From NCBI RefSeq assembly GCF_932294415.1, contig NC_065535.1, positions 15,476,282 through 15,540,281 of the forward strand: a stretch of 64,000 nucleotides of DNA, read 5' to 3'. Under the pieces are notes generated by a model. The model searched no databases. It was not told where the DNA came from and worked only from the letters and a program-made list of their open reading frames with translations. This stretch comes from Quercus robur. Taxonomy: Eukaryota; Streptophyta; Magnoliopsida; Fagales; Fagaceae. Positions within the stretch are counted from its first letter, which is position 1. Each line of letters starts with the position of its first letter. Shown in pieces: positions 1-64,000 of the stretch. The translations under genes were made by a program, and so were the position numbers.

Positions 1-1254
1 ACCACCCAATTATTCTTCCGCAGTTCTTAAATCATACAGGCTCAGCTCTATTACAAATTTCATCTTTCATTGTTCAATTATGTCTAATACACTGAAAAAA
101 TCCTTTTTTTTTTAACCAATTGTGAGAAAAGCCCAGAAAGTGGTTTATTGATACAAATAAAAGCAAGCTCAAAGTCTCAAACATGACAAATCCCTATCAG
201 TCATCCCGCAAATTAAATTTCCTCAACAAAGGACATGCTAATCCAAACATTAAAAAAAGTTCCTAAGGCCTAGGGGAACAAAGTTTTCCAATACATTATG
301 AGACATTGCAAGCAATTTACAAGCCTCAAAATTGGTTACATATTATTCATCACGTGAAATTATTGGTGGGAATTAAAGTTCGTGAGACTAATATTATACA
401 ACAAATAGAGAATACAGTTCACAGTTTGCTCTTGAAGTCCTGAACTATGTAGCCTCTAACCTAAACGACTATTAAATGGTTTCAATCATTAAGTTTCAAA
501 TTTTACGGATTAGATTTGGCCCCGTATCGAACTAACCTAAATTATTTAATGATAGCGCATACACCTTTTATTATAGTATTTATGCCCAGCAGCTAGGTTT
601 GCGATTATGGTATATTTTTCTAAAACATGTGGCATTTTGGTTTGAGCCAACCTAAATATTAAAATTGAGATGTACTATTTGGCATTAGCAAATGTAATTA
701 TATGTCGCTTTGAATTGACAAACTACTATATTTGATTTAATTTTTAAGCATGTTTTCGGCTTGGATATCTAATTATATATTAGTTGTTGATATGGAATAT
801 TTGTTTTACTTAAAGAGTTATTATAAATGGCTTAGACAACTGATTCAAATCTCCTAATTCGGTATATTTTTTCACAGAATGCAACAAGTCCATTTAAATT
901 TAAATTTTACAAATATGATATTTTTCTAGGCATTTATAAATATGTTAATATCAAGTGTTATGATGAATTGGGAATGAAATTAATGGGGGATGTCTAGTTC
1001 CAATTTCGAGTTTGATATTATATGTGCTTGCTCTATTTCTTTTTTCTGTTCTTTTTTTTTGAAGTTGAAACCGTTTTCAGGCCATTAGTTTGGAATTTGG
1101 ATGGCTTGGATATTTTTATATCACATCAAGATATAAAAGAAGATGGGTGAATCTTCAAATCTAACCCTACTCCTATAAGATGGTCCTCTTCTTTTTCTTT
1201 TTTAATCAAGGAGGATAATATTTTATATATATATATAGAGAGATCATCTAATAT

Positions 1255-1500
1255 AATTTTTTTATGAATGTTACACCACTCAATATAACTTTTAATTGAA
1301 TATCTCACTTTTATCATTAAATTGCATATTTTCATTACTCTTAATATGTATGTCAAATTTTGTATTATTTTGAATGCTAGTATTTATTATTTGATCAATA
1401 AAATTATTTTTTATGTATATTTTTTTAATTAAAAATTTTAAAATTTCACAAATACATAAGATATTTGGCAAAATATAATATAATTGCAGACTTATCAAAA
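1255..1500. repeat. Partial relative of the 29.6-kb MITE
   Basis: The phrase ATGTTACACCACTCAATA and the A/T-rich text after it resemble the interior of the inverted-repeat element at 29637-30031 (ATGTTACACCACCCAATA). The terminal repeats were not found here, so this is a fragment at best. Confidence 0.4.
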
Positions 1501-2807
1501 TACACATTAAAAAAAAAAATCTATAATTACAATAATAAAATATGAGGTTTCGAACATTGATTCATTTAATTAAGGAAAACAGGTTGTAGTATTACTAAGT
1601 GAAGAATCTTTATATCCAATAACATTAACAAAAGTTGTATTAGGGATAACTTAGACTAAAACCTATGTATATATACTATATTGTGTGTTGTAAATACTAT
1701 ATTAAAAAGAAATGGATTTGCATGAACTATAGCAAAATGAAGTTGTCACATCACATCATGACGCAGTACTGCATTTCTTGTAAAAGCTTACCGATTGGCT
1801 TGTACGTGTAAATTTGTATCAACTGTGTGCTTTGAACGTATCCAAACAGTTAATTAATTAAAGCAACCGTAGCACCGTTTAATTGGGGAAGAAATTATAA
1901 GGATATTGAACCAAATGAAGACGTGTGCATGGATGGATTTTTCAATTTATTTTTTAATTTAGTTGTGAGTATGAATTAGTGATTTTATTTGTTTATTAAG
2001 TTTAGCAGCTTCTTTATTTATGTATCTATTTTTAAAAAAATTAAAATTTTTAAGTGCAATTTTTATTCCCGTGGATAATTAATTTTTAAGTGCAATTTTT
2101 ATCCATTTTTTTAATCAAATAATCAAATAAATTTTAATAAAAAAAATCCAAGTGCACACTTAATATGAGCACTTCAAAATTAAATGCATGGTAATGAAGG
2201 GTCATTAATTAATTAATTAATAGGATTAACTTTCTATGCTTAAATTTACTATAAGGGCCGTCGTGCCGAGTAAGGATTTCAACTCAAGGACGAAGATAGA
2301 TTAAAAGTTATTAAGACACGAGTGGAAGAAAAATTAATTCTATAAATATTAATATATAGTGATAAATAATAAATTATAATAAATAAGTAAAAACCCAATT
2401 CATAGCATATCAATCAACTTAAGAAATTAATCTAAAAAAAATAAAAAATTAAACATGTAATTTGCTTACTCAAAGTAAATTAAAAAATAAATCAATATAA
2501 AGTGTTAAGAGTATGGCAATTTACACAAGATGAATTAAAACAATGCAACATAAAATTAAAGAACAGGAAAAATAGAAGAAGATAGAGAATTCAGTAGTTA
2601 ACACTTAGGCTTGTTTGGAGTCAACACCAAATAAAAGAAAACCACAATGTATATATCAGCACGTAAGGTTGGCATTGAGTTGGCATCATGACCATTGAGA
2701 CAATGTCATTAAAAATAAAATTTTCCTTCTGCTTCCCACATCAATAATATATCTAGAAAGTTGCCTTGATTACATTTATTAAAAAAATTATTTTGAATTT
2801 ACTTTCT

Positions 2808-2990
2808 GGGTCCGTTTGGAATCCGTTTATTTTACTGAAATTGATTTTTTTTTTTTTTTGTTAAAAGTACTATAAATAAAAATAAAAGTTAACTGAAATA
2901 ATACAGTTAAACTCATGAATAGTATTAAAAAGTGCAGTGAAATTCATAAATAGTAACAAAAATAAGTTAAATAGTAAAATAAGCCGATAA
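2808..2990. mobile_element. Partial Tourist-like MITE
   Basis: Begins with GGGTCCGTTTGGAATCC, which matches the inverted terminal motif of the complete elements at 33763-34100 and 37361-37652 (read from their 3' ends). It runs through A/T-rich text with repeated 'aatagta' words. The expected far terminus TCCAAACG(C/G)ACCC was not found, so it is truncated or diverged. Confidence 0.5.
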
Positions 2991-4467
2991 CTAAGAGGCA
3001 AATTTTTTACGTAAATCAAGGTTTTTTTTTTTTTTTTTGGGTTTAAGAATCACTTTATAATCAACCATTTCATGGCATCTAAAAAACCATACATCAACAC
3101 TCGGATTACAAAAAATGGCAGCTTGGATAACTCTGGACGCATAAAATATTTTTGTGTCGGCGCCTCTGGTTTCTGAAAATGAATGCCTACTTTACCCACC
3201 AAGTCCATCACCGGTTTGGCGGTTTCCTTTAATGCTTACCACTTATCAGTTATCATCCAAAAGCAAAAAAAAAAAAAAAAAAACAAAACAAAAAAAAACT
3301 AGTTTAACCCGGCTGGGGCAACCCTTTGGCCTTTTACCCTTATCTTAATAGGGCATTGAATTTGAGGATATATTAATAATTTATACGTATAACATACGGA
3401 GTTAGTTTAATATCATGGTTGTCGATCAAGTACCTTTGAAGATCATTGTACGTTTTCATTGGTATGGACCTGATCACTATATTCCCTACAAATCATTTGC
3501 CCACCAAAGGATTAATTTATCGCATTCGATGTTGTTAATTGCATTTAAGTATAAAATATAGAAATTTTTTTTTTTTTTTAGAATACAGTATTTTAACACA
3601 TACATGGGAAGAGAGGGAAAAATGTTTTAAAGAAACTAACAATGATGTATTACATCTTTTAAAACTTTAAACAATATTATATCTTTAATATATATTTTTT
3701 ATTGAATGCAAATTTTGACGAATCCACAATTTAGACTACATTTTTCTCTTATTGATTATTATACATTTCATGCTTGTAAAATTTCAAGATGATGGAAACT
3801 AATAGCCATCTCATCTATGAAAAGTTTAATTTTTAAGTTTTTATATTTTAAAAATCTGCGTAAATGATGAGTTTATAGATCAAATAATAAATAATATCCT
3901 ATTCACTTGATATTTAATATTCGTGTTAGAAGATAGAGAACATATAATTCAATAATGAGATTTTTAAAATATTAATTCTTTAAAAGTTATCTAGTGATAA
4001 AAAAAATATATTAATTCTTTAAAAGTTATCCAATGATAAAAAAAAATGTTTAAAATTATACTAGATGCAACTTCATCTAACAAAAGTCAAATGCTTGCCT
4101 TGTAGATGATTTCGGAGTATTTTTAATTTGTAGATTTTTATTTTATAAAGGATAAAATGGTTTTAGACCGTCCTACGGATGAGAATTTTTGAACAGGCCA
4201 TGGCCACTTGTTTTGTATAAAGTATAAACCACAATAACTCAGAGATGCGGCAGTACCCAATTCAATAGCCTATAAAGTCAGTACAACGTGTAATTGTGGT
4301 TAAAGCTGAAACGCATGCAAAAGCAGTTGATGGTCAAGTGAACGTTAACTTCTTCCACATTCTTATAACACCATAAGGTTTCTTCAATTTCAGTAGTGAG
4401 TCTAGTGACTAAAGGCCAAGCTTTCAAACTCTATCAAAACTCAGAATAAGCTTCATAGTTTAGAACA

Positions 4468-6292
4468 ATGTGTATAGGTGCGTTTGCTTGGCAAGCCCAC
4501 CCGCTATACCCCTTTCTTCTCTTGCAAAATAGAGATGAATATCACAACAGGCAAGCTTATTAATTTTGGTTTATCATTTATTTTTCTTTCTATACTTTGG
4601 TTTAAACATCAGTATAATGAGATCGGTATTTTTTGTGTGCTTGAAGGCCTACAGAACCATTGGCTTGGTGGGAAGGTTGTGAGATACTAGGAGGTAGAGA
4701 TGAGGTTGCAGGAGGCACATGGTTGGCTTGTTCAAGAGGAGGGAGGGTGGCTTTTATAACAAACGTGTTGGAGCTTCATACTCTCCCCGAGGCAAAGAGT
4801 CGTGGAGACCTGCCTGTGCTTTTCTTAGAGGTATACATGTGGCCGACCTTCGTTGTGAATCATGATTAGTCTGTTAAGAATCCATAACATACTCCAAAGT
4901 TTTGGATTTAAGAGTTTTGGGTGTAATAAAACAAAAGATACTCCTACAGCTAAATAAACCTAATGACTAATCATTTTATCTACTAATCTTGTCTGTAAAA
5001 CAAGGACTCCTTATCCACTTCTTAAAAAGGGAAATTGCTAAATAGTAAATTCTGACTTCTTGACATTCACTCAAGGAGAAAAAACTTGGCTGCCCCTTTG
5101 TTATTGACTCAATTTCGTAGTTGGTTCACTTTTTATTTCTAACATGTAATGATTGCAGAGCACAAAGACTCCCAAGGAGTTTGCAGCGGAACTGATTAAA
5201 GAGGCCCATCAATACAACGGATTCAACCTTATTGTGGCTGATATCTCTTCCAAAACCATGTTTTATGTCTCCAACAGGCCGAAAGGAGAACCCACTCTCA
5301 TGCAGGAGGTTTCTCCGGGCATTCACGTGCTTTCAAATGCAAAGCTTGACTCCCCATGGCATAAGGTTAGAACAGAACATGTACTCTTTTTATTCAAAAT
5401 AGAACAAACACAATGGAAAAGGAAAAATACATACTGCCAAATTGGCTACTAACATTAGCATTTTTTATAATAACATTATAGGATGGACAAGACAAGAAGA
5501 AGAAAAAAATTCAACATAGTTTAGGCAACTTAAAAAACAAGTTATACGCAGAAAATGACGAATGATTTAAGAAGCCTCAATAAGCTGAACAATACAAATA
5601 ATGTAGCTTAAATATGAAGATATTTCTTCCCTACGTACCATGGATTATTGTTTCTTATAGCATGGTTTGAAAATAAGATTTGCAACGTGTTTCATTCTTA
5701 ATCTCCAACACACCAGAACAAAAGAACACTTCCTATATCTGGATCAGTATATGTCAGCAGATTCATCCAGCAGAGCCGGAGTATTATCCTGCATACTACA
5801 TTGTTTAACCCTAAAATGACACGTATAACCAAATAAACAATAAACAATAAACTTTTGCCTTTTTCTTTTTTATATTCTGCAGGCTCAACGCTTAGGACTG
5901 AGTTTTAAGGAACGGCTTGCTAAACATGGCAAGGGTGAGATACCTTTGAAGGAGATGGTTGAGAAGCTAATGAGGGACACAGTTAAAGCTGATGAAAGCA
6001 AATTACCTCATATTTGTTCCCTAGACTGGGAGTTCAAACTAAGCTCCATATTCGTAGAAGTTGACACCCCACTGGTAAATATTGTTAGTTAATATACAAT
6101 TCCCACCCTGGGAATTTCTAAGTTTTACTCATCCCTCTATCTTCTGATGTACAGGGACTTTATGGCACTAGGAGCACTGCCGCATTAACCATAAAAGCCA
6201 GTGGGGAAGTTAGCTTTTATGAGATGCATCTTGACAAGGACACATGGAAGGAAAAAACTGTAAATTACCATATTCAGAGGCTGAAGTCATAA
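4468..6292 (+). CDS. TANGO2: TANGO2/NRDE-family protein (Transport and Golgi organisation 2 homologue)
   Basis: Five coding exons: 4468-4550, 4647-4830, 5159-5365, 5883-6074 and 6155-6292, giving 267 aa, about the usual length for plant TANGO2-like proteins. The N terminus carries the family hallmarks: MCIGAFAWQAHPLYPFLLL, then NRDEYHNRPTEPLAWWEG, then GGRDEVAGGTWLA and NVLE. Later come RGDLPVLFLE, NGFNLIVAD, SNRPKG and, near the C terminus, GTRSTAAL. The start is the ATG of MCIG; cysteine 2 is the expected NRDE-superfamily N-terminal nucleophile. Introns 2-4 are GT-AG and in phase 0. Intron 1 needs a GC donor (see separate entry). A polyadenylation-like AATAAA lies near 6398. Animal TANGO2 is linked to secretory-pathway organisation and to haem/lipid handling. 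The plant role is not settled, so function is inferred from family only. The exon structure is read from the sequence without transcript support. Confidence 0.9.
4551..4646 (+). other. GC-AG intron 1 of the TANGO2-like gene
   Basis: Exon 1 ends ...CACAACAG and the intron begins GCAAGC. It ends TTGAAG, and exon 2 continues as GCCTACAGAACC. Only this joint restores the conserved family reading NRPTEPLAWWEG (codon AG|G = Arg). No GT donor in the neighbourhood gives that frame. GC-AG is the commonest non-canonical spliceosomal intron class, and ACAG|GCAAG fits its strong donor consensus. Confidence 0.8.
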
Positions 6293-7619
6293 ATGGAGAG
6301 AAAGCAACTGAAAGACAGCACCTGAATAAGAGATTGCCCATCTATTTACTCATATGTATGCAGTAAGCCACTTGGTTGATGTATTTTGTAAATGCATAAA
6401 TAAAGGCCTAACATAGGCATATTTATATCATAACATACTCCCAAAACCATTAATCAAATTAAGAAGGCAATTAACTACTAACAATAATCAAATTAGAATA
6501 CAATCAATCATGGATCTTGTGTTCAGAAACTTAGCTATGGAAGTGCCTTTTCTGCGGGGTTGGGGGAAACCCTAGGGGAATTGCACATATGGAAACACTG
6601 AGTCAAGCAGACAAGTTGATTGATTGTGTCTATGGTAGGAATCTTTTGCACCAAGAAACCAGAAACTTGAACAATGAAAATGAATTGCATAAATGCAGTA
6701 ATCCAATTTAGCCATCACTGTCCTGGTGATACAACCTGTTCCATAAGTGTGGGTGCATTTGGTAGTCTCTGCCATTACTGACAAACCAATGATATGGGCA
6801 CCATTTGATTGGAATATGAGAATCTGGAAGTTATTAGAGGTACCCAGTGTAACACAGATTATGAAGATAAAATAGAGAAAGAAAAGCAATAATTTTTTTC
6901 CTTGCTGAGTAAAAGAAAAATGCCTATCTCTAAATTACCATTTTGAAATATTAGACACTGTAATAAATATAAAAATTATCAAAACATGTGTAGTAAATTG
7001 GTCTAAAACAAAAGAAATCTTTAGAATTATCCAAATTTTATGAATACGGTTTTGGGGAAACTGAAGAGACTAACCATTCACAAGAATGAAACAATTACTA
7101 GATATATATATCCCTCATTACAGTCAATTGTAATTATAGAAATACAGGCGTTCATAAAATAAACCAAGACATAAACTAGCAAATAGCAATCTACAATCCT
7201 ATGTGTGCAATGAAACACACTTTCAAAAAAAACTTGATAAACTCAACTTATATACTGTATGAAATTACAATGACATCGTTTTACTTCACCTTAGTTGCTT
7301 GTATATTGTAAACTATATGGTGTAAATGTAACTGCAGTTGTGTTCTTCTCATGTTTAAATGTGTTTATTGCATCAATTAATTAAATTGTAATTCTTAAAT
7401 TAAGACTTTGTGATGTCTTATCTTTGAAAGAAAGATGCAAATATATGTGGTATCGCTCATCAAAAACAAAAATATCCATGGTCTCTTATCTTTGATACAG
7501 ATAACATCTCAACCCCTACCCCCTTCAAAACAAAGAAATTAAACAAAAAAAGAAAAAAAAGAAGAAAAAAAAGGAGAGGATAAGGAGCATAAATAATTAC
7601 AGTAGAAGCTAGAGTAATT
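6293..7619. other. 3' flanks of two convergent genes
   Basis: This stretch separates the 3' ends of the TANGO2-like gene (+) and the PPR gene (-). It contains the likely 3' UTR of each. A 105-codon open frame on the minus strand (6572-6889) has no recognisable domain and is not called. Nothing else was seen. Confidence 0.5.
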
Positions 7620-9143
7620 TTAAAAACCTAACCTTTTATCTCTTTCAAATTGCAACAACCATGATGTTGTTTCTCTATCCAACTTGAATCCTGCCAGCTC
7701 TGCCTCCTTACAGACCTCCTTACACTTGGCCAGCCTCCCAGAAATCATGTAAATTTTAATCATGTCCCGGTATATGTCATATGTGGGAGAGAAGCCTGCT
7801 TCTTTAAGCTTCGAAAAGTATCTTACAGCTCTTGAGAGATCATTCAAAGCAACGAAAAGCCTAATTACCACACGATAAGCTGGAAGATCAATGAGACAGT
7901 TAGAAGCCTCCATTTCCCAAACCACAGCCAATGCCTCCCTGTACTTCTTCTCTGAATAACGGCTATGAATCAAAGTAGTGTACAATACAACACTTGGATC
8001 GCGCCCAGATTGTTTGAACCAATTAAACAGACTCTCTACAATTTCAAATTTCCTAAGCTTAATGCAAACTTTCATGATAGCAGTACAGTCCTGTTGGCTT
8101 AAACTGAAATCCTCTCTTTCCCCAAGTTCATCCAGTAAGGCTACAACAAGCATTTGTTTATCCGGGTGCTTCCCAAGCTCCAATATTAACTTTGCATAAA
8201 CACTAGAATCCAACATTCTTTTACCATCCTTGGCTACCAAAAGAACCTTCCTTGCAAGACGCAAGCTTCCTCCTCTAATGAACCCTCTCACCATTGCCTC
8301 GATCACACCCCGACTCGCCAAAGAAGTGAACTTTTCTAAATTGAATGGCATCTTCAGCTCATGATTCCTTGCCAGGACCTCAACTGTCGAAGCCAATACC
8401 CGATCATCCGGGAAAAGCTGAGGTTGTTTCTGAGCCCAACAGAATGTCTGTAAAGCTCTCTCAGGAAGACCCATGTGACCCAATTCCCGAATTGTTAATG
8501 ACAAGGATCCTTTCCTTAAAAATCTAGCCCACTTGTTGAGAATGACAGACACATCTGCCTCTGAACTAAGGCTTCTAATTTCTCTGGCTATACCAATAAG
8601 AACACCAGGATTTTTGTACACTTTGTTGGATAAGGATACACGTGAAGAAACTGCCATTGGAGAAACTAATTTAACATTATTCTTTGGTGTAGGAAGTCCT
8701 ATAGGTCTAAGCTTATGGGGAAGCGGGAGTGGAAGTGGCCTTTCTCTATTCAACTTTCCAGGTTTCTGAGGTATTCTCCCTTGGAAAAGGGATGAAATAG
8801 CTTCAATCTCATCTGAATCCCAAACAATACCATCTTCTCCGTCTCCTTCTTGGTTATGTTCTTCTTCTTCTTCTTCTTGGGTATCTTCTTCTACTGCCAA
8901 GTGAGGTTTTTGACTATTTATCAAATCAGTTAGAGATGGGTCAGTGGGGCTTTTGCTTTTGTTGGCCTTCTTCAAGAATAAATTAACACCAAAGTCCGGA
9001 GGAAGCTTGGTGCGCCGTGGATACTGAAGGTTCTTGGGCAATCTTCTCCTAGTACTTGAATGGGCAGAGGCCATCAAAGCTACCCTGCCATTTCTTCCCC
9101 ATGAGATGGGATATAGACTAATGGTAGAGAATGTGCAATCCAT
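7620..9143 (-). CDS. EMB975: PPR protein, EMB975 / At2g01860-like
   Basis: Intronless 507-aa frame starting at the ATG at 9143. The N terminus (MDCTFSTISLYPISWGR...) is rich in Ser, Thr and Arg and poor in acid, as expected of a plastid transit peptide. It is followed by a basic stretch with RTKLPPDFGVNLFLKKA and an acidic low-complexity run around residues 95-112. From about residue 215 to the end there are helical-hairpin repeats of PPR type; the clearest read VVLYTTLIHSRYSEKKYREA, LPAYRVVIRLFVALND and YDIYRDMIKIYMISGRLAKC. Intronless genes are typical of plant PPR proteins. I recognise the N-terminal block and overall layout as those of Arabidopsis EMB975 (At2g01860), a P-class protein needed in embryo development. 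The assignment is from memory. An organellar RNA-binding role is inferred from the family; no E or DYW extension is present. Confidence 0.85.
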   Translation of the reverse strand: MDCTFSTISLYPISWGRNGRVALMASAHSSTRRRLPKNLQYPRRTKLPPDFGVNLFLKKANKSKSPTDPSLTDLINSQKPHLAVEEDTQEEEEEEHNQEGDGEDGIVWDSDEIEAISSLFQGRIPQKPGKLNRERPLPLPLPHKLRPIGLPTPKNNVKLVSPMAVSSRVSLSNKVYKNPGVLIGIAREIRSLSSEADVSVILNKWARFLRKGSLSLTIRELGHMGLPERALQTFCWAQKQPQLFPDDRVLASTVEVLARNHELKMPFNLEKFTSLASRGVIEAMVRGFIRGGSLRLARKVLLVAKDGKRMLDSSVYAKLILELGKHPDKQMLVVALLDELGEREDFSLSQQDCTAIMKVCIKLRKFEIVESLFNWFKQSGRDPSVVLYTTLIHSRYSEKKYREALAVVWEMEASNCLIDLPAYRVVIRLFVALNDLSRAVRYFSKLKEAGFSPTYDIYRDMIKIYMISGRLAKCKEVCKEAELAGFKLDRETTSWLLQFERDKRLGF

Positions 9144-9380
9144 TGTTTGGAAAATTGGAGGGGTGTGTGTGTGAGAGAGTTTGAAGATGTGTTGGTGTTA
9201 AACTACTTAGACGCATTTCGATGTCACTGAGAAATTTCAGCAAACACCTGGTGTGCTTGGAGAGGTTTTTTCATAAGCAAATACCGACAGGGTAATCATT
9301 CCCGTGCTTTCCGTTTTCTCTTTCCTAAAACACTGTTGCTTGTTACTTATTAGTTACTGGATCGTCCCCAAAAGCTAATT
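9144..9380 (-). promoter_or_regulatory. 5' flank / promoter side of the PPR gene
   Basis: About 240 bases directly upstream of the PPR start (reading leftward on the minus strand), before the tandem duplication begins at 9381. It includes a CA/TG-rich piece just upstream of the ATG. No convincing TATA element was identified, so only the position supports this call. Confidence 0.3.
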
Positions 9381-10050
9381 TCCTAACCACATCACATCAG
9401 GAAGCCCATAAAGCTCATCAGGTTAATCACTTTTTGTTCATTTGTCAATCATGTTAAGAAGGCCCGGAGGATTTAGTCTCACACTCCGCAAGCCCAATGG
9501 ACCAAAATACAAAGTAAAATAAAGGTTATCCTGTGTCTCCTTTCTTAAGCTTTTAGGATCACAACTCGCAAAGTCACGCGATGCGTGAAAAAATGTTGTA
9601 AGTTAAATAGTACATGCGTTATTTAAAAGAATATAATGTAAAATTTAGGGTCCAATTAATCCAAAATGGACCGAATTGACTTAAGTAGATTAAGCTGGAT
9701 CAAATAGACTAAATTTCCTAACCACATCACATCAGGAAGCCCATAAAGCTCATCAGGTTAATCACTTTTTGTTCATTTGTCAATCATGTTAAGAAGGCCC
9801 GGAGGATTTAGTCTCACACTCCGCAAGCCCAATGGACCAAAATACAAAGTAAAATAAAGGTTATTCTGTGTCTCCTTTCTTAGGCTTTTAGGGTCACAAC
9901 TCGCAAAGTCACGCGATGCGTGAAAAAATGTTGTAAGTTAAATAGTACATGCGTTATTTAAAAGAATATAATGTAAAATTTAGGGTCCAATTAATCCAAA
10001 ATGGACCGAATTGACTTAAGTAGATCAAGCTGGATCAAATAGACTAAATT
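9381..10050. repeat. Tandem duplication, two 335-bp units
   Basis: Unit 1 (9381-9715) and unit 2 (9716-10050) both start TCCTAACCACATCACATC and end AAATAGACTAAATT. They differ at only about four positions that I could see (for example ggttatc/ggttatt, cttaagc/cttaggc, aggatca/agggtca, gattaag/gatcaag). Identity is near 99%, so the duplication is recent. The unit has no coding content. It lies upstream of the PPR gene and could alter its promoter region. Confidence 0.92.
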
Positions 10051-10591
10051 GAACCGATATGGACCAAAATATTATGCTGATGTGGCTCAAATGGAGTATA
10101 ACAATAATAAATAATGCACTCCAGGTTTTAGGTTTGTCATACTTTATATTAAAATAAAAGTTAATTAAGAGAACACCATGATGAACCCTAGATGCAGAGC
10201 ACTCAAGCAATAGGGAAGTGCTATTGTACACAACTGTAAAGATGTAATTAGTCACGTTTAAAGTTCATACTTCATAATACTCTTCACCTTCTCATTATTT
10301 CAGAATTGCAAAAAGTAAACTGTAGGAGTCAATCGTGTTTTTTCAAGCTCATGTTCATCAACCGAAAGGGAAAGAGGGGAGAAATATGCCTCATCTCTGT
10401 GTGCATTTCTATATTTTCTGGGCTCTGATGGCTTTGTAAAATTCATCAGCAACACAACCAGACACCATCTATTAAATACAGACCATGACCCTCTAATTTG
10501 CCACAACACTACTGCTAGTCACAACCATCACATCACGGTTGCAGCCATGACACATCCATCTTAAATGACGAGAAAGTTTATATAATTGCTC
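10051..10591. other. Intergenic, no gene seen
   Basis: Plain A/T-rich sequence between the tandem duplication and the LINE target site. Short open frames on the minus strand have no family content. Confidence 0.5.
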
Positions 10592-10607
10592 AACGTTCTA
10601 ATTCCTG
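10592..10607. repeat. 5' target-site duplication of LINE-1a
   Basis: AACGTTCTAATTCCTG, repeated exactly at 16633-16648 directly after the poly(A) tail. Confidence 0.95.
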
Positions 10608-10858
10608 TTTCTCTCGCAAAAGTTAGAAAGGGTCTCGCTACCCTCTCTGCCTTTTGCCTGTAGAATTGTTGGTCCCTCCTGTACTGGAGGAGTCTGGGTT
10701 CTCTAGAGGTAACAAGTTTATCTCAGAGCTTGTGGTTTGTTCCTTTCGTGGGTTCCTGGGAAACACCTCTTTCTTTCTTTCTTTCCTCTCTGTTTCCCTG
10801 TGGGGTCCTGTTTTCGTAGTCCCCCTTGTACTCTATCTTTTCTCCTTTTTATCTCCTG

Positions 10859-12454
10859 ATGGAGGAGCTAACAAGTACCTGGAATAACCTCTCCCTAAAC
10901 GAGAGAGAAGGCTCAAAATTTACTCTCCAAACCCAACATAGGTCTGTGGAGTTTATTATTGCAGCAAAATTTCTGACTAAACGTGTGTTGAATATGGAAG
11001 CCGTGGCAAAAACCTTTAGGCAACTATGGAGATCCACTGAGGGTTTCAAGTTGAGGAAACTTGATGACCATTTGATCTTGTTTGTGTTCAAGAAAAAAGG
11101 AGACCTGGACCGGGTTCTTCAGAGTGAACCTTGGTCTTTTGATAAAAACCTGGTAGTCTTACAACGTTATGACCAAGATGATCCAGTTAAGGATCTAAAG
11201 TTTGATCGGGCTATGTTCTGGGTCCAAGTTCACGACATTCCGATCTGATATATGTCTAGAGAAGTTGCTGAATCTATTTGTGAGTCGGTTGGTGTTGTTT
11301 GTCATTCAAATGCAGGGGTGGAGGCGGATGGTGGCAGATTTATTCGGGTTAAAGTGAGCCTGGATATCTCCCTTCCCCTTTGCCGTGGATGGTTGATTAC
11401 ATTAGATAACGGAAAAAAGCATTGGGTTAGCTTCAAATATGAATGGCTCCCCAATATATGTTACTGGTGTGGTAGGTTGGACCATAACGATAAGGATTGT
11501 GCTCTATGGATTCAGAGCAAAGGCTCTCTTACAGAGGAGAATAGACAATATAACCAAGCGTTGAGAGCTTCTCCGTATAGGCCCCAAAAGTCTGTGATTT
11601 TTGTCCCGGGCTTCTATGAGAGAGCTGAGAATCCTAGGACGAGTTCCGGTGAGCCTACGGACGATCAGGTGATGCCAGAATTTTCTGGTCCTCCTCCGTC
11701 GACTGAGATGAACCCAGTAATGGTAATGGACACGCATGAAGAATCCAGTAAGGCTGATGCGACACCGGATGTGTCAGGTTCACGGGACGATAGAGACTTG
11801 ACGTATGAGCCCCAGGCCGATCTCGGATTTTCCTCACCCTCAACTGTCATTTGTCAGGCTACTGAAGAGCGTGCTATCCCAAATGGTGATGTCTCTCTGC
11901 TGGCAGATTTGGAAGCCAGTCCAAAGCCGCCCAAATCAGATATGTTGCCAAAAAACACTGGCACATTTGCTGATGGTGACCCTTTTCTGGCCAAGCTCCA
12001 AGAAATTGATAATGACATAAAGAAATATGACCATGACCCGAGTTTCATGTCTCGTGTTTTGGGTGAGTCAGGCTCTGGCTTAGATGGGTTGGTGGCGGTA
12101 CAGACTCGAAGTGAGAATGCAGCAGAGAAATCCTTGATAGTTGGGCCACAAGAAAATGGGCCTTACTCCCCTAAGCTAGTGGTTAACCGGCCCAACAAAA
12201 GACTTCCTCTTCAGGATCTATCTAATTCTAATGGGCAGCCTTTCAAAGCAAAGCCCAAAAGAACACCCAAGTTACAAAAGCCCATTGTATTTTCCAACTT
12301 GGCTTCTCCAGCTAACGCTAAAAAAAGAGAACACTCACCAGAAGAGACTTCCGATGCTCCAGCATTGAAAAAGAGAGGTGTAAGCTCCAATGCGTCTTCC
12401 TTCTCTGATATCCCATTGGCGGCGGCTACCTCTCAGCCCCGCCGTGAGCCATGA
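10859..12454 (+). pseudogene. LINE-1a ORF1 (DUF4283 + zinc knuckle RNA-binding protein)
   Basis: Starts at the ATG of MEELTSTWNNLSL and would be 531 codons plus stop. Residues 15-130 form a DUF4283 domain, including the hallmark EPWSFDKNLVVLQRYD and FWVQVHDIPI. A CCHC zinc knuckle of the zf-CCHC_4 kind reads CYWCGRLDHNDKDC near residue 200. The rest is a polar, Ser/Pro-rich tail, basic near its end (KAKPKRTPKLQKP). One TGA at 11246-11248 interrupts the frame directly after HDIPI; the frame continues as YMSREVAESICESVG. By family knowledge the protein coats LINE RNA. Its terminal TGA overlaps the ATG of ORF2 as ATGA. Confidence 0.93.
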
Positions 12455-15400
12455 ATTATTTAAGCTGGAACTTCCGGGGGCTTGGGAACCACCGGCGAGT
12501 TCGCGAGCTTTCAGAATTGGTGAAAGCTAAAGGTCCTAAGATAGTTTTTCTCATGGAAACGAAGAAGAAGAAGTCGTACCTTGAAAGGCTTCGGTGCCGC
12601 CTGAAGTTTGACAACCTGTTTATTGTGCCGCGTAGAAACTTGAGTGGCGGTCTAGCTTTGCTTTGGATGAACGATGTTAATCTGCATGTTCGCACTTTTT
12701 CTCCTCGGCATATCGACGCAGTTGTGAACCCAGGAATTGATGACGCTTGGCGCTTCACGGGGTTTTACGGAGCTCCCGAAGTGGCCAACCGGGAAGATTC
12801 TTGGTTAGTTCTTCGTCACCTTAGCTCTCAATTTATTTTACCTTGGGTTTGCATTGGGGATTTTAATGAAATCACAAAACTTAGTGAAAAACTGGGTGGG
12901 GCTATTCGGTCTGAATTTCAAATGCAAAATTTTAGGGATTGTTTGGATGTGTATGGTTTGAAGGACCTGGGTTACTCTGGTTTACCGTATACATGGTGTA
13001 ACAGAAGGTTTGGGGGTCAAGTGGTTTGGGTCAGACTGGATAGAGCATTTGCGACCTCGGATTGGTTGTTAAAATTCCCAACGGCCCGCCTCCATCATTT
13101 ATCGGCTTCATCCTCTAACCATAAACCTATCTGGCTTTGTCTAGATAATATTCGAAATCATTTTTTTAGACCCGGGAAGCCTTTCCGGTTCAAGGCTATG
13201 TGGCTCAAGGATGTGAGATGCGAAGGAGTTGTTCATTCGGCTTGGGAGGAGGTTGTTCAGGGGGACTTGATGGGGAAAGTCATCAAGAAGGTCGAAAATT
13301 GTCAAGCTCAGTTACAGTTATGGGACAAAAATGTGTTTGGCAATGTTCGTCGAATTTTAGCTCGGAAAAAAATTGAGTTAGTTGAGGCTGAAGCTGACTC
13401 CATGGCTGGTAGAGGAAACTCTAGATTACAAGGGCTCTCTGATGAAATTAAGAAGCTCATGGACCTGGAGGAGGGTATGTGGAATCAACGATCCAAGGTT
13501 GATTAGTTGAAGTATGGGGATATGAATACGAAATATTTTCACTGCCGTGCAACAGAAAGAAACAAAAGAAATCTTATAGCAGGTCTTGAAAATGAGTTTG
13601 GAGAATGGGTTGAAGACGAGAAGTGTATTGGGGATATTCTGAATTCTTATTTTTCCTCCCTGTTTACATCGGCAAATCCCAATGTCTTTGAACCAGTTCT
13701 AGAGGGGGTGGAAACAAGGTTCTCGAACTCCATGAACGAGGAGTTGCTCAAACCTTTTGTAGCAGAGGAAGTCAGGGTGGCGTTGAGTTAGATGGATGCA
13801 GATACGGCCCCAGGCCCCGACGGTCTCCCTCCTCTCTTTTATAAGCAATTTTGGGATAAGGTGGGAGGGGAAGTCACAGGGGCAGTCCTATTCGCCCTAA
13901 ATTCTGGTTCTTTTCCTAAGTCCATAAATCATACCTATATAACTCTTATTCCAAAAATTCAGAGTCCTAGGAAGGTTACCGATTTTCGGCCCATTAGCTT
14001 GAGCAATGTGCTGTACAAGCTTATTGCAAAGGTGCTGGCAAATCGCCTGAAACCCCTGCTGCCCCAACTTATTTCTGAAACTCAAAGCGCCTTCATGTCA
14101 GAGAGACTTATTACGGACAATATTTTGGTTGCTCATGAAACTCTCCACTACTTGAAGTTAAAAAGGTCTGGTAAAATGGGCTACATGGCACTGAAATTAG
14201 ACATGCGAAAAGCATACGACCGAGTTGAATGGAAGTTTCTTGAACAGATCATGGAAAAAATGGGTTTCGCCTCGAAATGGATCAACCTTGTTTCTGCTTG
14301 TACCCGTTCAGTGTCTTTCTTTATTATGTTGAATGGGCAACCCCATGGTCTTATCCATCCTACCAGAGGCCTTCGCCAGGGCGACCCCTTGTCTCCTTAC
14401 TTATTCTTACTGGTTACTGAAGGTCTCCATGCTCTTTTCAGTAAGGCTGAAGCTAAAGGCGATATTAGTGGCGTCTCCCTCTGCCCAGCGGGTCCTCGGA
14501 TTTCTCATTTGTTGTTCGCTGATGACAGCTTAGTCTTTTGCAGAGCTACTGTCCCTGAGTGTGTTAAACTCCAATCTATCCTGTATAATTATGAAGAGGC
14601 ATCGGGTCAAAGTATTAATAGGGGTAAAACAAATATTTTTTTCAGCTCTAATACTTCGCACCAAACTCGGGTAGCTATCATGAGCTTCTTGGGGATTTCG
14701 TCTACCCAAAGCTTCGAACAATATTTGGGCCTCCCTTCTTTGATCGGTCAGGAGAAGAAGAAGTCCTTTAGTGTAATTAAAGAAAGAATCTGGAAGAAGT
14801 TAAAGGGATGGAAAGAAAAATTATTATCACAAGCGGGGCGGGAAATTCTTATAAAAGCTGTAGTGCAGGCTATTCCGACATACACTATGTCTTGCTTCAA
14901 GCTCCCAAAAGGCTTGATAAAGGAAATTGAGGTGCTGATAAGGAAGTTCTGGTGGGGCTATAGAGGGGAGCAAAAGAAAATCCATTGGTTGAGCTGGGAA
15001 AAACTTTGTCTCCCTAAGGGAGAGGGTGGAATGGGGTTTAGGGAGCTAAGCAAGTTCAATGATTCCCTTTTGGCTAAACAGGTCTGGAGGTTAAATTCCC
15101 ATACTGATTCTCTCTTTTATAAAGTGTTTAAAGCTAAGTTTTTCCCCGATTGCTCCATCATGGAATGTGTTAATTCAAATAAGGGATCTTTTGCTTGGAA
15201 GAGCTTGTTGCAAGCTAGACACGTGTTAGGCTTGGGCATGATTTGGAGGGTTGGTAACGGCGAGTCTATAGTAATCAGACGCGATATGTGGCTGCCTAGA
15301 ACTTTTGCCCCAAAGGTGGTTTCTCCGGCCTCTGTTCTGCCCCCAGATTCACGGGTCTGTGACCTTATAGACCAAGCATCTCATACATGGAAGAAGGGGC

Positions 15401-16557
15401 TGATTGCCCGGGAGTTTCTATCACACGAAGCATGTCTGATTGTTGGCCTGCCTTTAAGCCTTCAAGCTACCCCGAACAGGCAAGTCTGGTTGCCTTCAGC
15501 TAATGGTGAATTCTCAACCCGATCTGCCTATCAACTCCTAGCCACCTCTGGCCGGGCTGCCAATCCATCAACCTCGTCTAACAGTCATGGAAAATCCTTG
15601 TGGAAGGGTATTTGGAATATCCAGGCCCCTCAAAAGGTGAAACATTTACTATGGAGGGCAGCAAATGAATCTATTCCCACTATGCTCAATTTGTGGAAGA
15701 GGAGGGTGGTTAATGTAGCTTGCTGTCCAATGTGTAAGGCAGATCCTGAAGACACAATCCATGCCCTGTGGGGCTGTAGTTCTCTCTCAGCAATTTGGTA
15801 TCCTCTTGAAGAGCTGAAGAAGATAGTAAGGCTTAAATTTGGCGTGTTCTCTGATTTGTTGGAAGTGGTGTTCAGTAGGCAAAGTTGTGTTGATGTGGAG
15901 GTGTTGGCCATGATGTTTTGGTTAATATGGAATAATAGAAATGCTAAAAGATGTGGTGGGGAAATTATAGATAATCACTTGATAAGGTCTAAGGCAGAAA
16001 GTTTGATCGCTGAATTCAGGTCAGCCCAAGTTACTCTCAGAAAGCCATCTGTTGCTGCAACTCGTGCTGTAAGGTGGATTCCACCTGAACCTCCATCATA
16101 TAAGATCAACTTCGACGGGGCAGTCTTTAAGGAGCTGTGTAGTGCTGGTCTGGGTGTCATGGTGCGTGATTTTTCTGGCCATGTCATTGGTGCTCTAGCT
16201 GAAAAGATTCCACTCCCTAATGCAGTAGCAACGGTGGAGGCTTTAGCATGTAGAAGAGCTATGTTTTTTGCCAAGGAGCTTGGCCTCTTTGATTGTGTAT
16301 TTGAGGGAGATGCCGAAGTCATAGTTAAGGCCATCCAGAGGGAAGATTCATCGCACCCAGAATACGGCCAAGTCCTTAGTGATGTTTTATTCCTAGCCGC
16401 TGACTTTTGTGTATGCACTTTTTCTCATGTAAAACGAGCAGGTAACTCAGTTGCCCACTTTCTTGCTAGACAGTGTATGTCTGGTGATGAGCTACAGGTA
16501 TGGTCTGATTCCATTCCTGAGGATATAGCTCCTCTTGTTGCGCGTGAAGCGTTGTAA
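12451..16557 (+). pseudogene. LINE-1a ORF2 (endonuclease, reverse transcriptase, RNase H)
   Basis: 1,368 codons in one frame with two in-frame TAG stops, at 13504-13506 and 13789-13791. The AP endonuclease domain fills about residues 1-225, with WNFRGLG at the start, the Glu of LMETK near residue 34, GDFNE near 136 and SSSNHKPI near 222. That last motif is usually SDH, so the catalytic Asp reads Asn here. The reverse transcriptase spans about residues 450-720, with GPDGLPPLFYKQFW, LKLDMRKAYDRVEW, GLRQGDPLSPYLF and the FADD active site (near 689). A zinc-binding zf-RVT region (CCPMCK...HALWGC) lies near 1085-1115. RNase H spans about residues 1210-1345: INFDGA, VEALACRRA, EGDAE and RAGNSVAHFLAR. 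Poly(A) follows within about 55 bp of the stop. Confidence 0.95.
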
Positions 16558-16590
16558 TTTGTTTTCTTTTCTTCTTCAATATATTTCCTT

Positions 16591-16602
16591 GACCTTCGGG
16601 TC
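16591..16602 (+). other. 3'-end UUCG hairpin of LINE-1a
   Basis: GACCTTCGGGTC, a perfect 4-bp stem closed by a UUCG tetraloop, ends 9 bases before the poly(A) tail. Plant L1 elements are known to share a 3'-terminal stem-loop thought to be recognised by the reverse transcriptase. This fits that role, which I infer. Confidence 0.6.
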
Positions 16603-16632
16603 TGGTTTCTCAAAAAAAAAAAAAAAAAAAAA

Positions 16633-16648
16633 AACGTTCTAATTCCTG
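16633..16648. repeat. 3' target-site duplication of LINE-1a
   Basis: AACGTTCTAATTCCTG, identical to 10592-10607. Confidence 0.95.
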
Positions 16649-16936
16649 GCAGGCTTATGCAGGTCATTACTTCTTATGGCGAGCATATACATACAAATTC
16701 TCTGAAAATATGTTGTACTTGCCTGGCTTATAAATTAACATTCAACAAGAAATGGGAAATCCTTTTTATTAACAATCTCAATAACGGTGAACCCTGTTTA
16801 TCATGATCACATTGAGCAGACAACAAAAACCCCACCATCCATTCTTCCCATTGATCTCCCCCAAGTAATCCTATTAGAAAAAAGAAGCTATAAGCACATT
16901 CAGCAATACATTTAATTTTATAAAGAAGAGGAAAAC

Positions 16937-17281
16937 TTAAAGCAGTTTGACACCGGCTTCCGTCAAAGAATCAATGACAGCTTTGACCTTCCCATGATAT
17001 CTCTGTTCTCTTTTTAAGTGGACAGCAACAGCTGGGATGTTTTTAAGCAGTAGGCGCTCCCCCAATATTTTTCCAATCTTTGCAGCAGCAGCCACATCCC
17101 GGGTAGTTTCCAAGCTTGGCCTCAAGGCCTTCTCCTGTGAGCTTGCAGCAGAGGCAACGGTGGCAGTTGGTGAATGTATCACCTGGGCACTCACGTACTT
17201 GTTTGTAAAGTGCATCTTCAGGACATAAGGCTTAAGATACTGTGTAATTCTTGGAGGCCTAACAGGTGGAGGAATAACCAT
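16937..17281 (-). CDS. Ribosomal protein L18/L5e (uL18) family, small organellar-type protein
   Basis: Intronless coding region of 114 aa: MVIPPPVRPPRITQYLKPYV... to ...VIDSLTEAGVKLL. The central block HFTNKYVSAQVIHSPTATVA, the segment TRDVAAAAKIGKILGERLL, and the end KVKAVIDSLTEAGVKLL match the uL18 fold, where the protein binds 5S rRNA. I recognise it as the family of about 114-117 aa plant proteins annotated 'ribosomal L18p/L5e family' (Arabidopsis At5g27820/At1g08845 type), probably in the mitochondrial ribosome. No presequence is evident. Just upstream of the ATG the minus strand reads GTGAAACAG|AATGG, a plausible 3' splice site, so a 5'-UTR intron is likely, though its first exon was not placed. 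The gene lies about 290 bp downstream of the LINE target site, tail to tail. Confidence 0.88.
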   Translation of the reverse strand: MVIPPPVRPPRITQYLKPYVLKMHFTNKYVSAQVIHSPTATVASAASSQEKALRPSLETTRDVAAAAKIGKILGERLLLKNIPAVAVHLKREQRYHGKVKAVIDSLTEAGVKLL

Positions 17282-19367
17282 TCTGTTTCACACATAAATC
17301 ATAAGTTGAATCATAATATAGAACTGAGAACTTTTAATTACCTCAATTGCATACTCAAGAACATTATATAGATCCTTTAAAAAATGAACATCTATGGATA
17401 AAATATCACAAATGATTTGTTTTCCCTTGTGCTGGAATATATTACAACCAATAACTTGACTAGAAAATGATCAGAAAGCCAAAGAAGAATAACTTAAATC
17501 AAGATAATAATAATTTAAAAAAAAAAAAGGTTACATCATCCAATTATATGACCAACCCAACTTACACGAAGTCAATGATCAACTGCTTTCCAGATTTAAA
17601 CCAAATAAATGGGAAAACATCTGAATTTTATATGGGAAGTGGTTTATAGGCCCCTTAGACACTGCACTCTAGGTAACTGAGCCTAATATCACTGGCTTGA
17701 GGTGGGGTATCAACATGATCTTAAAATGCCTCCTTATTCAGTGGAGAAACAAATGATTTCAGACCTAAGGAAACCATGATATTATATTCAGATACACTAC
17801 TTCAATTTTCCTTCCTATTTTAAGTTTTATGAATTGTCTCTTCAATTTTGGACTAAAATGCTGATAAGACTGTCTTTCCCTTTCTGTTGAACAGAACACC
17901 AGACATGGAAGCTTTTACATCTACTACACCCATATTAAAGAGGGAACCTCCAGTGAAGAAAGGAAAACAATTTTAAGTAAAACTCAAATGATGAACAAGA
18001 GAAGCCTATTGAGCTCTAAACTTACACGCACAAACTCTCCCCATCCGATATAATTGTTAAGAAGAGAAGGAAAATAAAAATAAGTACACTACATTGCCTT
18101 ATAGGCATTATATCTAGATAAGAGATTGCATGCTATATATTCTAAAGAACTTCACCTTATAGGCAAAACCTTCTCACCAAACCACATGCCAAATTCAATG
18201 CAATGTTCAAACCCTTACACAATAATACTTCTACCCATATGCTTTTCTGTTACCACAATTCTCTTGAAGCAATCAAATAAAAATGCTTACTGCTACTGCA
18301 AAAGATAAATGAACAACTGTTCCTGCCAATTTTACCAACATATTGTGAAACATGAAACATCAAGCATGATTTTTTTATTTATTTTAAGAATCAAACAGTG
18401 AAATTTGAATGTGAGATCTTCTGACTTCATATCTCCAAAGTCCATAATCAAGAACATTATACGAAGAACTGCCTTTTCCTCTTAAATTTAAAAAATTCCC
18501 AAAGTATCAGTCTAATATAAATGCTAACATCTTCATCTTTTCTTCATTTCTCACCAAACCCATACTATTTTTAACAACCAAACATCAATAATAACCTCAG
18601 ACTAACCCAAAGCTCTAAATTTTTTACCCTTTCTAAATATCATTTCCTATTTATAGTGTATAACAAAAGGGTATATCTAATTCACAAAAAAAAAAAGAAA
18701 AAAGAAAAAAAGAAAAGTTATTTCATACAGTCAATTGGCCAAAAACAAAAAGTTTGAAAAACAAGATCTTTTAATCATCGCACATCAAGAAGACAAATTA
18801 AGGAAATGAATGTGCACAACCAGGGTTTTTTTTTTTTGAAGCTAATTAAAGATGGTGAGGATCCTAGTCCATGGAAGACCATGCCTAGGTGCAACCATAG
18901 CAGCAGCTTTCTGCTGATGACCAATGCCTAAGGGGCCGAAACAAGTGAGAAACTAATTGAGATGGGTTCAATTACAGCTTAACTTAAGTCCTAATGGGGT
19001 CCAAGTAACATCAGATAATACCCTTTCTTGGGTTACTGTGAGTTTAAGAGATTATATCTATTGGATCCTATACTTCCTGTCATCAAAATTTTGAACCCTT
19101 TTCCCTACATTATCTCCAAACCAAAAGGACAAGAGAGAATATTGAAATGGAGTATATCACAGAAAGTATATTAAATGCTAATTCTTTGTTGGTTGAGATT
19201 CAATACCCAAATCTCAGCAGTATGATTTCTCAATATTTTTTTTTTTAACTTTTTAATAATTCTTGTTGGGTTGCCACAAAGAACAAGCCCCCACATAATT
19301 CAACCAGTACCAAAAACATAAGCTTTGCTCAAAAATGTTTTCTAAACTTAAATTTCCACCAACTGAT
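17282..19367. other. Upstream region of the uL18-like gene, no coding sequence seen
   Basis: Probably contains the 5'-UTR intron and promoter of the uL18-like gene on the minus strand, but no exon could be fixed. The rest is A/T-rich with several poly(A)/poly(T) runs. No domain-bearing frame was seen. Confidence 0.5.
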
Positions 19368-19470
19368 CAGGGCCGGCCCTTCCCTTAGGCGAGTTAGGCA
19401 ATTGCCTAAGGCCCCCAAGTGGAAGGGGGCCCCAAAATTTTAGAAAAGAACCAACCGGGTAGTAGAGGAA

Positions 19471-19501
<31 letters not shown>

Positions 19502-20416
19502 TATTTAGTTTCAAATGAATTACAAAAATAATCTGCCACATCCTTTTAACCAAAAAAAACAAAAAATTTGGTAAATCCTATTAAACATTGGTTCTAAACA
19601 AAATCATTGACCAAAAATCAACCAGATAAACTACAAATCCGATCTAAGAGATTAACCACAAAACAATCACAAATCAAAACAAATAAATCCACTCAAAACC
19701 CTAAAAATTTTACCTTTCTCTCTAGTCTCTGCTCTCCGCCTCTCTCTAGTCTCCAGTCTCCACTGTTCAGTCTCCAGCTGAACCACCTCAGCCTCTCTCT
19801 GATTCTCTGCTCTCCGCCTCTCTCAAGTCTCAACTGCTCACCTCACCTCAGGAATCAGGTATAAAATTATACATATTTGGGCACAGGGCACTGCATTTTA
19901 TTTGTTAAGAACTTAAGATAACTTTGTTTGTTTGGGCCCTCCCTGCCTGGTTTTGTAACTTTGTTTATCACTTATCAGTTTATCATTATGGCTGCCTGGA
20001 CCCTCCCTGGACTGGGCGTTAAGTTTGGGCCTTCAAGGTTTTTTTTTTTTTAAATTTTTTTGTTATTTTTTTATATTATTATTATTTTTTAAAGTCTGCA
20101 TTTTTTTTTTTTTTAGTTATAGATAGGATTTGTTTTTTGTTTGTTTGTTTGTTTTTTTTTTTAAATTTTTTTTTTTGGGTGGGTGGGCCTTATTAATAAG
20201 TCTTGTGTCAGTGTTATGGCTGTGCTTAAATTTTTGTTATGCTTGTGCTTATTTTTTTTTTTCAATTTATGTAGCTTGAGATTGCTAAAAACTTGTTATT
20301 GTTCAGTGAAATTACAACAATACTTTTTATATAAATCAAGTTCTATTTCTCATTTGCTCTACACTTAAAAGTTATTTTTTTATTTTAGTCTTTATAAATA
20401 TATTGTTTGATTAGAA

Positions 20417-20708
20417 ATGTCTATTAGAAAATATATATTTGGATATGAAAAACTTAAAAAAAGAAGAAAAATTAATTGAGTCTCAAAAAGGATCAATGGA
20501 TAAATTTGTTATTAATAATAAACAAAATATAACACAAAATTTAGATGAAAATATCACAAATGAGCAAAAAATTCACCAAAATAATTTAGAAGAAGATGAT
20601 ATTCAATTTTGCAATACAACAAATCTTGATAATGAACTTCAAAATAATTTAGAAGAAAATGAAAATAATTATGAAAAATATAATATAAAAATATTAAATA
20701 AACATTAA
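20417..20708 (+). pseudogene. hAT transposase N-terminal remnant (TTF/ZMYM1-like)
   Basis: The start ATGTCTATTAGAAAATAT (MSIRKYIFGYEKLKKRRK) and then, after a one-base frame change, LIESQKGSMDKFVINNKQN match the opening of plant TTF-type zinc-finger hAT transposases (KRKK...ESQKGSIDKF). A long Asn/Glu-rich acidic stretch follows to the stop at 20708. The zinc finger, catalytic core and dimerisation domain are missing. Confidence 0.65.
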
Positions 20709-20784
20709 TTTAATTAACATATAAGTATAAAAAAAATGCCCAATTTTTAGTTCTCACCTTAGGACCCAAAATGTCTAGGGCTAC

Positions 20785-21580
20785 CCTTATTTCCCTCTCA
20801 TCCTCTCTCTGCCTCAACCCACGTCACACCGTGCTCCATGGCTGATCACCAAGCTCTCCTTCTAAACCTCCATGGCTGGAGCTTTTTAAGCTTATCACCT
20901 CTAATCATGCATCACTACTGAAACCCAGCCAAAATCAAATCACGACCACCACCACGGTCAAAATCCAGCCAAAATCAAATCGCAACAAAAACCCAGAAGC
21001 CCACCAAATTACAAATCAAATCACACCTACCGAAATCAAAACACAAAAACAACCAAAATCACAAAATGAAAACACTGAAAGTGAACCCACCATTAAAAAA
21101 ACATATATTGATTTTGTTATTATATTTTAGAAGAAGAATCATCTTGTTGAACTAATTTTAGATCCAAATTAATCAAACAAATAAATAAATAAACAAAAAT
21201 CACACACCATAATCTGGTGAAGTCTCGTGAGCCACAATTTCACCTAAATGGATCGTCTGAGTTGAGAGGAAGAGATTTTCATAGTTTTTTACTCAGCAGC
21301 ACAATCTTCGATTTCCTTTCTTGACGTGGCTTTCGCTCGCTCCTCTCCTGTCAGCCTAGACGACGTATAAAGAGAAATAAAAGGAAGAAGAACAAAGCAC
21401 CGCATAAAAAAGAAGAAAAGAAAAATACTGAGAGAAGAAAGACGAACTGAGATCAGGTACACTGTCGCAGGTATTTTTTTATACATTTTTTACTCTTTTT
21501 TTTTAAAAAACTTTTTAACTCTCCTTTAATATATTTTATTTAATGGTTGAGATTGAAAGTTGTTTTTTCAACTTTTAATC
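20785..21580. other. Non-coding interior of the hAT element
   Basis: C/A-rich sequence (repeated 'ccaaaatcaaatc' words), then plain A/T-rich sequence. No coding content was recognised. It may be a captured host promoter or 5' UTR, but nothing in it could be identified. Confidence 0.35.
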
Positions 21581-21639
21581 TCAGCCATTAATTATAATTG
21601 CATCAGGGTATTGCACCTGAATCTGAAAAAGACAAAGAG

Positions 21640-22530
21640 ATCTACAAATACACATACACATACATAAGCATGCATAAACACATACACATACACATAAACA
21701 TACATAAATATAAGCACGCATAAACACATACACATACACATACATAAGCACACATACACACACATACATAAACATACACATACACATATACATACACATA
21801 CAAATACACATAAACATATACACACATACACATAAATATACATATACATAAACATAAACACACATACACAAAAACACGTATAAACTCAAATAAACGTAAA
21901 TATACACACACATAAACTTAAATATAAACATAAACACACATAAAGGCTCGATTTAGCACACTAAAGTAACTAACGAAATTGTTTGAGGATTGGTGTTAAT
22001 TTGCAATTTTTTCTAGTCTATATGAAGGTTTATTTTTTTTTAGTCTGTATGTGTGTTTATGTCTATGTATGTTTATGTTTATGTGTGTGTGTGTTTATGT
22101 GTATGTGTGTTTATATTTGTTTGTTTTTGTTTATGTTTGTTTATGCGTGTTTATGTGTATGTGTGTTTATATTTGTTTGTTTTTGTGTATGTTTGTTTGT
22201 GTTTGTGTTTGTGTTCATGTATGTTTATGTAAATATGTGTTTATGTTTATATTTATGTTTATAAATATAAATATATATAAACATACACAGATACATAAAC
22301 ATACACACGTACATAAACATACACACGTACATACACACTCATACACATACACATACATAAACATACACACATATATAAACATACATAAATATAAATGAAT
22401 ATAAACATAAACACACATACACATAAATATAAACATAAACATACACATACACACACATAAACATACACATACACACTCATACACATACACATACACATAC
22501 ACAAATACACATACACATACACATATATTT
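21640..22530. repeat. CATA / TATG microsatellite forming a large imperfect inverted repeat
   Basis: About 21640-21950 is a (CATACA)-type array on the + strand, 22050-22265 is its complement (TGTTTATG/TGTATG), and 22265-22530 is CATA-type again. The arms can pair into a long hairpin. Apparent proteins made of Met, Tyr, Val and Cys in these frames are artefacts of the repeat. Confidence 0.9.
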
Positions 22531-22573
22531 CTAATTCTCGCCTTAGGCCCTAAAATGTCTAGGACCGCCCCTG

Positions 22574-25500
22574 CAACTGATATATTCTTATTGCATCAAT
22601 TATCAAATATTCGTCAGAAACCAACAGCCTTAGTATAATGAGAAACACCTTGTTCTTTTCATATAGAATAAGAAACTAAAATAACAAAAAACTTTGAAGA
22701 GTTTTTGTACCTAATGGGATGACAAAAAAGTAAGGAAGATCCAAGTTCAGACTTCAGAGTGAGTACTGAGGCTGTAACCCGGTGCTTAGATCAACTCCTG
22801 GGGTTTTTTCGTTGGACCCTATAAGTTTTTACCTAAAAAAGAAAAATGAAAAAAGAAAATTCTAAAACCTCGTTTAGTGAGATGATGTGTATGGGTTGGG
22901 CTAGGTATGCTGGAATCTGAGTCTGGTCCATGTGTTTGGGTTGTTTGGGCTGGGAAACTAGTTACCTGGGCTTTATAGTTTATAGGCTTTTAAGAAATGA
23001 TTATGTTCACGAAGTTAATAAGGACACAAATCGGTGTATTCAATGCTTCTAAGTTTGAATTTTTCTTAGAGGTATTTTTAAATTGCACAGAAATATTGTA
23101 AAAACAAATACAAGCATTTTGACTTTGTGGGAGCACAACCAGTGAATTTTTTACAATTATTTTGGGAGTGATTTGAAACAATACTGGATTATTGGTAGAC
23201 AGATTATTTCTAATTTTTTTATCATTGGTTTGAAGTTAATTGGTGAGACACTAAAAATGCCCAAGATTACATTGAACCTGGCACTATAAGTTTTTATTTG
23301 ATAGGTGTCGAAGGGGAAATTGATGCCTCTATCTACGATGTTGGGAAGCCAAGTCAAAACTCGACTATAGGCTCTTGAGATGGTACCCAAAAACTTTCGG
23401 TGTGATGACAAAGTCTATCCAAGCCAGAAAACAAAAGTTGCACATGACAAAACAATAACAAAAGCCCAATGAAAAACACATTACAATACTTAATTAGTAC
23501 ATTAATAGTCTTGGTCCGATAGTTCAAATCAGTCCTTTAGTGGTATGGTATTATCTCTAGCAGTAGGGTAATTTTAAGTTAATAAGTGTGTTTACATGGT
23601 AAAAAATCATATTTTTTATTTTATTTTTTATTATTAAGTCAACATGAGGGAGAACTTCCATTGTTTCCAAAACATTATGGCTTTCATCATAATAATAATA
23701 AACAAGGATTAAAGGCTCCATAATTACAAATAAAAGAGGAAAAATAGGATGGAAAGAAGGGAGAGAAAGATCCCTAACTCAGTGCAGTAAGTATTAAATT
23801 AAGATTTTGGTGAGTATGTGTGTATAAGGCATGAATGAGGTGAATGTGAGCTGTTTTGAGTGAGTGTGATATGATTAATTATGAGATTGAAGCTTTTTGT
23901 GAGTAATAGGCTGTTTGTGACTAGTTGGAGGACATTTTTGAGCTGTGATTGTGTAAAGGGGAGAGAAGAATATCTGGGATTAGATGAGTGTAGGCTAAAG
24001 ATGATGAGTGGTGAGCTTAAGGAGAGCTAAACCACCAGCAAAAATGGCAAACGAACCCCAAAGTCTCAGAGGGGGGTGGCTGTCCCCTTGTGGGCTAGGG
24101 TGCTTATACATTTATAATGGAGTTTAGAGAAGTATTAATTAACAAGCATCCAAAAAAACGTAGATCTGATTCAGGGGAGCAGGCCAGCTGAATTAATAAC
24201 TTGGATTTGGCCTAAAAATGGGAGATTTGCTTTTGGAGCTGTTTTACTTCTTTAGGCAAGGTAGTATTTGGAGTAATCTTGCATTAAATGTTAAGATTGT
24301 TGAGATTGTGTTTAGCCAATGGGATTAAGGTAAGTATTAAGGAAGAATTCTAGTGCTGCAACTGAGATTTAGACTCTAGAAAGTAGGATTCAACATCCTA
24401 AGTCAGGTGTCAAAGTTTAAGCCCACTTTAGAGGGTTCCGCTGGAGATCTCTTTATGCCCTTCAAATCACATGTTCCCAATTTTTTCCCCTTTAGGATTC
24501 ATGGGCTTGGCACATGAATCACATCTTAAACGTTTTATTAACATTTATAGCATCAATTTGTTGAAGTTTGGATAATTTGGTTTCAACTCCTCTTCTGCTG
24601 GAGGTGCAGTCTTGAGGAAGATGATGGAGTCCCCTCATCCTTTTGACTTCAGCTAATATGATAGCCCTTGGGCACTATTCACGTTAGGTAGAGGGTGACA
24701 AAAAACTGATGGGACAGCCCCTAGTTCATCCTCAAAGACTTGGTCCTCTTGTAAGGGGTTCTAGTTGTTTTTTTGGTTAGAGATGAACAAGGGTTGGTTG
24801 CCCACTTTCAAGCCTCTTGTTGGGACCTTTTTGGGCTGGAACTTTGCTTCATTTCAGCACCTTTAGTTGGGCCACATGGCCCTTTCTTTGCTTAGGCTTG
24901 CTCCCTTCTCCATGAGATTCTTGGACCTACAAAATGGGCATTAAAGACATGCTTTGCCATGAGTTTTTTACTCCTCGTGGGCTTTAAATAACTTCTCATA
25001 ATTTTTATTATGGATTACTTTGTAAATGATATTTTCCTTGGGGTTTTTTTTTTTTTTTTTGTTTAAATAATGGTCTCCAATATTTTTCTTGAGAATAATA
25101 TTTATCATGAGTTTTAAATAAATATGGTAACAATCATTATAATGGAATAATGTGATGCTTTCATGAGTTTCTCTATAGATAAATCATAATGGACATATAG
25201 GATGAATAATTACCATGAGTTTTGGTAATAAATATTATAAATGTTGTGATGTAAGATGAATAGTGAACATGATTTTATAATATAAAATAAATAAATGTCA
25301 TGGATCTAATAATCATATCTTTCCATGAGCTTTTATAAGATGATCGCCATGGGTTTTAAGAGTAGATAATTCATAAATTCCATGAGCTTGTAATATTATG
25401 GTAATAGGTTTAAGGATCTAAAGTATTGTTCATTATTGAACTTTTAAGTGAAATAATTATGATATAGTATTTTGCCAAGTATTAATAACCTTAGGCTTTC

Positions 25501-26596
25501 GATAAATAGTGCCAAGTAGTTAGTTTGGGTTTTTAATAGTGCTAACGTAAGTTCGGCTTTTGATATTGCCGATGAGAAATGGGCTTTAATGTTGCCAATG
25601 AGAATTGGGTTTTGATGTTGCCAATGAGAATTGAGTTTTGGATAAATAAATCGCCATGGGTTCAAACCATGGGTTTTGATCATGGATTTGAATTCCATTG
25701 ATAAAATTGTTTTGCCATAGATTTGAATCATGGACTCTTCAAATATTGCCGAGCATAAGTATTCTCGGGCCTTAAATAGAATAAGATGTGTGTATTGGGT
25801 TCATAAAGCCGGTTTTGGACTTAGCTAAATAATGATAATAAATTTGGATATAATAGGAGTTTTTTGGGCTTTTTGTGATAGTTTATATCATGACCCAATT
25901 TAAATAATGAGATATGAAATATTTGTGATTAACATAATAATAAAACCAAAAAATATTAGGAAAACCCAATAACTTATAGTGATATAAATAGGTGGTACTC
26001 AAATAAAATTAGATGTAAAAAAAGCACCTTAACAATAGGAAAAGTTTAATATTCTTTAATACCAGGAAATTTGAATTATATACATCTTTATTGAAAACAC
26101 TAAAAATTATCAGTCGAGCTGCAAAGCTATTGGCTAAATTTGGCACTAAAAGTATCCAATTATCTTCAATAACTGACAAGTTCTAAAGAAACGTATGTGA
26201 GTTCAAGATTCATCTATTTGCCCATATTACTATAGTGTCACAATTTGCTTCAGCAGGCATATCACTATACTGTCAAAATTTGCTTCGGCATCACCTTCTG
26301 CAGAATGAATATTTTTGGTACAAGGAATATCATGAACAGAGAGAGAGAGAGAGAGGTTTTAATTTATAGCGGACTTGATAACTAACATGCTTTAATTGTA
26401 TCAAATCCAATGTCTGGTAGGGACATCATTTGAACATATAAACCAAATACTACTTATGAACATATTTCCACACTGAGAAATATAAACAAAAGACGACTCT
26501 AACCTATATTAGTGAGTTCTAAAGTCATCAAAGGCCATACACCAGCCATTCCAGTGCCTACAAAAGCCCCATCAACAACAATGAAAACTACCAAGA
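22574..26596. other. Long non-coding stretch, origin unclear
   Basis: No coding domain was found in either strand. From about 23.6 to 26.0 kb the text is rich in variants of 'ccatgagtttt' and 'gccaatgagaattgggtttt'. Three near-copies of a unit of about 27 bp lie at roughly 25566-25641. The style suggests old repeat DNA, possibly LTR-element kin, but no terminal repeats or target-site duplication were found, so it is left unassigned. A (GA) run lies near 26340. Confidence 0.4.
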
Positions 26597-27781
26597 TTAT
26601 GGGGGACTATACATCAGCTGGAGCAAAAATTCCTTACGTTCCTCAGCTGGGCAACCAAAGAATGCCCTCACCCTTCCAGCATTTGCAATAAGGAAAGTGT
26701 AGGCCTTATAGCGCATTTGCACATCGACACCAATCTTCACCAATTCTGTGAAAACTTCTTGTTCTGAGTACACACGTGGTCGGCCTCTTTCCGCAATAAC
26801 ATTTCCCTCCCTGATTGCCTGTGCGACGTCTTTTATTGCTTCCCTTATACTTTCAAACTCCCTCGCAAAAACATCTGTTTTCCTTTGATAAACATTTCCC
26901 TCACATACATCCCTTGGAGCCTTTCGTTTCTTGCCTTTCAACGATGTAGCTGACTGAGAAGGTGGTTGAGAATCTGCCTGAGAATTTGCTTCAATAGGAG
27001 GAGGTAACTGATTAGTACCATCATTCATATCATTCAAGTCCTCCAGAGTAAGAGTAATTTCATTCTGTGACGTCACTTGATTAATATCATAAAGTAAGCT
27101 TCCATTTCGTGAGGTACCATGCTGGTGCGCATCCACCTTCGAACCCCTTGCAAAATCCCTTTCTTTTGCAAAGAGCAACAACAGCTTATCGTAGTTGGCA
27201 ATGGGTGTAGTCATCCACTTTTTTGCACCAGGTTTTACCTATGAACAAAAAAAAAAAAGTTCCTTTACATATGAATTTCATAGATTTTAAAGTTATCATT
27301 TTTTGATAAGCAAGTTTTGCCGACAGGGGGAGGGGGGAGGAGTTTCAAACTAGTGACCTTCGCTTCATGAGGCGTGGTCCCCAGTTGATTGTGCTACCCC
27401 TGAGGGTTTTCATACAAGTTAAATTATGACAAGGAAACAAACCTTTATCAATGCCTTCCACACCTCAGGTTTAGCAGTCCACATTTTTGTTTCCGAACTC
27501 CATGTAAAACCATTTGTATCCTTAAAAAGGTCATAACACTCATTGAAATTATGTTTAAGAGTTTTCATTCGATTCTTCAAGTGATCTTTTTCAAATGGCT
27601 TGCCAATCTTTTCACGCAGTTCTTTCACTATATTATCATATGCTTTTGTAGTGAAAACCTTGTCAATTCTGTTTCCCATGCTTTGTTGGCGAACAAGTGC
27701 TTCAACAAAAAAGTCATCCCAACGTTCTGTCCACTTTACTATGTCCCTTTTATCGACATTAGTCCTTTTTTTGTTTCCCAT
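26597..27781 (-). CDS. Myb/SANT-like DNA-binding domain protein (L10-interacting MYB / Harbinger-helper type)
   Basis: Two coding exons: 27781-27443 (113 codons) and 27238-26597 (213 codons plus stop), joined at ...VWKALIK|VKPGAKKW across a GT-AG phase-0 intron; 326 aa. Residues about 12-113 form a Myb/SANT-like domain (Myb_DNA-bind_3 type): KWTERWDDFFVEALVRQQ, the basic helix DHLKNRMKTLKHNF and TGFTWSSETKMW-like text. A short polar linker with KGKKRKAPRD follows, then a helical tail (KTDVFAREFESIREAIKDVA) and a C-terminal end of the kind seen in plant proteins annotated 'L10-interacting MYB domain-containing'. Such proteins resemble the Myb-like helper of PIF/Harbinger transposons, so the gene is either a domesticated host gene or an old transposon companion. 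No Harbinger nuclease lies nearby. The start ATG follows a probable 3' splice site (TATGCAG), so the 5' UTR is spliced from further upstream. Confidence 0.72.
27298..27412 (-). mobile_element. tRNA-derived SINE in the intron of the Myb/SANT-like gene
   Basis: Read on the minus strand it starts with GGGGTAGCACAATCAACTGG, an A-box-like segment. After about 30 bases it has GGTCACTAGTTTGAAACTCC, a B-box-like segment, and it ends in GCTTATCAAAAAA. This is the layout of a plant tRNA-derived SINE. Mutated box positions and the 3' tail argue against a real tRNA gene. No clear target-site duplication was found. It sits in the 204-bp intron between the two coding exons. Confidence 0.65.
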
Positions 27782-28787
27782 TTGTATTGTCTGCATATCA
27801 AAATAAATAGGAGATGAATAACAAATATTTATCAAAAGATAAGCAGGGATCCTAATCAAACCCATTATGTATTACTTGATGGAAGGTAATGAAATGAACT
27901 AAAATAAAACACATCTGTAGGGAAGCATTTGGATGCTAGAAAAGAAACAAGAGGGGGTGATTACTTCTATTTGATTAGCCAATTAGAAACAGAGACATAT
28001 CATATATGCTTGTCTCAAAAACAATGGTTGGAAGAATTTCACCAAGCGGTGTCATTCTGTTTAAACATTTTCCATTATCGGTATCACCATAAATGAGTGT
28101 ATGATTTGAATTGAAACATTATGAAAGTGTAAGGTTTAATTTGAAACTTCTAAAAATCCGGGGTTTGATTTGAAACTATCCCTAAGTTATGGCTTTAAAA
28201 TGTAATTTGTCCAAACATAGTTGGAGAAATAGGAATGAACATAATGGGAAGACAAGGAATGAAGTACAAATACAGAAGTTGATTATGCAGGATTTTAAGG
28301 GTAGGCTCACAGTGAAGAAGTTTAGAATTTTCACTCAGAATTGAGTCCTTTGCATATTGCAGTATTTGTAGAATTCCTATAGACGTGATTGTTAAGTAGT
28401 CCCTTGTGTGTTAAGTTACTGTTAGTGATTGTGAGGTTTGCTGTCTGGGTTTTTTTTTGGGGGGGGGGGGGGGATAGGTAAGTTACACATACGCACACAC
28501 ACATAATGGGTTTTGAATCCATGACCTCACCCTCCACACACACTTATAAGAGGAGGAAACGCCATCTGTACCACAACAAATTGTCCTTCTGTCTCTGGTT
28601 TTGTTCTTTTTGGATACTCTCACTCTAACCGCTTTCTTTATCATGGGCAGAATTGAGAATTAGAAAAAATAACATTGTTGGTCTAACTTCAAAAAAAATT
28701 ATGACATCTTCCTTCCTCCATTTCTCTTACCTTATCTTCAGTTTTATGCATAGAACAGATATACAAATAAATATGTGTGTGTGTAGA

Positions 28788-29530
28788 AATATTCAAACAA
28801 AAGGTACAAGGAGAGAGCATCAGCACATGTACTTGTCAACAAGAACTTACCTGAAGTTCAGAGATCAAGTGTAAACCATCATTTGCAATATCCAAAACAA
28901 ATACATACAAGTATTTGCATGGAAGTGTGTGTGTGTGTGTGTGTTCGAACACAAGGTGCAAGGACAGAGCATCAGTACATGTATTTCTCAACAATTGAAC
29001 TTACCTGAAGTTCAGAGATCAAGTGTAAACCATCATTTGCAATATCTTTTTTGATAAGTATGCATATACGAGTATGCATTCAAGTGTGTGTGTATTCAAA
29101 CAAAAGGTGCAAGGAAAGAGCATCAGTACATGAATTTCTCAACAAGCGAACTTACCTGAAGTTCAGAGATCAAGTGTAAACCATCATTGCAAAATCTTTG
29201 CACCAAAACAAATGCTTATGTGTACATGCATGCAAGTGTGCGTGTGTTTTCAAACAAAAGGTGCGAAGAAGAGAGCATCAGTTCATGAATTTCTCAACAA
29301 GTGAACTTACCTGAAATTCAGATATCAAGTGTAAACCATCATTGCAATATCTTTGCACCAAAACAAACGCATATGGATATATGCAGACAAGTGCATGCGA
29401 TCGTGCGTGTAGAAACAAAAGGTGCAAAGAAAGAGCATCAGTGCATTTACTTGTCAACAAGCAAACTTACCTTAAGTTCAGAGATCAAGTGTAAACCATC
29501 ATGTGCACTAACTTTGCACCGAAACAAGAA
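28788..29530 (-). repeat. Five tandem exon-like units, each ending in a splice donor
   Basis: On the minus strand, the segment GATGGTTTACACTTGATCTC, then TGAACTTCAG|GTAAG, recurs with the GTAAG end (CTTAC on +) at 28846, 29000, 29151, 29306 and 29466, a period of 151-160 bp. Three units are also preceded by a GTGCAAAG piece that could be a 3' splice site. The conserved block would translate DIANDGLHLISELQ, and the flanks between blocks carry shared words too (caaacaaaaggtgcaagg, gagagcatcag). The array lies between the coding start of the Myb/SANT-like gene and its probable first exon near 30.6 kb. It may be alternative non-coding exons of that gene or a relic of a multiplied exon. Confidence 0.8.
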
Positions 29531-29636
29531 AAAATCTAGAAACGGCATAGCATGCCATATGATAAAAGCATTATCTTTGGATTGTTAATAACTACCAGAA
29601 CTAATTTGTTACACACATATATACTTATGTCTAATG

Positions 29637-30031
29637 GGTTGGGTTCAAGTTACACCTAGTGTAACTCTAAGCAATGTTACACCACCCAATAACTTGTTAT
29701 TGAATTAATATTTTGAAAATCCAACCATTGAATTACATGTTCTATATGTTCTTAACATGCATGCCAATTTTCATATCAATCAGATGCTATTTACTATTTG
29801 ATCTATAAACTCATATTTTATGCATTATTTTAAACTACAAAAATTTGAATTTTAACAATTAATTAATGATATGGCTATTAATCTTTGATAATTTTGAAAT
29901 TTTGTAAAAATGAATAATATACAAAAATAATGTAATCTAACAGTGGATTTGTCAATATTCGCATCTAATTAAAAAATATTGAGTGGTGTAATATTGTTTA
30001 AATTTACACCAGTGTAACTTGATCCCCAACC
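29637..30031. mobile_element. MITE with terminal inverted repeats (unclassified)
   Basis: The left end reads GGTTGGGTTCAAGTTACACC and the right end, inverted, GGTTGGGGATCAAGTTACAC. Further inside, ATGTTACACCACCCAATA on the left pairs with the inverted ATTACACCACTCAATA on the right, so the inverted repeat covers about 55 bp. It is about 395 bp long, A/T-rich and without coding sequence. No secure target-site duplication was seen, so the superfamily is open. Confidence 0.8.
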
Positions 30032-30525
30032 ATAACATAAACAATAAAATTCAAGAACATAATGACATAACAACAAGATAGTGATTTCACACAATCTTGA
30101 CATTAATCAACAAGGAACAAGAAAGAAAGATGGCAAAACATTTCAGACCAAGCAAAAAAATAAAATATTAAAAAATTATTATTATTTCGAATGTGAAAAA
30201 ATTAAATTTAAACACAAGCAGGACTTTTTGCTAGTTCTGGCGTTACGCGCCTAAAGTTAAAATTAAAACGAAACGTGCATATTATTTATTTTTACCAAAG
30301 ATTATTAGCAGGAATGGGGTAAATTTACAAAACCCTAAGATAAAAAAATAAAAATAAAAACGGCAAGAACGACGTCGCAGTAAACTAGTGAGGCTCTCGT
30401 GCTAATCGGACTGTAAGGAAACCCTAAATTCGAGTTTTGAAACTTTTTGTAGGTCACGTACATATAGAGTAATCTAAGAGATAGAAGAAGAGAAAAAGAA
30501 AAGGAGAAATGAGATATGGCTATAC

Positions 30526-30690
30526 CTGATGATGAAACGGTATAAGTAAGAGTTGAGAAAGATGAAGGTTTTCCTTAGCAGCGAGTGGCCGCCATTCTGA
30601 TTCTAGTAGTAGAGCAGTGAGTAGTAGTAGGAGTTAAAGAGTCCCTTCTCCTCCAAAAGTTCTTTTGGGGGTGGACCATGGTTCATGCTG
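30526..30690 (-). other. Possible 5' non-coding exon
   Basis: On the minus strand this stretch is G/C-richer than its surroundings, contains ATGGCGGCCACTCGCTGC followed at once by a stop, and ends CATCATCAG|GTATAGCC, a good 5' splice site at 30526/30525. It could be the first exon of the Myb/SANT-like gene about 2.7 kb downstream. No coding frame runs through it. Confidence 0.4.
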
Positions 30691-32193
30691 TGTTTTTGTG
30701 TTCAGTTTTAGGAAAAGAAGGATCGGTGAACACTAGCATAGGGTCTTTTGGGCTTTGAGACTGGTGTGAAATTTTGTGAATCCCTTCATCCCTGGCCTTC
30801 TTTCTTTCTTTCTGTCTATTTTTTTTAACATTTTTGGGCTGTGGCCCAACATGACTTGAGTCCGACAATAAATAGACCTGATTCGTTCGGAAATAATTTA
30901 TTTAGTTTTTTTACTTTTGTGACAAAAACGACCTGATATTTTGAGGAAAAATCATATCTAGTTAAGCAATAAGCTAACCAAAGCAAAAAAAACCAAAAAA
31001 AAAAGCTTCTTTTTTGTGGGACTCACAAAAAAATAAACAAAAACAAAAAGATCCCTTATATTAGCTTATAATCGCATTACAGAATCACAAATGCACACCC
31101 AATCAAGTCAAATATTAAAAAGTTCAGAACTTAATCATTTTATTTTATTTTATTTTAAATATGAGATGAGTTTGGGCTCATATTAATAATTTAATTGTTG
31201 GGATTTGTATCTAAACACATTCTTTAATTAATAAAAGTGTTTTATTTCATGTGAATTATATGAACGTTAGACATCATTCATTTGATGAATAGTCTATGAG
31301 ATGATTGTATGTGATTTAAGTATGGAATGTGATTTGCCTATAGAAAGATATAAATTTCAATTAATTATAAACTCATAAATCTTAATTTGTAGAGTGCGAT
31401 GAAATTTGACTTTTCATCTTTTCAGTTTATGACATATCAATCATGATGACTGTCTCAATCATAGAAGTGAAGATTTCTAATTGATATATTGGTGTATTTG
31501 GAATACATTGAACCAGACCACTATACATCAATGTTCTATAACTACTATCACTTGAAAAAATAATCTCATGAGAGGCATACATTAATAATTTAGGTAAAGG
31601 TTGAGACTTTGTAAATTGTAATTAAAAAAAAAAAAAGGGATTGAAATACAATTTGGATCTTAGGAGTTTACAGACGTTAGTATTTGTGACAATTATTTTC
31701 GTTCTTAAAGTTTTAGTTTGGTCCCCAAGTTTACAGATACAGCCAATTTAATTCTTTTGTCGGTTGCCATTACAATTTTGCATCAAGTTCGTATAATGAA
31801 CCCATTTATAGTATTAAATTTAGGTTTTCTTTCCCTTTTCAATTTTTTCAATCTTTCTCTCTTCTCTCCTTTGGCACAACCACCTCTTTTCTTTTGGTCG
31901 CTACCACCACTCCTTTATCTGATGAAGAGCCAATTTAATTTAATGGGTTTAAGTTTGAAATTTACTATCGACGGGTGTGTGAGTACGAGTTATTCTACTA
32001 TAGATTTGGTTTACTCCTCTTGCTTTTTTTTTTTTTTGTGTGTGAATTTTGGTGAAGTGTGTTTGTTTCAGGATTTGATTGTAGTTGTTTTGTTGGTAAT
32101 TTTGATGAGCAATTTGGTTTATAATGTAAGGTATTGAGAATCTGAGATATGAAATTTGGATGTAGGAGAGAATGTCTAATATATTCTCAATTA
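30691..32193. other. Intergenic, no gene recognised
   Basis: A/T-rich sequence with no recognisable protein. The part at about 31190-31640 has the texture of an LTR-element fragment but shows neither ends nor target-site duplication. A 139-codon frame at 31718 is hydrophobic low-complexity and is not called. Confidence 0.4.
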
Positions 32194-32458
32194 TCTATTT
32201 ATTGTTTAGGAGTAGATCTATCATGCTCCAAACTCAGCTGTATGAGTCAATGACTTGAGAAAAGTTACACATGCAACACATCAATCGTCTATTTATTGTT
32301 TAGGAGTAGATCTATCATGCTCCGAACGCAACCGTATGAGTCAATCACTTGACAAAAGCTGCACATCAATTGTCTATTTATTGTTTAGCAGTAGATGAGA
32401 TCTATCATGCTCCAAACTCAAAACTGTTTTGAGTCAATCACTTGACAAAAGCAGCGTG
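32194..32458. repeat. Tandem repeat, three units of 85-94 bp
   Basis: Units begin TCTATTTATTGTTTAG at 32194, 32288 and 32373. Each contains AGATCTATCATGCTCC and ends with a GAGTCAAT(G/C)ACTTGA(G/C)AAAAG-like piece. The end of the last unit (CACTTGACAAAAGCAG) is exactly where homology with the second copy of the segmental duplication starts (58792). Confidence 0.85.
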
Positions 32459-32742
32459 CAAGACCGTATTAAAGGATTGTGTTTGTTTTATTACACAATG
32501 TTTTTTTATAACTTGAATACGTGACTTTAAATGACATTTATAAGTCACAGTTACACACATTGTCTAAAACAAGTTTTTGCCTTACTAAAAAGAGTCATAA
32601 AAAGAGTTATAGTGGGTCTAGAAACTTGAAAGGAATAGTACAGTTTTCTCCTCCAGGTAGGAGCTTTCTCTCTCTCGTCTCTGAACGAGTTTACTCCCTC
32701 CCTTGGTTTTGTACCGAGGGTTTGTCTTTTCTTTTGTTGGGC

Positions 32743-34377
32743 ATGATGGTTGACGAAGTGATCAATAGACTAGAGAACATGAAACTTACAACAGAAGAGG
32801 AAGAAGTTATAGTGGTTTCCGATGAAGAAAGAAAGGATGAGATTGAAAGTTGTGCGCAGAGTTTAATCGGAAAATTCCTTACATGCAAACCCTTCAACAA
32901 GAGGGCAGCTTATAATACTCTTAAAAAGGTGTGGGGCTTACACAATGGGGTCCAGATTATGGAAGTTGGTCCAAATCTTTTCCAATTCAAATTTCATACA
33001 GAGTTTGACATGGAGAGGGTGCTCAAAGGGGGTCCATGGTCATTTGATAACCAAGCCCTAATGTTACGCAGGTGGCAAAAAGGCATGACGGCCAAAAACG
33101 TGAAATTTGAGTCCGTTTCCTTATGGTTCCAAATCTGGGGGGCCCCATTTGATATGGTATGGTGCGGAGGAGACTAGGGGTTGTAGAGGAAGTTGAGAGG
33201 AGGAAAAAACAGGAGCATCAGAACCTTTTTATGAGGGTCAAGGTTGCGCTCCCAATAGCAAAACCGATCCGGAGAGGTGGATTTATAGTAGGCTCGGACG
33301 GTGGTTGTACTTGGGTTACCTACAGATACAAGCGGCTCCCGATGTTCTGCCATTACTGTGGCTTGCTGGGACATGATGTTCGTCACTGCGCTGGCTTCTT
33401 TGCAGCGTCAAAGAATGGGGGCGAGGTGGAATGTCAGTATGGTGAGTGGCTAAAGTCTATGCGGCCACGTTCATGGTCTCCACCTAAAGGTGGATAGGGT
33501 CAATCCACACATAGAGTTGAAGCGGCAGAGGAGGTGCCTGACCGAAATAGGAAGCAACAAAACACGACGGCGACGGCGGTAGACGTGACAATGATTCATG
33601 AAATAAAGAAGGTGGCGAAATTTCAGAAACTGGTCCAGATTTTCAGGGAGTTAATGCATGCATGAATGAGGGGAACATAGCTATCACAGATATCATGGCT
33701 TCAACGTGCATGGAAATTAATTCGGTGGGTCTAAGTGGAGCTGAAGTGAGTGAGGTAATGAAGTGCCCGTTTGCTTTGGACGTTTTGTTGCTGAAGTGCG
33801 TCTGCGTTTTGGGCATGGGACCCATGCTACAGTAACACAGTAAACGCGTCCCCTTTTTTTTTTTTTTTCTTTTTTTGGTTTTCTCGCGTTTCACTACTGT
33901 TCAGCCGTATATGTTGACTTTTCAACTGTGAACAGTGCATTTATGCACTGTTCACGGACCCACAAATTCCACTTTTCACAATTTTTTTTATTAAAAATGG
34001 GTCCCACGGTACTATTCACACATTTAAAAAATATTTTGCTACAGTGTTTTCAGTTTCAGTTTTCAGTTTCAGCAAAAATAAGCTCAATCCAAACGGACCC
34101 GAAGTCTAGTGGGGAACATGGGGCGGGTACTTCACAGAATGGGCTTATCAAGCCAAGGCCCAAATCGCACAGGCTTTTATGCATGGAGTGCGGGCCTGTT
34201 GAGGAAACTAAGGGTGAATTATCCACTTCTCTGGGGAAAAGAAAGGTTTCAGCCATCTTGGAGGAGGACAATGCAGACAATATGGGGATACATGGCTCCA
34301 AGTGTGGGAAAACACAAGATGATTTAGCTATTATTGCTGAGGCAGGGGTGTCGGAACACCTTTGCCAATCACAATGA
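32743..34377 (+). pseudogene. LINE-1b ORF1 remnant (DUF4283 + zinc knuckle)
   Basis: Starts MMVDEVINRLENMKLTTEEE. The DUF4283 domain is evident (GGPWSFDNQALMLRRWQKGM, VSLWFQIWGAPFDM). After a frame change near 33165 comes CHYCGLLGHDVRHC, the zinc knuckle. A MITE splits the tail at 33763. The final segment (about 34101-34377) ends with TGA at 34375-34377, overlapping the ORF2 ATG as ATGA. Confidence 0.85.
33763..34100. mobile_element. Tourist-like (PIF/Harbinger) MITE inside LINE-1b ORF1
   Basis: The left end is GTGCCCGTTTGCTTTGGACG and the right end is CAATCCAAACGGACCC. It is flanked by the 3-bp duplication GAA (33760-33762, 34101-34103). At 338 bp it has no coding sequence. The 3-bp target-site duplication and the GGG(T/C)CCGTTTGG-type termini fit Tourist-like MITEs. 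A close relative lies at 37361-37652, and the two share their right 150 bp (ATGGGTCCCACG, CACACATTTAAAAA, CAGTGTTTTCAG). Confidence 0.8.
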
Positions 34378-34929
34378 GGCTTTTGTGTTGGAACTGCTAA
34401 GGGCTTGGGAACCCTTGTACAATTCGTAGCCTTCAGAAGCTCTTGAAGGATCAAGCGCCCACGATTTGTTTTTTAATGGAAACACGACTTAATAAAAAAG
34501 GTTTTGATAAGCATTGCAGGGAGGTAAATTTTCCTAACAAGTTAATAGTTAAGAAGCATGATTCAGGGGGTGGGTTGGCTCTGTTGTGGAAGAAGGATGT
34601 ATCAATGGATGTTATTAATTTTATTGAGAATGTGAGAGACCGCGCCCCCGACCCCCTTTTTATAGGATGTTGGGCTAAACTCATGTGAATGGGTGGAGTT
34701 GTGTTATTGCCTCTCAAAATGGAGATTCGACTAGTTATATTTTTCCCTTTAGATTAAGGGTTTTACAATGGAGTCGCCACTTATTTAATTATTGGAAAAA
34801 TAAGAAAACCATAATTGAAAAATTCCTCATTTTATTAATTTGAAATTGAATTTTCATTAATCATAGGAAAATTACATGACTTTGGTCCTAGATACAATCT
34901 AAGATAAAGTACATGGCTTTGTTTCCTAG

Positions 34930-36586
34930 TCTATATATATATATAAAACCGAAGTTTTTGAAGCTCCCACAATTTTCCACGTCAGCACAATATTTAAAAA
35001 AAAAAAAACAAAAAAAAAAACATAATTTAACTTTTCTAAAACCCGATCACTGTCTCTCTCCTCCTGATAAACCCTTTCTTTTTCTTTGCCACTGTTCAAA
35101 CTTTAGAGAGCTTCAATGGCTAAACAAAAAATGTGTTTATAAAAAAGCCAACTATGTTGACTTAAATAACTTCCAGAAACAACGAAACTCATTCATCGCT
35201 GTCAGTATGTCACCACTGAGATAGTTCGCTATATCCAAAATTACGCGAAATCCAAGGCGGGGCAATTCACAAAGGGACCAAGTGTATGAAAACAATTCCC
35301 ATGGCTTTGGTTGGTTGCTCTCAGGATGGGTTCATGATTAGAGAGTCAAAGAGTCTGGCAGGACCAGGATGCATAAGGTTTCTTTTTTAACATTAAAAAA
35401 CAATGCTGCCCCTCTTCTTCGTTACGCATGTGATATGTTCTACTTACATATAATTCTGTCTCTTAAAATTTTTATATGTATAGTTCACTTAATGCTCTAC
35501 AAATTGATCCAAATTCCAAAGGAAATGTTGAATAACAATCGGGACAATTAGAAATTTGAGAATCTGGGTTGCTTAATTATATGATTTTGTAATTACTTTT
35601 TTTTCTTCGATGATTTCTCTTTGTGCCATGCTTTGTGTTTCTTAACAAATTCTATAAACCCTCAAATTCATTCACCAAAAAATTACTTCCAAATCAAACA
35701 ACACGAAAACAAGTTGAGGCAAATCAAAATATAACCGATCAATTATCTTTGGATGTATTCAATTTGTTCTCATTAATGAGATCTTTGAGTTCTTTTATAA
35801 AATAAAATTATAAATAAATAAAGATTTCCGGCTCAGTGATAATGTCCAGTTCATAAATTTTGCTTTAGAAGTCACAGAACATTCTGTTTGCATTTCTTAT
35901 ATACGTTGTTGGTTTTGGTTTTTGCTTGAGTACTTCATATGCCACCCATCTAATGTTGAAATTTGAAATTGATCATTTTGCTTTATTCTTGCCAACTTGG
36001 GATCATTGTTTGTTCAATTACAATATACTTAGTTTGTCTTTGGTGTAATATTTGAGTGGATTCATGTTACAAAATAACTTTTTCATTCCTGTTTTAGAAC
36101 ATGCACATTATGTGTTTGACAAAATATCTCACTCTTGCATCTTTTTAAATTAACTTCATGGTTTGTGCGAAATCTTGGTAAGTTTGTTTGTTTTATTTAT
36201 TTATTTATTTATTTATTTATTTTTTACACCTCTTGGTTTGAGATCATCTATATAGCATATTCTACAACTTATCTATGATTAAAGTATGAATCTTTGATAC
36301 TGCAATTGTGTGGCCACTAGCGAGAAGAAACAATTACGTTAAGCCAATTTTGAAAACTTGACATTTTGGCTAGGTGCCACCGACTTAGTGTTTTTCATGA
36401 CCCATTAAAAACCAAGGGATTAAAATATCAAATTGATATGCAACACCAATAAAAATATTTTTAAATTATATTTCTTTAGATCTTGACATGGAAAATGATA
36501 TATTCAATATTAAAAAAAATATATATAATATTTTTTTAAATTTATTTTCAATAGTTTTCCCGTGCATCGCACGGGTTAGCGACTAG
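34930..36586 (+). mobile_element. Non-autonomous Helitron
   Basis: Starts TCTATATATATATATAAAAC, a common plant Helitron 5' end. It ends CCCGTGCATCGCACGGG (a perfect 7-bp stem with a 3-base loop, 36559-36575) followed after 7 bases by CTAG at 36583-36586 and then T. There is no target-site duplication, as expected. At 1.66 kb it carries no Rep/helicase. The part near 35190-35380 is less A/T-rich and might be captured host sequence, but I could not identify it. It lies within the solo LTR. Confidence 0.85.
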
Positions 36587-37360
36587 TTAAAATTTAAAAA
36601 TCGAAAATTACATGGATAAGCATTTGATCTACTAACCCTTGATCTAAGCTCGAAGGCTATGTTACAAGGTGGGAAGGTGTTAGGCACCCACCTTGCCCGG
36701 TGAAACTGGTCTTCTAGACTATGGTGGCCAACATTCATATGACATCATCCAATATGTTATCAATCAATTTGCATGTTGAATTTAATGTGTGTGCATGTGA
36801 TGACCCTAATTCAATTTATTAAGCATTGAAAAAATAAATTCTAGTGAATGTGTGTGGATGATGATAACCTAGATTCAAGGATTTGAAAGAATTATTAAAC
36901 AAACATGTTTTTCATACTTTTGATATGGATTTAAGATTAAATCTAATGATATGCATGAACATGTAATGAACAACCAAGAACATGTGAAGAACACATAAGA
37001 ACAATTAAAAACATTCAAACATATTCAAGGGAATTATCATGCTTTAATCTTAAATTCTCATCATGACAACATAAACAAATAGTTATGGAAGGAGATTATA
37101 CCTTCATGCAAGATCCATATGGTGGAGGAGAGACTCTTGATGGAGGTCCTAAGGGTGGAGGAAAAGAAGAGGTAGGAGAGGGAGAGTGAGTCTCACTCAA
37201 TACCTTAAGTCTCAAGAAGACCAAGATATGATAAGACTACTCAACTTCACTAGAACTCCAGAGAAGAGAAGAGAGAGGGGGTTTTTTGTGTTTTGGAATG
37301 AAGGAGAGGGGGGAGGTTTATATAGTAGTGGTGGAGGAAATATGGATGGAAGGCCATTTA

Positions 37361-37652
37361 GGTGCCATTTGGATTCGGCTGAATGTTGCGTCTGCGTCTG
37401 CGTTTCAGCTTTTTTTTTTTTTTTTTTTTTTTTTTTCATTTCACGCGTTTTGCAGAAAGGCAGGGACATTAACACTGTAGCAGTACTGTTTATACACTGT
37501 AGCAGTACTGTTCATGGGACCCACAGTCACTTTATTCATAAAAAAATATTAAAAATGGGTCCCACGACACTATTCACACATTTAAAAATTATTTTGTTAC
37601 AGTGTTTTCAGTTTTCAGTTTCAGTAACAATAAGTTCAATCCAAACGGACCC
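37361..37652. mobile_element. Tourist-like (PIF/Harbinger) MITE inside the solo LTR
   Basis: The left end is GGTGCCATTTGGATTCGG and the right end is CAATCCAAACGGACCC, with the 3-bp duplication TTA (37358-37360, 37653-37655). It is 292 bp long with a long poly(T) run inside. Same family as 33763-34100. Confidence 0.82.
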
Positions 37653-40600
37653 TTAATGAGGGTTGACAAAGAATCATGAACTTAGACCTCATTTTAGCCT
37701 TTGGGGAAATTTGGTGCATTAAATGTGGAGATTGATAAGAGTGAGAAGCAAGCAAAGTTCGATTTTCCCATAACTGCTGTAACAGCCCGTAGAACCAACT
37801 TCGAAAAATCATATCTAACTCAATTCTGATCAGAATTGTCTCATTCTTGTGCTCAAATTGAAGCCCCGAATTTCTAGTGTCTGGGAAAATTAACCTCATT
37901 CACAGATTCAAAATATTCTAAGAGATATCGCTGAAATGGTGAGCAGATGTCATTTGTTAGAAAATGGTTTCAGCACAATTAACATTAATAAGTCTCAAAT
38001 TAGCTCCCAATTAACATTAAATGGCTCTAATCACTCCCATTTCAGACTTAATTGGTTCCAAATTTACTCTAATTAAAAGATAATTGCACAAATAACTTAT
38101 TGAATAATTAATGTTTAACTATCTAGTTAATTAGGTGTGTGCAACCCTACCATAAAATGTAGTCCTAACCAATCAAATTATGACACATCATTGATCTCAA
38201 ATTGATTATACTTATAACTAATTGAAATCAATTGTTTATAATCACATATAGTCAGACTCAATTTATGATCGTGCATCTCAGCCATTAAAACTTGATTTGA
38301 TGATAACTTTCAATCTGATGGTCCGATTTGGGCTCATGACCAGTCGATTTAATCGTTACAACATTAAGATCATTTTGGTGAAATGAGATTAAGAATCTAA
38401 TAACTAGAATCAAGATGCATATTTTCAATGTAAAGTTACCCTTTTACCCTCCATGTGAGATTAAATGCGGGTTGCAAAATAGGGTGTCAACAGAGAATCA
38501 CATCTTAGCAAAGGTGGTTGAAGAGGATGGATTTGCATGGTACCTCACATGCTTTTATGGATGGCCCGACTCTAGTTAGAAAGCTAAATCGTGGGCTCTG
38601 TTATCACACTTGTCTTCATTTGTGGATGGTCTATGGCTGTGCATTGGAGATTTCAATGTGATATTGCACTCCACCGAGAAGCTCAGTCATCGGCTGCCTT
38701 CATACAAGCAGATGGATGAGTTCCACGAGGTGTTGGAACAATGCTCTTTATCAGACTTGGGCTTTCTTAGCTACCTTTTCACATAGAATAACAAGCGACT
38801 TGGACTCGCCAACACAAAAAAGCGCCTTGACCGAGCCGTTGCTATTGAGGAATGGAGAGCAAAGTTTCCAAAGAACACAATCACACATCTGTCCTCTCAC
38901 GCATCAGACCATTTACCAATCATTCTCCAGACCAAGGCCTCTAAGTATTGCCTCTCTAGGAGCAATATGGGGTTTAAGTTTGAAGAAGCTTGGTTATTAT
39001 GGGAGGATTGAGAAGCTGTGGTTCAAGAAGGTTGGAATAAAATAGAAGGCATGGGTTCAACTATGGCTAACGTGAAAGAGAGGATTGAAGGGTGTGGTAG
39101 GGAGTTGCATGCATGGGGTGCATCAAAAACACACCCTGACACCAAAAAAATAAAGGCACTTCAAAAGAGGATAGAGGTGTTGAATATGGGTGAGTGCACT
39201 GAAGAAAATAAAACTGAGTTTCTAATGGTCAATAAGGAGTTGGATGACCTCTTGCTTAAACAGGAGATTTTTTGGGCGCAACGTTCTCAAATCTCTTGGC
39301 TTAAACATGGAGATAAGAATACAAAATTCTTTCATTCTAAGGCCTTACAACGAAGACAGAGAAATTTATTCAAGGGATAAAGAATCATGATGACAGATGG
39401 ATGGAGGAAGTGGAAGAGATAGCAGGTGTGGCTACCAGGTATTTTGAGAATATTTTCAAGGTCGGTGAATGTGACAGGTTGGAAGAGTGCCTAGCTACAG
39501 TGCATCCTAAGGTGTCTCCTAATATGTGGGATATTTTGTCTAGTGAATATGGTCTGGAGGAAATTAAAGCAGTGTTGTTCCAAATGGGACCAACAAAGGC
39601 TCTTGGACCTGACAGTATAAATGCTCTCTTTTACCAAAATTTTTGACATATTGTTGGAGATGATGTGATTAATGCAGTGCTGGATTGTCTGAATAATGGA
39701 ATTATGGAACCTGATGTTAATTATACACATATTGTTCTCATTCCTAAAATAAAATCACTAGAAAAAATTACTGATTACAGACCCATTAGCCTTTGTAACG
39801 TCATTTTACAAAATTATCTCAAAGGTCCTGGCAAATAGATTGAAGCAAATCCTCCCCCACTTGATTGCTACCACTCAAAGTGCTTTTGTACCTGGCCGTC
39901 TCATTATTGATAACTTTCTTATAGCATATGAGTCCTTACATGTCATGCATTGTTGCAAAAAAGGTAGAAGAGGTTCCCTTGCTTTGAAACTAGATGTTAG
40001 TAAAGCATATGATCGGGTTGAGTGAGCCTTCCTAAAAGGTATCATGACAAAACTAGGCTTTCTTGAGGTGTGGATTGAGCGGGTCATGTGTTGTGTATCT
40101 ACCCCCTCGTTTTCTGTCTGTATCAATGGAAAATCCTATGGTAACATTATTCCGTCTAAAGGGCTTCGACAGGGAGACCCATTATCTCCTTATTTGTTTC
40201 TTTTATGTACAGAGGGTTTCTCATCATTACTTGTAAAAGCTGAGGTAGAGAACAGGTTGCATGGAGTGTTTATATGTAGGAGAGCTCCTAGCATATCTCA
40301 CTTATTATTTGCAGATGATTCCCTACTCTTTTGCCGAGCCACTCAAGATGAGGTTCAAGAAATAGTGGATATTTTGCAGCTCTATGCCACGGCTTTTAGG
40401 CAGCTTATAAATCTTGAGAAATCCTCAATATATTTTAGCAGCAACACAGATGGTGGGCAACGAAATTGGATAAAAACTAGGCTGAATGTTAAGGAAGTGG
40501 GCTGGTTTAAAACCTACCTGGGCTTACCAACACTGATTGGATGCTCAAAATATCAAGTTTTTGCCTTTCAAAAGGATAAAGTGTGGAAAAAGCTAGAAGG

Positions 40601-41337
40601 ATGGAAGGGGATAATGCTATCTAGAGCCAGAAAAGAGGTGTTAATAAAGGTCGTTTCTTAATCTCTACCAACATATACTATAGGGTTGTTTCAACTCCCT
40701 GTGAAGCTTTGTGATGAGCTCAATGCCATGTGCGCAAGATTTTGGTAGGGGCAGGTGGGAAATGAGAGGAAAATTCATTAGAAGAGTTAGGACTCACTAT
40801 CTAAACCAGTGTTGTCAATACCGTATCATACCGGCCGGTACGGCTGGAATATACCGTACCGGCCGGTGATCTGGTACGGTTAACCCCTACGTTTCGTACC
40901 GGTAAAAATACCGGCCGTACCGGCCTCGTACCGGCCAATACCAGCTGTACCGGCCGGTATTTGAATACCGGACCGAAACGTTAAAAAAACTTGTTTTGTT
41001 AATTCTGACATTTTCAAGGGTAAGATTGTAATTTTATTAAATCCTAATTCTAAAACCCTAAGTTCCTAACACTACCCAGTTCCCGCACAGCCCTCTTTCT
41101 TTCTTTCTCTCTCTCACGCTCTCTCTCAGCTACTCTGTTCTCTCAGTCTCTCGGCCAATCTTTCTCTCACTCTCGGCAGCTCCGCTGCTCTGTTTCTCAG
41201 TCGCCGACTCGCCGCTGCTCTGTTTCTCAGTTGCTGCTACTCTGTCTCTCACTCGCTGCCGCTGCTCTGTCTCTCACTCGCCGCTGCTCCGTCTCTCACT
41301 CGCCGCTGCTCCGTCTCTCACTCTCTCGGCCACTCTC

Positions 41338-41675
41338 AGGTAACGTTTTGTCTTAATTTTTTATGTGTGGAATTATATTTCATGTGGAATATGATAAATA
41401 AAAACTTGATTATTGTGTTTATGAATTGATAGCAAAATTGGTTATTGTGTTGGTTCTGTGTTCATGAATTGATATATATTGTTGTTTCATTCTTGATTTT
41501 GGTCTTAGGTAACATTTTGTCTTAATTTTTTCTGTGTGGAATTATACTTCATGTGGAATATGATAAATAAAAACTTGATTACTGTGTTTATGAATTGATA
41601 GCAAAATTGATTATTGTGTTGGTTCTGTGTTCCTGAATTAATATATATTGTTGTTTCATTTTTTATTTTGGTTAG
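41338..41675. repeat. 169-bp tandem duplication in the hAT leader
   Basis: AGGTAAC(G/A)TTTTGTCTTAAT occurs at 41338 and again at 41507, and the text after each is nearly identical for about 165 bp. Each copy begins with a potential 5' splice site (CAG or TAG followed by GTAAC), upstream of the transposase ATG at 41778. Confidence 0.85.
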
Positions 41676-41777
41676 CTTCAAATATTGGGTTAGTAATTTA
41701 CAACTTAGTATGACTATTAATAAAAAGGTAACTAGAGTTATTAACAAATAATTGATGGTATATTTGCAGTGTAAATT

Positions 41778-44269
41778 ATGACTGAAAATCAGTCAAGTGT
41801 AGCATCTGGCCCGGCTGTAAGGTCCGAGGATCTAGCATGGGCTTATGGCCGTGCTGTGCCGGATGCAAGAAATAACACCCAGTGTACTTTTTGTTGTAAA
41901 ATGATAAGGGGGGGGGGGGGAGGAATTACTAGGCTCAAGTATCATTTAGCTGGGATTTCGGGTGATGTTGAAGCATGTAAAAAAGTATCTGAAGATGTAA
42001 AATGGCAAATGAAACAGTTGATTGAAGATTTAAAGAAAAGTAAACAGAAAAAAAGAAGAATGAATAAAGAAATTGCAAATCCCTATGATGTAGAGGAGGA
42101 GGAGGAGGAGGATGATCATCATCATGATGAAGGTAATAATGATAATGAGAGAGGGGGTTCAAAGAGTCATTCATCAGTTAGTAATTATAACACTAAGGGG
42201 AAAGAAAAAGTTGGAGAAAAGTCAAACATTAAATCCTATTTTGCTCCAAGAACAAAACCTGGTTCTCAACCGTTCATAAGGTCTTCTTTGGCCTCAAAGC
42301 AAATGGTTGAGAAGGCAAGAATGAATTTTGCAAGATGGTGGTACCATGCTAATATACCTTTCCATGCCGCTCACTCTGTGTATTACCAAGAAGCTTTAGA
42401 TAATGTAACAGCTATTGGGCCTGGTTTTAAGGGACCTTCTTATCATGACTTGAGGGGGCCTTTATTACAAAAACATGTGGGTGAAATGAATGATTATCTC
42501 TTAGATGTGAAAAATGATTGGAAAGTTTATGGGTGTTCAATTATGTCAGATGGGTGGACAAATCAAAAGAGAGCTCCAATCATTAATTTTTTAGTGTATT
42601 GTCCTAGAGGTACCATGTTTCTTAAATCCCTTGATGTGTCAGACCTAACAAAGGATGCAGATACATTGTTTAAGTTGTTTGATAAAGTTGTTCAAGAAGT
42701 TGGGCCTGAGAACGTTGTGCAGTTCATTACAGATAATGATGCTTCTTACAAGTCTGCAGGAAAGAAGCTAATGCAAAAATATGGGACATTCTATTGGTCT
42801 CCTTGTGCAGCCTATTGCATTGATTTAATGTTGGAAAATTTTTCTGATAAAAGATATTTTCCTATCATTGATGAAACCATTCAAAAGGCTCAAAAGATTA
42901 CCAAATTCATATACAACCATGGCAAGATTTTAGCTTTGATGAGAAGCGACTTCACTAATGGTAGGGATTTGATTCGTCCAGCCATCACAAGGTTTGCAAC
43001 TGAGTTTTTAAGTCTTCAATGCTTGACTAAGTTCAAGAAAGAACTTAGGCAAATGTTTACTTGTGATCAATGGGTCGAATCTCGATATGCTAGGGATGTC
43101 ATGGGAAAAGAGGTGGCTGCAATTGTTTTGGAAGATAGAGAGTTTTGGTTACAATGTCAACAAATAGTGAAGATTAGTGAGCCTTTGGTTAGAGTACTAC
43201 GTCTTGTAGATGGGGATGAAAAATCATCAATGGGATACTTGTATGAGGCAATGGATGAAGCAAAGGAGAATATAAAAGCAAGGTTGAAGAATAAAATTTC
43301 TGCATATATACCATTTACTAGTGTCATTGATGCTAGATGGGATAAACAACTCCATAGTCCATTGCATGCAGCAGGTTGTTATCTTAACCCTGGAATCTTC
43401 TTTAGGCCATCATTTAAGAAGCAAAAAGATGTTACAAAAGGCCTACTTAGTACCATTATAAGGCTGGTTTCTGATCCTGATGAGCAAGATATTCTTAGTT
43501 CTCAAATTGAATCATACAAAAAGTCTTTAGGTGACTTTGGAATGCCTATGGCAATCAGCCAACGTGAAAAACTAAGTCCAGGTATGCTATATGTATCTAT
43601 ACATACGTACATATATATATATATATATACACATTTCATTTGAAAGTTTGTTATTTGCTTTGTACTAAATTAATAATTTCTTTTATTTTTGGAAGTTGCT
43701 TGGTGGGAGCAATTTGGAAATGACACTCCGGAATTACAAAAGTTTGCAATTCGAGTGCTAAGTCAGTGTTGTAGTGCAACTGGTTGTGAAAAAGCTTGGA
43801 GCACATTTGAGTTTGTCCATTCCAAGAGGAGAAATAGGCTTGAGCATAAACATTTGAATGACTTGGTGTATGTTCGGTATAATTTGTTGTAACGAGAAAG
43901 GTATGTTTTTAAATATATTCAATTTTTATTTTGAATGATTAGAAAATGTCACCAATGTATGATATTGATTTTGGTAGGAACATTAGAAGGACAAAGGATT
44001 ACTTGGATCCTGTAAGCCTTGATAATATTGATTTAATGGAGGATTGGGTAGCTGAGGATTCTGAATTTTTGTTACTAACTGAGGAAGATGTGAATTGGGA
44101 TAGCATTGAAGAACCATTAGCAACAATGACTTTAGAAGATGATAATGATGATGATGATGATGTTGTTGTACTTGATGAGGAAGATGGTGAAAATGATGTT
44201 GTGTTGACAGATGCTAATACTCATGTGTATTATGGTCCTGATGTAAATCCTTTTGAAGGATGGGAGTAG
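41778..44269 (+). pseudogene. hAT transposase (BED finger, DUF659, hAT dimerisation domain), one stop
   Basis: Exons 41778-43581, 43696-43900 and 43978-44269 by GT-AG joints; about 766 codons. Residues about 14-70 are a BED zinc finger (CTFCCKMIR...KYHLAG). A Lys-rich and Asp/Glu-rich linker follows. DUF659 lies near residues 210-360 with IMSDGWTNQKRAPIINFLVY and FITDNDASY. The C-terminal dimerisation domain (WWEQFGNDTPELQKFAIRVL, CEKAWSTFEFVHSKRRN) is in exon 2, and exon 3 is an acidic tail. One in-frame TAA at 43890-43892 lies just after the dimerisation core (RYNLL), leaving the catalytic core open. A run of 13 G (41908-41920) encodes extra glycines inside the zinc finger. The exon 3 joint is chosen for frame; a second acceptor at 43942 is out of frame. 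Confidence 0.88.
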
Positions 44270-44455
44270 ATCTTGTGTAATTTGTGTTTATTTGTTTTCT
44301 TTGTGTGTAATGAACAATTTTATATTGTGTTTTTTTTTTAGTTGATGTTAAAGTTTCAAACAATGAATTATTTGTTCTTAATTGAAGTAATGTTTTATGA
44401 TAAACATGAATTTTTGAGGTATTGTTTTATGGTAAATAGAGATTTTGTGTATGTA

Positions 44456-44486
<31 letters not shown>

Positions 44487-46182
44487 TAAATATATAAAAT
44501 AACGGTAAACCCGAAACGGTACACCGGTATTGACCGGTATCCGAAATATACCGTACCGGTGGCCAAACTGGTACGGCCTCCAGTATGGTATTGACAACCT
44601 TGATCTAAACCAAAGAAGGAGGGTGGTATGGGCTTTAGGGATATTCGTTGTTTTAATCTAGCAATGCTAGCCAAGCAAGGTTGGAGGTTGCTGCAACCAA
44701 AGGATACGCTGCTATATAAATGTTTCAAAGCGAAGTACTTTCCACGGTGCAATTTTTTGGAGGCAGAGGATGTACCTAATAGTTCCTATGTGTGGAAGAG
44801 CATTATTGCGACTAAATTGATCCTAAAGAAAGGAAGCTGTTAGACGGTGGGAGATGGTTCTAAAATTCGGGTACTTAAAGACAAATGGATTCCGAACTAT
44901 CCCACTAATAAGGTGCTGCATCCACTGGTGGAAGAAGAGTGGGAATGGTGGGTTTCGGAGCTAATTGATTGGTCAACCAAGCATTGGGATAGGCAATTAC
45001 TTGATCTGAAGTTTCACCGTGAAGATGCAGATGCAATCTCTCAGATTCCACTGAGTCATTGACAAACAAATGATACTTTGTTTTGGTTGCACTCCACAGA
45101 GGGGGAATTTTCGATAAAAACAGGGTACCATTTGGCTAAAGAGTTAAAGAGGGAGAATGATGTAAATGGAGAGAACTCATTGTCGGTGGGAAGTAGCACA
45201 GTGTGGGGCAAGTTATGGAAACTCCACATACCAAACAAGGTCCGAAATTTTGCATAGTGCACTTGCCATGAAATTCTGCTTACTCAAGAGAAGCTTGCTC
45301 GAAGACTCATTATGGAGGATGACACATGCCTCCTATGCAAAAGAGACTCAAAATCTGCAATTCATGCCTTATGGGAGTGTAGTGTGGCTCAGGATGTGTG
45401 GGTGGGCTGTGCGAGATGGTTGCAAAAAATGGTGGGAGGACAACTTGATGTGCTGCAACTAGTGGAGGAGCTACTGAAAAAATTAACAACTGAGGAGCTC
45501 GAGCTATTTTGTGTCTAGGCTTGGTTGATTTGGAATCAACGGAATACTACTATCCATGGTGGGAGTATGCAAGACCCGTCTCGGCTGAACAAGAGAGCAA
45601 CAAAATTTTTGGAGGAGTTTAGGGAAGCTCAACAACACCTGGCGATCCAAACATCCATTGCTAGAGAAGTCCAGTGGAGCCCACCGTCGAAAAATGGATT
45701 TAAGCTAAACTTTAATGCAACCATTTTTGAGGATTTAAATGCATCGGGGTTCGGTGCAGTTATACGCAATGAGGAGGGCGAAGTGATGGCAACCTTGGCA
45801 ACGAGAGGACCACCCGTTTCTGATTGTGAGGAGGCTGAGGAGTTGGCTTGCCGCAAAGCCTTGGAGTTTGCTATGGATGCGGGTTTCATCAAGCTTCTCA
45901 TAGAGGGTGATAATGTGTCAGTCATGCGGACCATTTCACGCTCACAGCCTAACAGTTCACGTTTGGGACACTTGTATGAGGATATCCAATGTTTATGCAT
46001 AGGCCTACGAGCCGTGTCAGTTGGGTGGGTAAGCCGTACAACCAATGGTATGGCTCATTGTTTAGCAAAGTTTGCTAGAGGGATTGTTGATGAGATTGTA
46101 TGGATGGAGGAATCACCCCCCCCCTACTCTAGAAGCTCTGTATTTGGACTTGGCTAAATTTTAATGAAATTCATTCACTTTC

Positions 46183-46196
46183 AAAAAAAAAAAAAA
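46183..46196 (+). other. Poly(A) tail of LINE-1b
   Basis: The A run after TTCATTCACTTTC ends the element; the last four A's before AGAGTCATAA belong to the target-site duplication. Confidence 0.85.
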
Positions 46197-47880
46197 AAAA
46201 AGAGTCATAATTATCTCCAAAAATTAATGGAGTAAATAATAGCTAATAAAATACCATTAACATTTCCAAGAAATAATAAAAAAAGAAAAAAATATATATA
46301 CATTGACATGATCCATAGTATGTACCATAGTAAAGAACAATAAAGAAAAGTCTGTGGATTCAGAGTTGCATTGGATAATGTCAATAAGTTTTACATGAGA
46401 TAGCAAATTAGAATAGGGTTTTTCAATTTGTACACTTCAATTTTACTGTGCTGATTTGTTTTCCCTGGAATTGGTAGTTAAGCCGTCACAGTGGTTTTTT
46501 CTTTGGAATAATTTTTCCATCGGTTTTCTCAACATCAGCATATTACGCATGCTTTTGGTTCTGGTGTCATTCCTATTAGCACAATATCGTGTTCGATTGC
46601 TTTAATCAAAGCCCTTACATAATTGGACTAAATAATTAACTGGACATAATTGGCACAATCGGAGTCTCTGCAAACAAGCATCATTAACTACAGATCTTTC
46701 GAAATTGACAAATATTATTAAGTGAGAACACATAAGATGGATCCTTAGATTCTATCTGTGATCATAGCTGACATAATAAACAAGTATTATGTGTATGAAT
46801 GAAAATCCAAAATCAGACTTGACTTGAGGGAAGGACCAAGGCTGAACCATTGAAATTGATTGTAGTGGTAGAATTCAAAGAGAAGAAATTAGCTTTATTG
46901 ATGTCCGAAAAGCCTATTGCCGTCATTCTTGATGATTTGAGAAGTAATGATCTTGTATGCTCTTTCTGTGGGATGAAAACTATCCCAAAAAACATAGTCA
47001 TTCACATCTGTACAGATTGCAGACGATGGGTTACATATTGGAGCTACCTCTATTAGTCCTGAACCACAGCACCCTTTCTCCGCTATCTTAAAGCCTGTAT
47101 ATGTAATATACAGAAAAATTATTATTATTATTTTATAAAGAAAATAGCAAAGATCAATTGGTGAAACAGGAGGTTATTCGCTATTTATTTGATTTTTCAA
47201 AAACAATTACTTAAGTAGCCTCAAATGGCACTATTTCGTTATGTTGCCTCATTTGGAACTCGAGTCTCTGAAAGTCGAGTTCCAAGGGATAACTCAAGTC
47301 TCAAAGACTCGAGTTCCATAGAGAAAAAAACCTAAGTTGAGATTTTTTTTAAAGTTTTTAGTGAAACTTGAGTTTCAAAGAGTCAAGTTCTTCACATTGC
47401 TAAATAGCCTCATTTGGAACATTTGGAACTAACTCCCAAATACTAGAGTTCCAAATGAAGCTACTTAGCAAAATAGTTTCATTTGAGGTTACTTAATGAA
47501 ATTGTTTGTGAAATTCAAATAAATAGCAAAAGAGGCTAGTGAAACAGGATGATGGTAATGGTTGATGACAAAGTCATTAAGATAACAACAAATGATTAAA
47601 AAAAAAACTGTTGTAAAATATTCTTTGAGTTCCTAAAATATAGGTTAAGTTTTAGGAATTTAAAATGTGTACATTTTGTTATTTTGACCATTCATTTTAA
47701 ATTTCAATGACAAAAATAGAGCAAATATAGTCTAGGTTCCATTTTTGTCACTAAAATATGTATTTCTATTAAATATATTACAAAAAAATTAATGAAAGTG
47801 ACAAAGTTTTCCTTTCAACCAATTTTGAATAAACCATTTTTGACACATAATTAGTTTTATAAACTGCTATGTCCAAAATA

Positions 47881-49422
47881 GGTGTCTTTTGGCTGAATAT
47901 TGCAGAAAATCGAGTTTATTTGTGATATGGGTACTGTTCAAATTTAATTGGGAAATTGAGGAAAGAGACTTAATTTTGGCAACGGTGTTGCCGAAATTCT
48001 AACAAAAAGCATGAGAGGGAAAAGTTTGAATTTTGGTAATCTCATTACCGAAATTCTTACTGCTCGAAATTATTGCCTAGCTGCCAGGTAAAGTGCTAAA
48101 AGGAAACCAATTGTTGCAACCAAGTTGCCAATATTGTAGGGGAGTGAGGAGAGAGAAAATAGGAATTGTGGCAACCAAGTTGCCAAAAATGGGAGGGAAA
48201 AAGAAAAAGAAAAAAAGAATTGTGGCAACCAAGTTGCCAAAAACTTGGGTAGAAATTTAATATGCAAAAATAAAAATATATCAAAAAGAGTTGGAAGGAC
48301 ATGAAATAATATTAGGGGGAAAATGGCGATGAAAATAATCATAATAATATTCAAATTTCAAAAATATAGTAGAACAATTCTTGATTACATAAAAATATTA
48401 ATCATTCTTTGTAAAATGCATATATAGTTTACAAAATTTTGCTACCAATATTTATTTACAGTTGTTTATTTGTTTCTATGAAAAGGAAAGTTTTTAAAAC
48501 TAAAATTGATTATGTCACAAGAAAATTAAATGAATTAGTTATATTATAATTTGAAAAGTGGTTATGAGAAGAACTTAAATATAAAAACTTAATAAGTAAT
48601 TTTACATCTCAAAAGGTAAGAAGAATGTTATTTTTTAAATAATGAATTTTAAATATAAGAAATGCTCCATTTCAATCTTATTTCAAAATCAGTTATATCA
48701 TAAGAAAATTAAATGGATTACTCAAATTATAGATTAAAAAGTTGTAATTAGGAAAACCTATATATACTAACTAAATTAATAAGAAGAGTAGCTTTTATGT
48801 AAATTAAAAAAAAAAACAAAAAAAAAAAAACTATAATGGATTTTAGATATGAAATGGTCCCACTTAAGATTATGCTCTTAGCCTCTTAGGCCTCAACTTG
48901 ATTTAAGCCAGTACCGATTGTATCTATAGCTCATTAGTGGCGTGGTCTTGTCATATTGTGTTTCTTTTGTTAATAATATTTTCTCATTCAATGTTGAAAT
49001 TTTATTTTGCATAAGACAAATCCTTGGAGCATTAAGAAAAGCTCATCTATGTTTGTTTTGATATGGTTTCAATGAAGCTATGAATGTTTAATGTAAATAT
49101 TTGTTTATTAGCAAAAAAAAAAAAAAAAAATTCCCTCCCATTTTCGGCAACTTGGTTGCCACAATTCCTATTTTCTCTCTCCTCACTCCCCTACAATTTC
49201 TGCAACTTGATTGCCACAATTGGTTTCCTTTCCGCCACAGGCAGCACAAATTTTGGTAATGAGATTACCAAAATTCAAACTTTTCTTTCTCATACTTTTT
49301 GTTAGAATTTCGGCAACACCGTGGCCGAAATTCACTCTCTTTCCTCAATTTCCCAAATAACTTTGAACAATACCTATATCACAAATAAACTCAATTTTTT
49401 GCAATATTTGGTCAAAACACTC
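47881..49422. mobile_element. Mutator-like foldback element in intron 4 of GDSL copy A
   Basis: 1,542 bp flanked by the 9-bp duplication TCCAAAATA (47872-47880 and 49423-49431). Copy B has the single unoccupied TCCAAAATA at about 60651. The ends are inverted repeats of about 330 bp: GGTGTCTTTTGGCTGAATAT on the left and, inverted, GAGTGTTTTGACCAAATATT on the right, continuing through TTGAGTTTATTTGTGATAT. Inside the arms the word CAACCAAGTTGCCA recurs. There is no transposase. Long inverted repeats plus a 9-bp duplication point to the Mutator superfamily. Confidence 0.92.
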
Positions 49423-50936
49423 TCCAAAATAATATAAATACCATATTTCAAGGACAAATAAATAAATAAATAAATAAATAATTCTGTGACAAAATTTGTG
49501 AGTTACCATTCTTTTCAGGGTGTTCAATGAGATCAAGAAGAGGGTTGTAAATATCAAGATAGACCATTCTGCTATCGGGCATGTCCTTGTAAAGGGAATC
49601 CAACAAGGTAGTTAGTTTAGCATTGAACAACGTTGCTAGCTGATTGTGGCCTTCTCCACACTGTTTGCGTACTCCTCCAGCAACAGTTCTTTGTGATGGC
49701 ACACATCTGATTGGCGGAGCTCCGAGTACTCCAATCCTTCGTGCTCCTAGTGAATAAATTTCCTCGAAAACATAACAAGGGACATCAAGTATTATTATTG
49801 TTCTTGTCAGTTTATTTTAGAAACGAGAGTATCCAAAACTTATGGTTATCATGAGGTCCTGTTATTCTTGTCTATGTCATTCTTTTTTGGTTCTTTGGTA
49901 ATAGAAATAGGAAAGCAACACTATTGCTACAATAATGAGCTTGAGTGTGACCAAGAAAGTTGTGTCATTGAAATTTAAAATTTAATTGATAGGATGAAAC
50001 CTTACCTTCAAGAATTGGGTACCGTACTTGAGCATAAGGTCAGTGTAGGAATTGAAATCGTACTCATATCTTCGTGAAGTAGGTCCAAAATATACATTGG
50101 CGATGTCGCAGCTACTTAATGAAATGAGATATAGACTTCTAGTTAAGATGAAGTTTGTCTTGTTTGCTCCAACAATTCCTTGAAGCCTCACAATGTATTC
50201 TTTCAACATTCCAAGTTGATCGAACAACGACCATCTTGACTTCGATAAAAAAAAAAATTTTAAAATTTTAAAAAAAAAATGATAAAATGGGAAATACGTA
50301 TTACACAAACTATGCGTGCACCCAAAAAAAAGGAACAAAAGTATTGTGCGTGTACCGCTAGTTTGGGTGTCAAGGGATCATATCCAGAGCCACCAGAAGC
50401 GAAGCAAACACCTATAATGAGGTCTTGAGGTTGCAGGTTTGGATCCATATAAGGAAATTTTTAAAAGAATGAAAAATTTTATTTTGACTCGTATGTATTC
50501 TAAAAGTTCAAGTCCGTTTGGAACAACTTATTGGTGTAGCTTATTTGTATAATATTTATCAAAATATATAGCTTTTTTGTATAAACTTTGAATTTTGTTT
50601 TTTAGTGTGAGTAGAAAATATAACTCATATAAAAAGTAGAAAGAAAAAAAAAAAAAGGAAATTACATTTTTTTTCAATCTTAAACTATATTACATTTTAC
50701 ATTTACCCCCTTAAACTACGAAAATGCACCATCAGCACCTTAAGGGTGTGTTTGTTTATAAGTGAAATAGGGTGGATGGAAAACTTTGGAGAGAAAATGG
50801 GAAGGAAAGCTTTTTTAGACTGTGTTTGGTTGGGTGAAGAGGAAGGAAAATAAATAGTGGGGCCCGGGTGTTTTCTCCCCAAGCCTACCAAAAAGTTTTC
50901 TCTCCAAAATGGAGAGAAAAATGGAGTTGTTTAATG

Positions 50937-51498
50937 CAAGGTTTTCAGACCCGGACCGTTCATTGAACCGTAAAAGGGAGAGGTTCAAGGTTTTTGAGGT
51001 CGAATTGAGGTCGAACCGGGGTCAAATCGTGATGACGCCATAATTAATTAAAGCCTAAATATAGATATTAAATTTATAAAACTAGCAAAATTTACAATAT
51101 ATCTATATATGTGAGGGAAATTTAATGATTTTCAAGCATATATTTAATAATTAAATAAGAAAGTTAATAAAATAAAATAATAACCATGAAAACATTAAAA
51201 TTTATGATTAATTTTTGAAGTAAATTTGAATATCTTTGAAGGATTTTAATTATAATTTTTTTTTATTCCTTGTAAGAGATGGATAATTTAATTAAGTAGA
51301 ATAAAATTGTAAAAAAAAAAAAAAAAAATTGCTAAGGGGTTGGACCACACGGTTCTCACCGCTTCGTGCGGTCCAACCCTGGTTTTAGCGGTTCACGGAA
51401 TTAACAAAAAATCCGGTTCTTTATGCTTAAAAAACCGGTTTTCATCCCAGTTCCCGGTTTTCACGGTCCAACCTCCCGGTCCGGTTTTGAAAACCATG
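50937..51498. mobile_element. hAT-type MITE in intron 1 of GDSL copy A
   Basis: 562 bp. The ends are CAAGGTTTTCAGACCCGGACC and, inverted, CATGGTTTTCAAAACCGGACC, flanked by the 8-bp duplication GTTTAATG (50929-50936, 51499-51506). Copy B shows one GTTTAATG at about 62082, the unoccupied site. Subterminal GGTTC/CCGGTT words recur. No coding sequence. Confidence 0.9.
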
Positions 51499-52481
51499 GT
51501 TTAATGGACGAAAATGCCCATGTGCAACGTCCAATTACTTTCTTCTTCTTTTTATCTTTTTTTTTTTTCCTTTTTTTTTTGTGTGTGTGCTTTCCTGAGC
51601 ACTTCTTCCTTTTTTTTTTTTTTTTTTCTTTTTTCTTTTTTTCCTTTCCTGGATGTTGCCCTTTTTTTTTCTTGGGCTGTGGGTGTGATAGTTATTTAGT
51701 TTATCTATTTATTTATTTTTTAACTAGACATGATATTTTTTTGGGACATGATTTTTATTTTTTAATAAATTGGGTGATTTTTTTTGTCACTTTTTTGTTT
51801 TAATTGGCCATCATTTTTAAACAATGGTATATGAGTAAATTTATACAAATTCACTTTTTTCATCCCTCCACTTTTCCACTCCCCCCCCCCCCCAAAAAAA
51901 AAAAAGATAAATTAAAATATTTTCTATCCTCTCACTTTCCACCCCTCCAACCAAATGAACCCTAAAACCAAAACCTTGTAATACTTAGACCCCTTACATC
52001 ACTTTCCCAATTAAGTTGGACAAAAAACATAGTCACATGAGTTGTGCATGACACCAACAGGCATGGAACCCACTAATCCCAACTAAAATGATTAAAATGC
52101 GCCCCCCCCCCCCAAAAACCCAAAACAAATCCCCACTTTTTTCCTAAAATCTTGTTTGGCTAGAGAGAAAAAGAAAATTAACAGAAATATGAATTCAAAA
52201 AACAGTGCCACCAAGATGAACAACAATTGTGAGGGGCATTTCGGTCATTCTATGTAAGCTTAGAGGGTTCCATTTTAGCCGATGTTACTTGAAACTCAAA
52301 TAACTCAAGTGACTATGGGCTATTTGGTAGTAGTGTTTAAGTATTGTTGTTCAAAATGATGTGAAAATTATGGCTTAAAAAGTGTTGTGAAAATACGTGT
52401 TTAAAGTACTCATAATGTAAAAAATGTGTTTGGTATCATATTTCAAATAACATATTTTAAAATATGGAAAAAGATAATTGT

Positions 52482-53153
52482 GGGCCCGTTTGGTACTATT
52501 GTTTAAGTAACAATACGTATTTCCACAACACTTTTTCACTCATATGTATTTTTACAATACTTAAACGTACTAGAAATCTCTTACCAAACGGTATGAGTGC
52601 GTATTTTTTTAAAAAGTAAAAAATATCTGACATGAATAGTACAGTTAGTACTATTTTATTTTATGAGCCTCTTCACTCGCCCTTTCTTTTTTCCTTCAAT
52701 GCTCTTCGTCCTTCTGAACCCTAGGTCCCAACATCTTTGCTTTTCTTTTGTTGTTTCTTTCTTTTGTTTGCTCTAAATGTTTGATTTGGTTTGTGTTTTG
52801 TGGGTGAGGGTTAAACTCAAATGGGTTTTGTTTACTAGGTTTGAGATTCTATTTCTATGGGTTTTGTTTTGTTGGTGGGGTTAAATGCAAGAGAGATAGG
52901 AAAAAAAAAAAGAAAGAAAAAGAAAACCAGTGGGTTTCGTAGGAAAAATAAAAAAGTCATTTAGGAGAGAAGAAAAAGTTGTATGTTCACATCGGTGGGT
53001 TCCACAAATTTTAATATATTTACAACAATGTCAATGAGTAACTTTGTTTGTATTTTTTGGAAATACGTATGAGTAAAAAAAAAAATGTGAAAAAACGTGT
53101 AATATTGTTTAAAAACTGAAAATTATTGTTTAAATGCATGTATCAACGGGCCT
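52482..53153. mobile_element. MITE-like inverted-repeat element in intron 1 of copy A
   Basis: Begins GGGCCCGTTTGGTACTATTG and ends with the inverted relative AAAGGCCCGTTGATACATGC. Interior words such as TGTTTAAGTA and AATACGTATTT recur. A related half-element starts at about 52315 (GGGCTATTTGGTAGTAGTG). No clear target-site duplication. Copy B lacks the whole interval, apparently by deletion between G/C-rich runs. Confidence 0.55.
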
Positions 53154-53211
53154 TTAGGGGACAATGGTGCATTATTTTAGTATATATAAAATAAGATATA
53201 GTGTATGATGT

Positions 53212-53888
53212 CAGGGACGGAACAACTCAAGGGCAAAGGGGGGCCATGCCCCCCCCCCCCCCACCCCCCCAAAAAAAACCTTTGAAAAAAAAATATACTA
53301 GTATGTATATTAACAAAAAGAATTTTAATTCTAGCTCTTAAATTTATATACTTGGCTCCCCTCCCCAAAAAATTTACAAATTGACCCAAGAAATCCAACA
53401 AATAGATAACAAGCAAAATCTATAAAAAAAAAAATGCACATATCCATATAATAAGAAAAATCTTTGGACAAATCATAAATTCAATCTAAGCAAAACCAAT
53501 AACAACAAATTAATTACAAATCCTAGCAAAAAAAATCATAAAACCCAATAACCTTTACCCAATTTCTCCCTCTCACTTGAGAGTTCTATGCCCCTCTCAA
53601 ATGACTTGACCCTCATAGCCATAGAGACAACTCCTATGCCACATATTGATCGCTTTATCCACACATCAATTATACTTTGAAAATATTAAGATGTGCTAAT
53701 TGACTTGTAAAACTCTTGATTATAAAATCCTATTATTAAAGTTTTTTTTAAAGAAAAAATACAAATAATAATTAATAAATTAATGCTAATAATACAACTT
53801 TGTCAACTTCTAATATTAATATTCCAATTTCTTAAAATCTAAGAACAAAGAACTTTGGCCCCCCAAGTTTGAATCCTGGATCGTCCTG
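53212..53888. mobile_element. Non-autonomous hAT element, older than the duplication
   Basis: Starts CAGGGACGGAACAACTC and, inverted from the right, CAGGACGATCCAGGATTC. It is flanked by TATGATGT (53204-53211) and TATAATGT (53889-53896), an 8-bp duplication with one difference. Copy B keeps the right part of this element and the flank TATGATGT at 62927, so the insertion predates the segmental duplication. It is 677 bp, with C and A runs and no coding sequence. Confidence 0.82.
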
Positions 53889-54670
53889 TATAATGTGATT
53901 TTCCCAAAAACACAAACAAACAAAAAGAAAATAATACCCACAGAGAGAGAGAGAGAGAGATCATGAATTAATACCTATCATGTCCAAGGGGACCTTGCCA
54001 TCGCTGAATCTGCCTGTTGCAACTTTTCCTTTGAAGTCATTCCCATACGGACTGTAATTAGCCTTAGATGGAGTTACTCGATTGTCGTTGTTGCCTGTAT
54101 CCACTGTCGAACCTCCTAAGACAAAAATTGCAGGATAGGTTTCATTTGGTGGTAGCTTTATGACAGCCATGGTGTTGTAGAAGAGAACAAACAATATGAG
54201 ATTGAACAATAATATAGAACAAGGGTGGGAGTTCACAAAGAGAGACTGCATTTTCTTCATTGGCTTGCTTGCTCACAGACTCAATGTGAAAGACGTATGT
54301 ACAGGTTGGCGGGGTGTGCAGTTTCCTTTGCATATGATATAAATAGTAGGTTGAACTATTGTTTTAATCCTGCACCTAACCTTCCTAGCTCCGACAGTGA
54401 GGGGCATTTCCCTATTTAGTTTGGGAAGAAGGGCAAAAGGCTAATTAATTTTCCCAAAAAGGGCAGAAGCCCATTTTGTCCCTTATTTAACCATTAAAAA
54501 CTTTACCAGTTGAGCTAACTGAAACCCACTATAACAAATGTTTTTTAGTACACTCTGGTTTGGATATTTTTCAAAAGGGAAATATTATTCAACTTAGCAT
54601 CTTTTTGAAAGACCACGTTTAATTTTTTTTTCTCAAAATTCCTTTTTTTTTTTAGATAAAAAAATCTTAT

Positions 54671-54857
54671 GGGCAAATTATAACTTACCCACATGTGGTT
54701 TGGTGAAAATTTAAGTTGCTTACCTGTAATTTGAAATTTAACACTTTAGCCATCTGAAATTAGCTCAGTTAGAGTTCTGTAACCCACCTAGCTCTGTTAA
54801 AAACAGGGTTAAATATGTAATTTTGTTATACTTTTATGTCTCTCTCCTCCAAAAACA

Positions 54858-54893
<36 letters not shown>

Positions 54894-55880
54894 ATAAAAA
54901 TGTAAGATGAAAAAAGATCAAAAAGATGTCGGTAAGGTTTTGAAAAAAAAAAATTAAGAGAAAAGCTTCCTTTGCCTAAGCTAAAGTCCACTCTCATTCT
55001 TTGGTTGAGTCCACAAACAAACTTCCTACAAGCAAATCAATGTACCAAGGTACCAGTGATTAATGATTTAAATTTTCTGTGTGGATTGGATACTCTGAAA
55101 TAAATGAAGGCCGAAAGAAAGGTTGTAAGCAGTGGGCCAGTGACGTTACACCGACTAGTTGAGTGGGAGATTTCAAGAAAAACATGCTTCTCAATTGAAA
55201 GGATGTATGGTATGAACACTCAATCAATGGATTACTTAGAAAAATAGGATTAGTTGCTGTAAACATTATAAACAAATTAAAAGACAAAACTACACGATGC
55301 TTTTCAATCCCAAGCAATTATATTTGGCGTTGTGTTCAATATCGTTCTCTAGACATTGGAGGGGAGTACTTCAAAGCAGCTGTGCCCACTCCTTTAAAGA
55401 TTCCCAGTTGTCCCTTGAAACAAGTTTCAAGTTTATGATCACAAATCATGTAGATATACTACTTTAATCTAGTATTCACTCTAAAACTTAACCAGCAACC
55501 AAACAAATCAATGAGAAATTACAATGTATTTGAACATATATAAAGAAGTGACAACAGCACGATAAGGAGTATATCAGTGCATACAACCCAGTAAATCAAT
55601 GACGAAACAAGATTTCATGTAGTTGTATATAATTTTTTTTTTTTTTTAAAAAAACCTTACCAACATCTTTTCGATCCTATTTGATATTATATTTTTATAT
55701 TTTTTGTGTTTTTGGAGGAGAGAGATATAAAAGTAAAGCAAAATTACACATTTAACCCTATTTTTAATAGAGGTGGGTTATAGAACCCTAACCTCAGGTG
55801 GGTAAAATGTCAAATTTCTAACCACATATAGGCAACTTAAATTTCAGCCAAATCACAAGTAGGTAAATTGTAATTTCCCC
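54671..55880. mobile_element. Mutator-like foldback element upstream of GDSL copy A
   Basis: 1,210 bp flanked by the 9-bp duplication AAATCTTAT (54662-54670, 55881-55889). The terminal inverted repeats are about 240 bp: GGGCAAATTATAACTTACCC on the left pairs with the inverted GGGGAAATTACAATTTACCT, followed by shared words such as AATTTAAGTTGC, GGGTTAAAT and CTCTCTCCTCCAAAAACAC. There is no transposase. It lies just outside the duplicated block. Confidence 0.88.
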
Positions 55881-55889
55881 AAATCTTAT

Positions 55890-57463
55890 ATATCTAAATA
55901 AAAATACTTATAGAAGATCTTAATTTTACGGGAGACCATGAACCCCACCTAATCTATATGTATAGTTCTAACTCTATCCTCCATCTCAACCACCACATCC
56001 CATTAGCCAATTGCATATTAACATATATTATATGTGGATTAGGTTTCGAAATGGAGCCCAATGCCATTCTAATCATAAAACCGCAAATTAACATATATTA
56101 TATGTGGATTAGGTTTCAAAATAGAGCCCAATGCCAGTCTAATCATAAAACCACAAATAGCAACAATGGGAATTATCCACAATTTAGAGCTTCAGAAGGT
56201 TCATGCTTTCATTATTTCTTGTAAATCTTGAGATTATAAGCATATTTGACCTATTGATGCCTGATTCTCATATTCAAAAAAATTTAATAATAGGTGACGT
56301 GGCAAGATTGATATTATTTATTATTATTATTATTATTTTGCTAAAAATAGTGTAGTTCAATTGGTTAACAATTCCTAATATTTCCAATATGTCCAGGTTT
56401 CAAATCTTCACTCTCTTATTGTAACTATCTAATTATCCAAAAATTAAAAATCCTCTATTTTATTTATTTTTTGAGAATCTTTATTTTTGTGGTTAGGGAA
56501 CAGAGTTACAGAGATGATTTGACTATGCCCTCAGATTTCTTTTATTATTTTTCTATAAATACTTAAATAGGATAGGACTATAGGAGTACAAAGTAAAAGA
56601 AAGAATAAAAAATAAAAAGATAAGGGTAAATTACAAGTTACACTCCTAAAATTTGGGAGTGTTTGGATATTACATCCTGAAATTTCAGAATTTAGATTTT
56701 ATCCCCTAAAGTTTGGGGGTGTTTGGAATTTACACTCTGGCGTTTCAAAATTTAGATTTTACCCCATAAAGTTTGGAAGTGTTCGGATTTTTCACTCCCA
56801 AATTCTGAAACTTTAAAGTGTAAAATCTAAACATCTTCAAACTTAAAGGAGTAAAATCTAAATACCCCTAAAATTTAGAGGGTAAACTTCAAATTCCGAA
56901 ATGTAAAAAAAAGAAAATGAGGCGGTCGATCATTTTGGGTAGATGAATACTAGGAAAAAGACCCTACATCATCAAATAGTATTGTTAGATGTGAACATTA
57001 TTAATACTAACTTGTAACCTCATGCACATACATGAATCCGCCTAAAGATATACAATAAGATGCAAAGTATAATTCTTATATATATAATTTAAATATTATT
57101 GATAATCATTCTTATTCTTATATTTTGTTAACTCTTTAAAAAGTCTTATAAGAATATTGTTAGGTATAAAATGTAAACTGTCAATGTTTATTCATTTAAT
57201 TACTTTTATTTTTCTATTACTTCTTATATTTTGTTATTATGAAGCGCTTTTTTTTTTTTTTTTGACGATTCCTTTATTCTAAACTCTTTGGTTTTTGTAT
57301 TTAATAACTCACTTAGATGAATATTTAAAAAGTGGTTCCACATTTGATTCTAAAATTAGGAAATAAAACTCTCTCTAAAAACAAATAACTTAGGACACAT
57401 GGTACAAAAATGACTCTAATTTAATTGGATTTTCTTTGAGTTTTGCCAACTAATATTAATTTT

Positions 57464-57529
<66 letters not shown>

Positions 57530-57839
57530 ATATATGGCATGGTTTGCAATTGTAAATCTCCTATAAATGGGCAACTAATGTCTTTTTTGGAAATATCTCA
57601 AAAAAAAAAAATTTGGCATGGTTGAAACTATCTCAAGGGAAAAAAAAAAAGTATTTTTCGAAAAAGGCAACTAAAATAGTAAGCACTAATAATTCTGAAA
57701 TTTTAGGTGGGAGTTTGGATCGTAATAAATTCAGAGGTTCGTATTCGTACTATAAAGCAAAGAAAGGGATATTTAAATGCGGTTCATTAAAGCCACATGA
57801 TTAAGCAGTTGATTGATGAGATCATTCAATTGATAATTA
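55890..57839. other. Intergenic with small repeats
   Basis: A 70-bp tandem pair lies at 56017-56156 (ATTAACATATATTATATGTG twice). At about 56626-56880 there is an inverted-repeat stretch (GGGTAAATTACAAGTTACAC with internal GTTTGG(G/A)GTGTT repeats) that resembles Mutator-like termini. A (TA)n(GT)n microsatellite lies at about 57465-57524. No gene was recognised. Confidence 0.6.
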
Positions 57840-58791
57840 CTATAAGAGAGCTTTATGGCAGTTAAAATCGATATGAGTAAGGCATACAATAGGGTAGAAT
57901 GAGTTTTTGTTAAAAAGGTGATGAGGAAGCTGGGTTTTCATGGAAAATGGATTGACTAGGTGCTGAAATGCATTACAATTGTCACGAATTCAATCTTGAT
58001 CAATGGGGAAGCTCACGATAAGATCTGCCCAAGTAGGGGGCTTTGACAAGGAGACCCATTATCCCCATATCTGTTCCTCCTATGCACAGAAGCCTTTCAG
58101 CCCTTATTGTTGAAGCAAATAACAGCCAAAGTCTCACAGGAGTATCTATATGTAGGGGCTGTTCTAGGGTTACCCATTTGTTCTTCGCGGATGATAGTCT
58201 ACTATTCTGTCGGGTAGAAAGATAGGAATGCACCAAGTTGGTAGAAATCGTAAAACTCTATGAGGCAGCCTCAGGACAAAAAATCAATGCAGATAAGTCC
58301 GCAGTGAATTTCAGCCACAATACAACCCCCGAAGCAAGAAGTGAAGTCTTGGAAATCCTTGGACCTATGTAGGACACAAGACAAGGTAAATACCTTGGCC
58401 TGCCAACTGTAATAGGCAAGTCGAAGAATCAAGGTTTCGTAGAAATAAATGAGAGAGTTGGAAAGAAACTATTGGGTTGGAAGGAGAAAATGCTCTCAAT
58501 GGGTGGAAAGGAAATTCGCATAAAAAGAGTAACCCAGGCAATCCCCACGTATACCATGAGCTGCTTCTTGCCCCCAAAAGGCTTGTGTGATGATTTGGAG
58601 AGGATGGAGAGGAATTTCTGGAGGGGTTAGAAAGACTAGAAGACAAAAATGTCTTGGGTCAACTGGAGGAAAATGTGCATGTCGAAGGCACATGGAGGTA
58701 TGGGCTTCCACAATCTCCAAGCTTTCAACTTAGCAATGTTAGCAAAGCAAGCATGGCGCATCTTGGCTAATCCAACATGCAATGATTTTCT
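57840..58791 (+). mobile_element. LINE fragment, RT region (LINE-1c)
   Basis: Starts within the RT (LMAVKIDMSKAYNRVE), then shows GDPLSPYLFLLCTEA, FADDSLLFCR, GQKINADKSAVNFS, KYLGLPTVIGKSK and WKEKMLSMGGKEI, and ends at HNLQAFNLAMLAKQAWRILA. Several stops and frame changes are present, for example at 57902 and 58226. It is cut at both ends: no endonuclease precedes it, and at 58791 it stops abruptly where segmental copy B begins. Confidence 0.9.
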
Positions 58792-59650
58792 CCACTTGAC
58801 AAAAGCAGAGTGCAAGACCGTATTAACAGATTGTGTTTGTTTTATTACACAATGTTTTTTTATAACTTCAATACGTGACTTTAAATGACACTTATAAGTC
58901 ATAGTTACACACATTGTCTAGTACAAGTTTTGGTCTTACTAAAAAGAGTCATAATTATCTCCAAAAATTAATGGAGTAAATAATAGCTAATAAAATACCA
59001 TTAACATTTCCAATAATAATTATATAATAAAAAAAGAATAATATATATACATTGACATGATCCACAGTATGTACCATAGTAAAGAATAATAAAGAAAAGT
59101 TCGTGGATTCAGAGTTGCATTGGATAATGTCAATAAGTTTTACATGAGATAGCAAATTAGAATAGAGTTTTTCAACTTGTAAACTTCAATTCTACTGTGC
59201 TGATTTGTTTTCCTTGGAATTGGTAGTTAAGCCGTCGTAGTGGTTTTGGTTCTGGTGTTATTCCTATTAGCACAATATTGTGTTTGATTGCTTTAATCAA
59301 AGCCCTTACATAGTTGAACTAAATAATTAACTAGACATAATTGGCACAATCGGAGTCTCTGCCTCTCTTCTTGTTTAATAAATAAGAATTTATTCAATAA
59401 AACGGTGATACAATTGGAACATTTTGCAAATAAGCATCATTAACTACAGATCTTTCGAAATTGACAAATATTATTAAGTGAGAACACATAAGATGGATCC
59501 TTCGATTCTATTTGTGATCATTGTTGACATAATAAACAAGTATTATGTGTATGAATGAAAATCCAAAATCAAACATGACTTAAGGGAAGGACCAGGGCTG
59601 AACCACTGAAATTGATTGTAGTGGTAGAATTCAAAGAGAAGAAATCAACT

Positions 59651-62600
59651 TTACTGATGTCCGAAAAGCCTATTGCCGGCATTCTTGATGATTTGAGAAG
59701 TAATGATCTTGTATGCTCTTTCTGTGGGATGAAAACTATCCCAAAAAACATAGTCATTCACATCTGTACAGATTGCAGACGATGGGTTACATATTGGAGC
59801 TACCTCTATTAGTCCTGAACCACAACACCCTTTCTCCGCTATCTTAAAGCCTGTATATGTAATATACAGAAAAATTAATATTATTATTATTATTTTATAA
59901 AGAAAATAGCAAAGATCAATTGGTGAAATAGGAGGTTATTCGCTATTTGTTTGATTTTTCAAAAACAATTACTTAAGTAGCCTCAAACGGAACTATTTCG
60001 TTATGCAGCCTCATTTGGAACTCAAGTCTTTGAGAGTCGAGTTCCTACTCCAAGGGGTAACTCAAGTCTCAAAGACTCGAGTTCTATAGAGAAAAACACC
60101 TAAGTTGAGATTTTTTTTTTTTTTAAGTTTTTAGTGAAACTTGAGTTACAAAGAGTCAAGTTCTTCACATTGCTAAATAGCCTCATTTTTACATTTAGAA
60201 CTAACTCCCAAATACTAGAGTTCCAAATGAAGCTACTTAGCAAAATAGTTTCATTTGAGGTTACTTAATGAAATTGTTTGTGAAATTCAAATAAATAGCA
60301 AAAGAGGCTAGTGAAACAGGATGATGGTAATGGTTGATGACAAAGTCATTAAGATAACAACGTATGATTACTATTAAAAAAAAAAAACTGCTGTAAAATA
60401 TTCTTTGGGTTCCTCAAATATAGGTTAAGTTTTAGGAATTTAAAATGTGTACATTTTTTTTTATTTTGACCATTCATTTTAAATTTCAATGACAAAAATA
60501 GAACCAATATAGTCTAGGTTCCATTTTTGTCACTAAAATATGTATTCTATTAAATATATTACAAAAAAATTAATGAAAGTGACGAAGTTTTCCTTTCAGC
60601 CAATTTTGAATAAACCATTTTTGACACATAATTAGTTTTATAAACCGCTATGTCCAAAATAGTATACATACCATATTTCAAGGATAACAATATATATTTA
60701 TGTGACAAAATTTGTGAGTTACCATTCTTTTCAGGGTGCTCAATGAGATCAAGAAGAGGGTTGTAAATATCAAGATAGACCATCCTGCTATCAGGCATGT
60801 CCTTGTTAAGGGAATCCAACAAGGTAGTCAATTTAGCATTGAACAACATTGCTAGCTGATTGTGGCCTTCTCCACACTGTCTACGTACTCCTCCGGCAAT
60901 AGTTCTTTGTGATGGCACACATCCGATTGGCGGAGCTCCGAGTACTCCAATCCTTCGTGCTCCTAGTGAATAAATTTCCTTGAAAACATAACAAGGGACG
61001 TCAAGTATTATTATTGTTCTTGTCGGTTTATTTTAGAAACGAGAGTATCCAGAACTTATGGTTATTATGAGGTCCTGTTATTCTTGTCTATGTCATTCTT
61101 TTTTGGTTCTTTGGTAATAGAAATAGGAAAGCAACACTATTGCTACAATAATGAGCTTGAGTGTGACCAAGAAAGTTGTGTCATTGAAATTTGGAATTTA
61201 ATTGATAGGATGAAACCTTACCTTCAAGAATTGGGTAGCATACTTGAGCATAAGGTCAGTGTAGGAATTGAAATCGTACTCGTATCTTCGTAAAGTAGGT
61301 CCAAAATATACATTGGCGATGTCGCAGCTACTCAATGAAATGAGATATAGACTTTTGGTTAAGATGAAGTTTGTCTTGTTTGCTCCAACAATTCCTTGAA
61401 GCCTCACAATGTATTCTTTCAACATTCCAAGTTGATCGGACAACGACCAGCTTGACTTTGATAATAAAAAATTAAAAAGAAATCAAAATTAAAAAAAAAT
61501 GATAAAATGGGAAATACATTTTACACAAACTGTGCGTGCACCCAAAAAAAAGGAACAAAAGTATCGTGCATGTACCGCTAGTTTGGGTGTCAAGGGATCA
61601 TATCCAGAGCCACCAGAAGCAAAGCAAACACCTGTAATGAGGTCTTGAGGTTGCAGGTTTGGATCCATATACGCAGGTAAAAGTTCTTTAATTTCCAATT
61701 CCTTCACTAAAAGTTGAAATGGAATCAGAAATTGAACTTTGGGCATGAATTAAGGAAATTTTTAAATGAATGAAAAATTCTATTTTGACTCGTATGTATT
61801 CTAAATGTTCAAGTCCGTTTGGACCAACTTATTGTTGTAGCTTATTTGTATAATATTTATCAAAATATATAGCTTATTTGTATAAACTTTCAATTTTGTT
61901 TTTAAGTGTGATTAAAAAATATAACTCATATAAAAAGTAGAAAGAAAAAAAAAAAAGGAAATTACATTTTTTTTCCAGCTTAAACTATACCACATTTTAC
62001 ACTAACCCCCTTAAACTACGAAAATGCACCATCAGCACCTTAAGGGTGTGTTTGTTTAGAGGTGAAATAGGGTGGATGGAGCTGTTTAATGGACAAAAAT
62101 GTGCACATGGGCAATTCGTACAATTACTTTCTTCTTCTTTTTATCTTTTTTTTTCCTCTCTTTTTTTTTTGTGTGTGCTTTTCCTGAGCACTTCTTCCTC
62201 TCTTTTTTTTTTTTTTTTTTTTCTTTTTTTCCTTTCCTGGATGTTCCCTCTTTTTTTTCTTAGGTTGTGGGTGTGATAGTTGTTTAGGTTTTTTTTTTTT
62301 TTTTTTAACTAGATATGATTTTTTTTGGGACATGATTTTTATTTTTTACTAAATTGGGTGATTTTTTTTATCACTTTTTTGTTTTAATTGGCCATCATTT
62401 TTTAACAATTGTATATTAGTAAATTTATACAAATTCACTTTTTCCATCCCTCCACTTTTCCACTCCAAAAAAAAAAAAAATACGTATATATATATATATA
62501 TATAAATTAAAATCTTTTCATCCTCCCACTTTTCCACCCCTCCAACCAAACGAACCCTAAAACCAAAACCTTGTAATACTTAGACCCCTTACATCACTTT

Positions 62601-63294
62601 CCCAATTAAGTTTGACAAAAAGCATAGTCACATGAGTTCTGCATGACACCAACGGGCATGGAACCCACTAATCCCAGCTAAAATGATTAAAATGCGCCCC
62701 CCACATCAGTTACACTTTGAAAATATTAAGATATGCTAATTGACTTGTAAAACTCTTGATTATAAAATCCTATTATTAATTTTTTTTTAAGAAAAAATAC
62801 AAATAATAATTAATAAATTAATGCTAATAATACAACTTTATCAACCTCTAATATTAATATTCCAATTTCTTAAAATCTAAGAACAAAGAACTTTGGCCCC
62901 CCAAGTTTGAATCCTAGTTCGTCCTGTATGATGTGATTTTCCCAAAAACACAAACAAACAAAAAGAAAATAATACCACGAGAGAGAGAGAGAGATCATGA
63001 ATTAATACCTATCATGTCCGAGGGGACCTTGCCGTCGCTGAATCTGCCTGTTGCAACTTTTCCTTTAAAGTCAATCCCATACGGACTGTAATTAGCCTTA
63101 GATGGAGTTACTCGATTGTTGTTGTTGCCTGTATCCACTGTCGAATCTCCAAAGATAAAAATTGCAGGATAGGTTTCATTTGGTGGTAGCTTTATGACAG
63201 CCATGGTGTTGTAGAAGAGAACAAACAATATGAGATTGAACAATAATATTGAACAAGGGTGGGAGTTCACAAAGAGAGACTGCATTTTCTTCAT
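59651..63294 (-). CDS. GDSL esterase/lipase, EXL type (copy B, open)
   Basis: Five exons: 63294-63009, 61706-61576, 61455-61222, 60978-60723 and 59850-59651; all joints GT-AG; 368 aa, the usual size of plant GDSL enzymes. Residues about 14-32 form a signal peptide ([17 protein letters not shown]), so the enzyme is probably secreted. Block I is [15 protein letters not shown] with the nucleophile Ser. Block II is [15 protein letters not shown], giving the oxyanion Gly. Block III reads [10 protein letters not shown] where the family often has GSNDI. Block V is [13 protein letters not shown] with the catalytic Asp and His. The C-terminal part also has [12 protein letters not shown] and KGCCGSG. 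The closest family I recognise is the EXL1-6 group (extracellular lipases of flower and pollen coat). A TATA-like CTATTTATATC lies near 63371-63380 on the minus strand. The gene is the open partner of the decayed copy at 46895-54260. Substrate is unknown. Confidence 0.9.
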
Positions 63295-63710
63295 TGGCTT
63301 GCTTGCTCACAGACTCAATGTGAAAGACGTATGTACAGGTTGGCGGGGTGTACAGTTTCCTTTGCATATGATATAAATAGTAGGTTGAACTATTGTTTTA
63401 ATCCTCCACCTAACCTTCGTCTTTGTATTAATTTTGTCCCTAGATCCGACAGTGAGGGGAGAATAAACGTGTCATGTCTTAATTCATAAAACTAAATAAA
63501 AATGTGACACGTCTTATACTTTTAAGTATGGTGATTCTAATAATATGATATAAAATCACCAATTTAAATGTTGAATAGTTTTGAGAATTTTAGTCTTTGT
63601 TAGTATAAACTATATAGTATAGGAGATCAATCATAAGAGCTTTTATAGCAAATGTTTTTTTTTTTTTTTATTATAAAGTTTCAATCGGTAATGTTTGCTT
63701 TTGATGATTA

Positions 63711-63823
63711 TGTTTTTTATTATCAAACTAAGACATCAATCAGTTTTTAATGTAGACAGAGATTAAATCTCATATCTCTTATTTAACCCTCAGAGACTTT
63801 ACCAGTTGAGTTAACTAAAACCT
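63711..63823 (-). mobile_element. tRNA-derived SINE
   Basis: Read on the minus strand: GTTAACTCAACTGGTAAAG (A-box-like), then GAGATATGAGATTTAATCTC (B-box-like, mutated), then CTGTCTACA and a tail ACTGATTGATGTCTTAGTTT ending in TGATAATAAAAAAC. Part of it (TTTACCAGTTGAGCTAACTG) also occurs in copy A near 54505-54523, so it predates the segmental duplication. It is a degenerate SINE; the boxes are too altered for a tRNA gene. Confidence 0.7.
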
Positions 63824-63874
63824 ACTATAACAAATGTTTTTTAGTATACTCCAGTTTGGAAATTATCATGTTTT

Positions 63875-64000
63875 TTGTACTTTTCAATTTATTGGTTTTT
63901 CTCATGTACGTCGCCAAGGGAATAGTGTAGCACATGCTTTGGCTAGAAGGGCTATTAGGGAAGTTGATTTAACTGCCTGGATGGAAGATGTACCACCAGA
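63875..64000 (+). mobile_element. LINE fragment, RNase H C-terminal end (runs off the window)
   Basis: An open frame reads [20 protein letters not shown], then [14 protein letters not shown], the C-terminal signature of the plant LINE RNase H domain. It begins abruptly right after copy B of the duplication and continues past base 64000. It may be the distal part of the element whose RT lies at 57840-58791. Confidence 0.88.

Follow-up and report, generated by a model that had tools for sequence, protein, structure and literature searches.

Repair of double-strand breaks that patches gaps with filler DNA has been described as a source of gene duplicates in plants (Wicker et al., 2010, as outlined in the excerpted accounts of PMC3445842 and PMC3503983). 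Five-exon structures are described among plant GDSL genes in the available excerpt of PMC9602515. Here we analyse a 64,000-nucleotide stretch of the Quercus robur genome (hereafter the window) in which a GDSL gene lies next to a decayed duplicate crowded with transposable elements.

The Duplicated Segment

The initial annotation of the window proposed a segmental duplication, and this is borne out by BLAST blocks of 86.7-96.3% identity. The two copies lie in direct orientation, today 4.2 kb apart:

58793..63864, minus strand: copy B, a GDSL esterase/lipase gene together with its introns and flanking DNA (BLAST blocks to A, alignments, K80)
32439..54568, minus strand: copy A, the same segment broken up by insertions, with a GDSL pseudogene (BLAST, alignments)

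What was duplicated is a gene for a GDSL lipase, not mentioned in that annotation. Without its three unique insertions copy A measures ~6.4 kb. K80 divergence between the copies is 0.047 over nine blocks (4539 aligned sites), a count that excludes stretches found only in A or only in B as well as the right-hand region where alignment is poor (A 54406-54478, B 63460-63774), and in which a few sites at block joins are entered twice; for non-coding DNA K is 0.051 +/- 0.004. Divergence outside exons is fairly even along the unit, at 0.023-0.084 in 12 intervals of at most 300 sites each (P 0.02 for the lowest, before correction for the 12). The copies had also been said to share the same flanks. 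This does not hold: homology ends at 32439/58793 and at 54568/63864, and the outer sequences differ.

Older elements were carried along within the segment:

53212..53888, unstranded: old hAT, complete in A, with short inverted ends and target-site duplication TATGATGT/TATAATGT (7/8)
52108..53658, unstranded: segment missing from B, with a C-rich junction
63655..63825, minus strand: in B, presumably a SINE (from its tRNA-like A box), between TATAGCAAATG (63644-63654) and TATAACAAATG (63826-63836), repeats alike at 10/11 positions
A 47172..47538 and B 59934-60310, unstranded: shared MITE in intron 4, with 11-bp end repeats GTGAAACAGGA
A 50744..51962 and B 62044-62557, unstranded: shared element in intron 1 which we take to be a MITE, ends GGGTGTGTTTG / CAAATGAACCC, containing a younger hAT MITE in A

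The old hAT and the SINE had been reported from both copies, which is correct in part. Of the hAT, B matches A 53659-53888 (230/677 bp) and lacks the remainder, while the SINE is complete in B and represented in A by its right part only (54479-54540, the truncated element being placed at 54479-54529). As the segment 52108-53658 cuts the old hAT, we read it as a deletion in B.

Intact and Decayed Gene Copies

Copy B comprises five exons on the minus strand, a structure common in the plant GDSL family, with an intact frame of 368 codons and GT-AG boundaries at 4/4 introns:

63009..63294, minus strand: exon 1, with the GDS motif, open frame and GT donor
61576..61706, minus strand: exon 2, with AG acceptor and GT donor
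61222..61455, minus strand: exon 3
60723..60978, minus strand: exon 4
59651..59850, minus strand: exon 5, with the stop

The spliced product (368 aa) matches Pfam PF00657 at 9.6e-27 and 94.9 bits (cut-off 23.6). GDSL enzymes carry their nucleophile Ser in a GDS motif near the N-terminus and a His in a C-terminal block, and the product has GDS near its N-terminus and FWDSFHP in the C-terminal block. Block III usually carries an Asn; at this position, placed by eye, both copies have Cys (SSCDIAN). Judged from its sequence, copy B appears to be a working gene, with catalysis by its product uncertain because the block III Asn seems to have been replaced. A search of solved structures returned a single weak and uninformative relative (8a24, E 0.00063). 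Elsewhere in the window, tblastn outside the exons of the two copies gave no further GDSL copy, with matches only at E 2.3 or worse.

The equivalent exons of copy A are damaged to differing degrees:

53975..54260, minus strand: exon 1, GDS changed to GGS
50356..50451, minus strand: exon 2 remnant, lacking the acceptor and the first 35 bp
50006..50239, minus strand: exon 3
49507..49762, minus strand: exon 4, PPIGC changed to PPIRC
46895..47094, minus strand: exon 5

The loss in exon 2 corresponds to 79 bp of B (61672-61750). Exon 1 of A matches no family in a profile search up to E 1, and that of B reaches 14.2 bits, a score that still falls short of the 23.6 cut-off. Exons 3-5 score 57.7 bits in A versus 65.9 in B. 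Between the copies dN/dS is 0.29 (17 synonymous and 18 non-synonymous changes). This value is low for a copy A that was neutral throughout, with P ranging from 0.0003 to 0.29 according to the rate and the constraint assumed for B.

The C-to-T counts give no sign that A has been silenced for longer. Sites with T/A in A where B has C/G, against the reverse, number 57 vs 49 outside exons, 14 vs 14 in exons and 16 vs 13 in CG context. An asymmetry of methylation between the copies was rejected, as A has no clear T/A enrichment at the C/G sites of B.

Origin of Copy B

Which copy is the older, and how did the other arise? The sequences that surround them are informative:

57852..58792, plus strand: left part of a degraded LINE-1 (hereafter L1c), reverse transcriptase, LINE-1a ORF2 aa 131-434, with 7 stops
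63865..64000, plus strand: right part of L1c, LINE-1 RNase H, LINE-1a ORF2 aa 877-909, continuing past the window end
32187..32452, unstranded: tandem repeat of three units of ~86-94 bp (by eye), spanning the left border of copy A

L1c was aligned against ORF2 of LINE-1a from the same window. The reverse transcriptase alignment stops at 58762, 30 bp left of B, and the RNase H alignment restarts at 63897, 32 bp right of B, on the same strand and in the same order. The right part consists of 33 aligned residues only, at the window end, and scores 20.7 bits against Pfam RVT_3, below the cut-off of 21.6. From their order, strand and position the two pieces appear to belong to one element, from which ~1.3 kb is missing between the flanks of B. 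Copy B would thus be set within older LINE-1 sequence, which adds one more layer beneath the duplication. The tandem repeat runs outward past the left border of A, and B keeps only its last 14 bp; A, not B, therefore has the undisturbed left context, and B is probably the derived copy and A the ancestral one. Read by eye, the borders of B show no transposon ends. Copying of an mRNA by the LINE-1 machinery is ruled out by the introns that B retains.

We consider it likely that the GDSL gene was copied into the dead L1c and that its parental locus was then broken and invaded. Sequence relations, insertion sites, lesions and nesting are read directly from the DNA; the direction of copying and the repair mechanism are what we infer from them. 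The gene would have been copied at the DNA level, introns and a short stretch of flanking DNA included, with its orientation kept. The acceptor would be a break or collapsed fork in L1c, already dead and ~3 kb right of the parent gene, where copy B replaced the ~1.3 kb of lost sequence through junctions with little or no visible homology. A gap patched through synthesis-dependent strand annealing, or template switching during replication, could account for this. In copy A the beginning of exon 2 would afterwards have been deleted, and LINE-1b, a Mutator-like element and a hAT MITE would have inserted. LINE-1b would then have received a MITE, a hAT and an LTR element (now a solo LTR), into which a Helitron-like element and another MITE would have inserted. 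Copy B would have lost ~1.55 kb and probably a further ~145 bp, both in intron 1, its frame staying intact.

A conventional tandem duplication of a larger stretch, reaching from the tandem repeat at A to the inside of L1c, could give the same arrangement if the spacer and the L1c reverse transcriptase were then deleted from the second copy, leaving the RNase H beside the gene. The direct orientation and closeness of the copies would suit it, and expanded plant GDSL groups are described in the available excerpt of PMC9602515 as having grown mostly by tandem duplications. It requires two events, however, and the spacer (54569-57700) has no match to the 136 bases right of B in a self-comparison; we regard it as unlikely. 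That B is ancestral and A derived is suggested by the intactness of B, but is highly improbable given that both ends of B appear to cut LINE-1 sequence and that the left end of A falls inside an unbroken tandem repeat, whose last 14 bp are all that B has.

Insertions Into Copy A and Their Order

The largest insertion, LINE-1b, has an A-rich 3' end with an A tail before 46197, and a 14-bp target-site duplication (32587-32600 / 46197-46210) whose first 5 bases fuse with the A tail. The nesting of a solo LTR, a hAT and a MITE in LINE-1b, and of a Helitron-like element and a second MITE in the LTR, is as initially annotated:

32601..46196, plus strand: LINE-1b including nested insertions, 13596 bp
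33763..34100, unstranded: presumably a MITE, in LINE-1b, with 3-bp GAA repeats at its ends
34631..38492, unstranded: solo LTR in LINE-1b, TG...CA, target-site duplication GAGAA/GAGAA
34930..36586, unstranded: element in the LTR which, from its hallmarks, we assume to be Helitron-like, TC...CTAG, hairpin CCCGTGCATCGCACGGG near its end
37361..37652, unstranded: element in the LTR taken to be a MITE, target-site duplication TTA, related to that at 33763-34100 (88% over 112 bp)
40807..44602, plus strand: hAT element in LINE-1b, target-site duplication ATCTAAAC/ATCTAAAC (8/8), short inverted ends, protein at 41775-43643 with zf-BED and DUF659
47881..49422, unstranded: Mutator-like element in intron 4 of copy A, target-site duplication TCCAAAATA, inverted ends of ~300 bp (304 aligned columns, 84%)
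50937..51498, unstranded: hAT MITE in intron 1 of copy A, target-site duplication GTTTAATG, short inverted ends

Each of the three insertions unique to A has a single unoccupied site in B and the same site twice in A: AAAAAGAGTCATAA at 58941-58954 for LINE-1b (14/14 identical), TCCAAAATA at 60653-60661 for the Mutator-like element (9/9) and GTTTAATG at 62084-62091 for the hAT MITE (8/8). At the last, B lacks ~145 bp just to the left (A ~50781-50925), which leaves only ~10 bp of matching left flank; the 8-bp site itself is exact and has no excision footprint. The order given in the initial annotation is upheld: the old elements common to both copies came first, followed by the duplication, LINE-1b, the insertions nested in it, and last those in the LTR. 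Insertion of the Mutator-like element and of the hAT MITE postdates the duplication, their order relative to LINE-1b not being fixed. The stratigraphy, described there as "unusually complete", is clean; its kind, in our judgement, is not unusual for a plant genome.

The 1461 codons of LINE-1b include 12 in-frame stops, where 4.8 are expected at half the non-coding divergence of the copies (P 0.004), or 7.1 if dS is used (P 0.058). Either rates differ across the layers or one of the assumptions fails. As the stops exceed the prediction from the age of the duplication, only the order is safe and not the dates. At nine of these 12 stops the aligned LINE-1a residue is W, Q or R, which is what an increase of C-to-T changes under silencing would produce. 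It is also possible that LINE-1b was defective on arrival, or that the copy was made from an empty allele. Taken alone, the stop excess would place LINE-1b before the duplication.

Neither of two clocks that were tried is decisive. By stop codons L1c is the older, in the expected direction (7/336 codons against 12/1461 in LINE-1b), yet the difference is not significant (Fisher P 0.068; 0.075 with slightly different counts) and LINE-1b lies above its own expectation. The five post-duplication target-site duplications (14+9+8+5+8 bases, the 3-bp MITE repeats excluded) are identical at 44/44 bases, 5 of which are A's fused with the LINE tail; with 2.2 differences expected (P 0.11), this fits later insertion.

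If B had once contained these elements, and excision or gene conversion had since removed them, its empty sites would be uninformative on order. The ~145 bp absent beside the hAT-MITE site and the surplus of LINE-1b stops over the prediction from divergence would be in keeping with this, but LINEs, as generally understood, do not excise precisely, 3/3 sites in B are single and exact, and non-exon divergence is fairly even along the unit, so that we give such losses very little credence. An assembly artefact, or two haplotypes set end to end, is equally implausible given ~5% divergence, independent insertions and deletions, clean target-site duplications and differing outer flanks, which an uncollapsed haplotype would share.

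Comparison with Known Systems

A tentative further reading is a relay of function, in which the daughter gene in the dead LINE-1 replaced its parent and left the parental locus free to break and to gather ~15.7 kb of transposons. Were this so, a single locus would document how constraint was lost as well as the sequence in which elements invaded. The pair provides an internal control of equal age, one copy filled with transposons and the other not, and also preserves the damage by which the parental gene was broken. It combines, in little space, a probable gap-patching duplication with the build-up of insertions in a dying gene. The kind of event is already known and ordinary for plant genomes, and opens no new question.

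As in plant gap patching, an intron-containing gene fragment sits in unrelated sequence and lacks transposon ends of its own, and here acceptor DNA was probably lost; unlike in those cases, the probable donor is near (the copies are now 4.2 kb apart) and the acceptor appears to be the interior of a LINE-1. The five-exon gene with a near duplicate, one copy decayed, resembles local duplication in the GELP family as described in the excerpted text of PMC9602515, whereas the junctions here fall in LINE-1 sequence and form no simple head-to-tail boundary. The derivation of order from nesting and from empty paralogous sites is shared with other nested transposon stratigraphies of plant intergenic DNA, from which this locus does not differ in kind; its layers are well preserved.

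Duplication of a GDSL lipase gene

Self-comparison of the window reveals collinear matching blocks between copy A (32439-54568) and copy B (58793-63864), with BLAST identities from 86.7% (90 bp, right end) to 96.3%. This match is far above chance given best E-values of 0.0, and the duplication proposed in the initial annotation is real: K80 over nine aligned blocks (4539 sites) is 0.047. Non-coding divergence, the check suggested with that proposal, is 0.051 +/- 0.004 outside exons; exons give 0.034 +/- 0.006. Approximately 48-51 bp of A (46499-46549) and 62 bp of B (59363-59424) have no counterpart in the other copy, each being a gain in one or a loss in the other; close to the right end, A 54406-54478 and B 63460-63774 do not align. 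Around exon 1 (53736-54327 vs 62776-63361) non-exon divergence is just 2.3%, whereas the whole unit gives 4.9% (P 0.02, uncorrected for the 12 windows compared), reflecting constraint, gene conversion or chance.

The minus strand of copy B encodes, in five exons with GT-AG introns, a 368-residue GDSL lipase (PF00657, 94.9 bits). Copy A lacks 79 bp within which B has the intron-1 acceptor and first 35 bp of exon 2, which we read as a deletion in A since exon sequence is involved. It also carries GDS to GGS and PPIGC to PPIRC changes, and no in-frame stops were found within its aligned exons. Coding differences (17 synonymous, 18 non-synonymous) give dS 0.076, dN 0.022 and a ratio of 0.29. Neutrality of A from the start is not excluded using the non-coding rate (P 0.08-0.29), but is disfavoured when dS is used (P at most 0.007). 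In plants, the GELP groups that expanded did so mainly via tandem duplications, according to one report (PMC9602515).

LINE-1a and other features of the window

10820-16557: LINE-1a, a less decayed LINE-1; one open frame of 921 residues matches RVT_1, zf-RVT and RVT_3, endonuclease in a separate frame; 4 stops across three frames, terminal ones included
7620-9197, minus strand: 525-residue open frame, pentatricopeptide repeats
9369-10050: tandem pair, ~350 bp, 98% identity
28774-29527: tandem array of related units, 80-89% identity

The setting of copy B

The initial annotation had A and B sharing flanks, which did not hold: the left border of A lies inside a tandem repeat running on outward, of which B has 14 bp, and B is bounded on both sides by LINE-1 sequence. 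To its left, at 57852-58762, is a degraded reverse transcriptase with 7 stops, 47-53% to LINE-1a; to its right, from 63897 on, an RNase H (33 aligned residues, 52%). These pieces lie on the same strand and in order, with residues 435-876 absent between them; Pfam matches are weak, both below cut-off (RVT_1 21.2 bits against 29.6; RVT_3 20.7 against 21.6). On the simplest reading they would be one element, L1c, in which ~1.3 kb was replaced by the 5-kb copy. Taken together, LINE-1 sequence on both sides of B and the outward-running repeat at A make B the probable derivative of the two copies.

Between copy A and L1c, the spacer holds an element (54671-55880) whose ends are inverted over ~230 bp (79%) and whose target duplication is 9 bp, AAATCTTAT; both marks make it Mutator-like.

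Empty sites and nesting

Insertions in copy A and the corresponding sequence in copy B
32601-46196: LINE-1b, ~0.7 kb downstream of the stop; flanked on both sides by AAAAAGAGTCATAA, present once in B (58941-58954) with matching flanks
34631-38492: solo LTR in LINE-1b; GAGAA
40807-44602: hAT element in LINE-1b; ATCTAAAC; encodes a BED/DUF659 protein
47881-49422: Mutator-like element, intron 4; flanked by TCCAAAATA, single in B at 60653
50937-51498: hAT MITE, intron 1; flanked by GTTTAATG, single in B at 62084
47172-47538: intron-4 MITE, 11-bp repeats; B 59934-60310
50744-51962: intron-1 MITE; B 62044-62557

The three single unoccupied sites claimed for B (LINE-1b, Mutator-like element, hAT MITE) are borne out, and no excision footprints were seen at them. 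The LINE-1b target duplication is 9 to 14 bp long, its right end merging with the A tail. At the hAT-MITE site just ~10 bp of left flank is comparable, because the adjoining ~145 bp is absent from B.

L1c, a hAT element (53212-53888), a SINE and the intron-4 and intron-1 MITEs were present before the duplication. The annotation placed the hAT and SINE in both copies; both are represented, but B retains the right third of the hAT alone, as a missing 1551-bp stretch cuts through it, and the SINE, whole in B, is truncated in A.

The proposed nesting was recovered. LINE-1b coding pieces aligned to LINE-1a break at the solo LTR and at the hAT element, a MITE separates the last match to ORF1 from that to the endonuclease, and the LTR contains what we take to be a Helitron-like element and a MITE. 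Within the hAT element, upstream of the transposase frame, is a head-to-tail pair (41334-41672, 170 bp, 94%). The claimed order stands before and after the duplication and within the nest, but LINE-1b, the Mutator-like element and the hAT MITE are not ordered among themselves.

Stop codons and dating

The relative order that nesting and empty sites give holds up; the dates do not. Of 1461 aligned LINE-1b codons, 12 are stops. An element no older than the duplication should have 4.8 if it changes as fast as the flanks (P = 0.004), or 7.1 using dS (P = 0.058). Nine of the 12 stops lie opposite W, Q or R in LINE-1a, which would fit a raised C-to-T rate in a silenced element. The excess and the empty site in B would also be compatible if the duplicate was made from an allele lacking LINE-1b.

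Mechanism and known systems

No transposon ends are visible, acceptor DNA was lost and the copy has introns, all of which suggests that gap patching or template switching may have placed a copy of the GDSL gene in L1c, with ~1.3 kb of acceptor DNA lost and the 5-kb copy in its place. Wicker and colleagues (2010) are said to have originally proposed filler-DNA gene duplication in plants. Two reports describe such duplication (PMC3445842; PMC3503983), and a third gives double-strand break repair as a cause of large wheat indels (PMC6097286). Literature searches not keyed to locus or species yielded no description of this locus. The A/B duplication is real, its relative stratigraphy is sound and the event is of a known kind; what is added to the first reading is the gene, the LINE-1 sequence that received it and the damage to the probable parental copy.
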